Assembly: GCA_013327885.1 (NCBI GenBank)
Contig: JABUMY010000002.1
Span: forward strand, 248,001-312,000
DNA from: Flavisolibacter longurius
GTDB lineage: Bacteria > Bacteroidota > Bacteroidia > Chitinophagales > Chitinophagaceae
Length of the DNA stretch: 64,000 bases
Direction of reading: 5' to 3'
Shown: positions 1 to 64,000 of the stretch, one piece after another
Layout of the letters: every line of letters starts with the position of its first letter
Position numbering within the stretch: position 1 is the first letter of the stretch
Program-made: the position numbers and the translations under genes
The notes under the pieces: model-generated
What the model saw: the letters and a program-made list of their open reading frames with translations, nothing else
The model's database searches: none
Told to the model about the DNA's origin: nothing

Positions 1-145
1 GGCATCTTTTCGCTGGGTTTCTACGGTAGGGTTTACGTTGACGATCTTTTTGGTGCGCTGTGTTCCAAACAGCACCGAAGGAATAAGATAGCGAACAAAT
101 CGTTTGGCTTTCACCGGCTGAAAATTTAAAGGAAAGTACGGCATC
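1..145 (-). CDS. Possible 5' end of an unidentified gene, cut by the window edge
   Basis: An open frame of 48 codons begins with ATG at 145 and runs off the left edge without a stop. The translation starts MPYFPLNFQPVKAKRF and is basic, with no signal peptide. I do not recognise the family. The start lies only about 10 nt beyond the terminator of the upstream gene at 207-911, which leaves little room for a promoter; that is the main reason for doubt. Confidence 0.35.
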
Positions 146-155
146 CCGCAGGGAC

Positions 156-185
156 AAAAAAGAAAAGAAGCCGCGAAGCTTCTTT
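156..185 (-). terminator. Rho-independent terminator of the 207-911 gene
   Basis: An 8-bp stem (AAAGAAGC pairing with GCTTCTTT) around a 6-nt loop is followed on the minus strand by a T-rich run. It lies about 20 nt past the stop of the minus-strand gene at 207-911. Confidence 0.7.
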
Positions 186-206
186 GTGTCATCATCGCCT
201 GTCTTT

Positions 207-911
207 TTACTGCAGGGAATTGTAATGCGCTACAAGCGCTACTATCTTTTCTGTTTGGGTAGATTTTTTTGCAGCCTCCGTTTGCAAAAAGGTTTCCAGC
301 GCTGCTTTTTTATCAGAAAGGATCGCCGTTACGTCCTTTGGTTTTTTCACACTGTGCAGGGCGTTGTTGTGCGCAAGCAGCACTTCTTCGGTTGTGGTGA
401 TCGTTTGTTCTGCAGTGGAGGCGCCATAAGGTTTGTTCTCGCTGAGCGCTTTATTGTACCGTTTGTAAAGCGGCGCCTTGCCTTCTGCCAGCACCTGGTA
501 CCAGCCCTTTTTTATGCCAGCGGAAAACGGCAGGGCCGATGCGTGCATAAACCGGTATGAAGAACCTGTAACGGTATCGGTTAGTATGATTTCTTTCAAT
601 GGTATGGTGACGGTAAACTCTTGTTCTTCGTTATTGAGAAAATACAATTGGTTCTCAAAAAGGTCAAGCTTTGCTTTTGGGCTCCGGTAGCGTTCGCCTT
701 TTGGAGAAATGGCCACCACCTTCATCCAGTTTTCGCTAAAGTAAGGCGTGCCACTAACCAGGCGAACAAACCGCGCCGTGAGAACAGGGCTGCCGCCGAT
801 CGTATAAAAACTGTTCATCGGGAGGTTGTCCATTTTGTCTACGTTAATTGTCTGTTGCGACAAGGCAGCCGTGCCGGTAAGGGCAAAAAAAGCAAGGAGC
901 AAGGTTTTCAT
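207..911 (-). CDS. Secreted protein of unknown function (234 aa)
   Basis: The protein opens with a clear Sec signal peptide (MKTLLLAFFALTGTAALSQQ, likely cleavage near residue 19). There is no lipobox cysteine, so it should be periplasmic or surface-released. The mature part is mixed alpha/beta, and its last 60 residues are lysine- and alanine-rich and helical. I see no catalytic motif and do not recognise the family. It is transcribed alone, with its own terminator directly downstream. About 290 bases without a convincing gene separate it from the divergent gene at 1205. Confidence 0.75.
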   Translation of the reverse strand: MKTLLLAFFALTGTAALSQQTINVDKMDNLPMNSFYTIGGSPVLTARFVRLVSGTPYFSENWMKVVAISPKGERYRSPKAKLDLFENQLYFLNNEEQEFTVTIPLKEIILTDTVTGSSYRFMHASALPFSAGIKKGWYQVLAEGKAPLYKRYNKALSENKPYGASTAEQTITTTEEVLLAHNNALHSVKKPKDVTAILSDKKAALETFLQTEAAKKSTQTEKIVALVAHYNSLQ

Positions 912-1141
912 AACCGTAGTTTAAAGAAGTAAGATAAAAAATTCTGTAACGGTAAAACAGCCGCATTTGGGTTAACCCATCGTTGCTAAAGTCCGCCGGG
1001 TAAAGCTTTGAAAGAAGGGAAAACGGCCAGCCTGGCTAGGCTATTTACGCGGCTTGGTACGATGGCTGGCAGCGTAAAGTTTCGATGTGGCAGCGGACAG
1101 TTTTACCCTTTTCCTATGGCAATAATCAAGCATTTGTACAC

Positions 1142-1172
1142 TTGGCTTCCGGGAACCTGGTTTTTACTTTTA
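1142..1172 (+). promoter_or_regulatory. Candidate Bacteroidota promoter for the T9SS protein gene
   Basis: TTGG at 1142-1145 and TACTTTTA at 1165-1172 are separated by 19 nt. This matches the spacing of the Bacteroidota -33 TTG / -7 TAnnTTTG promoter, although the -7 box ends in A instead of G. It lies 32 nt before the ATG at 1205. Confidence 0.35.
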
Positions 1173-1204
1173 CACCCTGTTGTGAACCCTGTAATGTGAA
1201 TCCT

Positions 1205-2368
1205 ATGAAAAATTTTTACACACTATCTATCCTTTTGTTTACCCTGTTACAAACAGGTACATTTTTGCAAACTGCTGCCCAGTGCGTTGACGGCAGCGAA
1301 ACCACGCCTGTGATCATGGATACAACCATTCGGTTTGATGCGGGTGCAACATCCACAAAAGTAAAATTCCCCAAGTTTGACCCAGAAGCCGGTATGCTTC
1401 GTTGCGTAAAACTAACTGTGGAAATGACCGGTGTGGTTGATACCTTCTCAATCCTGAACGCTACCAGCAGCAGCCAGAATGTTTCACTTACGTATATGCG
1501 AAGTGATGAAATGAGTGGCCTGGGTCTTTTAACACCGCTGAGCAACAGCTTCAACAAAAAATATGGTCCGCATGCAGTGGCAAGCGGCGATACTTATGCG
1601 ATTTCACGGGATACCGTTTTGCGAAAACTAATGACAAGAACGCTAACGGACTCGATTGAAATATCTGCATTTTACGGACAGGACAGTATTGAGTTTGACT
1701 ACACGATTGATGTACTTGTGGCACCAACCATACCGGGTGGCACCAGCTCAATGAGCATTGCAACGTCTGCATTTGTAAAGTTTAAGTTTGAATATTGTAC
1801 CTGTTCAAAAGCAACCTTGCCGCTCGGTATCAAAAACTTTACGGTTAGCAAAACATCGGCATCCACCGCACAGCTTTCATGGATGGGTGAAAACGACGGT
1901 TATGCTTACAGTTATGATGTGGAAGTAAGCCGCGATGGAAAAACGTTTACAAAATTGACAACGGTAGACCGTAAGTACACACCAAACCCGGCTTATGCGT
2001 CTTCTTTCTCCATGGCCGAAAATGACTATGGCACCTATTACTTCCGGGTGCGGCAGCGCTGGCAAAATGGCTATGTACGCTATACGGTTGTTAAACCAGT
2101 GACCTTCAGCAACCCGCTATTTGAAACAACCAGCCTTTATCCCAACCCCTCAAACGGTAGCATCGGGATCAAATTTGTAAGCACAAGGGCTAATAACATC
2201 CTGGTACAGGTGACCAACGCTGCCGGGCAGCAAGTACTCACTAAAAACCTGCAGGTAGCCACCACCGATTACAAAGTGTTGGGCAACCTGCCCGCCGGCA
2301 CGTACTGGGTAAAGATCACAGACCTGTCATCGAAAACGGTTGCCGTAAAGCAGTTGGTGGTGCAGTAG
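1205..2368 (+). CDS. T9SS-exported protein with fibronectin-like domain and type A sorting domain (387 aa)
   Basis: I start at ATG 1205 because it gives a good signal peptide (MKNFYTLSILLFTLLQTG, ending near AAQC). The longer frame upstream would put about 40 unlikely residues in front. Residues about 20-210 form a beta-rich region of unknown role. Residues about 215-310 resemble the FN3-like repeat common in Bacteroidota exoproteins (VEVSRDGKTFTKL). The last 75 residues are a type A T9SS sorting domain (LYPNPSNG, then LPAGTYWVKI). The protein should cross the outer membrane by T9SS and become surface-attached or released. No enzymatic domain is visible. Confidence 0.85.
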   Translation: MKNFYTLSILLFTLLQTGTFLQTAAQCVDGSETTPVIMDTTIRFDAGATSTKVKFPKFDPEAGMLRCVKLTVEMTGVVDTFSILNATSSSQNVSLTYMRSDEMSGLGLLTPLSNSFNKKYGPHAVASGDTYAISRDTVLRKLMTRTLTDSIEISAFYGQDSIEFDYTIDVLVAPTIPGGTSSMSIATSAFVKFKFEYCTCSKATLPLGIKNFTVSKTSASTAQLSWMGENDGYAYSYDVEVSRDGKTFTKLTTVDRKYTPNPAYASSFSMAENDYGTYYFRVRQRWQNGYVRYTVVKPVTFSNPLFETTSLYPNPSNGSIGIKFVSTRANNILVQVTNAAGQQVLTKNLQVATTDYKVLGNLPAGTYWVKITDLSSKTVAVKQLVVQ

Positions 2369-2523
2369 AGAGAAGGATATTATTGATATTTGGATATTTT
2401 CCAAAACCATTTATAAAAAGGAGAGGACCGTTTTTAAGCGGTCCTCTCCTTTTACGTTTATACAATGACGTGAGAAAAGGTTGAAAATAATATCTCAATA
2501 TCCCATTATCTTATCTCCTCTCA
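2369..2523. repeat. Inverted pair of degenerate GATATT-type repeats around a terminator
   Basis: Two arms built from variations of GATATT(G/T) flank the shared terminator between convergent genes. The left arm is about 2369-2402 and the right about 2484-2523. Each arm begins at the neighbouring gene's TAG stop and continues with a GAGAGA-like run, so the arms are imperfect inverted copies. The architecture matches other arrays in this window (for example 21179-21280 and 48388-48466), but the repeated word differs. Confidence 0.5.
2416..2453. terminator. Bidirectional terminator with perfect 15-bp stem
   Basis: The stem is 2416-2430 paired with 2439-2453 (AAAAGGAGAGGACCG and its complement) around an 8-nt loop, with A and T runs at the two bases. 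It serves the plus-strand gene ending at 2368 and the minus-strand gene ending at 2524. Confidence 0.9.
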
Positions 2524-3603
2524 CTACAGCTTGCCGTACAGTTCCCGCAGCTTTTCCCTTGTCATGATCTTTTCCCAGTCTTTACCGAGGGCATTTTCCC
2601 AAAGGGGTTTCATGCCCAGTGAAACGTTGATCATGGTATCAAACTGGTCTTCGCTCAGGCCCTGGCAAATGCCCTGCGGAATGTCGATGCCGTTCTTTTC
2701 CACCATGCGCTTAAACTCTTCCACGCCTTCGGGGTAGTATTCCTCGAGGTGCTGCATAACGATGCAGTTGCCTACGCCGTGCTTGGTACCCAGCAGGTAG
2801 CTAAGGCCGTAGCTTACCGCATGCGCCACACCAACCTGGGAGTAGGCAATGCTCATGCCGCCGGCATAAGAGGCCATCATCAGCTTGTCATCACATTCTT
2901 CGTCCCAGCCATCTTTCTCCAGGAAGATATAACGGCAAAGGTCAAGTGCTTTTTCGCCGTAGCTTTTGCTGAACTCATTGAGGTAAGTACCGGTCAGGCT
3001 TTCAATGCAGTGAATATAGCAGTCCATGCCGGTATAAAAGCGCTGGTTCGCCGGCGCATTCGCCGTAAGTTCAGGGTCCAACACGATCTGGTTGAACGGT
3101 GTATAATCGGAGTTCATGCCCAGTTTGCGGGTAGGACCCGTTAGGACAGTGGTACGGCTTACTTCGGCGCCGGTACCGCTCAGCGTAGGAATGCCCGCTT
3201 TGTACACACCCGGTTGTTTCACCAGGTCCCAGCCCTGGTAGTCGGCTGCCGAGCCGGGGTTGTTCATCATCAGCGAAACCGCTTTTGCCAGGTCAAGGGT
3301 TGAGCCACCCCCAATGCCAATCACACCACTCACCATTCCAAACGTATCTTTCAACTCGTCGGCAATGGCATCCACATACGTTGTTTTGGGCTCGTACGTA
3401 ACATCGGCAAAAATGATCTTGTCGTTGCCGCGGAGCGGAACCTTGTTTGCCAACTCTTTTCCTTCAAAAAAATGATCGACCAGGAAAATCATCGGCGCCT
3501 CATCGGTACGTTGCGGCTTCAATATCTCATCCAACTGGCTAAAAGACCCGCGGCCGTACACCACGTAATCTACCATCTTAAAATTGCGGAACGTTGTGCT
3601 CAT
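2524..3603 (-). CDS. kdnB: Iron-containing alcohol dehydrogenase, KdnB-type Kdo 8-oxidase (359 aa)
   Basis: This belongs to the group III iron-dependent alcohol dehydrogenases: N-terminal dinucleotide domain with GIGGGSTLDLAKA, then SGTGAEVSR, and metal ligands in TGMDCYIHCIES, GVAHAVSYGL and GTKHGVGNC. From memory it resembles Shewanella KdnB along its whole length. KdnB oxidises C8 of Kdo in the pathway to 8-amino-8-deoxy-Kdo, an LPS core sugar. The substrate is inferred from that resemblance, and no KdnA-type partner is visible in the window. I start at ATG 3603: an upstream in-frame ATG at 3612 would overlap the -7 promoter box at 3610-3617. The gene stands alone. Confidence 0.8.
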   Translation of the reverse strand: MSTTFRNFKMVDYVVYGRGSFSQLDEILKPQRTDEAPMIFLVDHFFEGKELANKVPLRGNDKIIFADVTYEPKTTYVDAIADELKDTFGMVSGVIGIGGGSTLDLAKAVSLMMNNPGSAADYQGWDLVKQPGVYKAGIPTLSGTGAEVSRTTVLTGPTRKLGMNSDYTPFNQIVLDPELTANAPANQRFYTGMDCYIHCIESLTGTYLNEFSKSYGEKALDLCRYIFLEKDGWDEECDDKLMMASYAGGMSIAYSQVGVAHAVSYGLSYLLGTKHGVGNCIVMQHLEEYYPEGVEEFKRMVEKNGIDIPQGICQGLSEDQFDTMINVSLGMKPLWENALGKDWEKIMTREKLRELYGKL

Positions 3604-3609
3604 AAGGCA

Positions 3610-3617
3610 CAAAGGTA
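3610..3617 (-). promoter_or_regulatory. -7 promoter box TACCTTTG six nt before the kdnB start codon
   Basis: TACCTTTG (minus strand) is a perfect Bacteroidota -7 element and lies only 6 nt upstream of ATG 3603. Transcription should start at or next to the start codon, giving a leaderless or nearly leaderless mRNA. The bases between box and ATG (TGCCTT) are identical to those before pnuC at 46899. Confidence 0.5.
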
Positions 3618-3679
3618 ACCGCAGAACAACGCGATTTGAAAAGAGGAAGCCGGATTTTCAACGCAGTTGGCGCAAGCCC

Positions 3680-4129
3680 TTATTTCTTTGCGGCGGTCCA
3701 GTTCAATTTGTAGGTATCGCAACCGGCACCTACATTGGAGAAACGGATCGTGCCTTCGGCCTTATTACCCTTTATGGTTGCTTTCACCTCAAAGCGAAAG
3801 CCAGATTTGGGTTCGGTGATCACACCATCCACCACACCGTTTTTAATGGACAGGCTTTCTTCCGGACCCAGCGTGGCCTGGTCGAGACGGCCACTGCATC
3901 GCCAGTAGCCTTCAAAGGTGAGATTTTGCAGTTCGTTGCCTTTTACATCAAAGCTGATGGCATCGCCTTTCATGCCGTTGGAGATGGTTCCTCTCCAGGC
4001 AGGACCGGCCGCAGCGGCGGCGGTTTCGTTTTGCAAGGTTGCTGATTGTGCAGTTTTGTTTTGCTCGTTGCCACTGTTGCAGCCGGTGCTGATAGCACCC
4101 AACAGGGCAAGGGTAAGGAGGTATTTCAT
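3680..4129 (-). CDS. Small lipoprotein of unknown function (149 aa)
   Basis: A lipoprotein signal peptide ends in the lipobox STGC (cysteine about residue 17), followed by a disordered linker rich in N, Q, T and A up to about residue 42. The rest is a compact beta-rich domain with two cysteines (YWRCSGR and VGAGCDTY) that could form a disulfide. The predicted location is the periplasmic side of a membrane. I do not recognise a named family. It lies between kdnB and the tandem HTH genes, all on the minus strand with gaps over 50 nt, so co-transcription is uncertain. Confidence 0.75.
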   Translation of the reverse strand: MKYLLTLALLGAISTGCNSGNEQNKTAQSATLQNETAAAAAGPAWRGTISNGMKGDAISFDVKGNELQNLTFEGYWRCSGRLDQATLGPEESLSIKNGVVDGVITEPKSGFRFEVKATIKGNKAEGTIRFSNVGAGCDTYKLNWTAAKK

Positions 4130-4183
4130 AACGGTAAATGTAATACCCGGAAAAGAAAAATGAAAGAGTGCAACAGGAGAAGC

Positions 4184-5197
4184 TTAAGCGCTTGCCGCTG
4201 CACCCAGTGCTTGTTTGCGGCCGGCAATGCGTTTGCGCAGGAGCTTAAAAAAACGGGAACGTTCCCTTTCGCTGACAGAGCTGATGAGCGTGGACTTGCG
4301 CATGAGGTTTTGATAGTAGCTATACATGTTGTCGCAAAAGGCCACATCTCTTGTCACCATAAAGTTGATGGCGCTGTGCGTCAGGAAACAGATTTTTGAT
4401 GTATCCAATACAGCCAGGATAGAATTATCCCCGCTGACCACTTCATTAAAATAAAGCTGGAAACTGCTTAACGGCTTTCGATCAGGGTCGTGGTTATCAA
4501 ACTTGTAGCCCTGCTCGGCCTGTGCTTCCAGGTGAATAAACAATTTATCCAGCGCCTCGTATACCAGCAGCAGGTCTTCTTTGCTTTGAAAGAACCGGCT
4601 GTCGTGGTAATACTCCACTTGCCTCAGGGTGCTTGTCAGGCTTTCAATATTCCAGATCTCGTACGAGTTGATCTGGTTATAGGTATCCAGTGCTTTTCTG
4701 CCGAGGGCAAAAATGGCCTCGGGGTAGTCAGACAGCCGGATTTTGCTTGTGGAAAACTCCGGCGACTGCAGCAAGGTTTTGTGCCAGAAAAAATATTTGA
4801 AGGCGGCCAGTTCGGGATAATGGTAATGATGAAAAAGCGGGATGTCCTTGCAGAGATAATACATCTCCCGTTCTTTAAAAGAGGCCATGTATTTTACCTG
4901 CTGGCCAACAGCCGTAAGGTATTCGTCAAACCGAAACGAAACCGGGTCTACGTACTTGCCCTGGAAAGGAATGGTATCGGCCTGCAGGTTCAGCAGCGTG
5001 TCCAGCGAAAGGCGGTACCGGGTGCAAAGCGCAAGCAGTTCTTCAAAAAGAACCGGCTTTTCCCCTCGAATACGGCGGTAAGCACTGTCGGTGCTGATAC
5101 CCAGCGTTGCGGCAACTTCCTCGGCCAGAGATGTTCCTTCGGGCAGTTTTGTTTTCAGGTATTGAAAAAATCCAACCTGTAATCCTGTTGTTGTCAT
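4184..5197 (-). CDS. HTH-containing protein, second of a tandem paralogous pair (337 aa)
   Basis: Residues about 20-70 look like an HTH of the XRE type (VAATLGISTDSAYRRIRGEK). The rest is a helical domain of about 260 residues with aromatic-rich stretches (FKYFFWHKTLL, YNQINSYEIWNIESL) and a conserved end (LISSVSERERSRFFKLLRKR). The same elements occur in order in the neighbour at 5194-6201, so the two are paralogues from a tandem duplication. The start codon overlaps that gene's stop (ATGA, 5194-5197), implying translational coupling. A role as a DNA-binding regulator is inferred from the N-terminus only, and no ligand-binding family is recognised. Confidence 0.75.
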   Translation of the reverse strand: MTTTGLQVGFFQYLKTKLPEGTSLAEEVAATLGISTDSAYRRIRGEKPVLFEELLALCTRYRLSLDTLLNLQADTIPFQGKYVDPVSFRFDEYLTAVGQQVKYMASFKEREMYYLCKDIPLFHHYHYPELAAFKYFFWHKTLLQSPEFSTSKIRLSDYPEAIFALGRKALDTYNQINSYEIWNIESLTSTLRQVEYYHDSRFFQSKEDLLLVYEALDKLFIHLEAQAEQGYKFDNHDPDRKPLSSFQLYFNEVVSGDNSILAVLDTSKICFLTHSAINFMVTRDVAFCDNMYSYYQNLMRKSTLISSVSERERSRFFKLLRKRIAGRKQALGAAASA

Positions 5198-6201
5198 GAT
5201 GCCATTTTTTCGTTTTGCATTGATTCCACCGGCAGTTTTGCATACAGGATATTAAAAAAGATGGTGCGCTGTTTTTCGCTGACGCTGCTGATAAGGGAGC
5301 TGCGCCGCATGATGGTTTGAATGTTTTGAAACACCTCGTTGCAAAATGCTTCGTCGTTGGTAAGCATATAGTTCAGGGTGTCGTAGTTCAGGAAAAGGGT
5401 TTTGCTGCTGTCGTGCAGGGTCATGATGGTGTTGTTGCCAAGGCCCACCCGGTTATAAAACAGCTTGAAGTTTTCTTTTTTCGTCAGCGGGTTTTCGCCC
5501 GGCAAAAATTTGCGTCCGTACTCGGCCTGTCGCTGCACGTTTTCCAGCATGTGACGCATGCCGGCGTATACGGCTAGCATTTCATCGCGGGTCATCAGAC
5601 CGGTTTCAAAACAATAGCTGATCTGCGCCAGCAGGCCGTTGATGCTTTCCAGGTTCCATATCTCTACAGAAGGAATTTTGTTGTAGAGAGATAGGATCTC
5701 CTGCCCCAACGCTTCTATCTCCGGCGTAAGGCAATGGAGCGAAAACTTTTGCTGCGCAAATGCGGGGTTGCCAAACATCGTCTTCATCCAGAAATAATAG
5801 CGAAAGGAGAACAGCGCCGGCGAGCAAAGCTGGTGAAACAGCGGAAGGTCGCTGGTGACATAATAAATGCTTTTTTCTTCCGCCGCATTGAGGCTCTTTA
5901 TTTGTTGCAGGATGCTGGTGAGGTAGGTCTTAAAGTCGTACACCCGTGATTCCAGCTTGATGTTTTGAAAGACCACCGAATTGTGGTTTAGCTGCAGCAA
6001 CTGGTCAAGCGAAAAATGAAATTGCTGGCACAAGATGGCCGCTTCTTCCAGCACCAGCAGGGTTTCGCCGCGAATGCGTCGGTAAGCACTGTCCTGGCTG
6101 ATACACAACACCTCGGCCACCGTATCTACCAGCGACCGGCCGGGCGGCAGCACTTCTTTGATGCGCTGAAAAAGGTATTCCTGTAATTTCTTTTCGGCCA
6201 T
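5194..6201 (-). CDS. HTH-containing protein, first of a tandem paralogous pair (335 aa)
   Basis: This is the promoter-proximal member of the pair. The HTH-like segment reads VAEVLCISQDSAYRRIRGE and is followed by a helical domain (FRYYFWMKTMF, YNKIPSVEIWNLESI) ending in LISSVSEKQRTIFFNILYAKL. Strong identity to the downstream paralogue is confined to the HTH and the C-terminal block, so the copies have diverged and could act as a heteromer. The region upstream (6202-6437) contains inverted GCAAAAAGG sites and a perfect hairpin, plausible operators. Function is otherwise unknown. Confidence 0.75.
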   Translation of the reverse strand: MAEKKLQEYLFQRIKEVLPPGRSLVDTVAEVLCISQDSAYRRIRGETLLVLEEAAILCQQFHFSLDQLLQLNHNSVVFQNIKLESRVYDFKTYLTSILQQIKSLNAAEEKSIYYVTSDLPLFHQLCSPALFSFRYYFWMKTMFGNPAFAQQKFSLHCLTPEIEALGQEILSLYNKIPSVEIWNLESINGLLAQISYCFETGLMTRDEMLAVYAGMRHMLENVQRQAEYGRKFLPGENPLTKKENFKLFYNRVGLGNNTIMTLHDSSKTLFLNYDTLNYMLTNDEAFCNEVFQNIQTIMRRSSLISSVSEKQRTIFFNILYAKLPVESMQNEKMAS

Positions 6202-6437
6202 ACAGGGCTGTTTGCAAAAAGGAGATGTAACTCACTCTTAAAATAAGATTTTTTCCTAACATAACTGCCTTTTTGCGACAGGCGCAGCAAAACTTGCGAT
6301 GAAGGAACAAAACACGGTTGGTAAGAACACCAGTTGCATTTTTTGCAACTCCCCTTATTTGCACCCGAAATTCAATTAGAAAAAGGGGGGTGTGCCGGCG
6401 TAGATTCGTATTGGTTGAAAAAGAAACATCCCTTTTT
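6202..6437. promoter_or_regulatory. Divergent promoter region with possible operators
   Basis: This 236-nt spacer separates divergent genes. It holds GCAAAAAGG at 6214-6222, its inverse CCTTTTTGC at 6268-6276, and a perfect AGTTGCA / TGCAACT palindrome with a T5 loop at 6332-6350. The first site is 12 nt from the HTH gene's start, where autoregulation would be expected. No convincing -7 box is seen for either gene. Confidence 0.35.
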
Positions 6438-7136
6438 ATGAACCGCCTGACACCACATTTTTCCCGCTCTAACTCCTGGTCGCTACTGCCATCGCCAACT
6501 GCAGCCGGTACCTCCCTCCTCGCTTCAACCAAACGATCGCTGATGGCAGTAGTGTTTATCCTTGGCAGTGGTGAACTTGTTTGGCCGCAGGAGCAGCAGT
6601 TGCTGTACGGTATTCATCGCCGTGGCGAAAAAGTGGGCGAGCTTTCTTACCAGCAAAAGACCGAAGGCACGCAAACAACCTATGCCATCAGGTCGGATGT
6701 TACGGTCAGTATGGTGCTTAGCTTTCGGGTGCAGGCCTGGGAGCAATCGGTATACAAAAACAATGTGCTGCAGTTTTCTTCGCTGTTGCGAAAAGTGAAC
6801 GGGCGGGAACGCACCAACCGGCAAATTCAAAATACCGGCAACAAAATCACGATCACCAATAAAAACAAGACGCCGCTGGAAAAAGCCTACGTGATCCATT
6901 ACGGCATGCATTGTCTTTATGCCACTGAGCCGGTTACGCAAACCACCGTGTTTTCCGATAATTACCAGCAGTTCCTGGCCATTGAAAAGCTGGGTCCGCA
7001 GCATTACCGCATCAAGCTGCCCGATGGCGGCAGCAATGAATACTTCTACCAGGACGGCATCTGCCGGCGGGTAAAACTGAAAAGCACGTTGTTTGATGCC
7101 GAATTTGTTTTGCAAACGCTTAAGCCACAGCCATGA
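6438..7136 (+). CDS. Exported protein resembling DUF6134-type proteins (232 aa)
   Basis: The mature part has the layout I associate with the DUF6134 family: an opening strand with HRRGEKVGEL, alternating beta-strands with SDVTVSMVLSF, and a central RERTNRQIQNTGNKITI. It is probably a beta-sandwich in the periplasm. The start is uncertain. ATG 6438 gives a long basic stretch before a hydrophobic segment (MAVVFILGSGELVW), while ATG 6543 would begin at that segment and give 197 residues. Its TGA overlaps the start of the epimerase (ATGA, 7133-7136), so it heads a three-gene operon. Biochemical role unknown. Confidence 0.65.
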   Translation: MNRLTPHFSRSNSWSLLPSPTAAGTSLLASTKRSLMAVVFILGSGELVWPQEQQLLYGIHRRGEKVGELSYQQKTEGTQTTYAIRSDVTVSMVLSFRVQAWEQSVYKNNVLQFSSLLRKVNGRERTNRQIQNTGNKITITNKNKTPLEKAYVIHYGMHCLYATEPVTQTTVFSDNYQQFLAIEKLGPQHYRIKLPDGGSNEYFYQDGICRRVKLKSTLFDAEFVLQTLKPQP

Positions 7137-8122
7137 GACTTTTTCTGACAGGAGCAACCGGTTACATTGGTCACGAGCTGGCACTTTCCGCCGCCCGGCA
7201 AGGGCATACGGTAACGGCCATGGTGCGGTCCTTTTCTTCGCCCAACCTGCCGCAGCACTCTGCCATCCGGTTTTGCAAAGGCGATGTTACCGATTATGCA
7301 TCGGTACGCCGGGGCATGCAAGGCTGCGATGCCGTGCTGCATGCGGCAGCCCTTACGCAACTCTGGCACAAAGACAGCTCGCAGTTTTACCGTATAAACG
7401 TGATGGGTACACGTAATGTTTTGGAAGCAGCCCTGCATCATGGTGCAGACCGCTTTGTTTTTACCAGCAGTTGCGCCGTGCTGGGACCGTCAACTGACCA
7501 TCCTGTTACCGAAGACGATCCACGGTTTACGCCGTTTGAAAACGATTACGAAGTTTCAAAACACTGTGCAGAAGAACTGGTACGCGAATATGTTCACCGT
7601 GGCCTGCATGCCGTTATCGTGGCGCCGCCAAGAGTGTATGGTCCGGGCCTGCAAACGCGGGGCAATCCCCTTCACCAACTAATTCGGAATACGCTGAAGC
7701 GAAAGCTTGTTTTTCTGCCAGCGGCAAAAGGCATAGTTGGTAATTATGCCTTTATCGGCGATGTGGTGCAGGGCCATTTTAAGGCGCTGGAGCGGGGCGA
7801 AGGTGGTGAGAAATATATTTTGGGTGGCGAGAACCTTTCGTACCAGCAATTTTTTGAAACCATTGGCAGGGCCGGCAACCAGCAATTAAAAATGATAACC
7901 GTTCCGGTGGTACTGCTCAAAGCCTGGTCGGCAGTTGTTTTTGGCGCCCATTACCTGCTGGGCCGTCACACGCATCTCTCGCCGAAGGTGGTAGAGCGGC
8001 TGGTGCAGAACAGGGCCCTTAGCTGCGACAAAGCCGTAAAAAAATTAGCCTACCAGATAACTCCCTTTTACCAGGGAATGCAGCAAACCATTCATCACCT
8101 GAAAACATCCATTCATGGCTAA
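7133..8122 (+). CDS. NAD(P)-dependent epimerase/dehydratase, extended SDR (329 aa)
   Basis: An extended short-chain dehydrogenase: Rossmann motif TGATGYIG at residues 6-13, acidic GDVTD near residue 60, active-site serine in VFTSSCAVLG and the YxxxK pair in YEVSKHCAEE. Overall it resembles dihydroflavonol-4-reductase-like and 3-beta-HSD-like enzymes acting on a sugar, sterol or phenolic alcohol; the substrate cannot be read from sequence. It overlaps the preceding gene by 4 nt and the following SDR by 8 nt, so the three are almost certainly translated from one mRNA and may act on related compounds. Confidence 0.85.
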   Translation: MRLFLTGATGYIGHELALSAARQGHTVTAMVRSFSSPNLPQHSAIRFCKGDVTDYASVRRGMQGCDAVLHAAALTQLWHKDSSQFYRINVMGTRNVLEAALHHGADRFVFTSSCAVLGPSTDHPVTEDDPRFTPFENDYEVSKHCAEELVREYVHRGLHAVIVAPPRVYGPGLQTRGNPLHQLIRNTLKRKLVFLPAAKGIVGNYAFIGDVVQGHFKALERGEGGEKYILGGENLSYQQFFETIGRAGNQQLKMITVPVVLLKAWSAVVFGAHYLLGRHTHLSPKVVERLVQNRALSCDKAVKKLAYQITPFYQGMQQTIHHLKTSIHG

Positions 8123-8957
8123 CGCTTACTATACCCTGATCACCGGTGCCAGTGAAGGCCTTGGAAAATTCCTGGCACTGGAATGTGCCCGCCGCCGGCG
8201 CAACCTGGTACTTTCCGCCCTGCCGGGCAGCGGACTTCGAAAGCTTGCTGCTTATATCACCGGGCAATACGGCGTGCATGTGGTGTATGTTGAAAAAGAT
8301 TTATCCACGGAAAAAAGCTGCTACGAGCTGGTAGCCGCAATTCGTGAAAAAGGCCTTGCCATCAACTGCCTGGTCAACAACGCCGGCATCGGCGGCAGTT
8401 TTGGCTTTGACGAAAAAGACGTGCCGTTTTACCACCGGCAGATCGGTGTGAACGTAGTGGCACCCACCATTCTTTCCCGCCTGCTGGTGGCCGACCTGCG
8501 GCGGCATGCCCCTTCGCATATTCTTAACATCAGCAGCCTTGCCGGTTTTTTTGCCCTGCCCAACAAGCAGGTTTACGGCGCAACCAAAGCTTATCTTTTC
8601 CGGTTCTCAAAAAGCCTGCGCACCGAGTTGAAGCAGGATAACATTCACGTTTCGGTACTTTGCCCGGGTGGCATGGATACCCGCTGGGAGTTGTTGCTGG
8701 AACACCGCATGGGTGCCAACTGGCTTTGCCGGCAATCCATTATGCACCCGGCCAAAGTAGCTGCCATTGCGCTGGACAGCATGTTGCAAAACAAAGCCGT
8801 TATTGTACCCGGCGCCTGGAACCGCGTTTTCCTGCTCTGGAACCGCATCTTTCCCGGCTGGCTGAAGACCCACCTTGTCCGTTACCAAACGCGAAAGCAT
8901 TCACCCCTGTTTGCTCCCGTGCCTGCCGAACCGGCCATGCCACTGGTGGCGGTATAA
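8115..8957 (+). CDS. Short-chain dehydrogenase/reductase (280 aa)
   Basis: A classical SDR: TGASEGLG cofactor motif near residue 10, NNAG at about 91-94, and the catalytic set ISSLAG ... YGATK. The C-terminal 60 residues are hydrophobic and basic (FLLWNRIFPGWLKTHLV), which could attach the enzyme to the membrane, as in SDRs acting on lipids or retinoid-like substrates. It is the last gene of the three-gene operon and is followed by a terminator at 8997-9023. Substrate unknown. Confidence 0.85.
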   Translation: MANAYYTLITGASEGLGKFLALECARRRRNLVLSALPGSGLRKLAAYITGQYGVHVVYVEKDLSTEKSCYELVAAIREKGLAINCLVNNAGIGGSFGFDEKDVPFYHRQIGVNVVAPTILSRLLVADLRRHAPSHILNISSLAGFFALPNKQVYGATKAYLFRFSKSLRTELKQDNIHVSVLCPGGMDTRWELLLEHRMGANWLCRQSIMHPAKVAAIALDSMLQNKAVIVPGAWNRVFLLWNRIFPGWLKTHLVRYQTRKHSPLFAPVPAEPAMPLVAV

Positions 8958-8996
8958 CCCAACAGTACTTGTAACCTGTGCACAGGGTGCGCCAGT

Positions 8997-9023
8997 CCTT
9001 GCGGATGGCTGCAAGGGCTTTTT
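8997..9023 (+). terminator. Rho-independent terminator after the SDR operon
   Basis: CCTTGC (8997-9002) pairs with GCAAGG (9011-9016) around an 8-nt loop and is followed by GCTTTTTGTT. It is 39 nt past the SDR stop and separates the operon from the receptor gene. Confidence 0.6.
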
Positions 9024-9145
9024 GTTGCCTATTCAGCAACAGGATTTGCTGTGCCTTGCAAAAAAGAATTCAAAAAGACCTCGTCTCAATAGATCCAGAT
9101 CCTGCAAAAATCCAGAACTGCATTTACTCACCTAAACGAACGTGT

Positions 9146-11815
9146 ATGAAAAAGAATCTACTCCTGCTATTTGCCCTGTTTACAGCTTTTGCAGCCGTTG
9201 CTCAAAAAACGGTAAGGGGAACGGTTACGGATGGCGCAGGCCCCGTGGCTAACGCCTCCGTACTGGTAAAAAACACCACCACTGGCACCACCACCAACGA
9301 CAGGGGAGAATTTGTGGTTGCCGTATCTTCTTTACCGGCAACCCTCTTGGTTTCGGCAGTGGGGTTTAACGGGCAGGAAGTGCTGGTAACCTCCGATGAA
9401 CCACTAGCCGTTTCGCTCAGCAATGCACAACGCATGCTGGAGCCCCTGGTGGTGGGCGGCACCTACGGCAACTTACCCCGACGCCTAACCGAAATGCCGG
9501 TTTCGGTAGAATACATCGGCCGCAGGGAATTGGAGAACAACCCGGCGAACGACTATTACAGCCTGCTTCTTTTTGCCAAGGGTGTTGATGTCACCACATC
9601 GAGCCTGACGTTTAAAACCTACAGTACCCGCGGGTTTAATTACAGCGGCAGTGCACGGGTGAACCAACTAACGGACGGCATGGACAACCAAACGCCGGGA
9701 CTGAATTTCCCGATTGGCAATTTTGCCGGGCTTACCGAGTTGGATGTGGCCTCCATTACGGTTTTGCCGGGTGCTTCCTCTGCACTGTACGGACCTGGTG
9801 GTATGAACGGCACGATCCTTATCAACAGCAAAAATCCCTTTCAGCACCAGGGACTTTCGGTGCTGGTAAAACAAGGGGTTACCAATGTTGACAAAATCCA
9901 GCGTCCTGACATAGAACCGTATCATGATGTAGCCCTTCGCTATGCAAAAGCGTTTAACAGGTTTGCTTTTAAGATAGGGGCCCAATACCTGAAAGCCACC
10001 GATTGGCTGGCTGGTGACGAAAGCAATTATACAAGGATGGGCGATGTGGGCAGGGTCATTCCCGGCACCCGGGCTAGCGATCCGAATTATGACGGTGTGA
10101 ATGTGTATGGCGATGAAACATCGCAAAATGTACGCAACATTGTCAACCTCGTTTATCAGGCTTACGGTCAACCGGCACCGGGATCCAATATACCCGGTAC
10201 CAATATCGCCTGGGCCAATGCCTTGCAGAATACGCCCAATGAAAATGTATCCCGAACCGGTTATCATGAACGTGATGTGATTGATCCAACAACAAAAAAT
10301 ATTAAGTTGTCGGGTGCCCTGCACTATAAGCTGACAATGAATACGGAAGCGCAGCTGATGGGTTACTGGGGCACCGGCAATACCGTTTACACCGGTAACA
10401 ACCGTTATGCGTTAAAAGATATTAAGATCGGCCAGTACAAACTAGAGATCCGTAATCCAAACTGGTTTTTGCGTGGCTACACTACACAGGAAAATGCCGG
10501 CGAGGCCTATAGTGCTACGGCTGCGATGCAGGTCATGAATGAACTGTGGAAGCCCAGTGCCAGCTGGTACACTGAATACGCCATTGCCTACCTGACAGCA
10601 ACAGGCCAAGGCGCCGATAAAGCAACCGCTATGCAGGCTGGCCGCCAGTTTGCCGACCGTAACCGTCCGCAAGCCGGCACACCTGAATTCAAACAATTCT
10701 TTGACCAGGCCCGCAGCATTCCGCTGCCAAAGGGCGGACTGTTCAAAGAAAAATCACAGCTATGGATGACCGAAGGCCAGTATAATTTTTCGCACCTGCT
10801 GCCGGGTGTTGATATTGTTGTTGGCGGCAACTGGAAAAAATTTGTGCTCAATTCGGCCGGTACCATCTTTATTGATACACTGGAACCTATCCACATCAAT
10901 GAATGGGGTGCGTACGCACAGGCCACCAAAAAACTGGGCAACCACGTCACGCTTTCGTTTGCCGGCCGCTACGACAAGAACGGTGATTTTAAAGGCCGCT
11001 TTACACCAAGGGCCACAGCGCTGGTGAACATTGCCGACGGACAAAACCTGCGGTTTTCCTATCAAACGGCGTATCGTTTTCCCACGTCCACGCAGCGGTA
11101 CATACGGCTGGATGTAGGCAGCTACACCATTCTTGGCGGACTGCCCTGGGTGATGGATTTTATGCAAGGCCCGGTAATGGAACTGGATGGCACCACGCCA
11201 AAGCCCTATGCCTACAAGGCGCTAAAGCCCGAAAGCATGCGGTCGTTTGAAGCCGGTTACAAGGGATTGATCGGCGGCAAGCTGCTGGTAGATGTTTACG
11301 GTTATTATGGCCGGTACACCGATTTCCTGGGAAGAAATGTATTGATCGATTCGAAAGGCGATATCTATTCGACAGTGGTGAACAGCACCACCGAAGTCAG
11401 TACCTACGGCGCCGGGGCCGGAATCGATTACCGCATGCCGCAGAATTTTTTCCTGGCCGTGAATGGTTACCACGATGTGCTGGATGATGTGCCCACTGGC
11501 TTCCAGGCTTTTTTCAATACACCCAAATACAGGGTAACAGCCGGCTTTGGCAACAGTGGTTTGGGCAAATCGGCACAACTTGGTTTCAACATCATGGCCC
11601 GCTGGCAGGATGCATTCTTTAGCGAAGGCGAACTGGCCAACGGACCGGTAGAGGCTTTTACCACCCTTGATGCGATGATCAGCTATAAGCTGCCAAAAAT
11701 AAAAAGCACCATCAAAATCGGTGGCACCAATCTTCTTAATCATTATTACAAAAACGCCTATGCCAATCCCGGGATCGGCGGGCTGTATTATGTGAGTTTT
11801 GGATATGGCTTGTAG
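9146..11815 (+). CDS. TonB-dependent outer-membrane receptor (889 aa)
   Basis: ATG 9146 gives a standard signal peptide (MKKNLLLLFALFTAFAAVAQ); an upstream in-frame extension of 56 residues lacks coding character. Domains in order: carboxypeptidase-regulatory-like beta-sandwich (about 22-105), plug (about 110-240, with VNQLTDGMDNQ and LPGASSALYGPGGMNGTI), and a 22-strand barrel ending in YYVSFGYGL. It should import a ligand across the outer membrane using TonB-ExbBD energy. No SusD-like partner, siderophore or vitamin gene is adjacent, so it resembles stand-alone siderophore- or cobalamin-type receptors rather than a glycan SusC. Substrate unknown. Confidence 0.9.
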   Translation: MKKNLLLLFALFTAFAAVAQKTVRGTVTDGAGPVANASVLVKNTTTGTTTNDRGEFVVAVSSLPATLLVSAVGFNGQEVLVTSDEPLAVSLSNAQRMLEPLVVGGTYGNLPRRLTEMPVSVEYIGRRELENNPANDYYSLLLFAKGVDVTTSSLTFKTYSTRGFNYSGSARVNQLTDGMDNQTPGLNFPIGNFAGLTELDVASITVLPGASSALYGPGGMNGTILINSKNPFQHQGLSVLVKQGVTNVDKIQRPDIEPYHDVALRYAKAFNRFAFKIGAQYLKATDWLAGDESNYTRMGDVGRVIPGTRASDPNYDGVNVYGDETSQNVRNIVNLVYQAYGQPAPGSNIPGTNIAWANALQNTPNENVSRTGYHERDVIDPTTKNIKLSGALHYKLTMNTEAQLMGYWGTGNTVYTGNNRYALKDIKIGQYKLEIRNPNWFLRGYTTQENAGEAYSATAAMQVMNELWKPSASWYTEYAIAYLTATGQGADKATAMQAGRQFADRNRPQAGTPEFKQFFDQARSIPLPKGGLFKEKSQLWMTEGQYNFSHLLPGVDIVVGGNWKKFVLNSAGTIFIDTLEPIHINEWGAYAQATKKLGNHVTLSFAGRYDKNGDFKGRFTPRATALVNIADGQNLRFSYQTAYRFPTSTQRYIRLDVGSYTILGGLPWVMDFMQGPVMELDGTTPKPYAYKALKPESMRSFEAGYKGLIGGKLLVDVYGYYGRYTDFLGRNVLIDSKGDIYSTVVNSTTEVSTYGAGAGIDYRMPQNFFLAVNGYHDVLDDVPTGFQAFFNTPKYRVTAGFGNSGLGKSAQLGFNIMARWQDAFFSEGELANGPVEAFTTLDAMISYKLPKIKSTIKIGGTNLLNHYYKNAYANPGIGGLYYVSFGYGL

Positions 11816-11931
11816 AATCAAATTCTTTTACACGGTAAACAAAATGCGCTTCTGAAAATTCAGGAACGTTCAGGCTGCCGGTACTTCACCGGCTGCCAAT
11901 CAACAAGATTTTCACACACACAACTTTTTTT

Positions 11932-12384
11932 ATGAAAAAGATCTTTTTTGCATTGGTCTGTATCATCACGTTTTTTGTTGGCAGCACACAGCAGTTACCG
12001 CTACAAATATCAACCGACATAAGTGATGTTGAACGGGAACAGGATTACCTACAGAAAAGTAAAAATCAAAAACTCGTCGGAGGGTTGCTTGCATCAGGCG
12101 GCGTGGCAATGCTAACCATTGGGATGTTGCAGTTTCTATCTGATTTTAGTGATGGTTTATCCTTCTCGAGTTCCTCGTCCGGTGAACGAGGGTCAAAGGA
12201 TTTCGGCGAAGGGTTTTGCATAGCCGGTGGTGTTGCTTTGGCGGGTAGCCTTCCTTTTCTTTTGGCTTCCCGTAGAAATAACCGAAAGGCCAGGCTGCTC
12301 GCAAAAAACAACACAACCTACATTACGCCTTCGTTCCGGATCACCCAGGCGGCTTTCGGCATTGCTATTCCCATCGGAAGGTAG
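11932..12384 (+). CDS. Small membrane protein of unknown function (150 aa)
   Basis: An N-terminal signal peptide or membrane segment (MKKIFFALVCIITFFVGS) is followed by a polar region, a second hydrophobic helix (VGGLLASGGVAMLTIGML), a serine- and glycine-rich loop, and a third (FCIAGGVALAGSLPFLLAS) followed by basic residues. The C-terminal 30 residues look like beta-strands. I know of similar small proteins in Bacteroidota without assigned function. It sits between the receptor and lysS, with no overlap to either. Confidence 0.65.
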   Translation: MKKIFFALVCIITFFVGSTQQLPLQISTDISDVEREQDYLQKSKNQKLVGGLLASGGVAMLTIGMLQFLSDFSDGLSFSSSSSGERGSKDFGEGFCIAGGVALAGSLPFLLASRRNNRKARLLAKNNTTYITPSFRITQAAFGIAIPIGR

Positions 12385-12410
12385 CACCGTGTTATTCCCC
12401 TGCCTGTCAG

Positions 12411-12418
12411 TACCTTTG
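12411..12418 (+). promoter_or_regulatory. -7 promoter box TACCTTTG of lysS
   Basis: A perfect TAnnTTTG box lies 23 nt before ATG 12442. A clear -33 TTG is not visible at the expected distance. Confidence 0.5.
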
Positions 12419-12441
12419 CAGCACTTTGAAATAACGTGCAC

Positions 12442-13998
12442 ATGCAAACACAACATTTTTCGGAACAGGAACTTATACGCAGGGAAAAATTAATTCAATT
12501 GCAGGCCCTGGGCATCAATCCCTACCCTGCTGCTTTATACCCGGTTACCCATCATTCGATTCAAATAAAAAAAGCGTTTACTGACGAGACCAAAGATGAT
12601 TTTGCCGAGGTCTGCCTGGCTGGCCGCATCATGAGCGTTCGCGACATGGGAAAGGCTTCCTTTGCTGAACTGCAGGATGAACAAGGCCGCATCCAGATCT
12701 ATGTGCGCAAAGACGACCTGACAAAGGACGGCGATTCGACCCTTTACGATCCCGTTTGGAAAAAGCTGACTGACCTGGGTGATTTTGTCGGCGTGAAAGG
12801 ATTTGTGTTTCGGACAAAACTGGGCGAAATTTCGGTGCATGTAACCGAACTGACGTTGCTGGCCAAGTCGTTGCGGCCGCTGCCGATTGTAAAAGAAGCG
12901 GACGGTCAGTCTTACGATGCCGTTACCGATCCCGAATTCAAATACCGCCAGCGCTATGCCGACCTGGTGATCAATCCTTCGGTAAAAGAAACCTTTGTCA
13001 AACGTACAAAGCTGATGAACTCCATCCGCGAATTCATGAACGAGCATGGTGCGCTGGAAGTGGATACGCCGGTATTGCAAAGCATTCCCGGTGGCGCAGC
13101 GGCCCGTCCGTTCATCACGCATCACAATGCACTGGATGTACCGTTTTACCTGCGTATTGCCAACGAGCTTTATTTAAAGCGTTTGATCGTTGGCGGTTTC
13201 GATTGGGTGTATGAATTCAGTCGCAACTTCCGCAACGAAGGCATGGACCGTACGCACAACCCCGAGTTCACCATTCTTGAATTTTACACGGCTTACAAAG
13301 ACTACCTGTGGATGATGAACGTAACCGAAAAGCTGCTGGAAAAAGCAGCAGTGGACGTAACCGGCACCACGGATGTAACGGTCGGCGAAAAGATCATTTC
13401 TTTTAAAGCACCGTTTCAGCGCATTTCCATTTACGATGCCATCAAAGAACACACAGGCATCGACGTTAGTGCCATGAATGAATCACAGCTTCGCGAAGCC
13501 TGCAGCCAGTTAGGTATTCATACTGATGCTACCATGGGTCATGGAAAATTAATTGACGAGATCTTTGGTGAGAAATGCGAGCACCACTACATACAACCTA
13601 CGTTCATTATTGACTACCCCGTTGAAATGAGCCCGCTGACCAAAAAGCACCGCAGCAAGCCCGGGCTGGTAGAGCGTTTTGAGCTCATGATCAACGGTAA
13701 AGAAGTAGCCAATGCCTACAGCGAATTGAACGACCCCATCGACCAGCGGGAACGCTTTGAAGAGCAGGTTCGTCTGATGGAACGCGGTGATGTGGAAGCG
13801 ATGTATATCGATCATGATTTCCTGCGGGCACTGGAATACGGTATGCCGCCAACTGCCGGTATCGGTATTGGCATCGATCGTTTGTGCATGCTGCTTACCA
13901 ACCAGCCATCTATTCAAGATGTGCTGTTCTTTCCGCAAATGCGGCCGGAAAAATTCGGCGGCGAAGATGCCGGCGATGTGGTGAAGGTCAAAGAATAA
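12442..13998 (+). CDS. lysS: Lysyl-tRNA synthetase, class II (518 aa)
   Basis: Charges tRNA-Lys with lysine. The N-terminal OB-fold anticodon-binding domain (about 55-160) precedes the class II catalytic core: motif 1 around [17 protein letters not shown], motif 2 [14 protein letters not shown] and motif 3 [12 protein letters not shown]. The length is close to the usual 500 residues. I use ATG 12442 rather than the in-frame GTG at 12436. A -7 box is upstream and a strong terminator follows at 14022, so the gene is monocistronic. The C-terminus ends in a short charged tail ([11 protein letters not shown]). Confidence 0.95.
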
Positions 13999-14021
13999 AT
14001 TTCGCAAGGCGCGAAGGAGAA

Positions 14022-14048
14022 AAGGAGAAGAAAACTTCTCCTTTTTTA
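14022..14048 (+). terminator. Terminator of lysS
   Basis: AAGGAGAAG (14022-14030) pairs with CTTCTCCTT around AAAA, followed by a T run. The core hairpin AGGAGAAG-AAAA-CTTCTCCT recurs exactly at 14636-14655. Confidence 0.85.
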
Positions 14049-14117
14049 TTGTAATGCTTTGGATATTGACCTGATAGATTCGAGCAAAATAAAATATAGA
14101 CAGAAACTGAAGACACT

Positions 14118-14203
14118 GACCCCGGAGGGGTCTTCTGTGAATAGCCCCGGGTGAAAACCGGGGAATGATTAGCGATAAAGGACAACGACCCTGGAGTGGG
14201 TCG
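14118..14203. repeat. Triple-palindrome intergenic repeat
   Basis: Three short GC-rich palindromes lie in a row: GACCCCGGAGGGGTC (14118-14132), CCCCGG-N7-CCGGGG (14145-14163) and CGACCC-N6-GGGTCG (14186-14203). The first and third are variants of the same sequence flanking the second. I recognise this GACCCCGGAGGGGTC / CCCCGGGTGAAA pattern as a dispersed intergenic repeat in Bacteroidota and some Planctomycetota. It lies in the 362-nt gap between lysS and 14361, which otherwise holds no gene I can see. Confidence 0.65.
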
Positions 14204-14360
14204 AACAGCAGCGCCGAAGAATAAAACAAATTAAACACTTTAGGGTCGGACAGCACAGAACAAAACATGCTGCCAAAAGGCAAATGGTTTTGCCCGGCTT
14301 TTTTGAATGGCAGAGATTCCTTGTGCACAGTATTTGTGAGAGAATACAAAACATTCAATT

Positions 14361-14594
14361 ATGGCAAAAGAAAGTTCAGGCAGAAGTGGTTCGGGCAAGC
14401 GGGAAACGATTGCTCCCAACGGAGACAAGCGTTATGTGCGCCGCGATGAAGGCGGACGGTTTTCAGAGAGTGACGATGTTAGCCGCTCCCTCAGCCAGGA
14501 CCGGAAACGGACTGCTAAAAACGATACGGAACCGGGTCAGGGTGACAGGGGCGACCGCAAGACCGGCTCTACAAAAAAAAGCAGCGGACGGTAA
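14361..14594 (+). CDS. Small disordered conserved protein (77 aa)
   Basis: A very hydrophilic protein rich in S, G, R, K and D, with no predicted folded core or signal peptide. It matches a pattern I know from several phyla: GKRE near the start, then DKRYVRRDEGGRFSESDDV, a Q/R-rich middle and a PGQGDRGDRK end. The function is unknown; its basic, disordered nature suggests nucleic-acid association or a stress role. It is a single gene, closed by the terminator at 14636. Confidence 0.75.
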   Translation: MAKESSGRSGSGKRETIAPNGDKRYVRRDEGGRFSESDDVSRSLSQDRKRTAKNDTEPGQGDRGDRKTGSTKKSSGR

Positions 14595-14635
14595 GGGAAC
14601 TAGCCTTGCTGGCGGCGAAGCTTGTTATTTTTATG

Positions 14636-14664
14636 AGGAGAAGAAAACTTCTCCTTTTTAATTT
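14636..14664. terminator. Bidirectional terminator, copy of the lysS hairpin
   Basis: AGGAGAAG (14636-14643), loop AAAA, CTTCTCCT (14648-14655), then a T-rich run, with A-rich sequence on the other side. It ends the plus-strand gene at 14594 and overlaps the stop of the minus-strand gene (14658). Hairpin and loop are identical to the lysS terminator. Confidence 0.8.
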
Positions 14665-15305
14665 TTAACCGGGTAGCCCATTACATTTTTTCCCAGGATG
14701 ATGTTTCTTTCTGCATAAAATATATCGCCTCTTTTCACCGGTTTCAGGATGCCGTTGCCACCGCGGTTGCGCATGCTGTTGCGTACCTCTGCGGTCAGGA
14801 AGGGATCGTCATCAAAATGATAATCATCGATCCAGTATTCTCCTTTATCCGGCTCTTTTACGGTAATGTGTATATGTGCCGGCGGGCCCGTTTTAGAATA
14901 CGATGCCGGCCGGATGGTGTAAAACCGGTAGGCACCTTTGGCATTTGTTTTTAACCATCCACGAACAGTACCATGGCGTCGTGCCCAACCGGTTTCGTTG
15001 CCGGTTGTACGGTATTTCCCTGACTGATCGGTTTGATAAACATAGAGCACCACATGGGGCGCCGGTGTTTTGCCATCGCTTTTGTACACCGTACCAGTGA
15101 CCACCAGTTTGGGCCCTTCTTCCCCGAAGATGGGCAAGGTGTCCACTTCATTCAATTGTTCAAACGGAATGGTGCTTTCGTAAATGGCTTCGCAGCCTTC
15201 GCATGGTCCACCAATGGCTACGGAGGATTCGTTGTTTACCGGTTTTGCATTTTGAGCGCTGCATCCAATAACAAGCAAAAGCAGTGGGAAGAATAGGATA
15301 AGCAT
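14658..15305 (-). CDS. Lipoprotein with intradiol dioxygenase fold (215 aa)
   Basis: A lipoprotein signal (lipobox VIGC) precedes a linker with CEGCE and a domain of the intradiol ring-cleavage dioxygenase type (residues about 50-200). The family's iron ligands appear present: tyrosines in SGKYR and RPASY, and histidines in PAHIHITV. The first beta-strands carry the carboxypeptidase-like GTVYKSDGKTPAPHVVLYV. Known enzymes of the family open catechol rings in the cytoplasm; a membrane-anchored extracytoplasmic version is common in Bacteroidota but of unknown substrate. ATG 15305 is chosen because the frame upstream offers only a TTG. Stand-alone gene. Confidence 0.8.
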   Translation of the reverse strand: MLILFFPLLLLVIGCSAQNAKPVNNESSVAIGGPCEGCEAIYESTIPFEQLNEVDTLPIFGEEGPKLVVTGTVYKSDGKTPAPHVVLYVYQTDQSGKYRTTGNETGWARRHGTVRGWLKTNAKGAYRFYTIRPASYSKTGPPAHIHITVKEPDKGEYWIDDYHFDDDPFLTAEVRNSMRNRGGNGILKPVKRGDIFYAERNIILGKNVMGYPVKN

Positions 15306-15542
15306 AAAACAAGGTTTCTGAAGCAAAGGTTTTATTCTTTGGAAAGGATGGGAAATCGTTTACATATCCTGTAAAAAACACTTGATGAACGTGAGCATTC
15401 ATTCCGTCGGAAGTGCTTTTCGAAATATTAAATTGGAAGAATATATATTAAATAATTCACTAACTTAATAGCACGTTCTTACTCCTTGACAGACGTTCAG
15501 TACAAAGCGAATCATTTTTACTCATTCTAAAATCAACACGTC

Positions 15543-15923
15543 ATGTTACTACAAACCATCCTTCTGGACTTTTGGGACAGCATCAGCGGTAAAAGCAAAA
15601 CAAGAAGCCTGCTTCAGCCGTATGTTACGGACGAAGCGCTTTATCAGCATGTGGAAATGTTTGAAGGCGGATTTCCGCAATACCGCCTGAAGGCTGAAGA
15701 CATTATTGAGCAGGGCGACAAAGTGGTGGTCGGGGCCGTTTTCAGCGGTACACATACCGGCACCTTCAATGGCATTCCTGCCACCGGCAAATCCGTTGAG
15801 CTGCCGTTTATTATCATCTACCGTTTCGAGAACGGAAAGATTGCTGAGCACTGGCTGGAGGCCAACCATCTGGCCTTGTTGACGCAATTGGGTGTGATGA
15901 ATACAGAAGCGGCAACGGCGTGA
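15543..15923 (+). CDS. SnoaL-like protein, NTF2 fold (126 aa)
   Basis: The sequence has the SnoaL/ester-cyclase pattern: an N-terminal helix pair, IEQGDKVVVGAVFSGTHTG, then PATGKSVELPFIIIYRFENGKIAEHW. Such domains form alpha+beta barrels and act in polyketide cyclisation, hydration or small-molecule binding; in genomes of this kind the substrate is usually unknown. There is no signal peptide, so it is cytoplasmic. It is divergent from the dioxygenase-fold gene and closed by a strong terminator. Confidence 0.8.
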   Translation: MLLQTILLDFWDSISGKSKTRSLLQPYVTDEALYQHVEMFEGGFPQYRLKAEDIIEQGDKVVVGAVFSGTHTGTFNGIPATGKSVELPFIIIYRFENGKIAEHWLEANHLALLTQLGVMNTEAATA

Positions 15924-15940
15924 TCATTCATGCAAAAAAG

Positions 15941-15974
15941 AAAAAGCCACAGGAAGTAAACCTGTGGCTTTTTT
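15941..15974. terminator. Bidirectional terminator
   Basis: A perfect 13-bp stem, AAAAAGCCACAGG (15941-15953) with CCTGTGGCTTTTT (15961-15973), loop 7 nt. It lies between the convergent genes ending at 15923 and 16007. Confidence 0.9.
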
Positions 15975-16006
15975 AATGATGGCTTACGGCAACTAGGATG
16001 GCTTGA

Positions 16007-16852
16007 TCAAGACTTCCATTCCTGTTTTTCTGCATCCAAAAAAATATCGGTCATCAACGGCTGCGAAGCATCGACAGCATAGCTCTCAAAATCCGTTACC
16101 CCTTCTTTGCGCAACACCTCTTCATCAATAAAAAAATTGCCGGTGCAATCCGTTGAGGATTTGGACAGGATGGCGTACGCCGCATCCGCCACGATCTCCG
16201 GTTTGCGACTCATGCGCATCAGGGTATCGCCACCCAAAAGATTTTGCACGGCGGCGGTAGCAATGGTGGTTTGCGGCCACAGGGCATTGACGGCAATGCG
16301 GTCCTTGCGCAACTCTTCGGCAAGACCGGTCACGATCATGCTCATACCGTATTTGCTGATGGTATAGGCCAAGTGCTGCGAAAACCATTTGGGATTCATG
16401 TTGAGCGGAGGCGATAGATTGAGAATATGGGCATTGGCCGACTGGCGCAAGTGCGGAATACAGCTTTTGCACATAAAAAACGTTCCGCGGATCTCGATGT
16501 CCATCATCAGGTCGAAGCGCTTGGCATCGGTTTGCTCAGTTGGTGTCAGGCTGATAGCGCTGGCATTGTTCACCAGGATATCGATGCCGCCAAATGTTTT
16601 GACCGTTTCCTGAACGGCAGCTTCGATCTGGTCTTCAAAGCGGATGTCGCACTGCAGCGGCAGGCATTTTATGCTGTATTCTTCCAGCTCTTTTGCCGCC
16701 GTGTAAATGGTGCCTTCCAACCTGGGATGCGGTTCGGTGGTTTTTGCTGCAATGGCAATGTTGCAGCCTTCCTTGGCCAACCGCAGGGCAATGGCTTTTC
16801 CAATACCGCGGCTCCCACCAGTAATGAGGGCGGTTTTGTTTCTTACTTCCAT
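16007..16852 (-). CDS. Short-chain dehydrogenase, HSDL2-like (281 aa)
   Basis: A classical SDR with TGGSRGIG at residues 11-18, NNAS, and the active-site YTISKYG. The stretch AAKTTEPHPRLEGTIYTAA after the cofactor motif and the LNLSPPLNMNP segment are typical of hydroxysteroid dehydrogenase-like protein 2, a group linked to fatty-acid metabolism. The sterol-carrier domain of animal HSDL2 is absent. Its start is 3 nt downstream of the aldo/keto reductase stop, so the two form an operon of NAD(P)-dependent oxidoreductases. Substrate unknown. Confidence 0.85.
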   Translation of the reverse strand: MEVRNKTALITGGSRGIGKAIALRLAKEGCNIAIAAKTTEPHPRLEGTIYTAAKELEEYSIKCLPLQCDIRFEDQIEAAVQETVKTFGGIDILVNNASAISLTPTEQTDAKRFDLMMDIEIRGTFFMCKSCIPHLRQSANAHILNLSPPLNMNPKWFSQHLAYTISKYGMSMIVTGLAEELRKDRIAVNALWPQTTIATAAVQNLLGGDTLMRMSRKPEIVADAAYAILSKSSTDCTGNFFIDEEVLRKEGVTDFESYAVDASQPLMTDIFLDAEKQEWKS

Positions 16853-16855
16853 ATA

Positions 16856-17845
16856 CTAATATTCCGGCTGTACCGGTTTTGTTCCCATGATCGAATCAAT
16901 TTGTTGCATAATCTCCAGCGTCAGTTTGGGGAGAGCATCCAGTGACTGTAGGTTTTGCTCGAGCTGTTCGCGTTTTGTTGCCCCCAAAATAGCAGTGGTC
17001 ACATTCGGGTTCCGAATTGTCCAGGCGATGGAGAGTGCACTAACGGAGACGCCTAAGTCGCCGGACAGTGACGTAAGCTTTTTTACGCGGTTCAATTTGT
17101 CTTCCGCCATCCAGCGGTCTTTCAGCCAGTCGAAACCTTCCAGCGCAAAGCGGCTGTTCTCGGGAATGCCATCGTTGTATTTGCCGGTAAGCAGTCCGGC
17201 CGCCAGCGGGCTCCAGATGGTGGTGCCCATGCCTACGGTGCGGAAAATGTCGGCGTAGTCTTTTTCCATTTTGGTCCGTTCAAACAGGTTGTATTGCGGC
17301 TGCTCTACAGCCGGTGGGATCAGCTTTAAATCGGCGGCTACGCGGTGGGCTTCCATGATCTCGGCAGCGCTCCACTCGGAGGTGCCCCAGTATAAAATCT
17401 TTCCTTGTTGAATGAGAAGATTCATTGTCCATACCACTTCCTCAATAGGTACACCTTTGTCGGGGCGGTGACAGAAAAAAAGATCGAGGTAATCGGTTTG
17501 CAGTCGCTGCAGCGCTTCGTGGCAGGCTTCGGTCAGATGCTTGCGGCTCAGGCCTGTTTGATTGGGTTTGTTGGCCTTGCCCCGCCAGCCGAAAAAGGCT
17601 TTCGAACTAACGGTGTAGGATGTACGATCCCAGCCTTTGCGCTTCAGCACACGGCCCATCATGTTTTCACTTTCGCCGGCAGCGTACACTTCGGCGTTGT
17701 CAAAAAAGTTGATACCGTTATCGTAAGCAAGACCCATCAGTTCGTCGGAGAGGCTGTCATCGATCTGTTTGTGAAACGTGACCCAGCTGCCAAAAGAAAG
17801 CACACTTAACTGGAGCCCAGTTTTTCCCATGCGTCTGTATTCCAT
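16856..17845 (-). CDS. Aldo/keto reductase, voltage-gated K+ channel beta-subunit type (329 aa)
   Basis: A full-length AKR of the AKR6/YghZ kind: MEYRRMGKTGLQLSVLSFGS at the start, catalytic Asp and Tyr in NFFDNAEVYA, Lys in SSKAFFG, His in LFFCHRPDKG, and the NADPH-binding end ILGATKREQLEQNL. Members reduce aldehydes such as methylglyoxal; in bacteria they are detoxifying enzymes, not channel subunits. It is the first gene of a two-gene operon with the HSDL2-like SDR. A TACCTTTA box at 17868-17875 (minus strand, 22 nt before the ATG) may be its -7 element. Confidence 0.9.
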   Translation of the reverse strand: MEYRRMGKTGLQLSVLSFGSWVTFHKQIDDSLSDELMGLAYDNGINFFDNAEVYAAGESENMMGRVLKRKGWDRTSYTVSSKAFFGWRGKANKPNQTGLSRKHLTEACHEALQRLQTDYLDLFFCHRPDKGVPIEEVVWTMNLLIQQGKILYWGTSEWSAAEIMEAHRVAADLKLIPPAVEQPQYNLFERTKMEKDYADIFRTVGMGTTIWSPLAAGLLTGKYNDGIPENSRFALEGFDWLKDRWMAEDKLNRVKKLTSLSGDLGVSVSALSIAWTIRNPNVTTAILGATKREQLEQNLQSLDALPKLTLEIMQQIDSIMGTKPVQPEY

Positions 17846-17971
17846 GCTGTCGAGTTTTTGTGAAGCTTAAAGGTAGGGAAAGAGAGGGCTTCGCTGAAGG
17901 CTGGGGTTTAGCAAGAGCGACTTGTTTTTGGGGATTTGGCTGTAAGCAACCTTGTTTGCAGTCATGCTTTG

Positions 17972-18456
17972 CGTTAGCTTGTTGTCCACCTTTTCTCTTG
18001 GAAAGAAAAGGTGGAGCCAAAAGTTCAAGGAAAAAGCAAATGCTCCGCTGCTTTTTCCAAGCCAGCGCACAACGGGCCTTTCATTACAGGATGCACTATT
18101 CACGTTATAAGCAGTTTTTATCTTCAACTTTATCTTCACTGCACATTGCCCGATGCATTTATATATTTCGGCCGATCAAGCAAGAAACTGCTGGCGCTGT
18201 ATTGCGCTACCCTATCATCACAACAAATAGAAGCGTTAGCTAATGCGCAATAAGGCGCTGGACCGACGGGTGAAGGGATAAAATGATGTTGGATTCTTTT
18301 CTATTTGAGAATTGATTATTGAGAATTGAAAATTCTTGTACCAAAATAAAAAGCCTCCACCAAAAGAATAGTGAAGGCTAAAAATGTATTGTGCAAAAGC
18401 AGGGGTCTGTGCGTTGGCTGTTCCTCCCCCACCGGGGGAGGTTAGGTGGAGGACCC
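17972..18456. repeat. Long interspersed repeat, copy 1 (about 485 bp)
   Basis: This stretch matches 37707-38182 block by block in the same orientation. The best-conserved part starts with CCACCTTTTCT-N7-AGAAAAGGTGG (17986-18014) and GGAAAAAGCA-N10-TGCTTTTTCC; about 90 nt here differ at only two positions between copies. Then come GGCGCTGTATTGCGC pairing with GCGCAATAAGGCGC, an AGCCTCCAC / GTGAAGGCT hairpin (18352-18379) and CCTCCCCC-N3-GGGGGAGG. It ends exactly at the stop of the minus-strand lptC-like gene. Open frames inside it give no convincing protein. It fills most of the 17846-18456 gap. Confidence 0.75.
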
Positions 18457-19068
18457 CTACTGCGCCGCCATGCTATCCGGCACCATAATAATACCTGTTG
18501 GCTGAAAAATGGTGTAGTTAGAAAGATCCTGGTCGGCCTCGAAGCCTTTGCCGCCGTAAATGATCTTCGATGCCGATTTGAAACGAACCACCTTGTCCGT
18601 ATAAAATTTTTTATTGTTCTGGTCCCACCAAAGGTCCGGCGTACGCAGGGTATCACCCTTTATATTGAAAGCAACCACGCTGTCGCGTAGATACACCTTG
18701 CTTTGTGTTTCCAGGTATTTACCGTAAAGCGCATCCACCTGGCTTTCTACCTTTCCGGAACTGTCGTAAAAGTTTACGTGCAGCGACCGGCTGAATTCAA
18801 GATAGGTGCTGTCCAAGGTGTAGCGTTTCATGTAAGGCGAGGTGAGTTTTGCCCGGAGCTGCCCGTTGGCACTGAGGTAGCTCGTAATGGAAAAAGCCTC
18901 TTCGATGGCCGGCTTGCGGTCGTTGGTACGGTTGACTACTTCAGGGTCGTTTTCGCAACCCATAAAAATCAACGTACACAAAACGAAAAACGTCAAACGG
19001 TAAACGTAAGAAGAGGAAAAAGCGTTCCGGGTGTCCTCCTGTTTGACGTTTGTCGTTTGACGTTTCAC
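18457..19068 (-). CDS. lptC: LPS export protein LptC-like lipoprotein (about 203 aa, start unusual)
   Basis: The mature part begins CENDPE after a hydrophobic stretch (LTFFVLCTLIFMGC) and has the beta-jellyroll pattern of LptC: ITSYLSANGQLRAKLTSPYM, then LDSTYLEFSRSLHVNFYD, then ALYGKYLE. LptC is part of the LptB2FGC transporter that carries lipopolysaccharide from the inner membrane. No ATG lies before the signal sequence. In-frame options are GTG 19068, a TTG at the hydrophobic core, or TTG 19122. The region is occupied by an inverted short-repeat array, so the N-terminus seems remodelled. It follows the barrel gene and coaX, an order I know from other Bacteroidota. Confidence 0.75.
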   Translation of the reverse strand: MKRQTTNVKQEDTRNAFSSSYVYRLTFFVLCTLIFMGCENDPEVVNRTNDRKPAIEEAFSITSYLSANGQLRAKLTSPYMKRYTLDSTYLEFSRSLHVNFYDSSGKVESQVDALYGKYLETQSKVYLRDSVVAFNIKGDTLRTPDLWWDQNNKKFYTDKVVRFKSASKIIYGGKGFEADQDLSNYTIFQPTGIIMVPDSMAAQ

Positions 19069-19069
19069 G
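18980..19069. repeat. Inverted array of AAACGTC-type short repeats inside the lptC N-terminus
   Basis: The left arm (about 18980-19010) is made of AAACG, CAAACGG and TAAACG words. The right arm (19041-19069) is their inverse (GTTTGACGTTTGTCG and so on). The loop is about 30 nt. The array lies just past the stop of the barrel gene (19095) and codes for the first residues of the lptC frame. Confidence 0.6.
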
Positions 19070-19094
19070 ATAGAAAAGAATTTAGAAGCGAGGC

Positions 19095-20444
19095 TTAATC
19101 GTAGCGGCGCTTGCCAAACCAAAGATCGGTGAAGTTGAAGCCCAGCGAAATGCGGAACATGTCTTCCTTGATGGCATTGTCGTCGTTGCCGCGGCGCATG
19201 TATTCCGCACCAATGTTGATGATGGTTTGCTGCGGCGTCAGGCGGCTGTAGTTACGCAAGGGCAAGCCCAGTCCCAATGAAACACCGTAAACCGGCAGGT
19301 CGTCACCCACTTTGATATAATCTTTCCCGGTAAAAAAGCCAAACCGGTAGCTAACCATTCTTCCTGCCTGCATGGCCGAAAAAGAAGGTGTGATCTGTCC
19401 GCCCACACGAATCTCCCAGTTGTTTTGCACCAGGTCTTTTGTACCAAAAAAGCGGAAGTCGTCCCACTTGCCGGTAACATAATCCACACCCAGGCTCCAG
19501 CCACGGGCCCGTTCGCTGGGCGCATGCTCAAACATTAACCCTACGGTATAGTTGGCCGGGTAAATCACGTCGCCGGCAACATCACGCTGTTGCGATACGC
19601 TGTCAACCTGCAGTTCCTGCCCGTTCACGTCGCGGGTGTAAGTATACCGGCTGATATCCTGCGAACCGCCAAGGGTTTGCTTCCAGTTACCGGAAGCACC
19701 CAGGCGCAGGGCCGACCGGCCAATATCAATGCGCCACTGCGTTCCTACGGTGAAAAACAGGTTGCCGAAGTTTGAATTGGTGGTGTGGTTCGATGCGGCG
19801 TATTCAATGGAGTCGTTTACAAATGCACGACGGGTGGTCAGCTCTTTCTTTCCAAAAAGGTAACCCACATTGGCGCCAATGCTAAAGTTGTTGGTGCCAA
19901 AACCGGTGCCAATGGAAGGCAAAAAGCTACCGCCGTTACCGGTGTATTGCGTAAACACGCTGTCGATGTTGCCGCCGCCGGTATTGGTCAGCCGTTCGCG
20001 GCGATAAATGTTGTACGCTACACGGCTTACCGGGCGGATGCCGAATGCCAATCCCCAGTTAGGCCGGATGGGAACGCCTACGTAGATGTGTGAAAAAAGA
20101 AAGTCGTTGGCACGAAAGCTTTGCGTGGTGTTGGGCTCTGCCAGTTTGCGGCTGTCGAAGTTGATACCTGCATCAAGAATCACCCTTCCCTGTGAAACTT
20201 TTCGTGAACGCTGTTCAATATAGGATTGGAAACCGGCGTAAGATGCCGGGTTATTGTAGTTGACTGAGAATGGGTCGCTATACGCAGCCGAAATGCCACC
20301 CATACCCCGGCTGATCACATTGGTGCGAGGATACTGGTTACCCAATCCATAACGGGAATAAGGCGAGTTGTCCTGCGCATTGAGTGAAGTAAAAAGAACA
20401 GATGAGAAAAAAGCAGCCGCTATAGAGAATTTATGTTTAAGCAT
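19095..20444 (-). CDS. Outer-membrane beta-barrel protein (449 aa)
   Basis: ATG 20444 gives a signal peptide (MLKHKFSIAAAFFSSVLF, ending near LNAQ). The mature protein starts DNSPYSRYGLGNQ, with GMGGISAAYSDPFSVNYNNPASY, a start typical of Bacteroidota barrels related to the FadL/OmpP1 family, and continues with regularly spaced amphipathic strands to LGFNFTDLWFGKRRYD. It probably sits in the outer membrane; transport function is not established. It overlaps the end of coaX by 8 nt and precedes lptC, so the three are co-transcribed. The context suggests a link to outer-membrane assembly, which is inference. Confidence 0.8.
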   Translation of the reverse strand: MLKHKFSIAAAFFSSVLFTSLNAQDNSPYSRYGLGNQYPRTNVISRGMGGISAAYSDPFSVNYNNPASYAGFQSYIEQRSRKVSQGRVILDAGINFDSRKLAEPNTTQSFRANDFLFSHIYVGVPIRPNWGLAFGIRPVSRVAYNIYRRERLTNTGGGNIDSVFTQYTGNGGSFLPSIGTGFGTNNFSIGANVGYLFGKKELTTRRAFVNDSIEYAASNHTTNSNFGNLFFTVGTQWRIDIGRSALRLGASGNWKQTLGGSQDISRYTYTRDVNGQELQVDSVSQQRDVAGDVIYPANYTVGLMFEHAPSERARGWSLGVDYVTGKWDDFRFFGTKDLVQNNWEIRVGGQITPSFSAMQAGRMVSYRFGFFTGKDYIKVGDDLPVYGVSLGLGLPLRNYSRLTPQQTIINIGAEYMRRGNDDNAIKEDMFRISLGFNFTDLWFGKRRYD

Positions 20445-21159
20445 TGTTGTACTGGCTAATTGCATAGAGACCTTTAAAAATTAAATGAGGGTCTGCAAAT
20501 ATCTTGTTTTTCAAATGCGGCCTGAATAATTGAATATCACCCCCGGTTAAAAGGGCGTTAAAGTTCCCGAACTTTTCGCCATATAAATCAAGGATACCAT
20601 CGATCTCTTTTGCCATTCCCAGGATCACGCCGCTTTGCAGGTTGGTGGCGGTATCGTAGCCGATCAACGGCACATTCCATTGTCCTTTTACAAGGGGTAA
20701 GAGGGCCGTAAATTCATGCATGGCCCGGAAACGCATCTCCATTCCGGGTGAAATAGAACCGCCTAAAAATTCGGCTTGCTGGTTGATGAAATTGAAGGTA
20801 ATACAGGTGCCCAGGCCTACGGCCACGTTATTCTTTCCCGGGAAAAGCGAAACAGCCGAAGCCGCAATGGCCAACCGGTCGGCACCCATGGTCTCGGGTT
20901 TGCCTACGGGAATGGTAAACGGCAGTTTGGAGCTGTTGGACAATTTATGAAAACGGGTGTGGCGGGAAAGGATCGCTTCCACTTCCGGCCCGTGGTTGAT
21001 GACAGAGGATAAAATAGAAGCCTGCGGCGCATAGGCCGCAATGATCTCCCGCAGGTGTTCGGCCTCGTTCCGCAGTACGATCACTTCTTTTAATTCATCC
21101 TGCACAAACACTGCAGCTTTTAAGCGGGTGTTGCCAAAATCGAGGCAAAGCGTTGTCAT
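20437..21159 (-). CDS. coaX: Type III pantothenate kinase (240 aa)
   Basis: Phosphorylates pantothenate in the first step of coenzyme A synthesis. ASKHA-fold motifs are in order: LDFGNTRLKAA at the N-terminus (phosphate binding), GADR near residue 95, GLGTCITFN, the GGSISPGMEMR loop and TGGD near the C-terminus. The usual acidic residue ending the GTxxTxD motif is Asn here; I believe relatives share this. The length is normal for the family. It heads the coaX, barrel, lptC run. Confidence 0.92.
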   Translation of the reverse strand: MTTLCLDFGNTRLKAAVFVQDELKEVIVLRNEAEHLREIIAAYAPQASILSSVINHGPEVEAILSRHTRFHKLSNSSKLPFTIPVGKPETMGADRLAIAASAVSLFPGKNNVAVGLGTCITFNFINQQAEFLGGSISPGMEMRFRAMHEFTALLPLVKGQWNVPLIGYDTATNLQSGVILGMAKEIDGILDLYGEKFGNFNALLTGGDIQLFRPHLKNKIFADPHLIFKGLYAISQYNNA

Positions 21160-21178
21160 AGCTTGATCAAAAAGTCCA

Positions 21179-21280
21179 CAAGTTTACGGGTTCACCCGTT
21201 CACAAGCCGAAAATTGTTTGCTGTCTTGCAACACGTGAACACGTGAACTCGTGAACTCGTGAACCCGTGAACTTGTAAAC
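21179..21280. repeat. Inverted array of CGTGAACT-type short repeats
   Basis: The right arm (about 21229-21280) contains five or six near-copies of CGTGAAC(T/C/A) in tandem and ends one base before the TAG of the LON-domain gene. The left arm (21179-21206) is an inverted copy of its end (AAGTTTACGGGTTCAC against AAGTTCACGGGTTCAC). The pair can fold into a long hairpin with a loop of about 22 nt. Confidence 0.7.
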
Positions 21281-21922
21281 CTATATGTCGAAGTTGAAGG
21301 CAGAGAGATTTTTAAAATGCCCGTTGAGCTTTACTTTTTCTTTGAGGTTTTCCATTTCAGCTACCATCGGGATCACTTTCTGCAGGTGCCGCTTGAGGTA
21401 TTCCTGCCGCTGCCGCTCGTGCAGCAGGTTCAGGAATTCGTACTCCTGCTGCAGCGAAAAACCAACATGGTGCGCCAGGTCGTAGGTAGTAAGTTCGTCG
21501 TCGCTTTTTTTAAAATCCTTTTCTACGTTTAGCAGCTTGTACAATTCTTTTATGCTGTTGAGAAGGCGACGCATCATATCGGCGCTGCCCATTTCGTGGT
21601 TTACGGGATAATTGACAATAGCGCCGCTGTATAATTTATCCGGAATTTCTTTGATCACTTCCAGCACACGAAACACCTGCCCGCCTTCGGTCTTGATATC
21701 CATCTCACCGTTTTCGTGAACGGTGGTGATCTCTTTTACACGGACAACCGTGCCGTAATCCTGCACTTTGTTGTCGATCACCGTTGGAATGCCAAAGGGT
21801 TTTTGAGCGGTAAAGCATTCATTGATCAGTTGCTTGTACCGGGGTTCAAAAATGTGCAGGTTCAGGCTTTCACCCGGGTACACCACAATGCCAAGCGGAA
21901 ATATCGGAACAAAATTGGTCAT
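21281..21922 (-). CDS. LON peptidase substrate-binding domain protein (213 aa)
   Basis: ATG 21922 begins MTNFVPIFPLGIVVYPGE, the canonical start of the Lon N-terminal (PUA-like, LAN) domain, with HIFEPRYKQLI and FGI following. No AAA or Lon protease domain follows, so this is the stand-alone form, whose function is unknown (possibly recognition of unfolded or marked proteins). The C-terminal 90 residues are helical and charged. An in-frame extension upstream of 21922 is encoded by a short-repeat array and is unlikely to be translated. Confidence 0.85.
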   Translation of the reverse strand: MTNFVPIFPLGIVVYPGESLNLHIFEPRYKQLINECFTAQKPFGIPTVIDNKVQDYGTVVRVKEITTVHENGEMDIKTEGGQVFRVLEVIKEIPDKLYSGAIVNYPVNHEMGSADMMRRLLNSIKELYKLLNVEKDFKKSDDELTTYDLAHHVGFSLQQEYEFLNLLHERQRQEYLKRHLQKVIPMVAEMENLKEKVKLNGHFKNLSAFNFDI

Positions 21923-21950
21923 GCGAAGAGGTATGCAAATTTGATGCAAG

Positions 21951-22048
21951 GACGTGAGACGTGAAACGACAAACATGAAACCGTAGTGAACTATTATGGA
22001 AGAATCTCTTCGGTCTCACGTCTCACATTTGACTTTTCACGTTTCTCC
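21951..22048. repeat. Inverted array of ACGTGAGA-type short repeats
   Basis: The left arm (21951-21983) strings together GACGTGAGACGTGAAACG-like words; the right arm (22011-22048) carries their inverse (CGGTCTCACGTCTCACATTT and on). The loop between them holds the stop of the glycosyltransferase gene (21994-21996), so the right arm codes for that protein's last residues (EKREKSNVRRE). Confidence 0.65.
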
Positions 22049-22791
22049 AATTCCCGCAGCCTGGCGTATTTCAGAAAAGTATAAAACGCGGTCATGCGGG
22101 CCGAAAGCAGGCCTTCCCAGCCATCTAAAAAGCCCAGGCCAAAAAGGTAGTGCCTGGCAAAAGCAAATTGCGGCGAGAGCCAGCGCTTCACCCAGGTCGA
22201 TCGTTTGCCCTGCCGGAAATATTTTTCGGCATTGAGCAGGGCGTACTGCACCATTTTCTGGCTGTATTCAACCGTGTCTTTCATGGTGCGGTGCAGCACA
22301 TGTCCTTTCAATTGTTGAATCGTTACACTGCTGGGAATAATAAGCCTTTCATGGATGATCGCTTCATCCCAATTGACCACCGTGCGGTTAAACAGGCGAA
22401 CATGCTGGTCACCGCCCCACTCACCCCAGCGCAGGTGTTTTTCACCCAACAAATTTTTAAAAGCGATGCGATACGCAACCTGGTTGTTTGCCGGCTGCAA
22501 GGTTTCCAGGGTTTGCTGCAATTCTGTATCGATGGCTTCATCGGCATCAAGACAAAGCACCCAGTCGTTTTGCGCCAGCGAAACAGCGTGGCGTTTGGTT
22601 TTGCCAAAGCCAAGCCAGGGGCCTTGCACCACCCGAACCCGAAAAGCCTGCAAAGATTCCAACGTACCGTCGGTGCTGCCGCTGTCGTACACCACCACGT
22701 CACCGCTTACACCAACAAGACTTTGCAGCACCCTTTCAATGTTGCCCTTTTCGTTTTTACAAATAATAACAATGGAAAATTTGTTGTTCAT
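21994..22791 (-). CDS. Family 2 glycosyltransferase, WaaE/KdtX-like (265 aa)
   Basis: I start at ATG 22791 (MNNKFSIVIICKNEKGNI); the longer frame passes through a repeat array. The GT-A fold is clear: VVVYDSGSTDGT for nucleotide-sugar binding and VLCLDADEAI with the metal-binding DxD. The C-terminal hydrophobic stretch (FARHYLFGLGFLDGWEG) matches the WaaE/KdtX group that adds a sugar to LPS inner core. Location: cytoplasmic face of the inner membrane. The last residues come from repeat sequence, so the tail is probably not functional. It lies in the minus-strand block between the O-antigen ligase and the LON-domain gene. Confidence 0.85.
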   Translation of the reverse strand: MNNKFSIVIICKNEKGNIERVLQSLVGVSGDVVVYDSGSTDGTLESLQAFRVRVVQGPWLGFGKTKRHAVSLAQNDWVLCLDADEAIDTELQQTLETLQPANNQVAYRIAFKNLLGEKHLRWGEWGGDQHVRLFNRTVVNWDEAIIHERLIIPSSVTIQQLKGHVLHRTMKDTVEYSQKMVQYALLNAEKYFRQGKRSTWVKRWLSPQFAFARHYLFGLGFLDGWEGLLSARMTAFYTFLKYARLRELEKREKSNVRRETEEILP

Positions 22792-22801
22792 GCCCGCAAT
22801 T

Positions 22802-22929
22802 GAGAACGTGAGACGTAAGACGGGAAACGTCAAACGTGAAAAACAGATGCTGCAAACTTCAGCAATTGTAACGATAGGTAGTGTTTTAAGGAACCTCTCT
22901 CGCATCTGCCGTCTCACGTTTCTCGTCCC
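22802..22929. repeat. Inverted array of ACGTGAGAC-type short repeats
   Basis: The left arm 22802-22850 (AACGTGAGACGTAAGACGGG and on, ending CAGATGC) and right arm 22902-22929 (GCATCTGCCGTCTCACGTTT and on) are imperfect inverses with about 51 nt between them. The right arm is the coding end of the O-antigen ligase gene (stop at 22886). The word is close to that of the array at 21951. Confidence 0.65.
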
Positions 22930-24160
22930 TCCCCCACTTCCACCACCAAAAGGTTAGAAAGGCGTACAAAAAAATTCCGTACTGCACTTCCAGCCCCACA
23001 TCGTACGCAAAGCTAAAGGCAGCGGTTGCATGTAGCGCCATCCAAAAAATTTTTGGCAGCCACACCGCTATAAAAAAAGGAGCTGCCATAACAACAGTAA
23101 ACAACACCACACCAACCCAGCCGGCAAATGCACCGTAAAGCAGCCACTCGGAGCTGGGGTAAAATTTATCTGTAGGTAATACGTCCGGTACCTGTTGCGC
23201 ATACCATCTGTCGGCTTCGTGCATGACATCGCCGGCGCCAACGCCCAATGGATTTCGCTGCAGCACCTGCCAACCGGCTTTCAGCGACATTACCCTTGCG
23301 CCATCGTTAGCACCGGGCAGGTATTCGGCCTTCCTGACAAAAGAAAAATCATACACCAGGTAACGAACACGGTTTTGAAACGTGGGTACGGTGTAATAAG
23401 CAACCAGTGGAAGTGCGATGAAAGCGAGCAAAAGCAAAGCGGCCACCTTGCCATTTTTTTTCTGCCACAAGAACCAGCCTGCATAGAACACCATAAAAAT
23501 GTACAGCGATAGCATGCCCGTTCGTGCAGAAAGAACATGGAGGTAAAGACTAAAAAACACAGCGCCGCTCCAAAGCAGTATTCGGATTGTTTTGGCCTTT
23601 ACAAAATGGTTCAGCAGGATACAGGTCATCACCGCAATGCTGACCAGCCAGCTGAAACGCACATGGTCGTTCTCCAGTGGCGTGAGCAAGGTTTTGGCGC
23701 GGAGATAACCTTCATGCACTGCCGCCATGTTTTGAAAATAATGCAGCAGGCTCCAGCAGCAGCCGGCAAAAACAACAAGAAGGAACGTAACTGCCACAGC
23801 CTGCCACTGCTTTTGCGTAAACTGCCAGCTTCCGGCAAAGGCCAGCGGGAAAAAAAGCAAGGGCAGCTTTAGTCGCACCACATCGCTCCATTTAGCAAGA
23901 TCGCTGCTCCACAGGCCCGATACAAACGGTATGAAAAAAAGAAGAGTGAAGAGGAGCAGGAAACGGTTATGCAGAAACGTTTTCCATTGCTGCGCAAAAT
24001 CTTTCCGAACGATGGCCAGTACCAGGAACAACATGGTGGCCGTGGACAAAGCGCCTCTTCCCAGCAACAGCGAAACCGGCAACAGCAAAAACGAAATAAA
24101 AAGGAGTGTCGGATGCAAACTGCGCCATGGCCCTTTCCCGCTATTTTTGTACGCAGTCAT
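22886..24160 (-). CDS. O-antigen ligase family membrane protein (424 aa)
   Basis: A polytopic inner-membrane protein with about ten hydrophobic segments and the Wzy/WaaL arrangement: a large periplasmic loop after residue 250 containing LKAGWQVLQRNPLGVGAGD, then FYPSSEWLLYGAFAGW. Such proteins join O-antigen to lipid A core or polymerise surface glycans. ATG 24160 is chosen; only weak start codons lie further out. The last residues (GRDEKRETADAREVP) are encoded by a repeat arm. It is divergent from meaB with 21 nt between the starts. Confidence 0.85.
   Translation of the reverse strand: MTAYKNSGKGPWRSLHPTLLFISFLLLPVSLLLGRGALSTATMLFLVLAIVRKDFAQQWKTFLHNRFLLLFTLLFFIPFVSGLWSSDLAKWSDVVRLKLPLLFFPLAFAGSWQFTQKQWQAVAVTFLLVVFAGCCWSLLHYFQNMAAVHEGYLRAKTLLTPLENDHVRFSWLVSIAVMTCILLNHFVKAKTIRILLWSGAVFFSLYLHVLSARTGMLSLYIFMVFYAGWFLWQKKNGKVAALLLLAFIALPLVAYYTVPTFQNRVRYLVYDFSFVRKAEYLPGANDGARVMSLKAGWQVLQRNPLGVGAGDVMHEADRWYAQQVPDVLPTDKFYPSSEWLLYGAFAGWVGVVLFTVVMAAPFFIAVWLPKIFWMALHATAAFSFAYDVGLEVQYGIFLYAFLTFWWWKWGRDEKRETADAREVP
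24142..24149 (+). promoter_or_regulatory. -7 promoter box TATTTTTG of meaB
   Basis: A perfect TAnnTTTG box 32 nt before ATG 24182. It lies within the first codons of the divergent O-antigen ligase gene, so the two genes' control regions overlap. Confidence 0.4.
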
Positions 24161-24181
24161 CACCAATCACAATATTAGCGC

Positions 24182-25102
24182 ATGTGGCAACAACTGCTGA
24201 AAGATTTAGCGGCGGGCAATGTAAAAGCACTGGCACGGAGCATTTCGCTGGTAGAGAACGAGTACCCGGGTTACGAAGAATTGCTGCAGGCCATCCCGTT
24301 TGCACAGAGCGCAAAGATCATTGGCATTACCGGTCCGCCCGGCGCCGGCAAAAGCACCCTGGTGGATGCGCTGATCGGTGAACTGGTAAAGGACGGGAAA
24401 AAAGTGGCGGTGCTTTGCGTCGATCCCTCCTCTCCTTTTAACCTTGGCGCCGTGCTGGGCGACCGCATTCGCATGAGCAACTGGTACACGTCGCCGCAGG
24501 TGTTTATCCGTTCGCTGGCCACAAGAGGCTCTATGGGGGGACTGCATCCCAAGATCATCGAGATCGCCGACCTGGTAAAGGCGGCCGGTTATGATCATGT
24601 GATTGTTGAAACTGTAGGCGTTGGCCAAAGCGAAATTGAAATTGCCGGCCTGGCCGATACAACGGTAGTGGTAGTGGTGCCCGAGGCCGGCGACGAAGTG
24701 CAAACGATGAAGGCTGGGCTGATGGAAATTGCTGATATTTTCGTGGTGAACAAAAGCGATCGTCCCGACGCGGATACCTTTTTCAGAAACCTGCGCCTCA
24801 TGCTGGCGCCGGCCTTTCGCAACCATACCGAAGAAGTGCCGGTGATCAAAACGGTGGCGGCCACACAAACAGGCGTTGACGAACTAGCCGCCGCCATCCA
24901 TAAACACCAGCAACTCCGTTTGACCAATGAAAAACGCTCCTGGCTGCTGGCCGAAAAAGCGTATCATCTTATCCAGCAAAAACGCATGAAAGACGTGGAT
25001 AAAGCATCGCTGCAAAATGTTATGAAGGAAAAACTGCAAGAAAAAAACTTCAACCTTTATCAATTTGTACAGGCGTTTTTGGCAAAGGATGAACGGCCTT
25101 AA
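24182..25102 (+). CDS. meaB: Methylmalonyl-CoA mutase-associated GTPase MeaB (306 aa)
   Basis: A G3E-family GTPase: Walker A GPPGAGKST, the MeaB signature VDPSSPFNLGAVLGDRIRM (base and switch region), VETVGVGQSE and the guanine-specificity motif NKSD. The N-terminal helices (NEYPGYEELL) and C-terminal dimerisation arm are in place and the length is standard. MeaB guards methylmalonyl-CoA mutase, supporting loading of intact adenosylcobalamin. The mutase genes are not in this window. Confidence 0.93.
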   Translation: MWQQLLKDLAAGNVKALARSISLVENEYPGYEELLQAIPFAQSAKIIGITGPPGAGKSTLVDALIGELVKDGKKVAVLCVDPSSPFNLGAVLGDRIRMSNWYTSPQVFIRSLATRGSMGGLHPKIIEIADLVKAAGYDHVIVETVGVGQSEIEIAGLADTTVVVVVPEAGDEVQTMKAGLMEIADIFVVNKSDRPDADTFFRNLRLMLAPAFRNHTEEVPVIKTVAATQTGVDELAAAIHKHQQLRLTNEKRSWLLAEKAYHLIQQKRMKDVDKASLQNVMKEKLQEKNFNLYQFVQAFLAKDERP

Positions 25103-25212
25103 GGAACAGGCAATCCCAACTACTTTTCTTTACCAATAGAAATTTTTGGCTTTGCGCAAGCGGCAAAGAGCTGTTTCACTTATGCCTGCATGTTAGATGC
25201 TGAAAAAATGTT

Positions 25213-25434
25213 TTAGTGCACGCCATTGCGCTTGTACCAGCGATAGCCCAAAAACCCAATAATGCCCAGGGGTGCGGCAGCCAGGTAAAGAATGCCAAAG
25301 TTGAGGCTCTTTGCCGGCTTTTCGCCCAGTTGCTGTGCGGTGCGGGTACAGATGGAACACTGTGCTTCGGCAGGAAGGCTGAACACGGTAATGGCGAGTG
25401 CCAGGAAGAGCAGGAAGAAGAGTTTGTTTTTCAT
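25213..25434 (-). CDS. Small exported membrane protein with CxxC motif (73 aa)
   Basis: A signal peptide (MKNKLFFLLFLALAITVF, ending PAEA) is followed by QCSICTRTAQQLGEKPAKSLN and one hydrophobic helix (FGILYLAAAPLGIIGFLGYR) with a short basic tail. The CxxC could bind a metal or be redox-active. Similar proteins of about 70 residues occur in Bacteroidota without a known role. It is stand-alone between meaB and the M48 gene. Confidence 0.7.
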   Translation of the reverse strand: MKNKLFFLLFLALAITVFSLPAEAQCSICTRTAQQLGEKPAKSLNFGILYLAAAPLGIIGFLGYRWYKRNGVH

Positions 25435-25561
25435 GTGTAATGCTCCTGCGGCAAATGTAGCCCCGGAAAAGCACTCAGGCGAAAGAAAAACCTGTCCCTG
25501 CGTAAAGGAATTGTGAAAGCCACCGCTTTTCTATCCAAATAGTTAATGCAATGGCAGCTTT

Positions 25562-26410
25562 TTACCTGGCCGAACAGTTTGCACCAAAATTTTGCTGAAT
25601 ATGATCCTGCAGGCACTGTGCCCGCAAACCCGAAAACGGGTGGGTGCGGAAAAAATCTTCGAGCCTGCTGTAGCTGTTCTCACTTTCCGACATCTCTTTC
25701 CAGAAAGCTACCGTTGCGCAAAGATTTTTATCCAGTTGGTTTGTCAGGTCGATGCCGTAATAATCGGCTTCCAGCTCGTTGCGCTGGTTGAATGATCCTG
25801 TCAGGAATTTTTTGATCTGGAAATAGGTCATGCCGTTTTCACCAAACAACTTACCCGAAAGCTCCAGCTCCTGGATGGTTTGCTTGATATGGCCTTTTTC
25901 GGAATGGCCGATCTCGTGGCCAATGATGGAGTACAAAAGATCGGTGTTGTCTTTTATCTTATCGTACATGGCCTTGGTAAGATAAATATAGCCGCCAAAC
26001 GTAAAAGCGTTGATCTGCTTGTCGTCGATAAGATGGATGGAATACCGAATACCTGACGGCGCCTCCCGAGCGGCAAGCAATTCTTTCAAAATTGTTTGCA
26101 ACTGCGCATTGATCGCCGGGTCTTCCAGCATCACAAAGGTTTTGCTTTCAAGGGCGTCTTTGTGAAAGGCGTCGCCGTAATCGCTTTGCACCGCATCGGT
26201 GATCTGATTTTTGTTAACCGCCAGGTCGCGAATGACGCCCGTTGTTTTCCGGATCACATTTTTAGTTTGGCCACCGCCTACGGCTGTATCGAGGCAGGTA
26301 TACGAATAGGTCACGTTTGATGTGTCTTTCCGGCCTTCTTTGCTTTCTACCAGGTTGCAAGAAGTTATGCCCAAAGCGGTTACTGCTATTGCTAAAAAAA
26401 ACGTTCGCAT
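25562..26410 (-). CDS. M48 family metalloprotease, lipoprotein (282 aa)
   Basis: ATG 26410 gives a lipoprotein signal (MRTFFLAIAVTALGITSC). The zinc-protease motif is IGHEIGHSEKGH (HExxH at about residue 165), with the third ligand expected in NELEADYYGIDL, as in M48 Ste24/HtpX/BepA-type enzymes. Unlike HtpX there are no membrane helices, so it resembles the periplasmic BepA/LoiP kind involved in envelope protein quality control. The extracytoplasmic location follows from the lipobox. Substrates unknown. Confidence 0.88.
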   Translation of the reverse strand: MRTFFLAIAVTALGITSCNLVESKEGRKDTSNVTYSYTCLDTAVGGGQTKNVIRKTTGVIRDLAVNKNQITDAVQSDYGDAFHKDALESKTFVMLEDPAINAQLQTILKELLAAREAPSGIRYSIHLIDDKQINAFTFGGYIYLTKAMYDKIKDNTDLLYSIIGHEIGHSEKGHIKQTIQELELSGKLFGENGMTYFQIKKFLTGSFNQRNELEADYYGIDLTNQLDKNLCATVAFWKEMSESENSYSRLEDFFRTHPFSGLRAQCLQDHIQQNFGANCSAR

Positions 26411-26482
26411 ATTTCTTTTACTGCAAAGCATTCGCCAAAGCGTTGGGCGCAGCCAAACCGTCAGCTTCTCCCGAAAAGAAAA

Positions 26483-26508
26483 AAGGCTGTACGCTACCGT
26501 ACAGCCTT
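26483..26508 (-). terminator. Terminator of the GT1 glycosyltransferase gene
   Basis: A perfect 11-bp stem (AAGGCTGTACG with CGTACAGCCTT, 4-nt loop), followed on the minus strand by TTTTTTCTTTTC. It begins 10 nt past the stop at 26518. Confidence 0.9.
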
Positions 26509-26517
26509 GTTGTGAAT

Positions 26518-27885
26518 TTAATAGATCGGTTCGGGTTCCCGCTCTTCCAGCACCCGCCTGCGGCGGGCCGGCAACAATTGGGCAATGTACTGCTCGCAAA
26601 GTTGCGCGGGGTTGTAAGCGGCCATTTCCCTGGCCAGCTTTTTTACATTTTTTCGGTAAGCCGGGTTTTTCAGCACTTCCTCCACCGCTGCCCTTACCTG
26701 TGCCGGCTTTGGCTTTTCGGTTTTGAGGTTGATGCCCAGGTTAAAATAGCCAATGCGGGCCGTAATCTCGTTTTTGCCTTCGTGCACGCCGGCTGCCACC
26801 ATCGGCAGGTTGTTTTGAATGCCAAGCATTACGCCGCCCATGCCACCATTGGTAACGTAAACATCTGCCAGGGGCATTACTTCATCAAACGGGATAAAAT
26901 CCTCAATAATAACATTGTCATATGGGAATTGCTTGCGCAAGGCTTCGGTGCCGTTACCGCCGGTAGTGGCAATCACCAGCACATCGCTATTTTTAAAGGC
27001 TTCCAATGTAGGTACCAGCAATTTTTCCACGTCGCCTTCTACGGTTCCCTGGGTTACCAGGGCTAGTTTTTTGTACTGCGACAACTTTTCGCTGGTCCAG
27101 GCGGTGGCCGCTTTTTTAGGGCTGTGCGGCAGCAGGGCGCCCACGAATTTATACTTGGGATGAAGGTCGCTGCGCTTGTACTCGAAGCCCGGCGAACCCG
27201 TTTGCAATACAAGGTTTGCTTTTTCCACAGCTAGGTCAAAAACAGAATCGGCTTCGGTATGGATGCCGTATTCGCCCAATACCTGCCGCATGATCTTGTT
27301 TGATTTGGCAAACAAAACATTCGTGGCTGTCCAGCGCAGCAGATTTTGCTTTATGCGGCCAAAAACGCTGTAAGAAGGCGTCAGGCCTAGGCCGGCCGGT
27401 GGCAGATCGCGGCTGTTTTTTGTGATGGGAACGATGCCCACGGCAATGACCTGCTTTTTCATAATATCGGTTACGAAAGGAATACCGGTAAAGGTCAGGT
27501 CGGCAATCAGCAGGTCAAACGGAAAGGTTTGGTAAATGGCCTGGATGTCTTCGTAGTATTCGGGGCCGCGTTTGATAAAGGCGTTTACGATGTCGAAGTT
27601 CAATTTGCCGATCTGCGATTTAATGGCTTCCCGTTCGGGAAAAAGCGAAGACGGATCCGAAGCAAGATCCAGCGCTTTTTGCAGCGGGAAAAAAGGAACA
27701 CCCAGCCGCTCAATCTTTTGGCGGTAGTGCTCGGAGGTATACCACCGCACGTCGTAGCCTTCGCTTTTCAGGTGGTATGCCAGGCCGGTCAGCGGGTTTA
27801 CGTGCCCATCAGCCGGCACGGTGGCAAAAAGAATTTTTGTTCCGGGTTTGATGGAAGAAAGAAGGATTTGGTTTTGCAAGCTCAT
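26518..27885 (-). CDS. GT1 (UGT/MGT-type) glycosyltransferase (455 aa)
   Basis: A GT-B enzyme. The N-terminal acceptor domain opens ILFATVPADGHVNPLTGLA, with the conserved catalytic His in DGHVNP. The C-terminal donor domain has VTQGTVEGD and the nucleotide-sugar loop ending in VYVTNGGMGGVMLGIQNNLP. The usual HCG of UGTs is NGG here, so donor preference may differ. Relatives glycosylate small hydrophobic compounds such as macrolides, flavonoids and carotenoids. It is followed by its own terminator. The end (RRRRVLEEREPEP) is very charged. Substrate unknown. Confidence 0.85.
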   Translation of the reverse strand: MSLQNQILLSSIKPGTKILFATVPADGHVNPLTGLAYHLKSEGYDVRWYTSEHYRQKIERLGVPFFPLQKALDLASDPSSLFPEREAIKSQIGKLNFDIVNAFIKRGPEYYEDIQAIYQTFPFDLLIADLTFTGIPFVTDIMKKQVIAVGIVPITKNSRDLPPAGLGLTPSYSVFGRIKQNLLRWTATNVLFAKSNKIMRQVLGEYGIHTEADSVFDLAVEKANLVLQTGSPGFEYKRSDLHPKYKFVGALLPHSPKKAATAWTSEKLSQYKKLALVTQGTVEGDVEKLLVPTLEAFKNSDVLVIATTGGNGTEALRKQFPYDNVIIEDFIPFDEVMPLADVYVTNGGMGGVMLGIQNNLPMVAAGVHEGKNEITARIGYFNLGINLKTEKPKPAQVRAAVEEVLKNPAYRKNVKKLAREMAAYNPAQLCEQYIAQLLPARRRRVLEEREPEPIY

Positions 27886-28021
27886 TTTGTTGGTTTTTGG
27901 TCAAGAATGAGGGTGCAAGATGCTTTGCGGCCTCTTGAAAAGAAATGCAAAGCGTAACAAATTGAAGAAAATGTGGATGGGTGGAACAGCAGGGGGAATG
28001 AACTGTAGGGCAAAAATGGAA

Positions 28022-28053
28022 AAAGCCGCAACAGGATTGCTGTTGCGGCTTTT
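28022..28053 (-). terminator. Rho-independent terminator downstream of typA
   Basis: A 13-bp perfect stem AAAGCCGCAACAG / CTGTTGCGGCTTT with a 5-nt loop, then TTTTTCCATTTTTG on the minus strand. Confidence 0.85.
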
Positions 28054-28056
28054 GGA

Positions 28057-28089
28057 AAACATTCCATATCTGGCAGATATGGAATGTTT
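28057..28089. repeat. Near-perfect 33-nt palindrome between typA stop and its terminator
   Basis: AAACATTCCATATCTG (28057-28072) and its inverse (28074-28089) are separated by one base. As RNA it would form a 14-bp stem with a 5-nt loop, 5 nt after the typA stop and 3 nt before the terminator. It could stabilise the mRNA 3' end or be a protein site. Confidence 0.7.
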
Positions 28090-28094
28090 ATGAA

Positions 28095-29906
<1,812 letters not shown>

Positions 29907-30074
29907 AAATTAGGCTGTATGCCTTTAGCTACAAGCGTTTAGCTGGGCCCGGTAGGGTTTGTTGCGTATGGCTTTTTGCTAATGACTGTTTTTAGAGGCG
30001 CGAAGGTACAGTATTCAGGCGGGGTAGCCAGAAAGCGGGGGAAGGTTAACAAAAAGTTTTCGGTGGAAGGGGTC

Positions 30075-30251
30075 TTAGCCGGGGTTAGATTTCTTATTTT
30101 CCCTGATTTTTCTCATCTGCTCCCTGCCATCTTTGACAAGCAGAAACATTTCTTCGTTATTCTTTAGTGCCTGCAATAATCGTTCGCCGGGGCTTTTTGC
30201 CAGCCAGAGCTGTGTTTGCAGGTCAAGTATATGTTTCGGCGTGTCGGTCAT
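30075..30251 (-). CDS. Small partner protein coupled to the nucleotidyltransferase (58 aa)
   Basis: A short gene whose ATG (30251) overlaps the TGA of the nucleotidyltransferase (ATGA) and which ends at TAA 30075. The product is hydrophilic and helical, with a core LWLAKSPGERLLQALKNNEE and a basic end. I recall small proteins with a similar KSPxERL...NxE core beside nucleotidyltransferase genes in other Bacteroidota; this is memory, not a search. Tight coupling suggests the two products act together, possibly as a toxin-antitoxin-like or regulatory pair. Confidence 0.7.
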   Translation of the reverse strand: MTDTPKHILDLQTQLWLAKSPGERLLQALKNNEEMFLLVKDGREQMRKIRENKKSNPG

Positions 30252-30781
30252 CTGGTTTCAAATAAACCAAAAGTATTCAAATTTAATTTGTGCATCCAGT
30301 GGTAAATGTATGCCCAGTCAAGGTCAGGAAACTTTGAAATTGCTTTTATGTCTTCCATTTGGCGGCCACTTTGCAATTGTTGAATCCAAATAAGTTTTGA
30401 AAGCAACAAATCCTCACCGGCCACAATCCAGGTTTCCAATCCCATCATTTTTACCGACACTCTTCTAGCAAATTCTGTCTGCCGGTACTCATCATCTTTC
30501 AATATCATAAAGTCTGCCTTAAAACTTGTTGCCTGTTCCAGAATATTGAACAGGCTTTTTCGTTTGACAGCATCGAGAATCGCATCTTCATCGCAATAGT
30601 ATCCCTTCCCAAAATAGTTCACGATTTTTTGAATATCCTCATGCCTCAATTCAACTATAAAATCAAAATCCTGCGTAGAACGGGCAACTGTATAAATACT
30701 CATTGCCATACTACCCGAAAGCATATACGGTATTTGTTCATCATTCAAAAACCGAATGATCTGCCCAAAAAAACCAACCAT
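30248..30781 (-). CDS. Nucleotidyltransferase-fold protein, AbiEii/MNT-like (177 aa)
   Basis: Shows the pol-beta nucleotidyltransferase pattern: LSGSMAMSIYTVARSTQDFDF (helix-capping GS about ten residues before DxD), a third acidic residue in FKADFMIL, and the AbiEii-like KLIWIQQLQSGRQMEDI. Such proteins transfer NMP to RNA or protein and often work in two-gene modules. It is coupled by ATGA overlap to the 58-aa gene and follows the amine oxidase gene by 17 nt. Antiphage or toxin function is only a possibility. Confidence 0.8.
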   Translation of the reverse strand: MVGFFGQIIRFLNDEQIPYMLSGSMAMSIYTVARSTQDFDFIVELRHEDIQKIVNYFGKGYYCDEDAILDAVKRKSLFNILEQATSFKADFMILKDDEYRQTEFARRVSVKMMGLETWIVAGEDLLLSKLIWIQQLQSGRQMEDIKAISKFPDLDWAYIYHWMHKLNLNTFGLFETR

Positions 30782-30798
30782 AAAATGAAGATAAGAAA

Positions 30799-32151
30799 TC
30801 AGCCTGCAATGGCCTTTGCCGCCGCTTCTCCCGTCACCAGCGCTCCTTCCATAAAACCCTGCCAGTCGGCCAGGTGCTCACCGGCAAAATGGGTATGGAG
30901 GTATGGCTTGGCCAATGTAAAGCGGGTGGTAAACCATTGCCCGGGTTTGTAAAGAGCATAGGCACCTTTGGAGAATGGGTCTTCGCCCCAGTAATAGTTC
31001 CACTGTTTTTCCATCTTGTTTTGCACATCGCCAAAAGCAGGACGCAGGGCCTGGCCAATGATGGACTTGTGGTAGTCGTCGCCCTGGTTGGCGGTAGCGG
31101 CGGCTTTATCGCCAATGGTGTAAGAGATCAGGATGCCTTTTGGCGAAGCCTGGTTTTTGGTGGCGTGGTAGAAATAATGTGCCGGTCCGTCGGTAACCAT
31201 GTCCATGTCCTCGGGCCAGAAACGTTCGTTGAAAAGCACCGGGTGCTTGTTGATACGAGCATACTGCAATTGGTTGATGGCATCCACCTTTTCTTTGGGT
31301 AGACCGGGCAGCCACTGGATCCTTTTCAGGGAGAAGGTTGGCACCGTGCAAATAAGCTTATCGGCACGGAAAATTTTGCCGTTGCTACAGGTGACGATCA
31401 CACCGGTTTTTGTCTGCTCCACTTTGGCCACGCCGTGATCGAGCAAAATATTTTCCATCCCTATCGTTTCAGCCAGCTTTACTGCCAGTTGCCCATTGCC
31501 GCCCTTTATCTTAAAATCCATTTCGTTTTTCTCGCTGCTTTCGGCGTATTCGGCCAGCGCAGAAAAAGCTGACACATGGCGGATGCTTTCACCAAAATCG
31601 GTGCTGTCGAGCAACTCCCGTAACTCCAGGTCGCGGCCATCACAACCGTTGTTTACCAGGTAGCGCCACCAGTCGTATTTATCCAGCTCCTTTTTTTGCA
31701 GGTCGGTCATGCTGCCGTATTTCTTTAGCAGAGCCGTCCATTTTTTATCCCATTCCTCGGAATACTTCCAGCCGCCTTTGCCAAAATATTCTCCCTTGTA
31801 CAGCAGGTGGGTTTCAAACTGGTTGTTCTGCAGTTCCAGTCCATGCTCTTCGCAAAGGGCAATCAGTCGTTCGTGTGAGGCGCCCACCCATTCGGCGCCC
31901 AATTCTATCACCAGGTTTTCGTCCGGAATGTTGAAAGAATACACCCGCCCGCCAATACGGTTGCGGGCTTCCAGCACGGTTACCTTTAGCTTTTTCTTTT
32001 TGAGATGATTGGCAGCGGCCAGCCCGGCAAAGCCGGCACCGATCACAATAACAGAAGAAGGTTTGGCTAAAAACTGGAACCTGTCGGCACCAATAAGGCT
32101 GCCGGCCAGCACAAAGGATGAGCCTTTGATAAATTCGCGGCGGGTGGTCAT
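30799..32151 (-). CDS. Flavin-dependent amine oxidase with Tat signal (450 aa)
   Basis: The N-terminus TTRREFIKGSSFVLAG is a twin-arginine signal, so the folded flavoprotein should be exported. FAD binding is shown by VIVIGAGFAGLAAANHL and ARNRIGGRVYS near the start and by FAGEHLADWQGFMEGAL at the end. The layout is that of the monoamine oxidase/polyamine oxidase family, which deaminates amines to aldehydes with release of hydrogen peroxide. The substrate is not evident. It is separated by only 17 nt from the downstream nucleotidyltransferase gene. Confidence 0.9.
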   Translation of the reverse strand: MTTRREFIKGSSFVLAGSLIGADRFQFLAKPSSVIVIGAGFAGLAAANHLKKKKLKVTVLEARNRIGGRVYSFNIPDENLVIELGAEWVGASHERLIALCEEHGLELQNNQFETHLLYKGEYFGKGGWKYSEEWDKKWTALLKKYGSMTDLQKKELDKYDWWRYLVNNGCDGRDLELRELLDSTDFGESIRHVSAFSALAEYAESSEKNEMDFKIKGGNGQLAVKLAETIGMENILLDHGVAKVEQTKTGVIVTCSNGKIFRADKLICTVPTFSLKRIQWLPGLPKEKVDAINQLQYARINKHPVLFNERFWPEDMDMVTDGPAHYFYHATKNQASPKGILISYTIGDKAAATANQGDDYHKSIIGQALRPAFGDVQNKMEKQWNYYWGEDPFSKGAYALYKPGQWFTTRFTLAKPYLHTHFAGEHLADWQGFMEGALVTGEAAAKAIAG

Positions 32152-32180
32152 ATGCAGTCAGGGTTTAATCGAAGAACAAA

Positions 32181-32405
32181 TTAAAGAAATCTTCGAATTA
32201 AATTGACAATGACCGTTAGCAACACACTAAACAGGATCATAGTGGTGATGGGGAAATAAAAGCGAACGTTTTCCTTTTCAATGCGGATGTCGCCGGGCAA
32301 GCGTCCTATCCAATTCAGCCTGTTGCCAAAGAAATACACAATGATGCCCACCACAACGATGAGCAGTCCAAAAAGGATAATGTATTTACCCCAACCCGGA
32401 GACAT
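32181..32405 (-). CDS. DUF2905 membrane protein (74 aa)
   Basis: Two hydrophobic helices (YIILFGLLIVVVGIIVYFFG and a second near the C-terminus) flank the family's conserved NWIGRLPGDIRIEKENVRFYFP. This is the typical small DUF2905 protein, of unknown function, in the inner membrane. It starts 1 nt after the lipid kinase stop, so the two genes form an operon. That link to lipid metabolism is the only functional hint. Confidence 0.85.
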   Translation of the reverse strand: MSPGWGKYIILFGLLIVVVGIIVYFFGNRLNWIGRLPGDIRIEKENVRFYFPITTMILFSVLLTVIVNLIRRFL

Positions 32406-32406
32406 A

Positions 32407-33300
32407 TCACAAAATTAAAAAATCAAGAACGGCTTCTTTTACCTGTATCTCCACCATCTTTTCTTTTTCGATCTTCAGCAGTTCATCGTCTACATGCACA
32501 TGCGTGCCTTCCCAGGTAATGCGGATGTTTTTTCCTTTGAGCGTATGAAAATGGTATGGGTCTTCGCCCCCGCTCAACCGGTGTGTTATGTAGGCGGCAA
32601 ATTTTTCTTTGTGTGCTTCCGGCACCAGCACTACTTCCATTTCGCCATCGCCGGGATCCGCATCGGGAGAGAGCACAATATTGGGACCGATCGACCGGAT
32701 GTTCATCACCTCCACCAGCAAAAACTTACCGGAATGATCGGTGCCATCGATCTCCAGCTTGCAGGCATGCGGCTCGTAGGTTTGCACGATCTCGTGCATT
32801 TTTTGCAGGGCGCCCCGCAGCTCTTCTTCCGGCGAATCAAATTCTTCCTCCGCCTTTTTCATCTCCATCATCAGGTAAGGAAAAATGCCGTAGCCAAAGC
32901 CTTCCATAAAAAAATCAGCTTCCTTCAGGTTGCAGATCCGCCCAATATCCAGTTTTTTTACCTTGCCTTCGCGCCAGCTCTTCACCAGTTTTTTGGCGCT
33001 CAGTTCGGGAAACAGGGTTTTGCTGATGTTGTTGGCAGTTCCCAAGGGCAACACGCCCAGTTGAACCGGGTGATCGAGCACCTTTCGGTCCAGCACCAAC
33101 TTTACCACTTTGCGCACGGTGCCATCGCCACCGGCAACGGCAAGAATGTCCACATCATCTTCAATGGTTTTCCAGCCGTCTTTCTTTGTAGAGCTATATC
33201 TACATTCAAAACCTGCGTCTTCTATTAGTTCGATCAGCTCTTTTTTATCGTGTTCTTCGTCGCCTGCCGTTGGATTGTGTACCAGTTTTACAATTTTCAT
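32407..33300 (-). CDS. Diacylglycerol-kinase-type lipid kinase (297 aa)
   Basis: A DAGK_cat/YegS-family kinase: HNPTAGDEEHD at the start, ILAVAGGDGTVRKVV for ATP binding, and LPLGTANNISKTL. A C-terminal beta-sandwich carries the DADPGDGEMEVV motif. It probably phosphorylates diacylglycerol or a sphingoid-type lipid. A second member of the family lies at 34277, unusually close. It is divergent from surE (82 nt) and in operon with the DUF2905 gene. Confidence 0.88.
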   Translation of the reverse strand: MKIVKLVHNPTAGDEEHDKKELIELIEDAGFECRYSSTKKDGWKTIEDDVDILAVAGGDGTVRKVVKLVLDRKVLDHPVQLGVLPLGTANNISKTLFPELSAKKLVKSWREGKVKKLDIGRICNLKEADFFMEGFGYGIFPYLMMEMKKAEEEFDSPEEELRGALQKMHEIVQTYEPHACKLEIDGTDHSGKFLLVEVMNIRSIGPNIVLSPDADPGDGEMEVVLVPEAHKEKFAAYITHRLSGGEDPYHFHTLKGKNIRITWEGTHVHVDDELLKIEKEKMVEIQVKEAVLDFLIL

Positions 33301-33382
33301 GGTTGATGGTTCTGCTTTCTTACCTCAACAAAAACATACCACAAAAGTTTTATTGGCATAAAAATGTAGCGTTGCATTCGGT

Positions 33383-34114
33383 ATGAAGTTCCTGATCACC
33401 AACGACGATGGTATATACAGTCCCGGCCTGGCAGCCCTGGCCAGGATCGCAAAGAAGTTTGGAGAGGTTACCGTGATGGCGCCGGATGTAGAACGTTCTG
33501 CGGCCTCGCATGCCATTACCGCCCACCTGCCCATCTCTTACAAAAAAGCAAGTATAGCGGTGGATGATGTGCAGGCGTTTCGGGCCACCGGTACGCCAGC
33601 CGATTGTGCTGCTCTTGGCTTGCACCTGGCCAAAACCGATGTGGTGCTTTCGGGCATTAACATGGGTCCCAATCTTGGCAATGCCATGTGGCACTCCGGT
33701 ACGCTGGCGGCAGCCAAGCAAGCCGTTTTGCTGGGCACCAGAGCCATTGCCCTGAGTACACCGGTGGGGAAGGAAGACCCGGACTTTGATGCGCTGGCAC
33801 CTTTTGTAGAAGAAACGCTCAACCTCTTGCTGAAAGAGGATGGACTGGCCTTGTACAATGTGAACTTTCCGCCGGAGCCCAAGGGCATTATGTGGACGCG
33901 GCAATCGGTGCGGTTGTACGATAACCAGATCGAACCCGCCATGGACCCGATGGGAAGAAAGCATTACTGGTTTACGGTGATCCCACTGGAACCTGCTGAA
34001 GAAGGCACGGACCGCTGGGCCGTGGAGAATGGTTATGTTTCTATCACGCCGCTGCGCCTTGACCTTACCAATGAAGCCGAACTGGAAAAACAGCTCAAGG
34101 CAAATTCAAAATAA
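33383..34114 (+). CDS. surE: 5'/3'-nucleotidase SurE (243 aa)
   Basis: A metal-dependent phosphatase acting on nucleoside 5'- and 3'-monophosphates and short polyphosphates. The family's ligands are present: NDDGIYSPG at residues 7-15, SAASHAIT, and SGINMGPNLGNAMWHSGT. The length is as expected. A TAGCGTTG sequence 8 nt before the ATG resembles a -7 box with one mismatch. It is cytoplasmic and transcribed alone. Confidence 0.94.
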   Translation: MKFLITNDDGIYSPGLAALARIAKKFGEVTVMAPDVERSAASHAITAHLPISYKKASIAVDDVQAFRATGTPADCAALGLHLAKTDVVLSGINMGPNLGNAMWHSGTLAAAKQAVLLGTRAIALSTPVGKEDPDFDALAPFVEETLNLLLKEDGLALYNVNFPPEPKGIMWTRQSVRLYDNQIEPAMDPMGRKHYWFTVIPLEPAEEGTDRWAVENGYVSITPLRLDLTNEAELEKQLKANSK

Positions 34115-34247
34115 GGGGCCGGTCAATGGCTGCGCTTATACATCTTCTCCACAGAAGAATGAGGTGTAGAGACTAAAATCATTTCTGCCAACTGTTAAAC
34201 TCAACGCGGTAAGTTACTGCCTGCAGCAAATTTCTTCTTGCGCAACC

Positions 34248-34255
34248 TACATTTG
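34248..34255 (+). promoter_or_regulatory. -7 promoter box TACATTTG that fixes the lipid kinase start
   Basis: A perfect TAnnTTTG box 21 nt before GTG 34277. A TTG further upstream (34238) lies before the predicted transcription start and so cannot be the translation start. Confidence 0.5.
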
Positions 34256-34276
34256 TGCCCACTAATTGTGCGGAGA

Positions 34277-35176
34277 GTGAAGCGAAAACTATTATACATC
34301 GTCAATCCAATTTCGGGGGTAAGCGACAAAGGGTCTTTAAAAACGATCATTGAAACAGAAACCAAAAAAGCAGGGTTTCCGTTTGCCATACATCCTTCCG
34401 TGCAGGGCGGCGATTATTCGCATCTTTTCCCCGTTATCAAAGAAGAAAAATTCACCGACGTTATTATTGCCGGCGGCGATGGCACCATCAATCAGGCCAT
34501 CAATAGCCTTCGTGGTCAGCAGGTGCAGTTTGGCATTATTCCCTGTGGCTCGGGCAACGGCCTGGCTTTTAGCGCCGGTATCTCCAAAGACCCGGTAAAA
34601 GCATTGCGCATTGCCTTCAAAGGCAAAAGCAAGTTTACCGATGGCTTTTTTATCAATAACCAGTTTGCCTGCATGCTGGTAGGACTGGGCTTTGATGCCC
34701 AGGTGGCGCATGATTTTGCCAACGCACCCAAACGCGGGTTAACGACCTACGTGAAAAAAACATTGCAGAATTTTTTTACCTCGCAGGCTTACCCGTTTAC
34801 CATTGTTACGGGGGGAAAAGAATTGCACACCGAAGCATTTTTTATTTCAATTGCCAACAGCAACCAGTTTGGTAACAACTTTACCATTGCCCCCGAAGCT
34901 TCGCTGAACGATGGGTTGCTGGACGTAGTGATCATGGTAAAACAGCACAGGCTGGGTGTTGTTTTTCAAACCCTGAAGCAGGTATGTGGCCTGAATAAAG
35001 TAAAAAGCCTCGACCTGGCAAGAGACAACAGCAGCATTATTTATTTTCAAACAGAGCGGTTGAACATTACCAATGATGGCGGCGCACCGCTGCACATTGA
35101 TGGTGATCCTGTTGAAACAATAAAAGATCTTTCTTTTTCGGTGATCAAGGATGCTTTTCTTTTGTTGTATCCGTAG
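34277..35176 (+). CDS. Diacylglycerol-kinase-type lipid kinase, second copy (299 aa, GTG start)
   Basis: Same fold as the protein at 32407: KLLYIVNPISGVSDKGSL, VIIAGGDGTINQAI, IPCGSGNGLAFSAGI, and a C-terminal beta domain with EASLNDGLLDVVIM. The GSGN version of the substrate loop is nearer to sphingosine or ceramide kinase-like members than the GTAN of the neighbour, so substrates may differ. The start is GTG 34277, the first start codon after the -7 box. Its last 32 nt overlap the end of the convergent patatin gene. Confidence 0.88.
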   Translation: MKRKLLYIVNPISGVSDKGSLKTIIETETKKAGFPFAIHPSVQGGDYSHLFPVIKEEKFTDVIIAGGDGTINQAINSLRGQQVQFGIIPCGSGNGLAFSAGISKDPVKALRIAFKGKSKFTDGFFINNQFACMLVGLGFDAQVAHDFANAPKRGLTTYVKKTLQNFFTSQAYPFTIVTGGKELHTEAFFISIANSNQFGNNFTIAPEASLNDGLLDVVIMVKQHRLGVVFQTLKQVCGLNKVKSLDLARDNSSIIYFQTERLNITNDGGAPLHIDGDPVETIKDLSFSVIKDAFLLLYP

Positions 35177-37472
35177 GCGAAAGCAGCGAAAGCACCCGCT
35201 GGAAACTTTCCTGGTTGTGGGCCCACTGCAGCGAACCGGCGATATCCAGTTTTTCCTGTCGTGTTAAATGAAAGCTCAGGGCTGCTTTGTGCTCTTCTTT
35301 GCGGGGAATATACTGGAAGGTGATATTGTGCACAGGGAAGGGTGCATTGTTGGTAAAATACGTGGTCATGTCCTTCTGGTAATACTCCATCATCTTGTAC
35401 CAGTTATGCTGGAGGAGGAAAAACGGCTTCGTGGCATTTTGCACCAGGTCGTCAAACGCATATGGACTTTCCCAGCCACCATCCATCCGGTCGCGGATCT
35501 GCACCAGCATCACCCCTCTTGTGTTTTCTTTGATCCACTTCTGCATATGTCCCAAAAAGCGCATGGAAGTTTCCACGCCGAAATTATCCCGCAGGCCACC
35601 GTCCATAACATCGATCACCGGTTCCGACGGCATCCACACATTGGGCAGCACCACCGGGAAGGTAGCGTTCATCCGCAGCACGGTAAGCATGCGAAGGTTG
35701 TAAGGATCCTGTTTGGCAAAAAAAGAAGTGAAATCAATGGCATCGGGCAGTGGCGTTTTATCAGCCGAATCCACAGGCGCCTGCATCATAAACCGCATGG
35801 GATGGGTGCTGATGTGCATCTTCTTTCCATCTCTTGTGATGAGCGTATGATACAGCATCATGGGAATGCGTGCCTCGCCTTCGTCGGCTACATAATCACC
35901 CAGCTTTTTGTTCAGCACTTTATCGGTGTTGTTGTTCAGCGCTTCTTCAAACGCCAGGCCCCTGTCGCGGAGATAGGTGTATGGACCTACCGAAAATTTG
36001 CGTTCCGGCGCAAACACATCTCTCGCCACAAACGATGTAAAGATCGGGTTAAGCAGGTCGGACGAAATGTTGTTGACCCACTGCTTTGATTGCAAATTGA
36101 GTGAAGGATTTTGCAGCTTTTGCCGGTACAACTCACGAAAATAAGTAGCTCCGATCATGCCGCCGGAAGCACCGGTAAACAGGAAGGTTTTTTTCATCAT
36201 GCTGCCGCCAGTAAGACTGTCGAGGCGCTGCAGCACGTTCATGGTAAAGGTGGCACTGCGGTTGCCGCCGCCGCTGGTAGTGATCACAACAAGCAACGGC
36301 TTTTCTTCGCCCTGCTTTGCTTTCCAGCGCTGCAGAATGGTTTCAATGCCTTTTTTATCGGCATCAACAACCGGCGATGCGGCAATGCTGTCGATATTCC
36401 CCTGCGTATAGGAAGGATAATTTTTTTCGTTGCCGTAGTTCAACCCGTAAGCTTTGTTGCGGGGATCGATCAATTCAAGCTGGTAGAAATAATTCAGCGC
36501 AAAAACAAACAGCACCAGTACGGGCACACTCCAGCTTTGAAAAAAATAAACAATGGCGCCGGTTACGCCAATAAGTATCGCAAACAAAAACGTGACCGAT
36601 GCACCAGCCGGTAATTGGAAAAATGGGTACTCGATAAAAAAGCCAATGAGCAACAAAAACAGGTAGACAATAAAAATGGAAATGACCGCCGCAAAGTGGT
36701 GGCGCTTGAAGATCTTTTCCATCAGCTCCTGCGAGTAATGCGATACATCGCGGCAACGGCGCACCCGGTAGAAAGAATCTAAAAACCACTCGGAACGGAT
36801 CAGCGAATTCACACTGGTTCCTTTTTCGGGTTGCAGTGTGGAAATATAATTTTTTGCACTGCTGAAAAGCGGCTGCAGGATTTTAAAGATGGTTCTGTCG
36901 GCACTGAAAAAATAAAAGAACGACATGGTGAGCACCAGCAGCAAGCCAAAGAGAAAGCCGCCGGTAATGATGGCGATCTCGATGTTATCGATCAGCATTT
37001 TGTGGTGCAGGTAACCATAGGCTTTTACCAGGTAGTAAACCAAAAAGGTGAGAGGAATAACGCTGTTGTTGATACAGTATTTTAAAAAAGGAAACTGCGT
37101 TGCGGCAAGGAAAGTAAAGTGACGGCTGAAAAGAATAAAGGTGGTCACGTTCCAGCACATGATAAAAATACCAATGGCCACGCCAACGATGGCTGCGCTA
37201 ATTGCATTGACATCGCCCATGTATTCCGGTGCCAAAAAAAGCGCTTCGGCGCCGAAGGTTTTCATAAAGGCACCGCCAACCGTGGCAAACAGCATGGCCC
37301 AAAAAAGCAACAGCACCTGGTACTTTCTGAAATGCAGAAAAAGTAGTTGCAGGGGCAGGGAAAAAAAAATACCCCGCAAGTATTCTTGAATGGCAATATT
37401 CTTCTTCAACGGTTGTAAAGTACTGCGAAACTGCTTATGAAGATAGCGGGGAATAAAAGAAAAGTATTCCAT
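35145..37472 (-). CDS. Patatin-like phospholipase with multi-pass membrane domain (775 aa)
   Basis: The first 360 residues hold about eight transmembrane helices (LLLFWAMLFATVGGAFM and others). A patatin domain follows: LLVVITTSGGGNRSATF (oxyanion region), nucleophile elbow FTGASGGMIGA (GxSxG) and catalytic aspartate MDGGLRDNFG. It should be an inner-membrane lipid acyl hydrolase, with the catalytic part probably cytoplasmic. ATG 37472 is preceded 11 nt upstream by GGAGGA, a real Shine-Dalgarno site, which is rare in this window. The C-terminal coding end overlaps the opposite lipid kinase gene. Confidence 0.85.
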   Translation of the reverse strand: MEYFSFIPRYLHKQFRSTLQPLKKNIAIQEYLRGIFFSLPLQLLFLHFRKYQVLLLFWAMLFATVGGAFMKTFGAEALFLAPEYMGDVNAISAAIVGVAIGIFIMCWNVTTFILFSRHFTFLAATQFPFLKYCINNSVIPLTFLVYYLVKAYGYLHHKMLIDNIEIAIITGGFLFGLLLVLTMSFFYFFSADRTIFKILQPLFSSAKNYISTLQPEKGTSVNSLIRSEWFLDSFYRVRRCRDVSHYSQELMEKIFKRHHFAAVISIFIVYLFLLLIGFFIEYPFFQLPAGASVTFLFAILIGVTGAIVYFFQSWSVPVLVLFVFALNYFYQLELIDPRNKAYGLNYGNEKNYPSYTQGNIDSIAASPVVDADKKGIETILQRWKAKQGEEKPLLVVITTSGGGNRSATFTMNVLQRLDSLTGGSMMKKTFLFTGASGGMIGATYFRELYRQKLQNPSLNLQSKQWVNNISSDLLNPIFTSFVARDVFAPERKFSVGPYTYLRDRGLAFEEALNNNTDKVLNKKLGDYVADEGEARIPMMLYHTLITRDGKKMHISTHPMRFMMQAPVDSADKTPLPDAIDFTSFFAKQDPYNLRMLTVLRMNATFPVVLPNVWMPSEPVIDVMDGGLRDNFGVETSMRFLGHMQKWIKENTRGVMLVQIRDRMDGGWESPYAFDDLVQNATKPFFLLQHNWYKMMEYYQKDMTTYFTNNAPFPVHNITFQYIPRKEEHKAALSFHLTRQEKLDIAGSLQWAHNQESFQRVLSLLSPTDTTKEKHP

Positions 37473-37706
37473 AGATGTGACTTTCCTCCGGTATATAAGA
37501 CGGGATTGCGGTGCACTTCGCTGCACCGGGTTGTGTGCAATTGCTGATGAAGTGTGAGGTTTAAAGTTATCTTTTTGAATGTTGGATGTTAGGTCTTGAA
37601 CAGGCTTTGTCTTTTAGGTATCTGATTTATTCAAGATTTTCGCTTGCCGATCATTTTGAAGAAGTGAGTTGTGTATAAGTGGCGTTTTGCTTTGGTCTTT
37701 CTTGTC

Positions 37707-38182
37707 GTTAGGTTGTTTTCCACCTTTTCTCTTGGAAAGAAAAGGTGGAGCCAAAAGTTCAAGGAAAAAGCAAACGCTCCGCTGCTTTTTCCAAGCCAGC
37801 GCACAACAGGCATTCTTTACTGGTTGTTCATTGCAATCTGTGATCAGTCTTTCTTTTCACTTTGATTCTTCACTACATATAGCAAGTTGCAAAGTTTTTT
37901 AACCGGCTTAAAAGGTAAGATACTGCAGGCGCTGTATTGCGCTATCATTTTCCTACAGCAATTAGAAGCGTTAGCCAATGCGCAATAAGGCGCCGAACCA
38001 GCGGGCTAAGGGAAATATTTGGAGGTCCTGTTCTCTTATTTGAGAATTAAACATTTAATATGTAAGCAGGAAAAACAAAAGCCTCCGCCAGAACTGGCAG
38101 AAGCTAAATATGTATCGTGCTTAAGCGGGGTGCTGTGCGATGGCTGTTCCTCCCCCATCGGGGGAGGTTAGGTGGGGGCCGC
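37707..38182. repeat. Long interspersed repeat, copy 2 (about 476 bp)
   Basis: Second copy of the element at 17972-18456, same orientation. Hairpin CCACCTTTTCT-N7-AGAAAAGGTGG at 37720-37748; GGAAAAAGCA / TGCTTTTTCC next; then GGCGCTGTATTGCGC / GCGCAATAAGGCGCC, an AGCCTCCGCCA / TGGCAGAAGCT hairpin (38080-38105), and the CCTCCCCC / GGGGGAGG palindrome. Its right end lies 12 nt from the ctaA stop. It fills most of the 37473-38194 gap, in which I see no gene. Confidence 0.75.
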
Positions 38183-38194
38183 TAGGCTCTGTGC

Positions 38195-39304
38195 TTAGAT
38201 TTCCCCTTCCGCCTGAGGCGGACTAGGGGAGGCCTTTTTCCTATGCAAAAAATACAAACTCACCAATGAAAGCAACAAAAACATCGCTACCGCCTGGTGA
38301 AGTTGTGCATTCCACTCAAAGCTGCCCCATTGTTGCGGCACTTGCTTTAGGCTGGTAAGTACGGTGGCAACACCAAGCACTACCTGTACTACTACCAAAA
38401 TAAACGGCCACCATTTGTAGCGATTAAACAGTGAACTGCGGGCCTCTTTTGCAGCACGAAAGGTCCATACGACGATTAAAACTGTGAGCAGGTATGCAAG
38501 GTTGCGGTGAATAAAATGAATGGTAACGGGATTGTTCACGGTGGCTGATAAAAACGTTCCTTCCTGTCCTTGAAAAGTGGTAATTCCTCCCGGCAAATAC
38601 GCACCGTTGATATCGGGCCAGGTAGGCGCCGCCGTTGCTGCTTTTAACCCGGCCATAAAAGCGCCGTAGATCAATTGTATTGTCAGCAGGCCAATGATCC
38701 AGCCCAATAATTTTTTAGAAGACGGTGCGTAAATTTTTTGCGAAGGCGTCACCAGCAGCCGCATGGCAAACCACCAGGTAAATACCAATAAGCCCAAGGC
38801 CGCCATAAAGTGAATGGCCAGGCGGATATGGCTTACATAAAGGTTCTCGTCGTTCAAGCCGCTTTGCACCATAATCCAGCCGATGGCACCCTGCAATCCA
38901 CCCAACAAAAAAAGAATGATCATGGGTGTGACCATATCGCGGCGAAAGCGTTTTTGCACCAGGAAAATAATAAATGGAATGATGAAGACTATACCAAGCA
39001 TCCGGCCCCACACCCGGTGCAGCCACTCCCAGAAATAAATGGCTTTAAAATCTTCCAGTGTAAAATATGAGTGCAGGTGCTTGTACTGTGCAATCTGTTT
39101 GTAGTTGTCAAAAGCCTGGTTCCAGGCCGCTTCGTTCATCGGTGGAATGGTGCCGAGGATAGGCTGCCACTCGGTAATGGAAAGACCGGAATCTGTTAAG
39201 CGGGTGATGCCACCCAAAATAATCTGTACAATGATCATCGCTACGCCTACCAGCAACCAGATGGCTACGGGACGGCTGCGTTTGGTGGAAACAGCTTCTA
39301 ACAT
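38195..39304 (-). CDS. ctaA: Heme A synthase, COX15/CtaA family (369 aa)
   Basis: Oxidises the C8 methyl of heme O to the formyl group of heme A for aa3-type cytochrome oxidase. Eight transmembrane helices with the two four-helix halves are visible. Heme-ligand histidines lie in WEWLHRVWGRMLG, SHIRLAIHFM, IHFIHRNLAY and NAQLHQAVAMF, and the LGGITRLTDSGLSITEW motif is at the N-terminus. It resembles the longer alphaproteobacterial/mitochondrial type. The C-terminal SPSPPQAEGEI is encoded by a palindromic repeat. No other cytochrome oxidase gene is nearby. Confidence 0.92.
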   Translation of the reverse strand: MLEAVSTKRSRPVAIWLLVGVAMIIVQIILGGITRLTDSGLSITEWQPILGTIPPMNEAAWNQAFDNYKQIAQYKHLHSYFTLEDFKAIYFWEWLHRVWGRMLGIVFIIPFIIFLVQKRFRRDMVTPMIILFLLGGLQGAIGWIMVQSGLNDENLYVSHIRLAIHFMAALGLLVFTWWFAMRLLVTPSQKIYAPSSKKLLGWIIGLLTIQLIYGAFMAGLKAATAAPTWPDINGAYLPGGITTFQGQEGTFLSATVNNPVTIHFIHRNLAYLLTVLIVVWTFRAAKEARSSLFNRYKWWPFILVVVQVVLGVATVLTSLKQVPQQWGSFEWNAQLHQAVAMFLLLSLVSLYFLHRKKASPSPPQAEGEI

Positions 39305-39311
39305 AGCAGCG

Positions 39312-39319
39312 CAAAGCTA
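39312..39319 (-). promoter_or_regulatory. -7 promoter box TAGCTTTG seven nt before the ctaA start
   Basis: A perfect TAnnTTTG (minus strand) 7 nt upstream of ATG 39304, predicting a transcript that starts at or within a base or two of the start codon. Confidence 0.5.
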
Positions 39320-39539
39320 ACCGCAGATTGGGAGGATTGGGAACAGACCGAAAGGATTTTTGCGTAATCGGTGTTAATGTCTTCGCTTCTAATCACAGCT
39401 TGCCATGTTTGTTCAAAAGATTGAGCGCAATGGATGAAAACGTGCACCATTCAATCCAGCAAATCCATTTAAAATCCAACCTGTCCGCGGTTTCTTTCAC
39501 AGTAATTTTTCATCCGAAACTGTATTTTCGTTACCTCAT

Positions 39540-40178
39540 ATGTTGCCAAATTTTTTACAGAAAGAATTGCTGGAAGCCGGTTGCGATGAAGCCGGTCGCG
39601 GTTGCCTTGCCGGCCCCGTGTTTGCGGCAGCTGTTATCCTGCCAAAAGATTTTTACCATCCGCTTCTCAACGACTCCAAACAACTGAGCGAAGAGCAACG
39701 TTACACCTTGCGGCCTTTTATTGAGCAACATGCCGTAGCACATGCCGTGGCGCAGTTGTGCAACAAGCAAATCGACAAGATCAACATCCTGAAAGCTTCA
39801 TTCAAAAGCATGCACCTTGCGGTAAAAGCGCTTTCTGTTGTACCGCAACTCCTGCTAATTGATGGCAACCGCTTTACCCCCTACCGGCGCATTCCGCACA
39901 AATGCATTGTTGGCGGCGATGGCAAATACGCTTCCATTGCAGCAGCCAGCGTTCTGGCAAAAACCTATCGCGACGATTACATGAAAGCCTTACACCAGGA
40001 GTTTCCGCAGTACAACTGGGTAAAAAATAAGGGTTATGCCACCAAGGATCACCAGGCGGCACTAAGCGAATTTGGTCCCTGCCGATATCACCGCAGGTCC
40101 TTTCGGCTTGACTACAGCCAACCCAGCCTGTTTGCTGCCACTGAAAATATCACCAGCACGATAGATCCCGTTGTTTAA
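39540..40178 (+). CDS. rnhB: Ribonuclease HII (212 aa)
   Basis: Removes ribonucleotides from DNA and RNA primers. The type 2 RNase H signature CDEAGRGCLAGPV gives the first Asp-Glu pair. The third acidic residue is in LLIDGN and the fourth in AKTYRDDYM, next to the conserved KYASIAAASVLAK. The protein is full length with a short unrelated C-terminal tail. A TATTTTCG sequence 9 nt before the ATG may be the -7 box (one mismatch). About 235 nt without a gene separate it from ctaA. Confidence 0.94.
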   Translation: MLPNFLQKELLEAGCDEAGRGCLAGPVFAAAVILPKDFYHPLLNDSKQLSEEQRYTLRPFIEQHAVAHAVAQLCNKQIDKINILKASFKSMHLAVKALSVVPQLLLIDGNRFTPYRRIPHKCIVGGDGKYASIAAASVLAKTYRDDYMKALHQEFPQYNWVKNKGYATKDHQAALSEFGPCRYHRRSFRLDYSQPSLFAATENITSTIDPVV

Positions 40179-40320
40179 TTTATGGAAGTACGATAATTGG
40201 ACCTTTTAAACGAAAGCATTTTTTTTAAACCTGTGCAGCGTTTTTGTGTCTACCCCTTGTCTTATTGATGGCTGCATTTCTGAATGTTCTGCCGTAAAAA
40301 AATGGTTGAAGGTTAACAAG

Positions 40321-40346
40321 GGCGCCCCGCTAAGGGGCGTTTTTGT
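40321..40346 (+). terminator. Terminator downstream of rnhB
   Basis: CGCCCC-GCTAA-GGGGCG (40323-40339) followed by TTTTTG, on the plus strand, about 140 nt past the rnhB stop. Confidence 0.75.
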
Positions 40347-40360
40347 TTAGCGATGCTGGT

Positions 40361-40620
40361 GGTTGGTGAGTGGTGAATGGTCAGTAGTGAGTAAGGGTCG
40401 CTTAAGATTGTGTTTTTATTTTCTAGTAAAGAATCTTTTTAGTTCAACCGCTGATTTTCATGGCCGCTTTCCAGGCCTTGATTGCACCACCTTTTTCTTT
40501 GCAGCCATTGCCAGTTACCGCGGAGAAATTATAGTAACGATTCTCTGCATTTTCCGTGCAGAAAGAATTGAACTGGAGTGCTCTCAAAACTCACCACTGA
40601 CCATTCACCACTCACCAACC
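40361..40620. repeat. 260-bp segment bounded by 32-bp inverted repeats
   Basis: The left arm 40361-40392 and right arm 40589-40620 are inverse copies with one mismatch over 32 bp. Each is made of degenerate GGTGAGT / GGTGAATGGTCAGT words. The 196 nt between them carry no gene. The right arm ends 2 nt before the stop of the lipoprotein gene at 40623. No target-site duplication is seen, so a mobile origin is not shown. It is the cleanest example of the inverted arrays in this window. Confidence 0.75.
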
Positions 40621-40622
40621 TC

Positions 40623-41030
40623 CTATTTCTCCAGCCGGATAAAATTGCTGTCCTTTCGTTCGCCGTTAACGGTAAAGCTGTTCACCGATTTGTATTCATC
40701 ACCGGTGCAATTGCATTTTTCTTTTGTGAAAACAAAGTTCTCTATCCTGTATTCTTTGTTCAATGCAGGCAGGCGAACCGTCCAATTGTAATCAACAGAA
40801 ATGGTTTGCGCCACAGCCGAACGGCTGGTATCGCCAACAGGCACAATTGACAGTACAGAAAAACTATCCAGGGCCTGCGTGCTTCCAGGCGGGTAACGAA
40901 CAAACACTACCGTGGTGGTTTCCGCAGCTTTAAACTTTTCAAAACTGATAGTGACCTCACCGTCAACACAGATTATTTTACAGCAGCCTGCAGCTAAAAA
41001 AATAACGGCAAACGCAAAAATGAGCTTCAT
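40623..41030 (-). CDS. Lipoprotein of unknown function (135 aa)
   Basis: A lipoprotein signal (MKLIFAFAVIFLAAGC) is followed by a single beta-rich domain. Further cysteines in CCKIICVD and KEKCNCTGDE may pair. I do not recognise the family. Its ATG overlaps the stop of the glycosyltransferase gene (41027-41030), so they are co-translated, but no functional tie is evident. A repeat arm touches the stop codon. Confidence 0.72.
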   Translation of the reverse strand: MKLIFAFAVIFLAAGCCKIICVDGEVTISFEKFKAAETTTVVFVRYPPGSTQALDSFSVLSIVPVGDTSRSAVAQTISVDYNWTVRLPALNKEYRIENFVFTKEKCNCTGDEYKSVNSFTVNGERKDSNFIRLEK

Positions 41031-42148
41031 GTTGTTTGGGTTGGTGCACCTGTTTTTTGCAGGGATGCTAGAAAGTTTTCTACCCTTACTGACAACGAAC
41101 TGTTACCACCTGCTGCAAATGCGCGGTAGGAAAACTGTTCTGCCAGGGTCAATACGTTCTCCAGCCTGCATTTGTTCTGCGCCACGCAAAATGCAAAATT
41201 CATTTTCATCAGGTGCGTCGCCAGGTATTCCTGTTCGGTTTGTCCCGGCGTCGGAATTAATATGCTTCGCTTTTTTAGTGCAGCCAGGTCCATCACGGTG
41301 CTGTAGCCGCAACGGGCAATCACCAACGATGCGCCCAAAATAATTTTCTCCATTTCTGCCGCAGGCAAATGCGCATGCACGGTTACATTTTCACCCACGG
41401 AAATCGCATCGGCACCACCCGGTAACCCTCTTACCAATACCACCGGACCTGTGTAAGTTTCCAGGTCCTGCAACAATTTTTCTTCTAACAAGGTGCGTTG
41501 CGGCTCGGGACCGGAAAGCAGGATAAGCAGGTAGCTACCGCCGGAAAGTTCGGGCTGCTCCGCAAATCGTGACAGCGGCCCTATAAAATGCACAGGTGGT
41601 TGCGGCCATGCCGAAGGATGCGAAAGCTCACCCGCCAGGTTTGTTTCTCCCGCTGTATCCGGCACCCAGCATTCGTCAAACTGCCCGATATACCGAAAGT
41701 TCATATCCTGCAAAACGTCTTCGGCCAGCTTTACCGGCGCCTGAATGCGCAACTGGTGCGTTATAAAAACAGAGCGAACCTGTGGGTGGTGCAGGCCGTA
41801 CCGGTTGTCCGAGATCACGGCTGTGATCCTTCTTTCACTCACCAGTGTTTGCAACCATTCTTCTTCGGATTGAATAGCAGCCAGCAGCTTGGGAATTTGC
41901 GCCACAATTTTCAGCGCCAATCCCCAGCCGGTAGATGCATACTCAATTTCGTAACCCGGCAGGTGCAGCATTTCAAGGTCCGGAAACTCCTGCTGCAGCA
42001 CCTTTTTCCCGGCTCCGGAGGCCGCCAAAATCACTTGGCAGTTTTGTGCTAACAGTTCGTGAATCAAGGGAATGCAACGGGTAGCATGCCCCAGCCCCCA
42101 GTCCATGGGTGCTACCAATACAACGGGTGAAAGTGAGAATTGATCCAC
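41027..42148 (-). CDS. MurG-like (family 28 type) glycosyltransferase (373 aa, GTG start)
   Basis: A GT-B fold protein: VVLVAPMDWGLGHATRCIPL at the N-terminus (glycine loop with GHATR) and a C-terminal donor domain with ILGASLVIARCGYSTVMDL and IPTPGQTEQEYLA, the MurG/GT28-like UDP-sugar site. The first beta-strand is needed for the fold, so translation must start at GTG 42148; the next ATG would remove it. Such proteins are common in Bacteroidota; acceptor unknown. It forms a two-gene operon with the lipoprotein gene at 40623. Confidence 0.8.
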   Translation of the reverse strand: MDQFSLSPVVLVAPMDWGLGHATRCIPLIHELLAQNCQVILAASGAGKKVLQQEFPDLEMLHLPGYEIEYASTGWGLALKIVAQIPKLLAAIQSEEEWLQTLVSERRITAVISDNRYGLHHPQVRSVFITHQLRIQAPVKLAEDVLQDMNFRYIGQFDECWVPDTAGETNLAGELSHPSAWPQPPVHFIGPLSRFAEQPELSGGSYLLILLSGPEPQRTLLEEKLLQDLETYTGPVVLVRGLPGGADAISVGENVTVHAHLPAAEMEKIILGASLVIARCGYSTVMDLAALKKRSILIPTPGQTEQEYLATHLMKMNFAFCVAQNKCRLENVLTLAEQFSYRAFAAGGNSSLSVRVENFLASLQKTGAPTQTT

Positions 42149-42160
42149 GTTAAATTTTTT

Positions 42161-42189
42161 TTGTTTGGCAAGGACTTATACTAAATTGG
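42161..42189 (+). promoter_or_regulatory. Candidate promoter of the tiny lipoprotein operon
   Basis: TTG (42161-42163), 18 nt spacer, TAAATTGG (42182-42189; one mismatch to TAnnTTTG), 30 nt before ATG 42220. Confidence 0.35.
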
Positions 42190-42219
42190 GGAGCAAATTA
42201 GTTATTCTAAAAATCAGGT

Positions 42220-42339
42220 ATGAAGAAGGTATTCTATGTGGCATTGTTCTTGACTATTCTAGGTATAACCGGTTGTTCCCGCAATTACTACTCCGGCAGC
42301 GGAAAAGGCAGTAGCTGCGGATGTCCCGGAAAGGTCTAG
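42220..42339 (+). CDS. Tiny lipoprotein (39 aa)
   Basis: A 39-codon gene starting MKKVFYVALFLTILGI and running through lipobox ITGC to a tail rich in Gly, Ser and Cys (SGSGKGSSCGCPGK). Once processed only about 21 residues would remain attached to the lipid. I recall small proteins with the same RNYYSGSGKG...CGCP tail in relatives. The CGC pair could bind metal or form a disulfide. It is 17 nt ahead of the 80-aa gene, which has an AAAAGGA ribosome site in the spacer, so both are one operon. Confidence 0.7.
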   Translation: MKKVFYVALFLTILGITGCSRNYYSGSGKGSSCGCPGKV

Positions 42340-42356
42340 GATAAAAAGGACGAGTC

Positions 42357-42599
42357 ATGAAAAACTATAACCGAGATTTGTTGCTTCTGTATAAAGAAGA
42401 AGAGTACAATGATGATCTGATCCAGAATGAAGTGGAATGCTTGCACCGTATTCTGTTGAACGTGGAAAGACATGAAGTTTTCTGCCAGTCGCATGAGCTG
42501 GTGGCCCGTTATAAGATCACCAGAAAAGCAAAGGCCATCCTGAAAGCTGCAGAATGGCCTGAACTAAAACCCTTTTATTTTCTGATCAACAAAAATTAA
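42357..42599 (+). CDS. Small conserved cytoplasmic protein (80 aa)
   Basis: A charged, helical protein without signal peptide (MKNYNRDLLLLYKEEEYND, later LHRILLNVERHEVFC and TRKAKAILKAAEWPELKPF). The family and function are not recognised. AAAAGGA 8 nt before the ATG is a plausible ribosome site. It is co-transcribed with the tiny lipoprotein. Its TAA overlaps the TAA of the convergent aminotransferase gene (TTAA at 42596-42599). Confidence 0.7.
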   Translation: MKNYNRDLLLLYKEEEYNDDLIQNEVECLHRILLNVERHEVFCQSHELVARYKITRKAKAILKAAEWPELKPFYFLINKN

Positions 42600-43849
42600 G
42601 AAAGCTTCCCTAACGCGGCTTTTAATTTCTGCAGCATTTCATCAATTTCCTCTTTCTTACACGTACCAACACTCAGCCGGTACCAGGGCGATGTGTTGGA
42701 AGCACCAAACGCATAGAACGGCACAATGGCTAAACCGGCATCCTGCAACAGGTAGGCCGTTACATCGGCTTGTGAGGCCAGTGTTTTTCCTTCTGCTGTT
42801 TTCTTTCCTGCCAGGTCAATTTTTATGGTAAGATAAATGGCCGCTTCCGGTGCTACGGCATCTACTGCAAAGCCTTCTTCTTTCAACTTTACAAACCCTT
42901 CGTAGATCCGGCGAAGCCTTTCTTCTACTTCGGCTTTAAAATGGGTGAAGTAAGTGTTGATGCTTTCAGTTTGCCCTAAAAACTTCGTCAGTCCTTTTTG
43001 CTCCGGCATCGGCGCCCAGGCACCTACGTGTGAAAGAATAGCCTTCATTTTATTGAGTACACTGGCAGGACCAAAGCTCCAGCCAACCCGAACACCTGTT
43101 GCTGCAAAACATTTGCTGATAGCATCGATAAAGATGGTATACGGACGCATCTCCGGGTTGAGCGATACGGGATCGTAATGCTCAATGCCGTTGTAGGTAA
43201 GGTGCCAGTACATCTGGTCGAACATTACATAAAGCTTTTTGGCATCGCCACGACGCTTGTTCTCTTCCACCACCATGTCACAAATCGCACTCAGTTCTTC
43301 CTTGCGGAAGGTAGTGCCGGTAGGGTTTTGCGGTGAGCAAAGCGCTAGGAAAGAAGCATCGCTGATATAAGGCTTCAGGTCCTCGGCCGTTGGCATAAAT
43401 GCGTTTTCGGCCTTGGCTTCCACCACCACGTGTTCGGCTTCTACAAAATGGGTGTAATGGTTGTTGTTCCAGGAAGGCACGGCGTAAATTACTTTTTCGC
43501 CTTTGTCAACCACCGCCCTGAAAAGTGCATAGATCAGCGGACGGCCACCGGAGGCCACCAGGATCTCATCCACGCCATATTCCAGTCCCTGGTATTCCTT
43601 GCTGAAGCGGCTCAGCGCTTCCCGCAATTCCAGGCTGCCCTCACCGGGAGGATAATTGGTGAAATGATTCCGGTAGGCATCAACGATATTGTCTTCCAGG
43701 TCCTTTGGAATGGGAAAAATCTTCGGGTCAAAATCACCTACGGTAAAGTTGTAGATCCGCTCTCCTTTGCGGATGCGTTCACGTATTTCGCCGCCCAGCT
43801 TAACGATCTCTGAGCCGATCAATGTTTCAGATAAATGAGAAAGCTTCAT
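42596..43849 (-). CDS. Class I/II pyridoxal-phosphate aminotransferase (417 aa)
   Basis: A fold type I aminotransferase close to aspartate aminotransferases: ASGGRPLIYALFRAVVD (cofactor phosphate region), CSPQNPTGT, VMFDQMYW (aspartate pairing with the pyridine nitrogen), the Schiff-base lysine in DAISKCFAATGVRVGW, and the carboxylate-binding arginine in PWYRLSVGT. It probably transaminates aspartate or another amino acid. It is monocistronic, with a TACCTTCG box 17 nt before its ATG. Confidence 0.88.
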   Translation of the reverse strand: MKLSHLSETLIGSEIVKLGGEIRERIRKGERIYNFTVGDFDPKIFPIPKDLEDNIVDAYRNHFTNYPPGEGSLELREALSRFSKEYQGLEYGVDEILVASGGRPLIYALFRAVVDKGEKVIYAVPSWNNNHYTHFVEAEHVVVEAKAENAFMPTAEDLKPYISDASFLALCSPQNPTGTTFRKEELSAICDMVVEENKRRGDAKKLYVMFDQMYWHLTYNGIEHYDPVSLNPEMRPYTIFIDAISKCFAATGVRVGWSFGPASVLNKMKAILSHVGAWAPMPEQKGLTKFLGQTESINTYFTHFKAEVEERLRRIYEGFVKLKEEGFAVDAVAPEAAIYLTIKIDLAGKKTAEGKTLASQADVTAYLLQDAGLAIVPFYAFGASNTSPWYRLSVGTCKKEEIDEMLQKLKAALGKLS

Positions 43850-43866
43850 GATTTGGATTTGCGCGG

Positions 43867-43874
43867 CGAAGGTA
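43867..43874 (-). promoter_or_regulatory. -7 promoter box TACCTTCG of the aminotransferase gene
   Basis: TACCTTCG (minus strand) 17 nt before ATG 43849, a one-base variant of TAnnTTTG. The same octamer precedes uvrD (58583-58590) and typA (30003-30010). Confidence 0.4.
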
Positions 43875-43940
43875 GGGCATAAATGGCAACAGGAGGCTCT
43901 ACGATTCTGCTTTAATATGTGATGGCCAACGGTGGGGAAA

Positions 43941-44056
43941 GTAGGCAGTTGGCAGTACGCAGTAAGCAGTTGAGCAGGTTTTCTGTTGTATCAAAAAGCC
44001 ATTCTTCCCTAATTCAGAAATAGGAACAGAAAACAGTAAAACGGCAAACGGTAAAC
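43941..44056. repeat. Short-repeat array with GGCAGT-type and ACGGTAAAC-type arms
   Basis: The left arm 43941-43988 repeats (G)GCAGT(A/T) words; the right arm 44022-44056 is made of AACAGT, AAACGGC and AAACGGT words. The arms pair through GTTTTCTGTT and AACAGAAAAC. The right arm ends 5 nt before the stop of the GT39 gene. The 43850-44060 gap holds nothing else I can identify. Confidence 0.6.
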
Positions 44057-44060
44057 CTCC

Positions 44061-45722
44061 CTACTCAACCTGCAAGTTGATCTTATCGCTGTTGTGCGAA
44101 TAAAACCGGCTGTCTGACATTACCCCAAAACGGAAAAAATAATCACCGCTTTCCAGCGAAGGAGAAATAGTCCACTCCCGGATGTTTTGCTGCAGCACCT
44201 GTTGCAGGGTAAACGGCGCTTCAAGTATGCTGTGCCTTTCCCGTCCCTTGAAAATAACCATGGCAATTTTTGCGTCTACTTCGGGATGCTGCGCCAAATA
44301 CGTTTTGTAATGCGGCGGCACATCCATGTCAAATAAAATACGCAGCGAATCTTTTGGTTGTACAGTGTAATCGTTGCTGCGAAACCCGATCTTGCCAAAC
44401 GAATGAAAGCTGCTGTCGAATTCATAACCCACCGTGTACAACGGTGTTTTTACAGAATCTTCTTTCAGGTGAAGGTCATAGATATCAAGAATATAAACCG
44501 GCTTACCCAAGAGCGAATCTTCAACCGGCCAGAAGTTGTAATTATTGCGGCGGTCGTCAAACTTGTTGAGCGAATAGGTCATCTGCCCCGTATAAAACCA
44601 GTACTTGGAAGCCCGCTGGTAGCTGTTGTTGAAGACAACAGGTAAATCTTTGGTACGTTGCTTTAGCTCCTGCGGCCAGCCTTTCCAGGCATGGTAACGC
44701 TCTACAATGGCCCCTGCCGGAACCAGGTCAACGATCATGATCACACGAAAAAGCAAAACGATCACCAGCGTTGCCGGCAGCAGGCGCCAAAGCCATTTGC
44801 GCCAGCCATTCCTGCGCTGCAAAAACTGGTGTGCCAGCACCATCACCGGTATGATGGCCGGTGAAGTCCAGTTGGGCTCTACCTTGCCTTTGAGGGTGCT
44901 GAGCAAAAAGAAAAGAAAAAAGCCAACGGCTGTAAACTTCAATGCTTTTTCGAAACTGTTTTTGGTACGGTACAAAAAGGCAGCGGGCCAGAGAATAAAA
45001 CCGGCCAGCGGACCGGCCAACAACAATTGCCCCAGGATATAATCGGTGGTGTACGAGAACTTATAAGGGTTTACGTTGCTTTCGAAAAGATGGTAGCGGA
45101 AACTGATCCAGTTGTGCTGCAGTTGCCAGTAGAGGTGCGGCACAAAAAGCAGGAAGGCCATGAGACCGGCCACATATAGCTTTGCACTGCGCAAGAGCTT
45201 TAGGTTGGATAGCAGCACGAAAAAGATCACCAGCACACCGTGGTACTTGCTGTACAATAGCGCCGCTGCTGCAAAGCCCAGCCACAGCGTGTTTGCCCAG
45301 GTTTCCTGTTGCAAAAATCTGCGGTAAAGCCAAAGGAAAAGTGCAGTAAAAAACATGAGCGGAATATCGGGCACCGCCACAAAACCGCTGATCTGCAAAA
45401 CTGCTACTGAAAGCGCAATGGCATAAAAAAGGAAAGGCTCCTTTTTTTCCGTCAGTTTTTCGGTGATGAACAAAGTCGCTGTGTTTAAAAGAAGCGGCAC
45501 TATGCGTACGCCAATTTCACCGCCAAAAAATACCGTTCCTATTTTAATGAGCAGGGCAATGAGGGGTGGATGATCAAAATAACCCCAGTCGAGGTAGCGG
45601 GAAAAAACCCAGTAATAGGCTTCATCATCCTGCAGCTCGGTAAAGATAGATTGCACAAGCCCCAGTAAAAGCCAGGAAGTATAAAAAACAAACCGGTGAT
45701 TATTTTTAAAAAACGTTGTCAA
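44061..45722 (-). CDS. GT39-type membrane glycosyltransferase, ArnT/PMT family (553 aa, TTG start)
   Basis: About ten membrane helices, with the PMT-superfamily signature in the first periplasmic loop: ELQDDEAYYWVFSRYLDWG and YFDHPPLIALLIKIG (acidic residues that bind the lipid-phosphate sugar donor). The C-terminal 150 residues are a soluble, probably periplasmic beta-rich domain. It probably moves a sugar from polyprenyl phosphate onto a lipid or protein outside the membrane. No ATG fits the N-terminus; TTG 45722, 2 nt after the kinase stop, is the likely start. Last gene of the pnuC operon. Confidence 0.85.
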   Translation of the reverse strand: MTTFFKNNHRFVFYTSWLLLGLVQSIFTELQDDEAYYWVFSRYLDWGYFDHPPLIALLIKIGTVFFGGEIGVRIVPLLLNTATLFITEKLTEKKEPFLFYAIALSVAVLQISGFVAVPDIPLMFFTALFLWLYRRFLQQETWANTLWLGFAAAALLYSKYHGVLVIFFVLLSNLKLLRSAKLYVAGLMAFLLFVPHLYWQLQHNWISFRYHLFESNVNPYKFSYTTDYILGQLLLAGPLAGFILWPAAFLYRTKNSFEKALKFTAVGFFLFFLLSTLKGKVEPNWTSPAIIPVMVLAHQFLQRRNGWRKWLWRLLPATLVIVLLFRVIMIVDLVPAGAIVERYHAWKGWPQELKQRTKDLPVVFNNSYQRASKYWFYTGQMTYSLNKFDDRRNNYNFWPVEDSLLGKPVYILDIYDLHLKEDSVKTPLYTVGYEFDSSFHSFGKIGFRSNDYTVQPKDSLRILFDMDVPPHYKTYLAQHPEVDAKIAMVIFKGRERHSILEAPFTLQQVLQQNIREWTISPSLESGDYFFRFGVMSDSRFYSHNSDKINLQVE

Positions 45723-45724
45723 GG

Positions 45725-46255
45725 TTATTGTTTCGTGTGAAAGAAATGATCAATGGCCTGCACGGCCGATTGCAGTCGCTGCCGTTCAGTGCCGCGGATC
45801 TCAATCCAAGGGATCCCGCTATGAATTAAAATGTCTTTGTACATCCCAAAAAGGCGCTGCCGGGTTTTAAGTTCGGGATATTCCCGCAAGGCATCCTGTG
45901 CCCAGGGAAGGTCGGTGGAACAAAGCAGGTACAGATCGCAATGCGCAGTGGCCAGTGCTTTTAAGATCCAGGTGGGACAATGGGCAAACGCCACTTCGTA
46001 CCAAACTTTCATTACATAGAGATCGGTATCAACAATGAACATGTTATTTCTTACCGCTTTTGCTACTTCTGCTTCCAGCAACAATTGTCCATTGGCAATG
46101 GTGGTGAGATCATTATAGGTATAATCCGTTCCGTGCTGTAGCAAGTATTCCCTTGCATACTCGGGACACCACACCGTGTTGTAATGTTCGGCCAACTCTT
46201 CGCAGAGGGTGCTTTTGCCGGTAGACTCGGGGCCAATGACAACAATTTTTTTCAT
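45725..46255 (-). CDS. NadR-type nicotinamide riboside kinase/ATPase (176 aa)
   Basis: A P-loop protein (VVIGPESTGKSTLCEELA) with WCPEYAREYL and IVDTDLYVMKVW, the pattern of the C-terminal kinase domain of NadR. The NMN adenylyltransferase domain of full NadR is missing. Its ATG overlaps the stop of pnuC (ATGA, 46252-46255). The pairing supports phosphorylation of imported nicotinamide riboside to NMN, trapping it in the cell. Assignment is by family and context. Confidence 0.85.
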   Translation of the reverse strand: MKKIVVIGPESTGKSTLCEELAEHYNTVWCPEYAREYLLQHGTDYTYNDLTTIANGQLLLEAEVAKAVRNNMFIVDTDLYVMKVWYEVAFAHCPTWILKALATAHCDLYLLCSTDLPWAQDALREYPELKTRQRLFGMYKDILIHSGIPWIEIRGTERQRLQSAVQAIDHFFHTKQ

Positions 46256-46899
46256 TTTTCAACAGCAAAAGTAGCAGCATTTGCCGTAGCCCTTGCCCTG
46301 CGCTTCCATTCCTGCAATCCAAATACGGCGAGCACCAGCAACACGCTGTAATACACACTTGTAAATACCAAGCCTTTTACATAATACAAAGGGATGGATG
46401 CCATGTTGGTCAATATCCACCACCACCAGCTTTCCACTTTTTTGCGGGCCATCAGCCACATACCAGTAAATGCTGTGGCAGAAGCAAAAGCATCGCCCCA
46501 TGGAATTACGCCTTCAAAAAAGTTTTGCTTCAGGTAGGTAAGCGCCAGGAAAATAGCCACATAAAAACCAAGAAAAAATCCAATCTCCTGTACCCATTCC
46601 TTTTTAGTAGAAAAGCTTATGTGCAACACCGGTTTTGATTCCCGGTCTTTCCGCGTCCAAAGCCACCAGCCGTAGAAACTCATCACCGTATAATAAAAAT
46701 TGACGCTGGCTTCGCCGATGAGATGATATTTAAAACTGAGATAGATGTAGATAATGGTATTGACCAGTCCTGTGGGATAAACCCAAACGTTTTCGATCCG
46801 CGAAAACACAACGCTTATAATGCCGGTAAAAACGGCAATGTATTCAAGGGGTGTAGTCGCCTGTAGGTTTTGTAAAAACTGGTCAACAAATTCCTGCAT
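46252..46899 (-). CDS. pnuC: Nicotinamide riboside transporter PnuC (215 aa)
   Basis: Seven or so membrane helices with PnuC motifs: ISVVFSRIENVWVYPTGLVN, YTVMSFYGWWLW and ESWWWWILTNMASIPLYY (aromatic nucleoside-binding residues). PnuC takes up nicotinamide riboside by facilitated diffusion driven by phosphorylation inside. ATG 46899 is chosen because a -7 box (46906-46913) lies directly before it and excludes the longer reading frame. It heads the pnuC, kinase, GT39 operon. The related thiamine transporter PnuT usually sits by a thiamine kinase, which is not the case here. Confidence 0.9.
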   Translation of the reverse strand: MQEFVDQFLQNLQATTPLEYIAVFTGIISVVFSRIENVWVYPTGLVNTIIYIYLSFKYHLIGEASVNFYYTVMSFYGWWLWTRKDRESKPVLHISFSTKKEWVQEIGFFLGFYVAIFLALTYLKQNFFEGVIPWGDAFASATAFTGMWLMARKKVESWWWWILTNMASIPLYYVKGLVFTSVYYSVLLVLAVFGLQEWKRRARATANAATFAVEK

Positions 46900-46905
46900 A
46901 AGGCA

Positions 46906-46913
46906 CAAACCTA
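46906..46913 (-). promoter_or_regulatory. -7 promoter box TAGGTTTG six nt before the pnuC start
   Basis: A perfect TAnnTTTG on the minus strand, 6 nt before ATG 46899. The spacer TGCCTT is the same as at kdnB. It implies a leaderless or nearly leaderless transcript. Confidence 0.5.
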
Positions 46914-47025
46914 CTGAAGAAAAAGCTGCGGGCTGCCAGCTTTTAGTTGATTGCAATTCACCGTTAACTATTGCAGGAAACAACAACGACTTTGCTGTTT
47001 TTTGTTTCCTAACGGCTAGAGCCTA

Positions 47026-47604
47026 TCACTCTGCTTTGTACCGGCGCAGCGGCTGCAAAAACCTGGCGCCTTCTTCAGTTTGAAATACAACCGGCAGTTC
47101 TTTTCCGCCGATCCGCGTTCGCTCTGTTACCTCAAAATGCAGGTGCGGAAACGCACTAAAGCCGGTGCTGCCGCTGTAGCCGATCAGTTGTCCTTTTGTA
47201 ACGGTATCGCCTACCCTAACAACCGATCCGTTGTAGCGCAGGTGCCAGTAGTGCGCATAGGTGTCGTCGCCATGGCTGATGGTGATGCCATTGCCTTTGC
47301 CCCTGAATTTTCGCGTAATGCCGCCGTTGGTAAAAAAGCTTCGCTCAAAAACAACCACCCCTCCCCTTGCCGCATGGATAGGTGTGCCCGGCTTCATTTT
47401 AAAGTCAACGGCAAAATCGCCGAAGTGCGAAAAAAACGAATGAGAACCCTGGGCTACCCGGTAGGCTTTCCCTTTTTCAAACGGAAGTGCATACACGTAG
47501 GTCGTATCGGGCAGCGTCTTACCGGCACGGTACATAACCTGGTTGTTCTGCAACAGGGAGCAGGAGGCAAAACAAAGGACCAGCGAAAAAAGCAGGAATT
47601 TCAT
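47026..47604 (-). CDS. M23 family peptidase, lipoprotein (192 aa)
   Basis: A lipoprotein signal (lipobox FASC) is followed by a compact LytM/M23 domain. Zinc ligands are in SHFGDFAVDF (HxxxD) and HLHFEV (HxH), with the intervening GNGITISHGDDTYAHYWHL. Such enzymes cut peptidoglycan cross-links or peptide stems; all ligands seem intact, so it should be active rather than an EnvC-type activator. There are no coiled-coil or LysM segments. Monocistronic as far as spacing shows. Confidence 0.88.
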   Translation of the reverse strand: MKFLLFSLVLCFASCSLLQNNQVMYRAGKTLPDTTYVYALPFEKGKAYRVAQGSHSFFSHFGDFAVDFKMKPGTPIHAARGGVVVFERSFFTNGGITRKFRGKGNGITISHGDDTYAHYWHLRYNGSVVRVGDTVTKGQLIGYSGSTGFSAFPHLHFEVTERTRIGGKELPVVFQTEEGARFLQPLRRYKAE

Positions 47605-47639
47605 TACAAAGAATCGGCATCTTTTCTTTCCGAAACAAC

Positions 47640-47663
47640 AAAAGCACCCGGGGTGGTGCTTTT
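47640..47663 (-). terminator. Terminator of the NFU gene
   Basis: AAAAGCACC (47640-47648) pairs with GGTGCTTTT (47655-47663) around a 6-nt loop, 27 nt past the stop at 47691. Confidence 0.8.
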
Positions 47664-47690
47664 GTCAACTATCAAAAGGCGAAAGAGAAA

Positions 47691-48287
47691 TTATTCTGCT
47701 TCGGCCACCACTTCTTTTACTTCGGGAATCATGCGCTTCATCATGCCTTCAATACCCGCCTTCAGCGTGATCATGGAAGAAGGACAACCCGAGCAGCTTC
47801 CCTGCAACATCAGGTTTACAACGCCATTGTCGTAGCTTTTAAACTGGATGGCACCACCGTCCATTTCTACGGCCGGCTTTACATAGTTCTCCAGCAATTC
47901 TTTAATACGAACCACAATGTCGTCGTCATCAGCAGTCACTTCATTTGTGCTTTCCTGCTTTACGGTAGCCAGTTCTTCTTCATTGATCACCGCCTTGTTT
48001 TCCTCCAGGTATTCTTTCAAAAACTGGCGAATGGTTGGGATCACGTCGTTCCAATCGGTTTCAGGAGTTTTTGTCAGCGTTACAAAGTTAGAGGCGACAA
48101 ACACAGCCCGGATAAAAGGAAAACCAAACAATTCGGTTGCCAGCGGTGAAGGCTTGGCACTTTCTACATCCTGGAAATCAGCGCTTTTGCCGGGAAACAG
48201 CAGCTTGTTGGCCACAAATTTCATGGTTTCCGGGTTGGGCGTCATTTCGGTATATATGCTGATGATGGGATTACCAGTCTTGATCAT
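47691..48287 (-). CDS. NFU-type iron-sulfur cluster carrier (198 aa)
   Basis: Two domains: an Nfu N-terminal domain (YTEMTPNPETMKFVANKLL) and a NifU C-terminal domain with the cluster-binding CSGCPSS in LQGSCSGCPSSMITLKAGIE. This is the eukaryote-like NFU1 layout found in Bacteroidota, which passes 4Fe-4S clusters to target enzymes. ATG 48287 is chosen because the Nfu_N domain begins there. A TAAATTTG box about 19 nt upstream fits as -7 element. A strong terminator follows. Confidence 0.92.
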   Translation of the reverse strand: MIKTGNPIISIYTEMTPNPETMKFVANKLLFPGKSADFQDVESAKPSPLATELFGFPFIRAVFVASNFVTLTKTPETDWNDVIPTIRQFLKEYLEENKAVINEEELATVKQESTNEVTADDDDIVVRIKELLENYVKPAVEMDGGAIQFKSYDNGVVNLMLQGSCSGCPSSMITLKAGIEGMMKRMIPEVKEVVAEAE

Positions 48288-48387
48288 AACGTTTGTATTT
48301 GTTGCAAATTTATTGAATACCCACCCATGTTTGCTCCCAAAAGCGAACAAAGGCGTTAAAATTAGTTTACAAAAGAAACGCCAGTTT

Positions 48388-48466
48388 CAATGGGCAATTG
48401 ACAATTGGCAATGGGCAGTAGGTTATTGCGCCAGTTGCCCATTGCTTATTGCCCGTTGTTTATTGC
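48388..48466. repeat. Inverted array of CAATGGGCAATT-type short repeats
   Basis: The left arm 48388-48422 chains CAATGGG, CAATTGA, CAATTGG and CAATGGG heptamers. The right arm 48431-48466 is their inverse, with only 8 nt between, so a long hairpin is likely. The right arm ends 1 nt before the stop of the barrel gene at 48468. Confidence 0.7.
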
Positions 48467-48467
48467 A

Positions 48468-49307
48468 TCAAAATGTGTATTTCGTTGTCAACGTAGCAGA
48501 GAACATTTCTTTGCCCCGTTCGGAAAGATCGGGCCTGTCGGGAACCGTTACCAGGTTTTGGGGAATGATATAAGAAGGTATGGCGATCAGCATCACTTTT
48601 CCTTTTGCATAAATCACCGGTACAGAGATTTCATACGCTAACAAGTTGAACCGGCTTACTTCCTCCGTTACCAGCTCATTGTTGCCAGGAAAAAGCAAAA
48701 AGCGGGGCTTGCTTTTTTTATAATAGCTGCGCTGAAAATTTTGCGTGCCGGCATAGGCAAAAACAGAAGGGTTCACCACCCATACACTCCCGTTTTTGCC
48801 TTCTTTTCGAAAAACCCGATCCAAACCGGCCGTGGCGCCAAAATCTACCTTGTCGCTAAACTTTGCATCGCCACCGGCATTGATGTTTACCACCTTTGTT
48901 TGATACGCCAAATTTGCTCCTGCCTGTCCTTCCAGCGCCGATTGCACCAGCTCACTGCTTTCTTCGTAAAAAGGCTTGGTGAGGTAGATGCCGGTGATCC
49001 ATTTGTCCGTTATGTTTTGGTACCCGAGGGTGGCAACGGTTCCTGCGTACGCAAAATTTTGTACGGCATTGCTTACAAATACCGGTGCGGCATTTACATA
49101 AAACTTATTTGACAACCACAATTCTGCCAGCGGAAAAAAGCCGCTGCTCTGCAAGCTGTCGGTGCGGCCATAATAATGAAGGGCGGTATTAAAATTGGCG
49201 CTGATCTTCACCTGCATTTTTTTTGATGCACTGTCGGACTGCGCCAATAAAGGTTGGGACATGGCCAGCGAAATGCTGACCATCAGCAAGGAAATAAATT
49301 GTTTCAT
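48468..49307 (-). CDS. Probable outer-membrane or periplasmic beta-rich protein (279 aa)
   Basis: A signal peptide (MKQFISLLMVSISLAMSQ, ending LLAQ) is followed by alternating amphipathic strands ending in ATLTTKYTF, with the terminal phenylalanine typical of outer-membrane barrels. At this length about twelve strands would fit. I recognise no named family. The gene is next to, but not overlapping, the Ala-rich gene upstream, which has its own terminator, so it is probably transcribed alone. Confidence 0.7.
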   Translation of the reverse strand: MKQFISLLMVSISLAMSQPLLAQSDSASKKMQVKISANFNTALHYYGRTDSLQSSGFFPLAELWLSNKFYVNAAPVFVSNAVQNFAYAGTVATLGYQNITDKWITGIYLTKPFYEESSELVQSALEGQAGANLAYQTKVVNINAGGDAKFSDKVDFGATAGLDRVFRKEGKNGSVWVVNPSVFAYAGTQNFQRSYYKKSKPRFLLFPGNNELVTEEVSRFNLLAYEISVPVIYAKGKVMLIAIPSYIIPQNLVTVPDRPDLSERGKEMFSATLTTKYTF

Positions 49308-49331
49308 ACGTGTAGGATTATTAGCAAAAAG

Positions 49332-49356
49332 AAGCCACTCCGGGTATGAGTGGCTT
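49332..49356 (-). terminator. Terminator of the Ala-rich protein gene
   Basis: AAGCCACTC (49332-49340) with GAGTGGCTT (49348-49356), 7-nt loop, followed on the minus strand by CTTTTTG; 20 nt past the stop at 49377. Confidence 0.8.
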
Positions 49357-49376
49357 TGTAAGTAGGGTACGGCTGC

Positions 49377-50042
49377 TTATTGTTTTTTTACGTTCACTTT
49401 TGTTTCTGTTTTCACGTCAGCGTTGCCTTCAATGTTTGTTTTTTCGGCATTTTGCCTTACGGCTTCGGCTGTTGCCTGTCCTTTCGCTTTGCCGGCGGCT
49501 GCGGTTTCCTTTGCTTTTATAACGGTATTCTCCGCTTTTGTTTCTGCTTTTGCTTTGGCATCGGCAGCTTTCTCATGGCCTCTTGCCACAACGCTATTGC
49601 CATTTACATCTACATCAGCGGCTACTGTGGCATTGGTGCCGGATTCCGCTTTTGCACCAAATACAGCGGCGTTTTCATTGGCATGTGCTTTTGCCTGTTC
49701 GCTGGCATGTAGTTCTGCCTGTGCATGAACACGTGCATTGCTGTTTGCATCGGCAGCGGTTTTTGTTCTTTCAGCAGCAGATTGGGCCGCTGCAGAAGCG
49801 GATGACCTTACCTCGGCGGTCTTTGATTGTGTAGTAGCAACGGTATTGCGGGTAGCAAGACCTGCGTTGACGGTTGCCCGGTTAGCAGCATTACTGGCTG
49901 CACGGGTAGCACCACCGGCATTGACAGACTTGTGCACGGATGCACGGGTGGCTTGTGTGGCCCGCAGGTTGAATTGGGCAAACGTAAGGGTTGTTACCAA
50001 GGTTCCGGTCAGCACGAAAAGGGCTCTTTTTACAGATTTCAT
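49377..50042 (-). CDS. Exported Ala-rich low-complexity protein (221 aa)
   Basis: A signal peptide (MKSVKRALFVLTGTLVTTLT, ending FAQ) is followed by about 200 residues made almost only of A, K, N, T, E, S, V, R and G. Runs such as KAADAKAKAETKAENTVIKA repeat with an 11-residue-like amphipathic period. It resembles late-embryogenesis-abundant or coiled-coil stress proteins; this is a compositional impression. It should be extracytoplasmic and largely disordered or helical. It has its own terminator. Confidence 0.7.
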   Translation of the reverse strand: MKSVKRALFVLTGTLVTTLTFAQFNLRATQATRASVHKSVNAGGATRAASNAANRATVNAGLATRNTVATTQSKTAEVRSSASAAAQSAAERTKTAADANSNARVHAQAELHASEQAKAHANENAAVFGAKAESGTNATVAADVDVNGNSVVARGHEKAADAKAKAETKAENTVIKAKETAAAGKAKGQATAEAVRQNAEKTNIEGNADVKTETKVNVKKQ

Positions 50043-50288
50043 AGTGTAAGCGTTTTATGCCTGATAGAATGTAGATTTCTTTTAAGGTTTAAAATATGTT
50101 AACAAAAAAAGTTAGCACTAGCGACTGTTGAAGTGTTTGATACAAGAAACAAATGGCTTGTTTTATTGGTAAAGAGAAGTGCAACTGATTAAAACATTTT
50201 TGGTTGACTGCCGCATGAAAAGAGGGTAACACAACGTTCTCTGCCCGCAGAAGTTCTTATACTTGCAGGGTATCGAAAAAAGATCGTT

Positions 50289-50807
50289 ATGCGAAATGTA
50301 TTTGTCATCCTTTTGCTGCTGGTAAGCATTCATGCCATTGGCCAAACACCCGAAGAAAAACTTTCCCAGCTCGGCATCGAACTGCCAAAACTACCAGACC
50401 CTATTGCCAGCTATGTGCATGTGGTGAGAACCGGTAATCTTCTTTTTCTTTCCGGCAAAGGCCCGCAACAATCCAACGGCGAATACATAAAAGGCAAATT
50501 GGGAAAAGACCTTAGTACACAACAGGGCTACGAAGCAGCAAAGCTCGTGGGCATCCTGCAACTGGCCGCCATCAAAGGTGCTGTTGGTGATCTTTCAAAA
50601 GTCCGGCGGATTGTTAAGGTGAATGGGTACGTAAACAGCGAACCTAACTATTACGATCACCCGAAAGTTATCAACGGCCTATCTGACCTGATGATTGCTG
50701 TGTTTGGCGAAAAGGGAAAGCATGCCCGTACATCACTGGGCGTAGCGGCGCTGCCCCTGAACATGGCCGTGGAAATTGAGCTGGTGGTGGAAGTGGATGA
50801 GGATTGA
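50289..50807 (+). CDS. RidA/YjgF family protein with signal peptide (172 aa)
   Basis: A signal peptide (MRNVFVILLLLVSIHAIG) precedes a full RidA-type domain (VVRTGNLLFLSGKGPQ, GILQLAAIKGAVGDLSKV, KVNGYVNSEPNYYDHPKVI, ARTSLGVAALPLNMAVEIE). The arginine that binds the substrate carboxylate in RidA is present in ARTSLGVAALP. RidA proteins hydrolyse reactive enamine/imine intermediates in the cytoplasm; an exported version needs another role, or the leader may be a membrane anchor. A TATACTTG 23 nt before the ATG may be the -7 box. Confidence 0.85.
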   Translation: MRNVFVILLLLVSIHAIGQTPEEKLSQLGIELPKLPDPIASYVHVVRTGNLLFLSGKGPQQSNGEYIKGKLGKDLSTQQGYEAAKLVGILQLAAIKGAVGDLSKVRRIVKVNGYVNSEPNYYDHPKVINGLSDLMIAVFGEKGKHARTSLGVAALPLNMAVEIELVVEVDED

Positions 50808-50870
50808 GCCGAAAAATCAAGCATGGCTTAACTATAAGCATCGTAATCTATTATCCCCTATCGCTCTACT

Positions 50871-51866
50871 TTACACCAGTAAGCCCGGCAAGTTTTCGGT
50901 GATGCCTTCATTCAATTTCGTGAGATGAAAATAGGTTGTTTCGGCAATCTGGTCGAGGGCTTCCTTGGTGAAAAATGCCTGGTGTGCCGTTACCAATACA
51001 TTGGGAAAACTCATGAGTCGCTGAATGGTATCGTCTTCAATAATATCACCGGAGCGGTCGTGAAAGAACAGGTGTTCTTCCTGTTCATACACATCAATGC
51101 CCAGGGACCCTACCTGCCCGCTTTTTAAAGCAGCGATAACCGCGGTGGTATCGATCAGCGCCCCGCGGCTTGTGTTGATAAGCATAACCCCTTGCTTTAA
51201 GTAAGGCAGCGTGGCCTCATTGATCAGGTGCCGGGTTTGCTCGTTCAGCGGTGTATGCAGCGAAATAATATCAGCTTGCTGAAACAGTTCCAGCAGCGGA
51301 AGATAGGTTACGCCAATGGCTTCCATCTCTTTATTGGCCACCACATCAAAGGCCAGAACCTTGCAGCCAAAGCCCTGCATAATCCGGCAGAACGATTGAC
51401 CGATTTTTCCGGTACCAACCACGCCTACCGTCTTTCCATACAGGTCAAAACCCATCAGCCCCTGCAAGGCAAAGTTTTGCTCACGGACACGGTTATACGC
51501 TTTGTGTGTTTTACGGTTGAGGGTAAGGATGAGCGCTGCCGCATGTTCGGCCACGGCTTCCGGCGAATAAGCCGGAACCCGGCAAACATGCAACCCTGCT
51601 TCACGGGCTGCCTCCAGGTCAACATTGTTGAAACCGGCACAACGAAGTGCTATGGTCTTCACACCAAAGCGTTTCAGTTCACCAATCACATTCGCATCTA
51701 CCTTGTCATTGACAAAAACACAAACGGCATCGGCACCGTTCGCCAATCCCACCGTTTGCGCAGAAAGCGCAACATCAAAAAACTGCAGCGAAAAATTATG
51801 GGTTGTATTGTGCGCTGTGAAAAACTGTTTGTCGTATGGCTGGGAGGAGAAGAAGGCGATTTTCAT
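50871..51866 (-). CDS. ldhA: D-lactate dehydrogenase, 2-hydroxyacid dehydrogenase family (331 aa)
   Basis: Reduces pyruvate to D-lactate with NADH. NAD motif GVVGTGKIGQSF near residue 150; catalytic Arg in INTSRGALID, Glu in GIDVYEQEE, His in LVTAHQAFFTKEAL. The LdhA subgroup is indicated by AYSPEAVAEHAAALILTLNRK and KEMEAIGVTYLPLLELFQQA. Full length. The gene is convergent with the RidA gene and separate from the large CotH gene by a terminator. Confidence 0.92.
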   Translation of the reverse strand: MKIAFFSSQPYDKQFFTAHNTTHNFSLQFFDVALSAQTVGLANGADAVCVFVNDKVDANVIGELKRFGVKTIALRCAGFNNVDLEAAREAGLHVCRVPAYSPEAVAEHAAALILTLNRKTHKAYNRVREQNFALQGLMGFDLYGKTVGVVGTGKIGQSFCRIMQGFGCKVLAFDVVANKEMEAIGVTYLPLLELFQQADIISLHTPLNEQTRHLINEATLPYLKQGVMLINTSRGALIDTTAVIAALKSGQVGSLGIDVYEQEEHLFFHDRSGDIIEDDTIQRLMSFPNVLVTAHQAFFTKEALDQIAETTYFHLTKLNEGITENLPGLLV

Positions 51867-51942
51867 GGGTGCAAAAATACTCTACAGGTGAAAAAGCAGA
51901 TCAAGTTAAGTAAACCCATAAATATGCGTTTTAAAGCATAAA

Positions 51943-51969
51943 AAAGGGTCCGCATTCTGCGGACCCTTT
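51943..51969 (-). terminator. Terminator of the CotH-kinase gene
   Basis: A perfect 11-bp stem AAAGGGTCCGC / GCGGACCCTTT with a 5-nt loop, followed by a T run on the minus strand, about 110 nt past the stop at 52079. Confidence 0.85.
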
Positions 51970-52078
51970 GGGCTGAATGTAAGAGCTGGTTCAAGATTAT
52001 TATTTGATAACTAAAAATGTACTATTCATCCCGACTTCATTCAATTTTACGATCTGTACCCTTAACCAGATTTTGTGT

Positions 52079-55000
52079 CTACTGCTGTCTTGTTAATTTA
52101 TAGATAGAAGAATTGTTTTTTCCTGCCACTTGCAGATAGTAGACGCCTGATGCAATCAATGTAGATGAGAAATCAAAATGCAGGATTGTCTCCGGCCGAA
52201 GTAAAGTAAGTTTTCCACTTGTTACCTGATTTCCATTTTGGGAAAAAAGCTTGTAAACAACCTCACCCTGCATCTGTTTTGAAAGCTGTATGGTAAACCT
52301 GCCCGTGGTACTTGGGTTTGGAAAAACCTTTTGTTGCGCTTCAACCTGGCCCATAACAGTTGCTTCACTTAAATCTCCCCGCTGAGTAGTGTTTACCGGT
52401 GCTTGGTTGGTCACGGTAAAGTTGATGGTCAGTGGCGCACCGGCTGTACCCTTGCCCCCTGTCGCCGAGTAAGGCGTGGCCGTCAGCGTGTAGCTGCCCA
52501 CCACAGGTGTCCAGGCATTGTAATTCCCGTTGGCATCACCATACAAAGCAAACGGAACAACGTTTTCAATAATGGTTTTGCTCTGCGCTCCGCTCAGTAC
52601 CAGTTTCACACTGACTGCATTGCTGGCATTGGCCCGCACATTCAAGGCGGTACTGGACAAGGTGCCGAGGTTGAGCACAGCGTTGTTGGTCAGCGTCATC
52701 AGATCCTGTTCATTGCTGGCGTTTACCAACGTAAAGCTGTTGACTAACGGTGCCGTGGCACTGCTTACACTCACCGTGATTTGTTCTTCATCCCACATGG
52801 CCGGGTTGCCGTTGTCCGTTACCCTGACGGTGAAGCTAACGTTGCCGGCTGCTGCCGGTGTCCAGCTAAACACTCCCGAAGAAGCCCCGATCGATGCGCC
52901 GCCGGGTGCATTCACCAGCGAGTAGGTCAGGGTCTGTGCCGGATCATCAGTGGCCGTAACCGTAAAGCTCAGCGTCTGTCCCACCACCACCGACTTGCTG
53001 CCAATGGCTCCCAATACCGGCGCCGTGTTTACCGGTGCTTGGTTGGTCACGGTAAAGTTGATGGTCAGTGGCGCACCGGCTGTACCCTTGCCCCCTGTCG
53101 CCGAGTAAGGCGTGGCCGTCAGCGTGTAGCTGCCCACCACAGGTGTCCAGGCATTGTAATTCCCGTTGGCATCACCATACAAAGCAAACGGAACAACGTT
53201 TTCAATAATGGTTTTGCTCTGCGCTCCGCTCAGTACCAGTTTCACACTGACTGCATTGCTGGCATTGGCCCGCACATTCAAGGCGGTACTGGGCAGTGTG
53301 CCGAGGTTGAGCACAGCGTTGTTGGTCAGCGTCATCAGATCCTGTTCATTGCTGGCGTTTACCAACGTAAAGCTGTTGACTAACGGTGCCGTGGCACTGC
53401 TTACACTCACCGTGATTTGTTCTTCATCCCACATGGCCGGGTTGCCGTTGTCCGTTACCCTGACGGTGAAGCTAACGTTGCCGGCTGCTGCCGGTGTCCA
53501 GCTAAACACTCCCGAAGAAGCCCCGATCGATGCGCCGCCGGGTGCATTCACCAGCGAGTAGGTCAGGGTCTGTGCCGGATCATCAGTGGCCGTAACCGTA
53601 AAGCTCAGCGTCTGTCCCACCACCACCGACTTGCTGCCAATGGCTCCCAATACCGGCGCCGCATTAGCGGAAACCGTGTATGACTCCTCATGCAAAGCAC
53701 TCCAGGAGTTGCCATTCCGCACCCTTGCTTTTACAACCAGGTTACTACCGATAGTGATTGAACCTGCGTATACGATTGCGGAAGGAGACAAATTTCCACC
53801 AGGCAGCCGGGGATCAATCCCGTTTGTTGTATAATAGATCGTTCCGGCGCCGTTCGGGTTTGAAAGCGTAAGCTGCGTACCTGCGGAAACGGCACCTCCT
53901 TCACGACTGAAATCCGGTGGGTTAATGGAGGGATAATATCCTTGGGATCGTAGTGCGGTGATAAATCGTTGAACATTTCCATTCATAAGATTATCGATGC
54001 GGGTAATCTCCGGTTGCCAGTGGTCATTCTTTGTTCGGGTAACACCATCACCAAGCGCATCTCCCCACCGGGCCGATTCGGCTACAATTGCTTTGCTAAT
54101 GAAATTGTTGAGTGTTTGCCAACGTGCCCTTGACGCAACATCCGTTAGCTTTCCTTTATTAAAGCAATGCTTATACACCCGGTCGGCGAACAGCATCATA
54201 AAATCACTGTTTCGGCGGGCTGAATGCCACAGATTTGTAACGATCCCAGAACCGGTCTCCATGTTCCTGAATGCAGGGTGAACCCAAGCCCCGTTGTTAC
54301 TTCCGTTGGAAATATCCCACGACCATTCGCAATCCCATCCGTAAAACTTGACAGGTCCCGCCGGATTATTACGGTTTCCTCCCGAGTAATTGTTATTGGG
54401 CCAGTCCGTCATGCCTGTCATCCATGTTCCAATGATATAATCTGAATAATTGGTAACATCAAGGTATTGTTTCAGCTCTTCATAGTTTGCCATGTCTGTC
54501 ATATCCTTTGCAACCACGGTGCTGTTGAGGTAATTGAACCGGGTTGCATCTCCACTCCGCACACCATCTTCCGAAAAGGCCATCCAGTCTGCATAGCTGC
54601 CCCCCATGTTCTGTGATTCAAAGCCAGCATCTAACCGTTCCGCCGGGTTATACAATCCCCAGTAGATGCCGTTTATATACAGGTGCATGAATGTGCCATG
54701 CGAGCCTACACCCGAAATATCAATGAGTGCGTCCCGGTACCACTGATCGCGGGTATAACAGGTGCGGTCGGGATTCCAGTTTCGTGCCCACGACCTGTTA
54801 TTGCCGGCACGCAATACAATTTTTGCCCGTGTAAAAACCTCTGGCGCATTACTGCCATTCAACGGAGCGTTCCTGAATATTTTTGATTGAAGTGAATTGG
54901 GAAAATAAGCCGCTTTAATTACCAACCGCATTGACCTTTTTAAGCGCAGGTGGCTATGCGATTCAATGCCGCAATTAAACTGTTCATTTTGAGAGGGATC

Positions 55001-55552
55001 TTTTGGATAGATAATTTCAGCAGAGGTTGGAAACTCCGAATCACCATCATACATCGTCCAAAAGTCATCTTTGTTCATGACAATGGAAAGCGTTGGAATT
55101 TCTTTGAGTCCTTCTTTCAGTTGTGCATTGTAGGCAGTATTGTTCACTATATCCGGATCCATTTCATAGTCATGCACGGCTGTGGCTGTACCTGAACCCA
55201 ACGCGTAGGTTGGATTCGGCCAGCCTGCAATGGTTGCCGGTTGCTTTACAATATCGTCTACAAACAAATAGGTATGCGTCATGACAGGCGTTGTGGTTGT
55301 GCCGTTATACTCAATTGCCCTGATGACAGAAGTTGTTGCAATGTTGATAGGGCCCGTGTAGACTGTACCCGTAGAGGCGGTAGGTGCCGTGCCGTCTGTA
55401 GTATAGCGTATCGTACCACCAATACTTGTAGAAAGTGAAAGCTGAAAAGGGGTTGAAAAAAATCCCCTTTGTGGTGAAAACAGGACGTTCTGACTAAATA
55501 AAAAAAGCGGTAAAAACAAGATTGACACAACGACGAAGAATACTTTTTTCAT
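52079..55552 (-). CDS. CotH-kinase T9SS exoprotein with duplicated Ig-like modules (1157 aa)
   Basis: Signal peptide (1-20); chitobiase/FN3-like domain (about 22-98, RYTTDGTAPTAS); CotH protein-kinase-like domain (about 150-545, with HLRLKRSMRLVIK, HLYINGIYWGLYNPAERLD and GWDCEWSWD); a second chitobiase-like domain (IYYTTNGIDPRLPGG); two 212-residue modules (about 631-842 and 843-1054), each a putative Ig domain (VSFTVRVTDNGNPAM) plus a second beta domain; and a type A T9SS sorting domain (VFPNPSTTGRFTIQL). The two modules are nearly identical. CotH kinases phosphorylate surface proteins in spore formers; here the target is unknown. Single gene with its own terminator. Confidence 0.9.
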   Translation of the reverse strand: MKKVFFVVVSILFLPLFLFSQNVLFSPQRGFFSTPFQLSLSTSIGGTIRYTTDGTAPTASTGTVYTGPINIATTSVIRAIEYNGTTTTPVMTHTYLFVDDIVKQPATIAGWPNPTYALGSGTATAVHDYEMDPDIVNNTAYNAQLKEGLKEIPTLSIVMNKDDFWTMYDGDSEFPTSAEIIYPKDPSQNEQFNCGIESHSHLRLKRSMRLVIKAAYFPNSLQSKIFRNAPLNGSNAPEVFTRAKIVLRAGNNRSWARNWNPDRTCYTRDQWYRDALIDISGVGSHGTFMHLYINGIYWGLYNPAERLDAGFESQNMGGSYADWMAFSEDGVRSGDATRFNYLNSTVVAKDMTDMANYEELKQYLDVTNYSDYIIGTWMTGMTDWPNNNYSGGNRNNPAGPVKFYGWDCEWSWDISNGSNNGAWVHPAFRNMETGSGIVTNLWHSARRNSDFMMLFADRVYKHCFNKGKLTDVASRARWQTLNNFISKAIVAESARWGDALGDGVTRTKNDHWQPEITRIDNLMNGNVQRFITALRSQGYYPSINPPDFSREGGAVSAGTQLTLSNPNGAGTIYYTTNGIDPRLPGGNLSPSAIVYAGSITIGSNLVVKARVRNGNSWSALHEESYTVSANAAPVLGAIGSKSVVVGQTLSFTVTATDDPAQTLTYSLVNAPGGASIGASSGVFSWTPAAAGNVSFTVRVTDNGNPAMWDEEQITVSVSSATAPLVNSFTLVNASNEQDLMTLTNNAVLNLGTLPSTALNVRANASNAVSVKLVLSGAQSKTIIENVVPFALYGDANGNYNAWTPVVGSYTLTATPYSATGGKGTAGAPLTINFTVTNQAPVNTAPVLGAIGSKSVVVGQTLSFTVTATDDPAQTLTYSLVNAPGGASIGASSGVFSWTPAAAGNVSFTVRVTDNGNPAMWDEEQITVSVSSATAPLVNSFTLVNASNEQDLMTLTNNAVLNLGTLSSTALNVRANASNAVSVKLVLSGAQSKTIIENVVPFALYGDANGNYNAWTPVVGSYTLTATPYSATGGKGTAGAPLTINFTVTNQAPVNTTQRGDLSEATVMGQVEAQQKVFPNPSTTGRFTIQLSKQMQGEVVYKLFSQNGNQVTSGKLTLLRPETILHFDFSSTLIASGVYYLQVAGKNNSSIYKLTRQQ
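52389..53660. repeat. Tandem duplication, 2 x 636 bp, inside the CotH-kinase gene
   Basis: Units 52389-53024 and 53025-53660 are almost identical. The visible differences are a few bases near 52655-52665 and the matching 53291-53301, giving one Pro/Ser change. The length is an exact multiple of three, so the frame is kept. Near identity at silent positions points to a recent duplication or continuing gene conversion. Confidence 0.92.
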
Positions 55553-56121
55553 GACAGTTTATTTAGACAACAGGATCGAAAATGCAGGTTGTGAAGCGGT
55601 GTTTGTTTCAACAACAGGATGGATTTTACCTTCTGCTTTGAAAGACTAAACTTGTATGTCCTGCAAAGCAGAAATGAGAAAATTTCATTAGCGGAAAACG
55701 GAAACGAGCACTTACATGAGGGAAACGGTTAGACAAACCAATAGCGACTCACACTGGTTTAAGAAAAAGACGTAAAAATTAGGAGAGACTCATTGGTAAG
55801 TAATTCAATAAACGCATTATGAAAATATTGCTTTTTTAAATAAACTGCAAGCTTTTACAGAATTCATTGCGACCGCAATTGAAGTTTAATCTGCAAGCCT
55901 GGAATTGAAAAGATTATTGAAACATCTGCAGGGGAGTTTTCAACTGCATTGGGTACAGCGAAAGAGGTTTACACGAGACACTTTCTGAGATCAAGCTGGC
56001 AAGCTCAGCAGGAGCAGCTTTTCGAAAAAGAGTGATAAACGAATTGTTCGTGGGTGTGCCTGCCAAAAAGACTGCTGGGCTATAAAAGTGCTCAGCAAAT
56101 AATGGTGTTTGGGACAAAAAA
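55553..56121. other. Long intergenic region without a recognised gene
   Basis: About 570 nt upstream of the CotH gene. It must hold that gene's promoter, but I cannot pick a convincing -33/-7 pair. A minus-strand frame of 80 codons (55914-56156) overlaps the uvrD terminator and has no coding character. No repeat or RNA gene is recognised. Confidence 0.5.
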
Positions 56122-56154
56122 GTACGCAGAAACCAAGAGATGGTCTCTGCGTAC
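56122..56154 (-). terminator. Terminator of uvrD
   Basis: GTACGCAGA-A-ACCA pairs with TGGT-C-TCTGCGTAC (one mismatch) around a 5-nt loop, then TTTTTTG on the minus strand, 60 nt past the stop at 56214. Confidence 0.85.
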
Positions 56155-56213
56155 AAAGCATTGCCAATAAAAAGCGGTAATTGATCAGTTAAAGAATGAC
56201 ACGAAACCGTTGC

Positions 56214-58532
56214 CTAACCCGGCACGATCATCAGCTTCGCATAATTCAGCATGATCTTCTTCTCCCCGTTCTGGTCAAACTTGATGGTGGCAACCGGGTT
56301 ATGGGCCGAGCCTTCGAGCTTCAGCACATTGCCAAAGCCAAATTTCTGATGCTCTACCCGCATGCCTTCGGCCAGTTGGGCAACATCGCTGGGAACAAAA
56401 TTGGGTGACGGTGTATGCGTTACTTCCTTGCTTTTACCGGCACCACTTACCAGTGTGGAAACAAAACTTTTCTCCGGTTTTTGATCACCGCCAAAACCAC
56501 GCTGCATGCGTTCAAAGGCACTGCCCATCAAACCCGATGAACCCTGGTTCTTTACGCCGCCGCCAGCAAAGGTTTTATCGATATACTCCTGTGGAATCTC
56601 GTCCAGGAAACGGCTTTGATCGGCCTGTATCAACTGCCCGAATTTATAACGTGTGTTCGAGTACGTTAGGTAAAGCCGCCCCTTGGCTCTTGTGACGGCC
56701 ACATAGAACAAACGGCGCTCTTCTTCCAGCTCTTCCCTTGTGTTAATGCTCATGGCATTGGGAAAAAGACCTTCTTCCAATCCGCCTACAAACACCACGG
56801 GAAACTCCAGTCCTTTGGCCGCGTGAATGGTCATCAGCTTTACTGTGTCGGCATCGGGATCTTTCTGATCCGAATCGGTGAGCAGGGTAATTTGCTGCAG
56901 GTAGGTACCCAGGCCTTTGTCGCCCACTTCGCCGCTTTCTTCATTGGTTGGCGTTTCGGTAAATTCTTTAATGGAGTTGAGCAATTCCTGCACGTTCTCG
57001 TAACGCTGTACGCCTTCGGTGCTTTTGTCGTTGAACAGCTCTTTTACAAAACCGGTTTGCTTGCCCACATGAAACGCAATGTCGTAAGCATTCTTGTTTT
57101 GCAGCATGCTGTGAAAGCTCCGGATCATCAGCACAAATTCCTCAATGGCCTGCAGGGTACCGGCACGATAGCCTGAAGCTGCGGCATCTTCCAACACTTC
57201 CCACATCGAAATATTGCGTTCGTTGGCGGCAAGAATGGCCCTGTCAACCGACGTCTTTCCAATACCACGAATGGGATAATTGATGATACGCTTCAGTGCT
57301 TCTTCATCTTTCGGGTTAACGATAATGCGCAGGTAAGCAATGTAGTCTTTTACCTCTTTGCGCTGGTAAAAGGAAATGCCCCCATAGATAGTGTACGGAA
57401 TGTTGGCGCGGCGAAGGCTTTCTTCGTACGAGCGGCTTTGCGCATTGGTACGGTAAAGAATAGAAAATTCCTTGTTCTTAAAATGATTGCGCAGGCGCAA
57501 CTCCTGTATCTGGTCGGCCACAAATTTTCCTTCGTCGTTGTCGGTCATCGTCCGCACCAGCTTTATCTTTTCTCCCGGCGGATGCTCGGTGAACAACGTT
57601 TTAGGAATTTGTCCTTTGTTGTTCTTGATGATTTCGTTGGCAATGTTGATGATGTTTGACGAACTGCGGTAGTTCTGTTCCAGCTTGATCACTTTTACGT
57701 CGTCGTAATCTTTCTGGAACTGCAGGATGTTTTGAATCGTTGCGCCGCGGAACGAATAAATGCTCTGTGCATCGTCACCTACCACGCAAACATTTTCGTG
57801 CACGGCACCCAGTAGCTTGATGATCTCGTACTGCGCCGGGTTTGTATCCTGGTACTCGTCAATCAAAATATACTTGAACTTATGCTGGTATTTGTGCAGC
57901 ACTTCCGGGAAGTGCTTCAGCAACTCGTACATTTTGAACAGCAGGTCATCAAAATCCATGGCGCCGTTCTTAAAGCAACGCTTGGCGTAGGCTTCATAAA
58001 TATGCCCGATCATGGGACGGTTGGCCCGCATGTCTTCCTGCTGCAGGTAATAGTCCGTCTTGTATTCTTTGGGACCAACCAGTGCATTCTTGGCCGCAGA
58101 AATACGGTTGTAAACCGCATTGGGTTTGTAGTGCTGCACATCCAGGTTCAGCTCATTGGTTACTGCTTTTACCACGCTTTTGGCATCATCGGTATCGTAG
58201 ATGGTAAATGCGTTGGGATAACCAATGCGATGCGCTTCGGCACGCATAATGCGGGCAAACACCGAGTGAAAGGTTCCGATATATAGATTGCGGGCCTCGC
58301 GGTTTTGCAGAATGTGCTCTACCCGCTCTTTCATTTCGGCGGCCGCCTTGTTGGTAAAAGTGAGGGCCAGTATATTAAAGGCATCCACACCCCTGTTCAT
58401 CAGGTGGGCAATGCGGGTGGTCAGTACTTTGGTTTTTCCACTGCCGGCACCGGCCACAATCATCAGCGGACCTTCGGTGGTTTCAACAGCATCTCGCTGC
58501 CGGTCGTTCAATCCCTTCAGGTAATCTTGCAT
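56214..58532 (-). CDS. UvrD/PcrA-type 3'-5' DNA helicase (772 aa)
   Basis: A superfamily 1A helicase with all motifs: I AGAGSGKTKVL, II DEYQDTNPAQYE, III VGDDAQSIYSFRGA, IV QNYRSSSNI, V TIHAAKGLEFPVVFVGG, VI FYVAVTRAKGRLYLTY. The C-terminal PcrA-type tail (EGMRVEHQKFGFGNVLKLEG) binds RNA polymerase in relatives. It works in nucleotide excision repair and removal of stalled polymerase or replication blocks. I start at ATG 58532 (MQDYLKGLNDRQRDAV); a GTG 24 nt upstream is less likely. Monocistronic, with terminator. Confidence 0.94.
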   Translation of the reverse strand: MQDYLKGLNDRQRDAVETTEGPLMIVAGAGSGKTKVLTTRIAHLMNRGVDAFNILALTFTNKAAAEMKERVEHILQNREARNLYIGTFHSVFARIMRAEAHRIGYPNAFTIYDTDDAKSVVKAVTNELNLDVQHYKPNAVYNRISAAKNALVGPKEYKTDYYLQQEDMRANRPMIGHIYEAYAKRCFKNGAMDFDDLLFKMYELLKHFPEVLHKYQHKFKYILIDEYQDTNPAQYEIIKLLGAVHENVCVVGDDAQSIYSFRGATIQNILQFQKDYDDVKVIKLEQNYRSSSNIINIANEIIKNNKGQIPKTLFTEHPPGEKIKLVRTMTDNDEGKFVADQIQELRLRNHFKNKEFSILYRTNAQSRSYEESLRRANIPYTIYGGISFYQRKEVKDYIAYLRIIVNPKDEEALKRIINYPIRGIGKTSVDRAILAANERNISMWEVLEDAAASGYRAGTLQAIEEFVLMIRSFHSMLQNKNAYDIAFHVGKQTGFVKELFNDKSTEGVQRYENVQELLNSIKEFTETPTNEESGEVGDKGLGTYLQQITLLTDSDQKDPDADTVKLMTIHAAKGLEFPVVFVGGLEEGLFPNAMSINTREELEEERRLFYVAVTRAKGRLYLTYSNTRYKFGQLIQADQSRFLDEIPQEYIDKTFAGGGVKNQGSSGLMGSAFERMQRGFGGDQKPEKSFVSTLVSGAGKSKEVTHTPSPNFVPSDVAQLAEGMRVEHQKFGFGNVLKLEGSAHNPVATIKFDQNGEKKIMLNYAKLMIVPG

Positions 58533-58582
58533 AATAAAACTTCGGTTTTTGCTCACAGCTTTTCTGCGCCTGTCGAAGAGTG

Positions 58583-58590
58583 CGAAGGTA
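58583..58590 (-). promoter_or_regulatory. -7 promoter box TACCTTCG of uvrD
   Basis: TACCTTCG on the minus strand, about 50 nt before ATG 58532; the same octamer precedes the aminotransferase gene. Confidence 0.4.
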
Positions 58591-58786
58591 CGTTTCGCAC
58601 CCGGTGATTTGGCGAGAAGGAGGTCTTAAATTTTGAAGTACTAAAGGCCTTTACAATGTTGCAAATGCGTTATCGTTTTCTCTATTTTCCAGGATAAAAA
58701 GTAATCGTTTTGCAAACAAGTTTTTTGCGAACGACGGTTTCCTCAGAAAACTTTTTCGCCGCTGTTACTTTCCGTCTTTCACAAAA

Positions 58787-58812
58787 AAATACCGCCTCAA
58801 TGGGCGGTATTT
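58787..58812 (-). terminator. Terminator of the DUF4878-like lipoprotein gene
   Basis: A perfect 10-bp stem AAATACCGCC / GGCGGTATTT with a 6-nt loop, followed by TTTTTG on the minus strand. Confidence 0.85.
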
Positions 58813-58850
58813 CTGGTTTCTTTTTTTGGCAGAAAGCACTCACTAATCTC

Positions 58851-59630
58851 TTAGTCCGCTTTTACCTGCATGCTGTTGGCCGCTTTACCCGGCAACGGCA
58901 CATAAAGCGGCGAATGTGCTTTTTCCGCCGTGGCCTGGTAGGCTGCTTCAGCCGCTTTGATACGGTCGCCGGCGTTGCTGAACTGTACAAAATAATTCAT
59001 GGTAAGATCCGTGTTGGCCGTTTGGGAGGGCTCCAGTGCACCATCGATGGCAGCGCTTAGCTTTTCCTGATTTTGTACATAAGCGAGCAAGGAAGCTTTG
59101 TTCCAGTCTTTGGGTGAGGCGCTGCTGTCGAGAAGCGAACTAAGCGTAGCGGCCTTTGGCGACAAGGTCCCGAGACTTTTGCGGTATTTGATATAATCCC
59201 TGGCTACACCCGCTCTTGCTTCGTATTCCGTCAGCAGGTTATTCCAGCTTTTTTGAACAGAAGAAAGCGCTTCTTCCCTTGTCCTGATCTCGGTTAACAG
59301 GTCTTCCGTCAGCACAACTTTCCAACCATCATTTTCTTTTACAAGCGGAATGGTGATCGCTTCGTTTTTTACGGTTGCCGTTTCTCCCGAAACCGTTTCG
59401 CTCAACGTGGCAAACTGAAAGCTTTCTTCTGGCGAAACGGTTTGCTGGTCCAGGGTTTCAGCCTTGTCCAAAACGGCTTTGCTATCGCTGCTCAGGTAGC
59501 CCGATGCTGTTGTTCTGTCGCCACTGTAAAGCGCCTTGATAAAGGCCTGCGCGGTTTCTTTTGGCGACGTTGTTTCTTTACAGGCAAAGAAGGTGGAAGC
59601 TATAACAAAGAGGAGTAAAATTTTTTTCAT
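58851..59630 (-). CDS. Lipoprotein with DUF4878-like domain (259 aa)
   Basis: ATG 59630 gives a lipoprotein signal (MKKILLLFVIASTFFAC); the frame continues upstream but lacks coding character there. Residues about 25-115 have the DUF4878 look (ETAQAFIKALYSGDRTTASGY ending in NDGWKVVLTED), an NTF2-like fold of unknown role. The remaining 140 residues are mostly helical, possibly coiled-coil (VQKSWNNLLTEYEAR). It is likely anchored in the periplasm. Own terminator. Confidence 0.78.
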   Translation of the reverse strand: MKKILLLFVIASTFFACKETTSPKETAQAFIKALYSGDRTTASGYLSSDSKAVLDKAETLDQQTVSPEESFQFATLSETVSGETATVKNEAITIPLVKENDGWKVVLTEDLLTEIRTREEALSSVQKSWNNLLTEYEARAGVARDYIKYRKSLGTLSPKAATLSSLLDSSASPKDWNKASLLAYVQNQEKLSAAIDGALEPSQTANTDLTMNYFVQFSNAGDRIKAAEAAYQATAEKAHSPLYVPLPGKAANSMQVKAD

Positions 59631-59743
59631 AACGCTAGCTTTTGTTCTTTCCAAGATAGCCACAGATAAGGACAAATACAAACCAGCGGAGAGGCATAAA
59701 CGCCTGGAAACTGCATCGGAAATTTCGGGTGGTGAAGTCGAAC

Positions 59744-60388
59744 TTAGAGCAGCACCGGAACCATCTTTTTGTCTAGCACAACCTGCAGCTTTTCTATTTT
59801 CCGGTATTCCCGCAGGCTGATCTCCGTATTGAACTTGCTGCTTACACCATTGGTCTTTCCTTCCGGGGTGGTGATATAAATAAAGTCGTCGGGAACAAAA
59901 ATGATTTCCTTTACCAGGAAGCCTTCCTTGTCGAGAAGGTGGTAACGACAGTCGGTAAACCGCCACACCGAGTCGCTTTGGAAAGAAATGTTGTTGTTGC
60001 CATAAAGCTTTCCGTCTTCCCATTTGGTTTGCAGGCGAAAATGGACCTGCCGGCCCGCGTAGGATGCCGTCAGCACTTTTGCATGCAAAACCGGTTCTTC
60101 TGACGTGTTGGATGCTGCCTGGTTTTTTGCCACCGTTTCCCCGGGCTCCAGCAGGCGGGTGCCCACAAGGTACACGGCCATACTCAATCCAATAAGAGCT
60201 ACCAGTATCAGTAAAAATATTCTTACGGGACTGCGTCGCCCTCTCCCGTTCAGGGGCTCATCGCCAAAGGCCGCTTCCCGGCCCGCCTGCTTCCATACCG
60301 GGTAGGTGGTTGCCACCTCTGTTATCAGTAAGATGATGACAAAAAGAAGAAGAACGCCCAATAAGATACCGATGATGAGTTGAAACAC
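59744..60388 (-). CDS. Membrane protein of unknown function (214 aa, GTG start)
   Basis: Two membrane helices: MFQLIIGILLGVLLLFVII at the start and IFLLILVALIGLSMAVYLVG around residue 70. They are separated by a short charged loop with RGRRSP and followed by an extracytoplasmic beta-rich domain of about 120 residues. No family recognised. The start is GTG 60388; the next Met would remove the first helix. It lies between the lipoprotein gene and the zinc-finger gene (20 nt gap), probably in one operon with the latter. Confidence 0.65.
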   Translation of the reverse strand: MFQLIIGILLGVLLLFVIILLITEVATTYPVWKQAGREAAFGDEPLNGRGRRSPVRIFLLILVALIGLSMAVYLVGTRLLEPGETVAKNQAASNTSEEPVLHAKVLTASYAGRQVHFRLQTKWEDGKLYGNNNISFQSDSVWRFTDCRYHLLDKEGFLVKEIIFVPDDFIYITTPEGKTNGVSSKFNTEISLREYRKIEKLQVVLDKKMVPVLL

Positions 60389-60408
60389 AGGGTTGTATTG
60401 TCGCTAAA

Positions 60409-60783
60409 TTAAACTTCTTTTCGTTTTACCACTAAATACCAGTCATTCTCCAACGGAAGGTAGCCATACTCGTAACAAAAAAAATAGGTATTGCCTTTTT
60501 TGTTGGTATACGTATGCGTCAAAAAGCGAAACTGGAAACCTTGCTGCAGCAGTTTTTCTTTGGGCGCCTTTTGCATTTCTTCGGCACCCAACACAGCTTC
60601 TAAAATGCGACGGTTCTTGAGCAGGGCATTGTTGATGTTTCGCACAACAGGAGTGGTAGCCGCTTTCTGGCTGTTGTTGTAGGCATTGCGGCAATAATCA
60701 TTACAGAATTTTTTATCGGCCCTGCCATGAAGGATTTTGCCGCAGGCAAGACATTCGCGTTTGGGATCTGCCGTTTCGAGCAT
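60409..60783 (-). CDS. Small zinc-finger-like protein (124 aa)
   Basis: Four cysteines in ECLACGKILHGRADKKFCND and the following YCRNAYNN form a probable zinc site (CxxC, CxxxC). The remaining 90 residues are a mixed domain ending in YEYGYLPLENDWYLVVKRK. It is cytoplasmic and probably binds nucleic acid or protein; I know such proteins from Bacteroidota but no function. It is divergent from ssb, across a region with an 18-bp palindrome. Confidence 0.75.
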   Translation of the reverse strand: MLETADPKRECLACGKILHGRADKKFCNDYCRNAYNNSQKAATTPVVRNINNALLKNRRILEAVLGAEEMQKAPKEKLLQQGFQFRFLTHTYTNKKGNTYFFCYEYGYLPLENDWYLVVKRKEV

Positions 60784-60816
60784 GATGGTAAGATAATCAA
60801 TCTTATAGCCGTGTAC

Positions 60817-60834
60817 AAACGTTTATAAACGTTT
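60817..60834. promoter_or_regulatory. Perfect 18-bp palindrome, candidate operator
   Basis: AAACGTTTATAAACGTTT lies 33 nt upstream of the zinc-finger gene and 123 nt upstream of ssb. It has no GC-rich stem or T run, so a protein-binding site is more likely than a terminator. Confidence 0.45.
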
Positions 60835-60957
60835 CTTTCCGTAAGCAAACGGGTAAAAACCGGCTACCGCCTTTTTACCACCCCACCTTTGTTCTGTTGC
60901 TGCAAGGCGCCGCCAGCAACTGGAATAACAAATTCATCAACTACAAAAACAAACGTT

Positions 60958-61311
60958 ATGTACGCACTTAGAAACAAGGTTCAATTGATTGGACACGTAG
61001 GCCAAAAACCCCAAACCCGCAACCTCGAAGGCGATAAAAAACTGGTTCGCTTTTCGGTGGCCACCAACGAAACCTACCGCAATGCACAAGGCGTAAAAGT
61101 TACCGAAACCCAGTGGCACAACCTGGTAGCCTTTGGCAAGGTGGCAGAAATTGCAGAAAAATACCTCGACAAAGGCACGGAAGTAGCCCTGGAAGGAAAA
61201 CTCGTCAACCGGAATTATACCGATAAAGAAGGTGTAAAAAAATATGTCACCGAGATCCAGGTGTCTGAACTCCTCCTGCTTGGAAGCGCAACCAAAACAG
61301 TGGAAGCTTAA
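60958..61311 (+). CDS. ssb: Single-stranded DNA-binding protein, short form (117 aa)
   Basis: One OB-fold with the family signature: KVQLIGHVGQKPQTRNLEGD, FSVATNETYRN, TQWHNLVAFGKVAEIAEKYL, and VTEIQVSELLLLGS. The disordered linker and acidic tail (DDDIPF-like) that recruit partner proteins are absent, so it may be an accessory paralogue. ATG 60958 is chosen because it begins the OB-fold; an upstream in-frame extension is unlikely. Strong terminator follows. Confidence 0.92.
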   Translation: MYALRNKVQLIGHVGQKPQTRNLEGDKKLVRFSVATNETYRNAQGVKVTETQWHNLVAFGKVAEIAEKYLDKGTEVALEGKLVNRNYTDKEGVKKYVTEIQVSELLLLGSATKTVEA

Positions 61312-61322
61312 GGACTATCGCT

Positions 61323-61355
61323 AACAGGGACAAACAGTTGTCCCTGTTGTTTTTT
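61323..61355 (+). terminator. Terminator of ssb
   Basis: A perfect 11-bp stem AACAGGGACAA / TTGTCCCTGTT with a 4-nt loop, followed by GTTTTTT. Confidence 0.92.
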
Positions 61356-61458
61356 AACCAAAGCCAAGGCCTTTTCCTCCTTATTTTGGTCTACCTTACA
61401 GCATCGGTCCAGCCGATGTTATTGCATTTATTTATTATATTTCAGGAGCCCCTTTTTG

Positions 61459-63648
61459 ATGCAGCACGACAGCACCAACACCGTTTTTTCGCTTGCCGCC
61501 GACTTGGTTAATTACACCTCGCGGCACCTTTTCCTGACCGGTAAGGCCGGTACGGGCAAAACCACGTTTTTGAAATACATCAAAGCGCACAGCAAAAAAA
61601 ACACGGTGGTGGTGGCGCCAACCGGCGTGGCGGCCATCAATGCCGGCGGTGTAACGATGCACTCTTTCTTCCAGTTGCCCTTTGGACCATTTGTGCCGGC
61701 ATCGCTGAAAAATTTTTCTTCGGGTGGCGGTGCTACCGACAAGCACAGTCTTTTTAAGAACATCTTTTTTTCGGGCAGCAAGCGGGAACTTTTGCAGGAG
61801 CTGGAGCTGCTTATCATTGATGAAGTGAGCATGGTGCGTTGCGATATGCTGGATGCGATGGATACCATCCTGCGTCATTTCCGCCGCAAATACAACGAGC
61901 CTTTTGGCGGCGTGCAGGTGCTTTATATTGGCGATATGTACCAGTTGCCGCCGGTTATTCCGCAGCACGAATGGAATATCCTAAGTGAGCATTACAACAG
62001 CCCATTCTTCTTTGACGCCAAAGTGGTTCAGGAAATGCCGCCGCTTTATATTGAGCTGAAGAAGATCTACCGGCAGAATGAGCAGCATTTTATCGACATC
62101 CTGAACCGCATCCGCGACAATGCGCCCCAACGCGATGACCTGCAGGAACTGAACAACCGCTACAACCCGGCCTTTAGCGCACCGGAAGGAAAAAAATTCA
62201 TCACCCTGACCACGCACAACCGCAAGGCTGATGTGATCAATGAGGCGGAACTAAAAAAACTACCCGGTAAGCTACACACCTTCACAGCCGAGATCAAAGG
62301 CGAATTTTCGGACAAGGCTCTGCCCACCGATTTTAACCTGCAACTGAAAGTAGGGGCACAGGTCATGTTCATTAAAAACGATTCGGGCACCGAAAGACGG
62401 TATTACAACGGCAAGCTGGCCCTTGTAAAAAAAATCTCCGGTGAAGAGATCACTGTAGCCATGGACGGTGCCGATGACCTGGTGCTGGAAAAAGAAGAAT
62501 GGAAAAACATTCGGTACAACTATAACAAAGAGAAGAACGATATCGAAGAAGAAGAGTTGGGAAGCTTTCAGCAGTTCCCGGTGCGGCTGGCTTGGGCCAT
62601 TACCATTCATAAAAGCCAGGGCCTTACGTTTGAACGGGCCGTGATCGATGCCGGGGCTTCTTTTGCCGCTGGCCAGGTGTACGTGGCCCTCAGCCGCTGT
62701 ACCTCGCTGGAAGGTCTGGTGCTTCATTCAAAAATTCATCCCTATGCCATTTCCACCGACCGTCGGGTGATTGAATTTGCCCAACGCGAAGAGGATGATG
62801 AGCACCTGCAGCAATTGCTCCGGGAAGAAAAAGAAAAATTCCAGGCAGAAATGCTGGTGAAAACCTTCAACTGGAGCAAAGTGCTTTCGGCCCTGCACGA
62901 CTGGAGAGAAAGCATTGCCGGTAAAAAACTGCCCGACCCGGATGGCACCCTTGCACTTTGTACCGAATTGATGACAAAAGCCGCAGCGCAGGCCACCGTA
63001 GCAGACAAGTTCCAGGCGCAGTTGCAGCAGATCATTGCCGGCGGCGACAAAGACCTTTTGCAGCAACGGGTAAACAAAGCCATTCTGTATTTCGCCAAAG
63101 CGCTGGCCGACGAAATCATCCTACCCCTGCAGCAACATCTCTCCTCGCTTCGCTTTGCCAGCAAGATCACGAAGTACGTAAAAGATTTACGTGTGACCGA
63201 AGCCGTTATATTGCAGCAATTGGAGAAACTCAACAAGATCGTTTTTGCCGACCTTTCCTTTGTGCAGTATGAAGCACCTGCGGTACAAGCGCAAACGCCT
63301 GTTACGGCTCCCGCCAAAAAAGAAAAAGCAGTGAAAGGAGCCAGCAAGGGCGACACGCTGGCTCTTTTCCGCGAAGGCAAATCAATGGAAGAAATTGCAA
63401 GCCTTCGCAACCTGGCCATCAGCACCATCGAAAGCCATCTTTCTTCTTTTGTTTATACGGGAGAACTGGAACTGGACGAATTGGTGTTGCCGGTCCGGAG
63501 TAAGGCTATTCTGAAAGTGATAGAAGACGTTGGCATGACAGCCACCACCATCAAGCAACAACTCCCGGAAGAATATTCATACGGCGAGATCAGGGCCGTG
63601 ATGAATTTTTACCGCCTGCAGCAGGAACGCAAAGGGCAAACGGCATAG
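61459..63648 (+). CDS. Pif1/RecD-like AAA+ helicase with C-terminal HTH (729 aa)
   Basis: Superfamily 1B motifs: LFLTGKAGTGKTTFLKYI, VVVAPTGVAAINAGGVTMHS, LLIIDEVSMVRCDMLD, GDMYQLPPV, and near the end of the core AITIHKSQGLTFERAVIDAG with VYVALSRCTSLEGL. This is the Pif1-like organisation (5'-3' helicase). After residue 440 comes a helical region, then a low-complexity linker (QAQTPVTAPAKKEKAVKGA), and an HTH (LFREGKSMEEIASLRNLAIS) plus a final domain, as in HTH_40/RQC-type tails. Start ATG 61459. Monocistronic. Confidence 0.9.
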   Translation: MQHDSTNTVFSLAADLVNYTSRHLFLTGKAGTGKTTFLKYIKAHSKKNTVVVAPTGVAAINAGGVTMHSFFQLPFGPFVPASLKNFSSGGGATDKHSLFKNIFFSGSKRELLQELELLIIDEVSMVRCDMLDAMDTILRHFRRKYNEPFGGVQVLYIGDMYQLPPVIPQHEWNILSEHYNSPFFFDAKVVQEMPPLYIELKKIYRQNEQHFIDILNRIRDNAPQRDDLQELNNRYNPAFSAPEGKKFITLTTHNRKADVINEAELKKLPGKLHTFTAEIKGEFSDKALPTDFNLQLKVGAQVMFIKNDSGTERRYYNGKLALVKKISGEEITVAMDGADDLVLEKEEWKNIRYNYNKEKNDIEEEELGSFQQFPVRLAWAITIHKSQGLTFERAVIDAGASFAAGQVYVALSRCTSLEGLVLHSKIHPYAISTDRRVIEFAQREEDDEHLQQLLREEKEKFQAEMLVKTFNWSKVLSALHDWRESIAGKKLPDPDGTLALCTELMTKAAAQATVADKFQAQLQQIIAGGDKDLLQQRVNKAILYFAKALADEIILPLQQHLSSLRFASKITKYVKDLRVTEAVILQQLEKLNKIVFADLSFVQYEAPAVQAQTPVTAPAKKEKAVKGASKGDTLALFREGKSMEEIASLRNLAISTIESHLSSFVYTGELELDELVLPVRSKAILKVIEDVGMTATTIKQQLPEEYSYGEIRAVMNFYRLQQERKGQTA

Positions 63649-63694
63649 CGGGTATGGCGTACCGTTTGTAATCATTGCTCCAATAAGCATGGCT

Positions 63695-64000
63695 ATGAAA
63701 CGAACGGTTTTTTTTCTCTTTCTCCTCTCCTTTTTTATTGGTTGCAAACCCGGTAAAGGTTTGTTTGGCACCAAGCGTCCACACGAAGAATATGCGCAAA
63801 AATTAAGAACCGCAGGCTTGGAACAAACAGCGTTAGGACGCCAGTGGTTTGCCGCGGCTGATAAGGCGCTTTCGTCGCCGCAAACGGTAATACTTCCCTA
63901 TAAAGAGATCGGTTATTTTGGGGCCGAAAAGCCAGGTGCCACTGGATTAAAGTTTACCGCAAAGCGGGGCGAAAAATTGCACTTCCTGGTACAGGCCAAT
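63695..64000 (+). CDS. Partial lipoprotein, possibly an M23 peptidase N-terminus
   Basis: The gene begins at ATG 63695 (an in-frame ATG at 63689 is also possible) and runs off the right edge after 102 codons. The start is a lipoprotein signal (MKRTVFFLFLLSFFIGC), then LFGTKRPHEEYAQKL and LPYKEIGYFGAEKPGATG. I recall this opening from large M23-containing lipoproteins of Chitinophagaceae, but the catalytic domain is outside the window, so the identity is tentative. Confidence 0.65.
   Translation, partial: MKRTVFFLFLLSFFIGCKPGKGLFGTKRPHEEYAQKLRTAGLEQTALGRQWFAAADKALSSPQTVILPYKEIGYFGAEKPGATGLKFTAKRGEKLHFLVQAN

What the first reader, a model, noticed from the sequence alone, without database searches (positions are those of the whole stretch)
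2369..48466. Family of inverted short-repeat arrays at gene 3' ends, with shared architecture but mostly different repeat words
Eight places (2369-2523, 18980-19069, 21179-21280, 21951-22048, 22802-22929, 40361-40620, 43941-44056, 48388-48466) show one plan: two arms of degenerate 6-8-nt words in tandem, mostly inverse to each other, with one arm touching or just inside the 3' end of a gene. The word is locus-specific (GATATT, AAACGTC, CGTGAACT, ACGTGAGA twice, GGTGAGT, GGCAGT, CAATGGG), so the loci are not copies of one element. This argues for a mechanism that builds such arrays in place (slippage plus template switching at a hairpin) or keeps them as 3'-end RNA structures. The nearest known parallel is the heptanucleotide STRR sequences of cyanobacteria.
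Basis: partly seen in the sequence, partly recalled or inferred. Interest (0 to 1): 0.8.

Follow-up and report, generated by a model that had tools for sequence, protein, structure and literature searches.

The report
Strand-polar heptamer hairpins at stop codons
A Flavisolibacter-like bacterium carries many small DNA hairpins made of slightly varied 7- or 8-letter words that sit right against the stop codons of genes; similar repeats are known from Xanthomonas and cyanobacteria, but here many different words share one layout and one strand direction.

Summary
Arrays are genome-wide (129 in an 800-kb sample). Words are not locus-specific: about ten word families recur, and one 25-mer of mixed units recurs exactly at 16 places. 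Loops between arms are mostly unique, so these are not copies of one ordinary element. Arrays abut stop codons (19 of 62 within 12 nt in roomy spacers, 2.9 expected; starts 4 of 44, 2.5 expected). Neighbouring arrays read G-rich then C-rich in 88 pairs, the reverse in 5, of 131. Stop position is kept while stop identity shifts from TAA to TAG/TGA. Between Flavisolibacter species, sites persist, vanish, or swap words on both arms. Closest known: Xanthomonas GGGAATC repeats (PMC4692102), which already show stop proximity, the strand rule and inverted pairs. New here: many words in one genome, almost no quadruplex motif, word swaps. Best reading: tracts copied between sites and re-templated between arms, tolerated or kept at 3' ends. 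Function unproven.

The parts
2375..2399 (+). 5' arm, GATATTNN words (family J8), 6 nt after the stop of the + gene 1085-2368 (Por secretion tail)
2415..2454 (.). strong terminator-like hairpin between the two arms
2489..2511 (-). 3' arm, GATATTNN words, 12-13 nt before the stop of the - gene 2524-3612 (Fe-ADH)
18980..19006 (+). 5' arm, ACGNNAR words (A7)
19041..19069 (-). 3' arm, A7 words, 25 nt from the stop of the - gene at 19095; same family at this site in the three relatives compared
21167..21203 (+). 5' arm, GTTCACNN words (G8)
21230..21285 (-). 3' arm, G8 words, overlapping the stop of the - gene 21281 (LON-domain protein); same family in the three relatives compared
21951..21981 (+). 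5' arm, A7 words, 12 nt beyond the stop of the - gene 21994; other families at this site in G006 and G003, A7 outside with G8-like words inside in G009
22013..22045 (-). 3' arm, A7 words, inside the C-terminal codons of the - gene 21994-22917 (glycosyltransferase)
22806..22841 (+). 5' arm, A7 words
22910..22929 (-). 3' arm, A7 words, inside the C-terminal codons of the - gene 22886-24166 (Wzy-like)
40357..40393 (+). 5' arm, GGTSAGT words (B7), of an insertion of about 265 nt absent from both relatives with this spacer aligned (G006, G009)
40583..40617 (-). 3' arm, B7 words, 5 nt from the stop of the - gene 40623-41030; 94% complementary to the 5' arm over 35 nt
43940..43970 (+). array of GCAGTNN words (F7)
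44025..44056 (.). array of AAACGGY words, 4 nt from the stop of the - gene 44061; the script calls it A7 '+', its complement reads GTTTGCC (D7-like), so family and polarity are ambiguous
48388..48422 (+). 5' arm, CAATNNG words (C7)
48435..48466 (-). 3' arm, C7 words, 1 nt from the stop of the - gene 48468; no array at this site in G006

Best explanation
These are members of a genome-wide class of strand-polar, degenerate heptamer/octamer arrays (STRR/LSSR type), often in pairs that form an imperfect inverted repeat. Shown: shared vocabulary, placement against stop codons, polarity, presence, absence and word swap at orthologous sites. Inferred mechanism: array tracts of about 30 nt spread by copying from arrays already in the genome (homology-assisted template switching or gene conversion). 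The two arms of a site re-template each other, so words can change on both sides. Copies survive where they do least harm or some good: between stop codon and terminator or next promoter. They encroach up to the stop codon and often supply its last bases. Any cell function is at most REP-like (a structured or protein-bound 3' end) and is not shown.
For: Same 25-mer of mixed units at 16 places (zero-mismatch rows); unit order recurs beyond unit frequencies (6 seen, 0.33 expected). Loops lack shared sequence: 38 of 158 array spacers against 43 of 381 others have any loop homologue. Two-sided complementary changes 10 against 1.3 expected over 14 sites in G006. B7 words in this genome and G006, A7 words in G009, on both arms at the same place in a spacer of 153/155/158 nt (site 339). 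Occupancy persists: 20 of 32 array sites are also occupied in G009, against 3 of 69 array-free sites. Protein ends unchanged (19 of 24 and 22 of 25) while TAA falls from 57% to 25% next to arrays, and stop identity changes more often (identical 10 of 29 against 119 of 191 in G009). Density convergent, codirectional, divergent 2.26, 0.89, 0.47 per kb.
Against: Attraction to stop codons persists in long spacers with room elsewhere (19 of 62 against 2.9), which mere tolerance does not explain. Polarity (88 to 5) is not explained by copying or re-templating alone. 19 of 45 arm pairs mix families, so re-templating between arms is far from universal. Arms are not better conserved than the rest of the spacer in G006 (0.69 against 0.685). 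Compensation was not seen at the 4 sites testable in G009, and in G003 only 3 of 6 two-sided changes were complementary; in G006 35 one-sided changes stand beside the 10. No copying event was observed directly.
Confidence: 0.45

Rival explanations
1. Selected RNA 3'-end structures: the stem starts at the stop codon and protects or ends the transcript, or helps ribosome release; the word is free as long as arms pair.
For: Stop-specific placement even in long spacers, without the same excess at starts; compensatory changes; same sites kept in relatives with other words.
Against: 19 of 45 pairs have arms of different families, which mostly pair poorly in the folds. Where both arms and a forward terminator-like hairpin were found, the hairpin lies between the arms in 8 of 9 convergent and 1 of 3 codirectional spacers, so a terminated mRNA would often hold only one arm. 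Terminators are not replaced. Many sites have a single detected array.
Confidence: 0.3
2. MITE-like mobile elements whose terminal inverted repeats are heptamer arrays, moved by a transposase such as the Y1/RAYT family.
For: Site 36 (40357-40622) is an insertion of about 265 nt absent from G006 and G009. Eight Y1_Tnp matches in the genome.
Against: Loops mostly unique. G005 (100% complete) and G008 (84% complete) have no Y1_Tnp match but 27 and 162 hits of the B7 pattern (reversed-pattern control 0 and 40); G014 has 5 Y1_Tnp matches and no B7 hit. Other word families were not counted there. Word swaps at fixed position. Target duplications could not be judged at this divergence.
Confidence: 0.1
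3. Independent neutral slippage at each locus.
For: Tandem 7-8-nt units and a few long near-perfect arrays.
Against: Shared unit order between loci; mismatches concentrate at a few of the 7-8 unit positions (mean chi-square 10.7 against 5.0); stop placement and polarity.
Confidence: 0.07
4. G-quadruplex elements, as proposed for the Xanthomonas heptamers.
For: Same architecture as the Xanthomonas repeats (PMC4692102); G-rich strand in the same sense.
Against: 1 of 218 arrays has a four-tract G3 motif, 41 of 218 a G2 motif.
Confidence: 0.03

Closest known systems
GGGAATC / (GGGANTN)n heptamer repeats of Xanthomonas and GGGGA(C/T)T of Nostoc (PMC4692102; sections 10 and 15 and search passages read)
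   Same: Degenerate heptamers with fixed and variable positions, mostly four units in Xanthomonas, mostly intergenic, near stops on the coding strand (some overlapping the stop) and near starts on the non-coding strand, convergent inverted pairs (70 cases in Xcc, 75 in Xac; only a few in Nostoc), more between convergent than divergent genes, generally not linked to mobile elements.
   Different: That study follows one G-rich word type per genome and ties it to quadruplexes; here about ten word families in one genome, 7- and 8-nt units, almost no G3 quadruplex motif, mixed-family pairs, word swap at orthologous sites.
Heptamer stems in the Nostoc tRNA-Leu intron P6b, Class I TDNGATT and Class II NNTGAGT (PMC4476775; passages read)
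   Same: Stem built of degenerate 7-nt words; NNTGAGT is close to the B7 word; repeated replacement of one word class by the other in related lineages.
   Different: One site inside an intron; here many intergenic sites.
TAACTGA repeats of Beggiatoaceae, cyanobacteria and five Bacteroidetes (PMC4679880; abstract, section 12 and passages read)
   Same: Intergenic heptamer tandems, orientation tied to gene edges, also in Bacteroidetes.
   Different: Mostly direct repeats just upstream of starts; one inverted case reported in the BOGUAY genome.
Cyanobacterial STRR
   Same: Degenerate tandem heptanucleotides; inverted pairs also seen here on Nostocales plasmids.
   Different: On those plasmids polarity is 3 to 3 of 8 pairs and stop proximity weak (5 of 14 within 15 nt, null 18%).
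REP/BIME palindromes (recalled)
   Same: Dispersed, intergenic, 3'-biased, inverted arms.
   Different: No single conserved palindrome; Y1_Tnp presence does not follow the number of B7 hits.

Membership tests
STRR / heptamer LSSR class | tandem degenerate 7-nt units at many intergenic sites | tested here: met
   103 period-7 segments against 0 in the Markov control; 117 of 129 arrays intergenic
Xanthomonas-type stop-proximal heptamers | close to or overlapping stop codons, G-rich strand = coding strand there | tested here: met
   of 109 stop-abutting arrays 85 have positive and 17 negative G skew in the gene's sense
Xanthomonas-type stop-proximal heptamers | convergent inverted pairs | tested here: met
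   45 +- against 1 -+ spacers
Xanthomonas-type stop-proximal heptamers | G-quadruplex-forming G tracts | tested here: not met
   1 of 218 arrays with a G3 motif
MITE | conserved interior shared between copies | tested here: not met
   one composite A7/G8 form may be an exception
MITE | target-site duplication | not testable with these tools
   nearest relative searched has about 88% protein identity; no clean empty site
REP/RAYT | dependence on a Y1 (RAYT) transposase | tested here: not met
   presence/absence over 18 genomes and one word family only
Intrinsic terminator | GC stem followed by a T run, replacing other terminators | tested here: not met
   terminator-like hairpins in 19 of 38 convergent spacers with arrays and 20 of 52 without; 10 of 88 and 41 of 256 in codirectional
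Rfam families | match at the gathering score | tested here: not met
   0 matches in the window

The most novel reading that the evidence does not exclude
The arrays are laid onto gene ends by a strand-polar, template-directed extension process that starts within or at the stop codon (for example RNA-templated 3'-end addition, telomere-like in geometry: G-rich strand 5'->3' away from each gene edge, constant 5-6-nt core plus about 2 loose bases per unit), and the genome holds several templates, hence several words. No enzyme or template was sought or found.
Probability: 0.07. Interest if true: 0.85.

Novelty: new variant of a known kind. Interest (0 to 1): 0.5.

Why it matters
It extends a little-studied repeat class, so far studied one word at a time in the papers I saw, to a genus where many words share one architecture. 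That separates the architecture (stop-codon placement, polarity, inverted pairing) from any one sequence and from quadruplex formation, and makes its cause testable by comparing species and by RNA 3'-end mapping.

Tried and rejected
Rejected: locus-specific words. Rejected as sole cause: Y1/RAYT transposase. Rejected: arrays as terminators. Rejected: stop placement as only an effect of short spacers. Rejected: new stop codons by truncation of the genes (protein ends unchanged in 19 of 24 and 22 of 25). Tried without support: arms better conserved than the rest of the spacer. Tried: cyanobacterial plasmids as a second test of the rules; inverted pairs present, polarity absent, stop proximity weak. 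An early look at 150 kb (3 of 3 intergenic sites next to a stop, as written in my notes) did not hold on 450 kb. Limits: genes were called by my own script, not by a standard program. Word families and their '+' sense were defined by eye, then checked by a family-free G-skew test. The family-guided scan has noise (240 hits against 28 in shuffled spacers at score 22), so 'single' and 'mixed' sites include some errors. In one search the control (the pattern read backwards) also matches, 82 times here and 0 to 49 times elsewhere; read backwards the pattern still looks like a B7 array, so I take this as no clean control. Unit-position entropies are biased by the family models; the model-free test is. 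The syntenic comparison leaves out spacers over 700 nt in this genome and gene pairs without adjacent orthologues (206 spacers compared).
Full report
What is there. The window (G000:C22:248001-312000) comes from a genome whose closest relatives, among the 28 searched with one protein, are G006 and G009 (91% and 86% identity). By equal contig lengths these are Flavisolibacter longurius BT320 and F. nicotianae X7X. All eight reported places hold degenerate tandem words. At score 13 or more the window has 10 period-7/8 arrays against a mean of 0.05 in 20 Markov simulations. In 800 kb of two other contigs there are 103 period-7, 28 period-8 and 15 period-6 segments, against 0, 1 and 1 in one Markov sequence of that length. 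129 arrays remain after merging, 117 of them intergenic.

Words are shared. The list shows recurring words: ACGNNAR, GGTSAGT/AGCGAGT, CAATNNG, GTTTGNN, GCAGTNN, AGCTNNT (7 nt) and GTTCACNN, GTTRATNN, GATAWTNN (8 nt). A search of the whole genome with 40350-40630 gave 100 matches at E up to 1; apart from the query itself they fall on the arms. A 25-base pattern of B7 units with up to 2 mismatches has 177 matches here, 87 in G006, 162 in G008, 122 in G015 and 0 to 36 in the other 14 of the 18 genomes of the genus examined; the backwards pattern, itself B7-like, gives 82, 21, 40, 49 and 0 to 18. 16 of the exact matches in this genome are the same mixed-unit 25-mer. The order of unit variants recurs more than unit frequencies predict (6 seen, 0.33 expected). 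Within units, mismatches concentrate at a few positions (193 arrays, mean chi-square 10.7 against 5.0; 51% with p<0.05), consistent with a core of 5-6 fixed bases and about two loose ones (model-biased).

Place and polarity. Array density is 2.26, 0.89 and 0.47 per kb in convergent, codirectional and divergent spacers. Within 10 nt of a stop lie 74% of 42 convergent and 47% of 62 codirectional arrays; random placement in the same spacers gives 22% and 17%. Counting over all spacers with arrays, 91 of 170 stop-bearing edges have the array within 12 nt (50.4 expected) and 27 of 118 start-bearing edges (27.4 expected). With at least 150 nt to spare it is 19 of 62 (2.9) and 4 of 44 (2.5). In 21 convergent spacers with both arms, the left arm is within 5 nt of its stop in 18 and the right arm within 16 nt in all 21; in 26 codirectional ones the first arm is within 9 nt of the stop in 23. 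Within a spacer '+' words lie left and '-' words right in 45 two-array cases, reversed in 1; 26 of these pairs share the family and 19 do not. Of 67 arrays within 15 nt of a stop, 52 have the '+' sense in the gene's direction, 7 the '-' sense, 8 are unclassified. Without families, neighbouring arrays read G-rich then C-rich in 88 pairs and the reverse in 5 of 131 pairs, over this genome, three congeners and other, mostly Chitinophagaceae, loci; the other 38 are weak or same-sided. On Nostocales plasmids it is 3 to 3 of 8.

Stop codons. Genes with an abutting array (109) use TAA 25%, TAG 38%, TGA 38%; the other 936 use 57%, 20%, 23%. Yet the protein end matches that of orthologues without an abutting array in 19 of 24 (G006) and 22 of 25 (G009), no worse than the background of 187 of 242 and 120 of 194. 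The stop codon itself is identical in 10 of 29 such pairs in G009 against 119 of 191, and in 13 of 25 against 172 of 241 in G006. The array edge thus tends to fall in or at the stop codon and to supply its last bases. Several orthologues counted as array-free hold weak arrays below my threshold (rows).

Change over time. Of 206 syntenic spacers, this genome has arrays at 47 of those comparable with G006: 31 share a family, 3 differ, 1 is unclear, 12 are empty there; 4 are filled only in G006 and 126 are empty in both. Against G009: 12 share, 8 differ, 12 empty, 3 only there, 66 neither. Against G003: 5 share, 2 differ, 5 empty, 1 only there, 10 neither. At site 339 this genome and G006 have B7 words on both arms, G009 A7 words on both arms at nearly the same distances. 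At 40357-40622 an insertion of about 265 nt sits next to the stop, absent from G006 and G009. In arms that pair, 10 two-sided complementary changes were seen in G006 against 1.3 expected, beside 3 two-sided non-complementary and 35 one-sided ones over 14 sites; 4 sites in G009 gave no two-sided change, 3 sites in G003 gave 3 complementary and 3 not. Arms are not better conserved than the rest of the spacer (0.69 against 0.685 in G006, p=0.64; 0.72 against 0.65 in G009, p=0.09).

What it is not. Terminator-like hairpins occur in 19 of 38 convergent spacers with arrays and 20 of 52 without, 10 of 88 and 41 of 256 in codirectional ones; with both arms and a forward hairpin present, it lies between the arms in 8 of 9 convergent and 1 of 3 codirectional cases. 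Loops rarely share sequence (38 of 158 against 43 of 381). Y1_Tnp genes do not follow the number of B7 hits. No Rfam match in the window. One of 218 arrays has a G3 quadruplex motif, 41 a G2 motif.

Known work. Of eight literature searches I opened three papers. PMC4692102 (sections 10 and 15 and passages read) reports Xanthomonas (GGGANTN)n arrays, mostly four units, near stops on the coding strand and near starts on the non-coding strand, with a strong bias to lie at or over the stop codon, and 70 and 75 inverted pairs; it links them to G-quadruplexes. PMC4476775 (passages) reports stems of 7-nt words, TDNGATT or NNTGAGT, replaced repeatedly in Nostoc. PMC4679880 (abstract, section 12 and passages) reports TAACTGA repeats, with five Bacteroidetes. 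In these searches I found no description of multi-word arrays in Chitinophagaceae; most subscription journals are not held.

Spread. 19 of the 40 relatives' loci that I scanned (of 46 fetched) hold at least one array, with other words in other genera, such as GTGAAAG in Flavihumibacter and AAAAGTC in a Sediminibacterium; 21 hold none in up to about 20 kb, and one of the 40 shuffled controls holds one.

Reading. The architecture is real, shared with the Xanthomonas repeats as published, and independent of the word. Copying between sites and re-templating between arms explain the shared blocks, coordinated changes and word swaps. Neither explains the stop-codon attraction nor the polarity, which may need selection at the 3' end or a polar way of making the arrays. 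I give 0.45 to the first, 0.3 to a selected RNA role, and keep the polar-extension idea as the bold case.

Noticed in passing
L010-L049 spacers, e.g. C11:101632 and C11:209718 (L015, L020): A separate dispersed repeat family (a linked cluster of 54 spacers in 800 kb; listed pairs 73-94% identical over about 60-200 nt) lies in spacers with and without arrays; perhaps MITE-like.
   Followed up: no
L030:5733-5759, L039:5471-5520, L017:4322-4375: Period-6 arrays of GGTTAA-type words beside the period-7/8 class.
   Followed up: no
L011:1255-1349; L084:13539-13661: Long near-perfect arrays, GTTTGTA over about 95 nt here and GGAGTTT over 123 nt in F. nicotianae: possible recent expansions.
   Followed up: no
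C11 near 33131, 73684, 148574, 378614 (L011, L013, L017, L028): Four sites share an A7 ... GTTCAAC + G8 layout, two of them with a closing A7 arm; perhaps one true composite element family.
   Followed up: partly
window 21994-22060 and 22886-22960: The last codons of a glycosyltransferase and a Wzy-like protein are encoded by array sequence (ends EKREKSNVRRETEEILP and RDEKRETADAREVP).
   Followed up: partly
G009, orthologue of the spacer at window 22792-22885: F. nicotianae has about 1.2 kb extra in this spacer, by eye an open frame like a glycosyltransferase (not searched), followed by AGCGAGT-type arms.
   Followed up: no
window 14006-14029 and 18305-18334: Two weaker arrays not in the finding, one of them 7 nt after a stop codon.
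   Followed up: no
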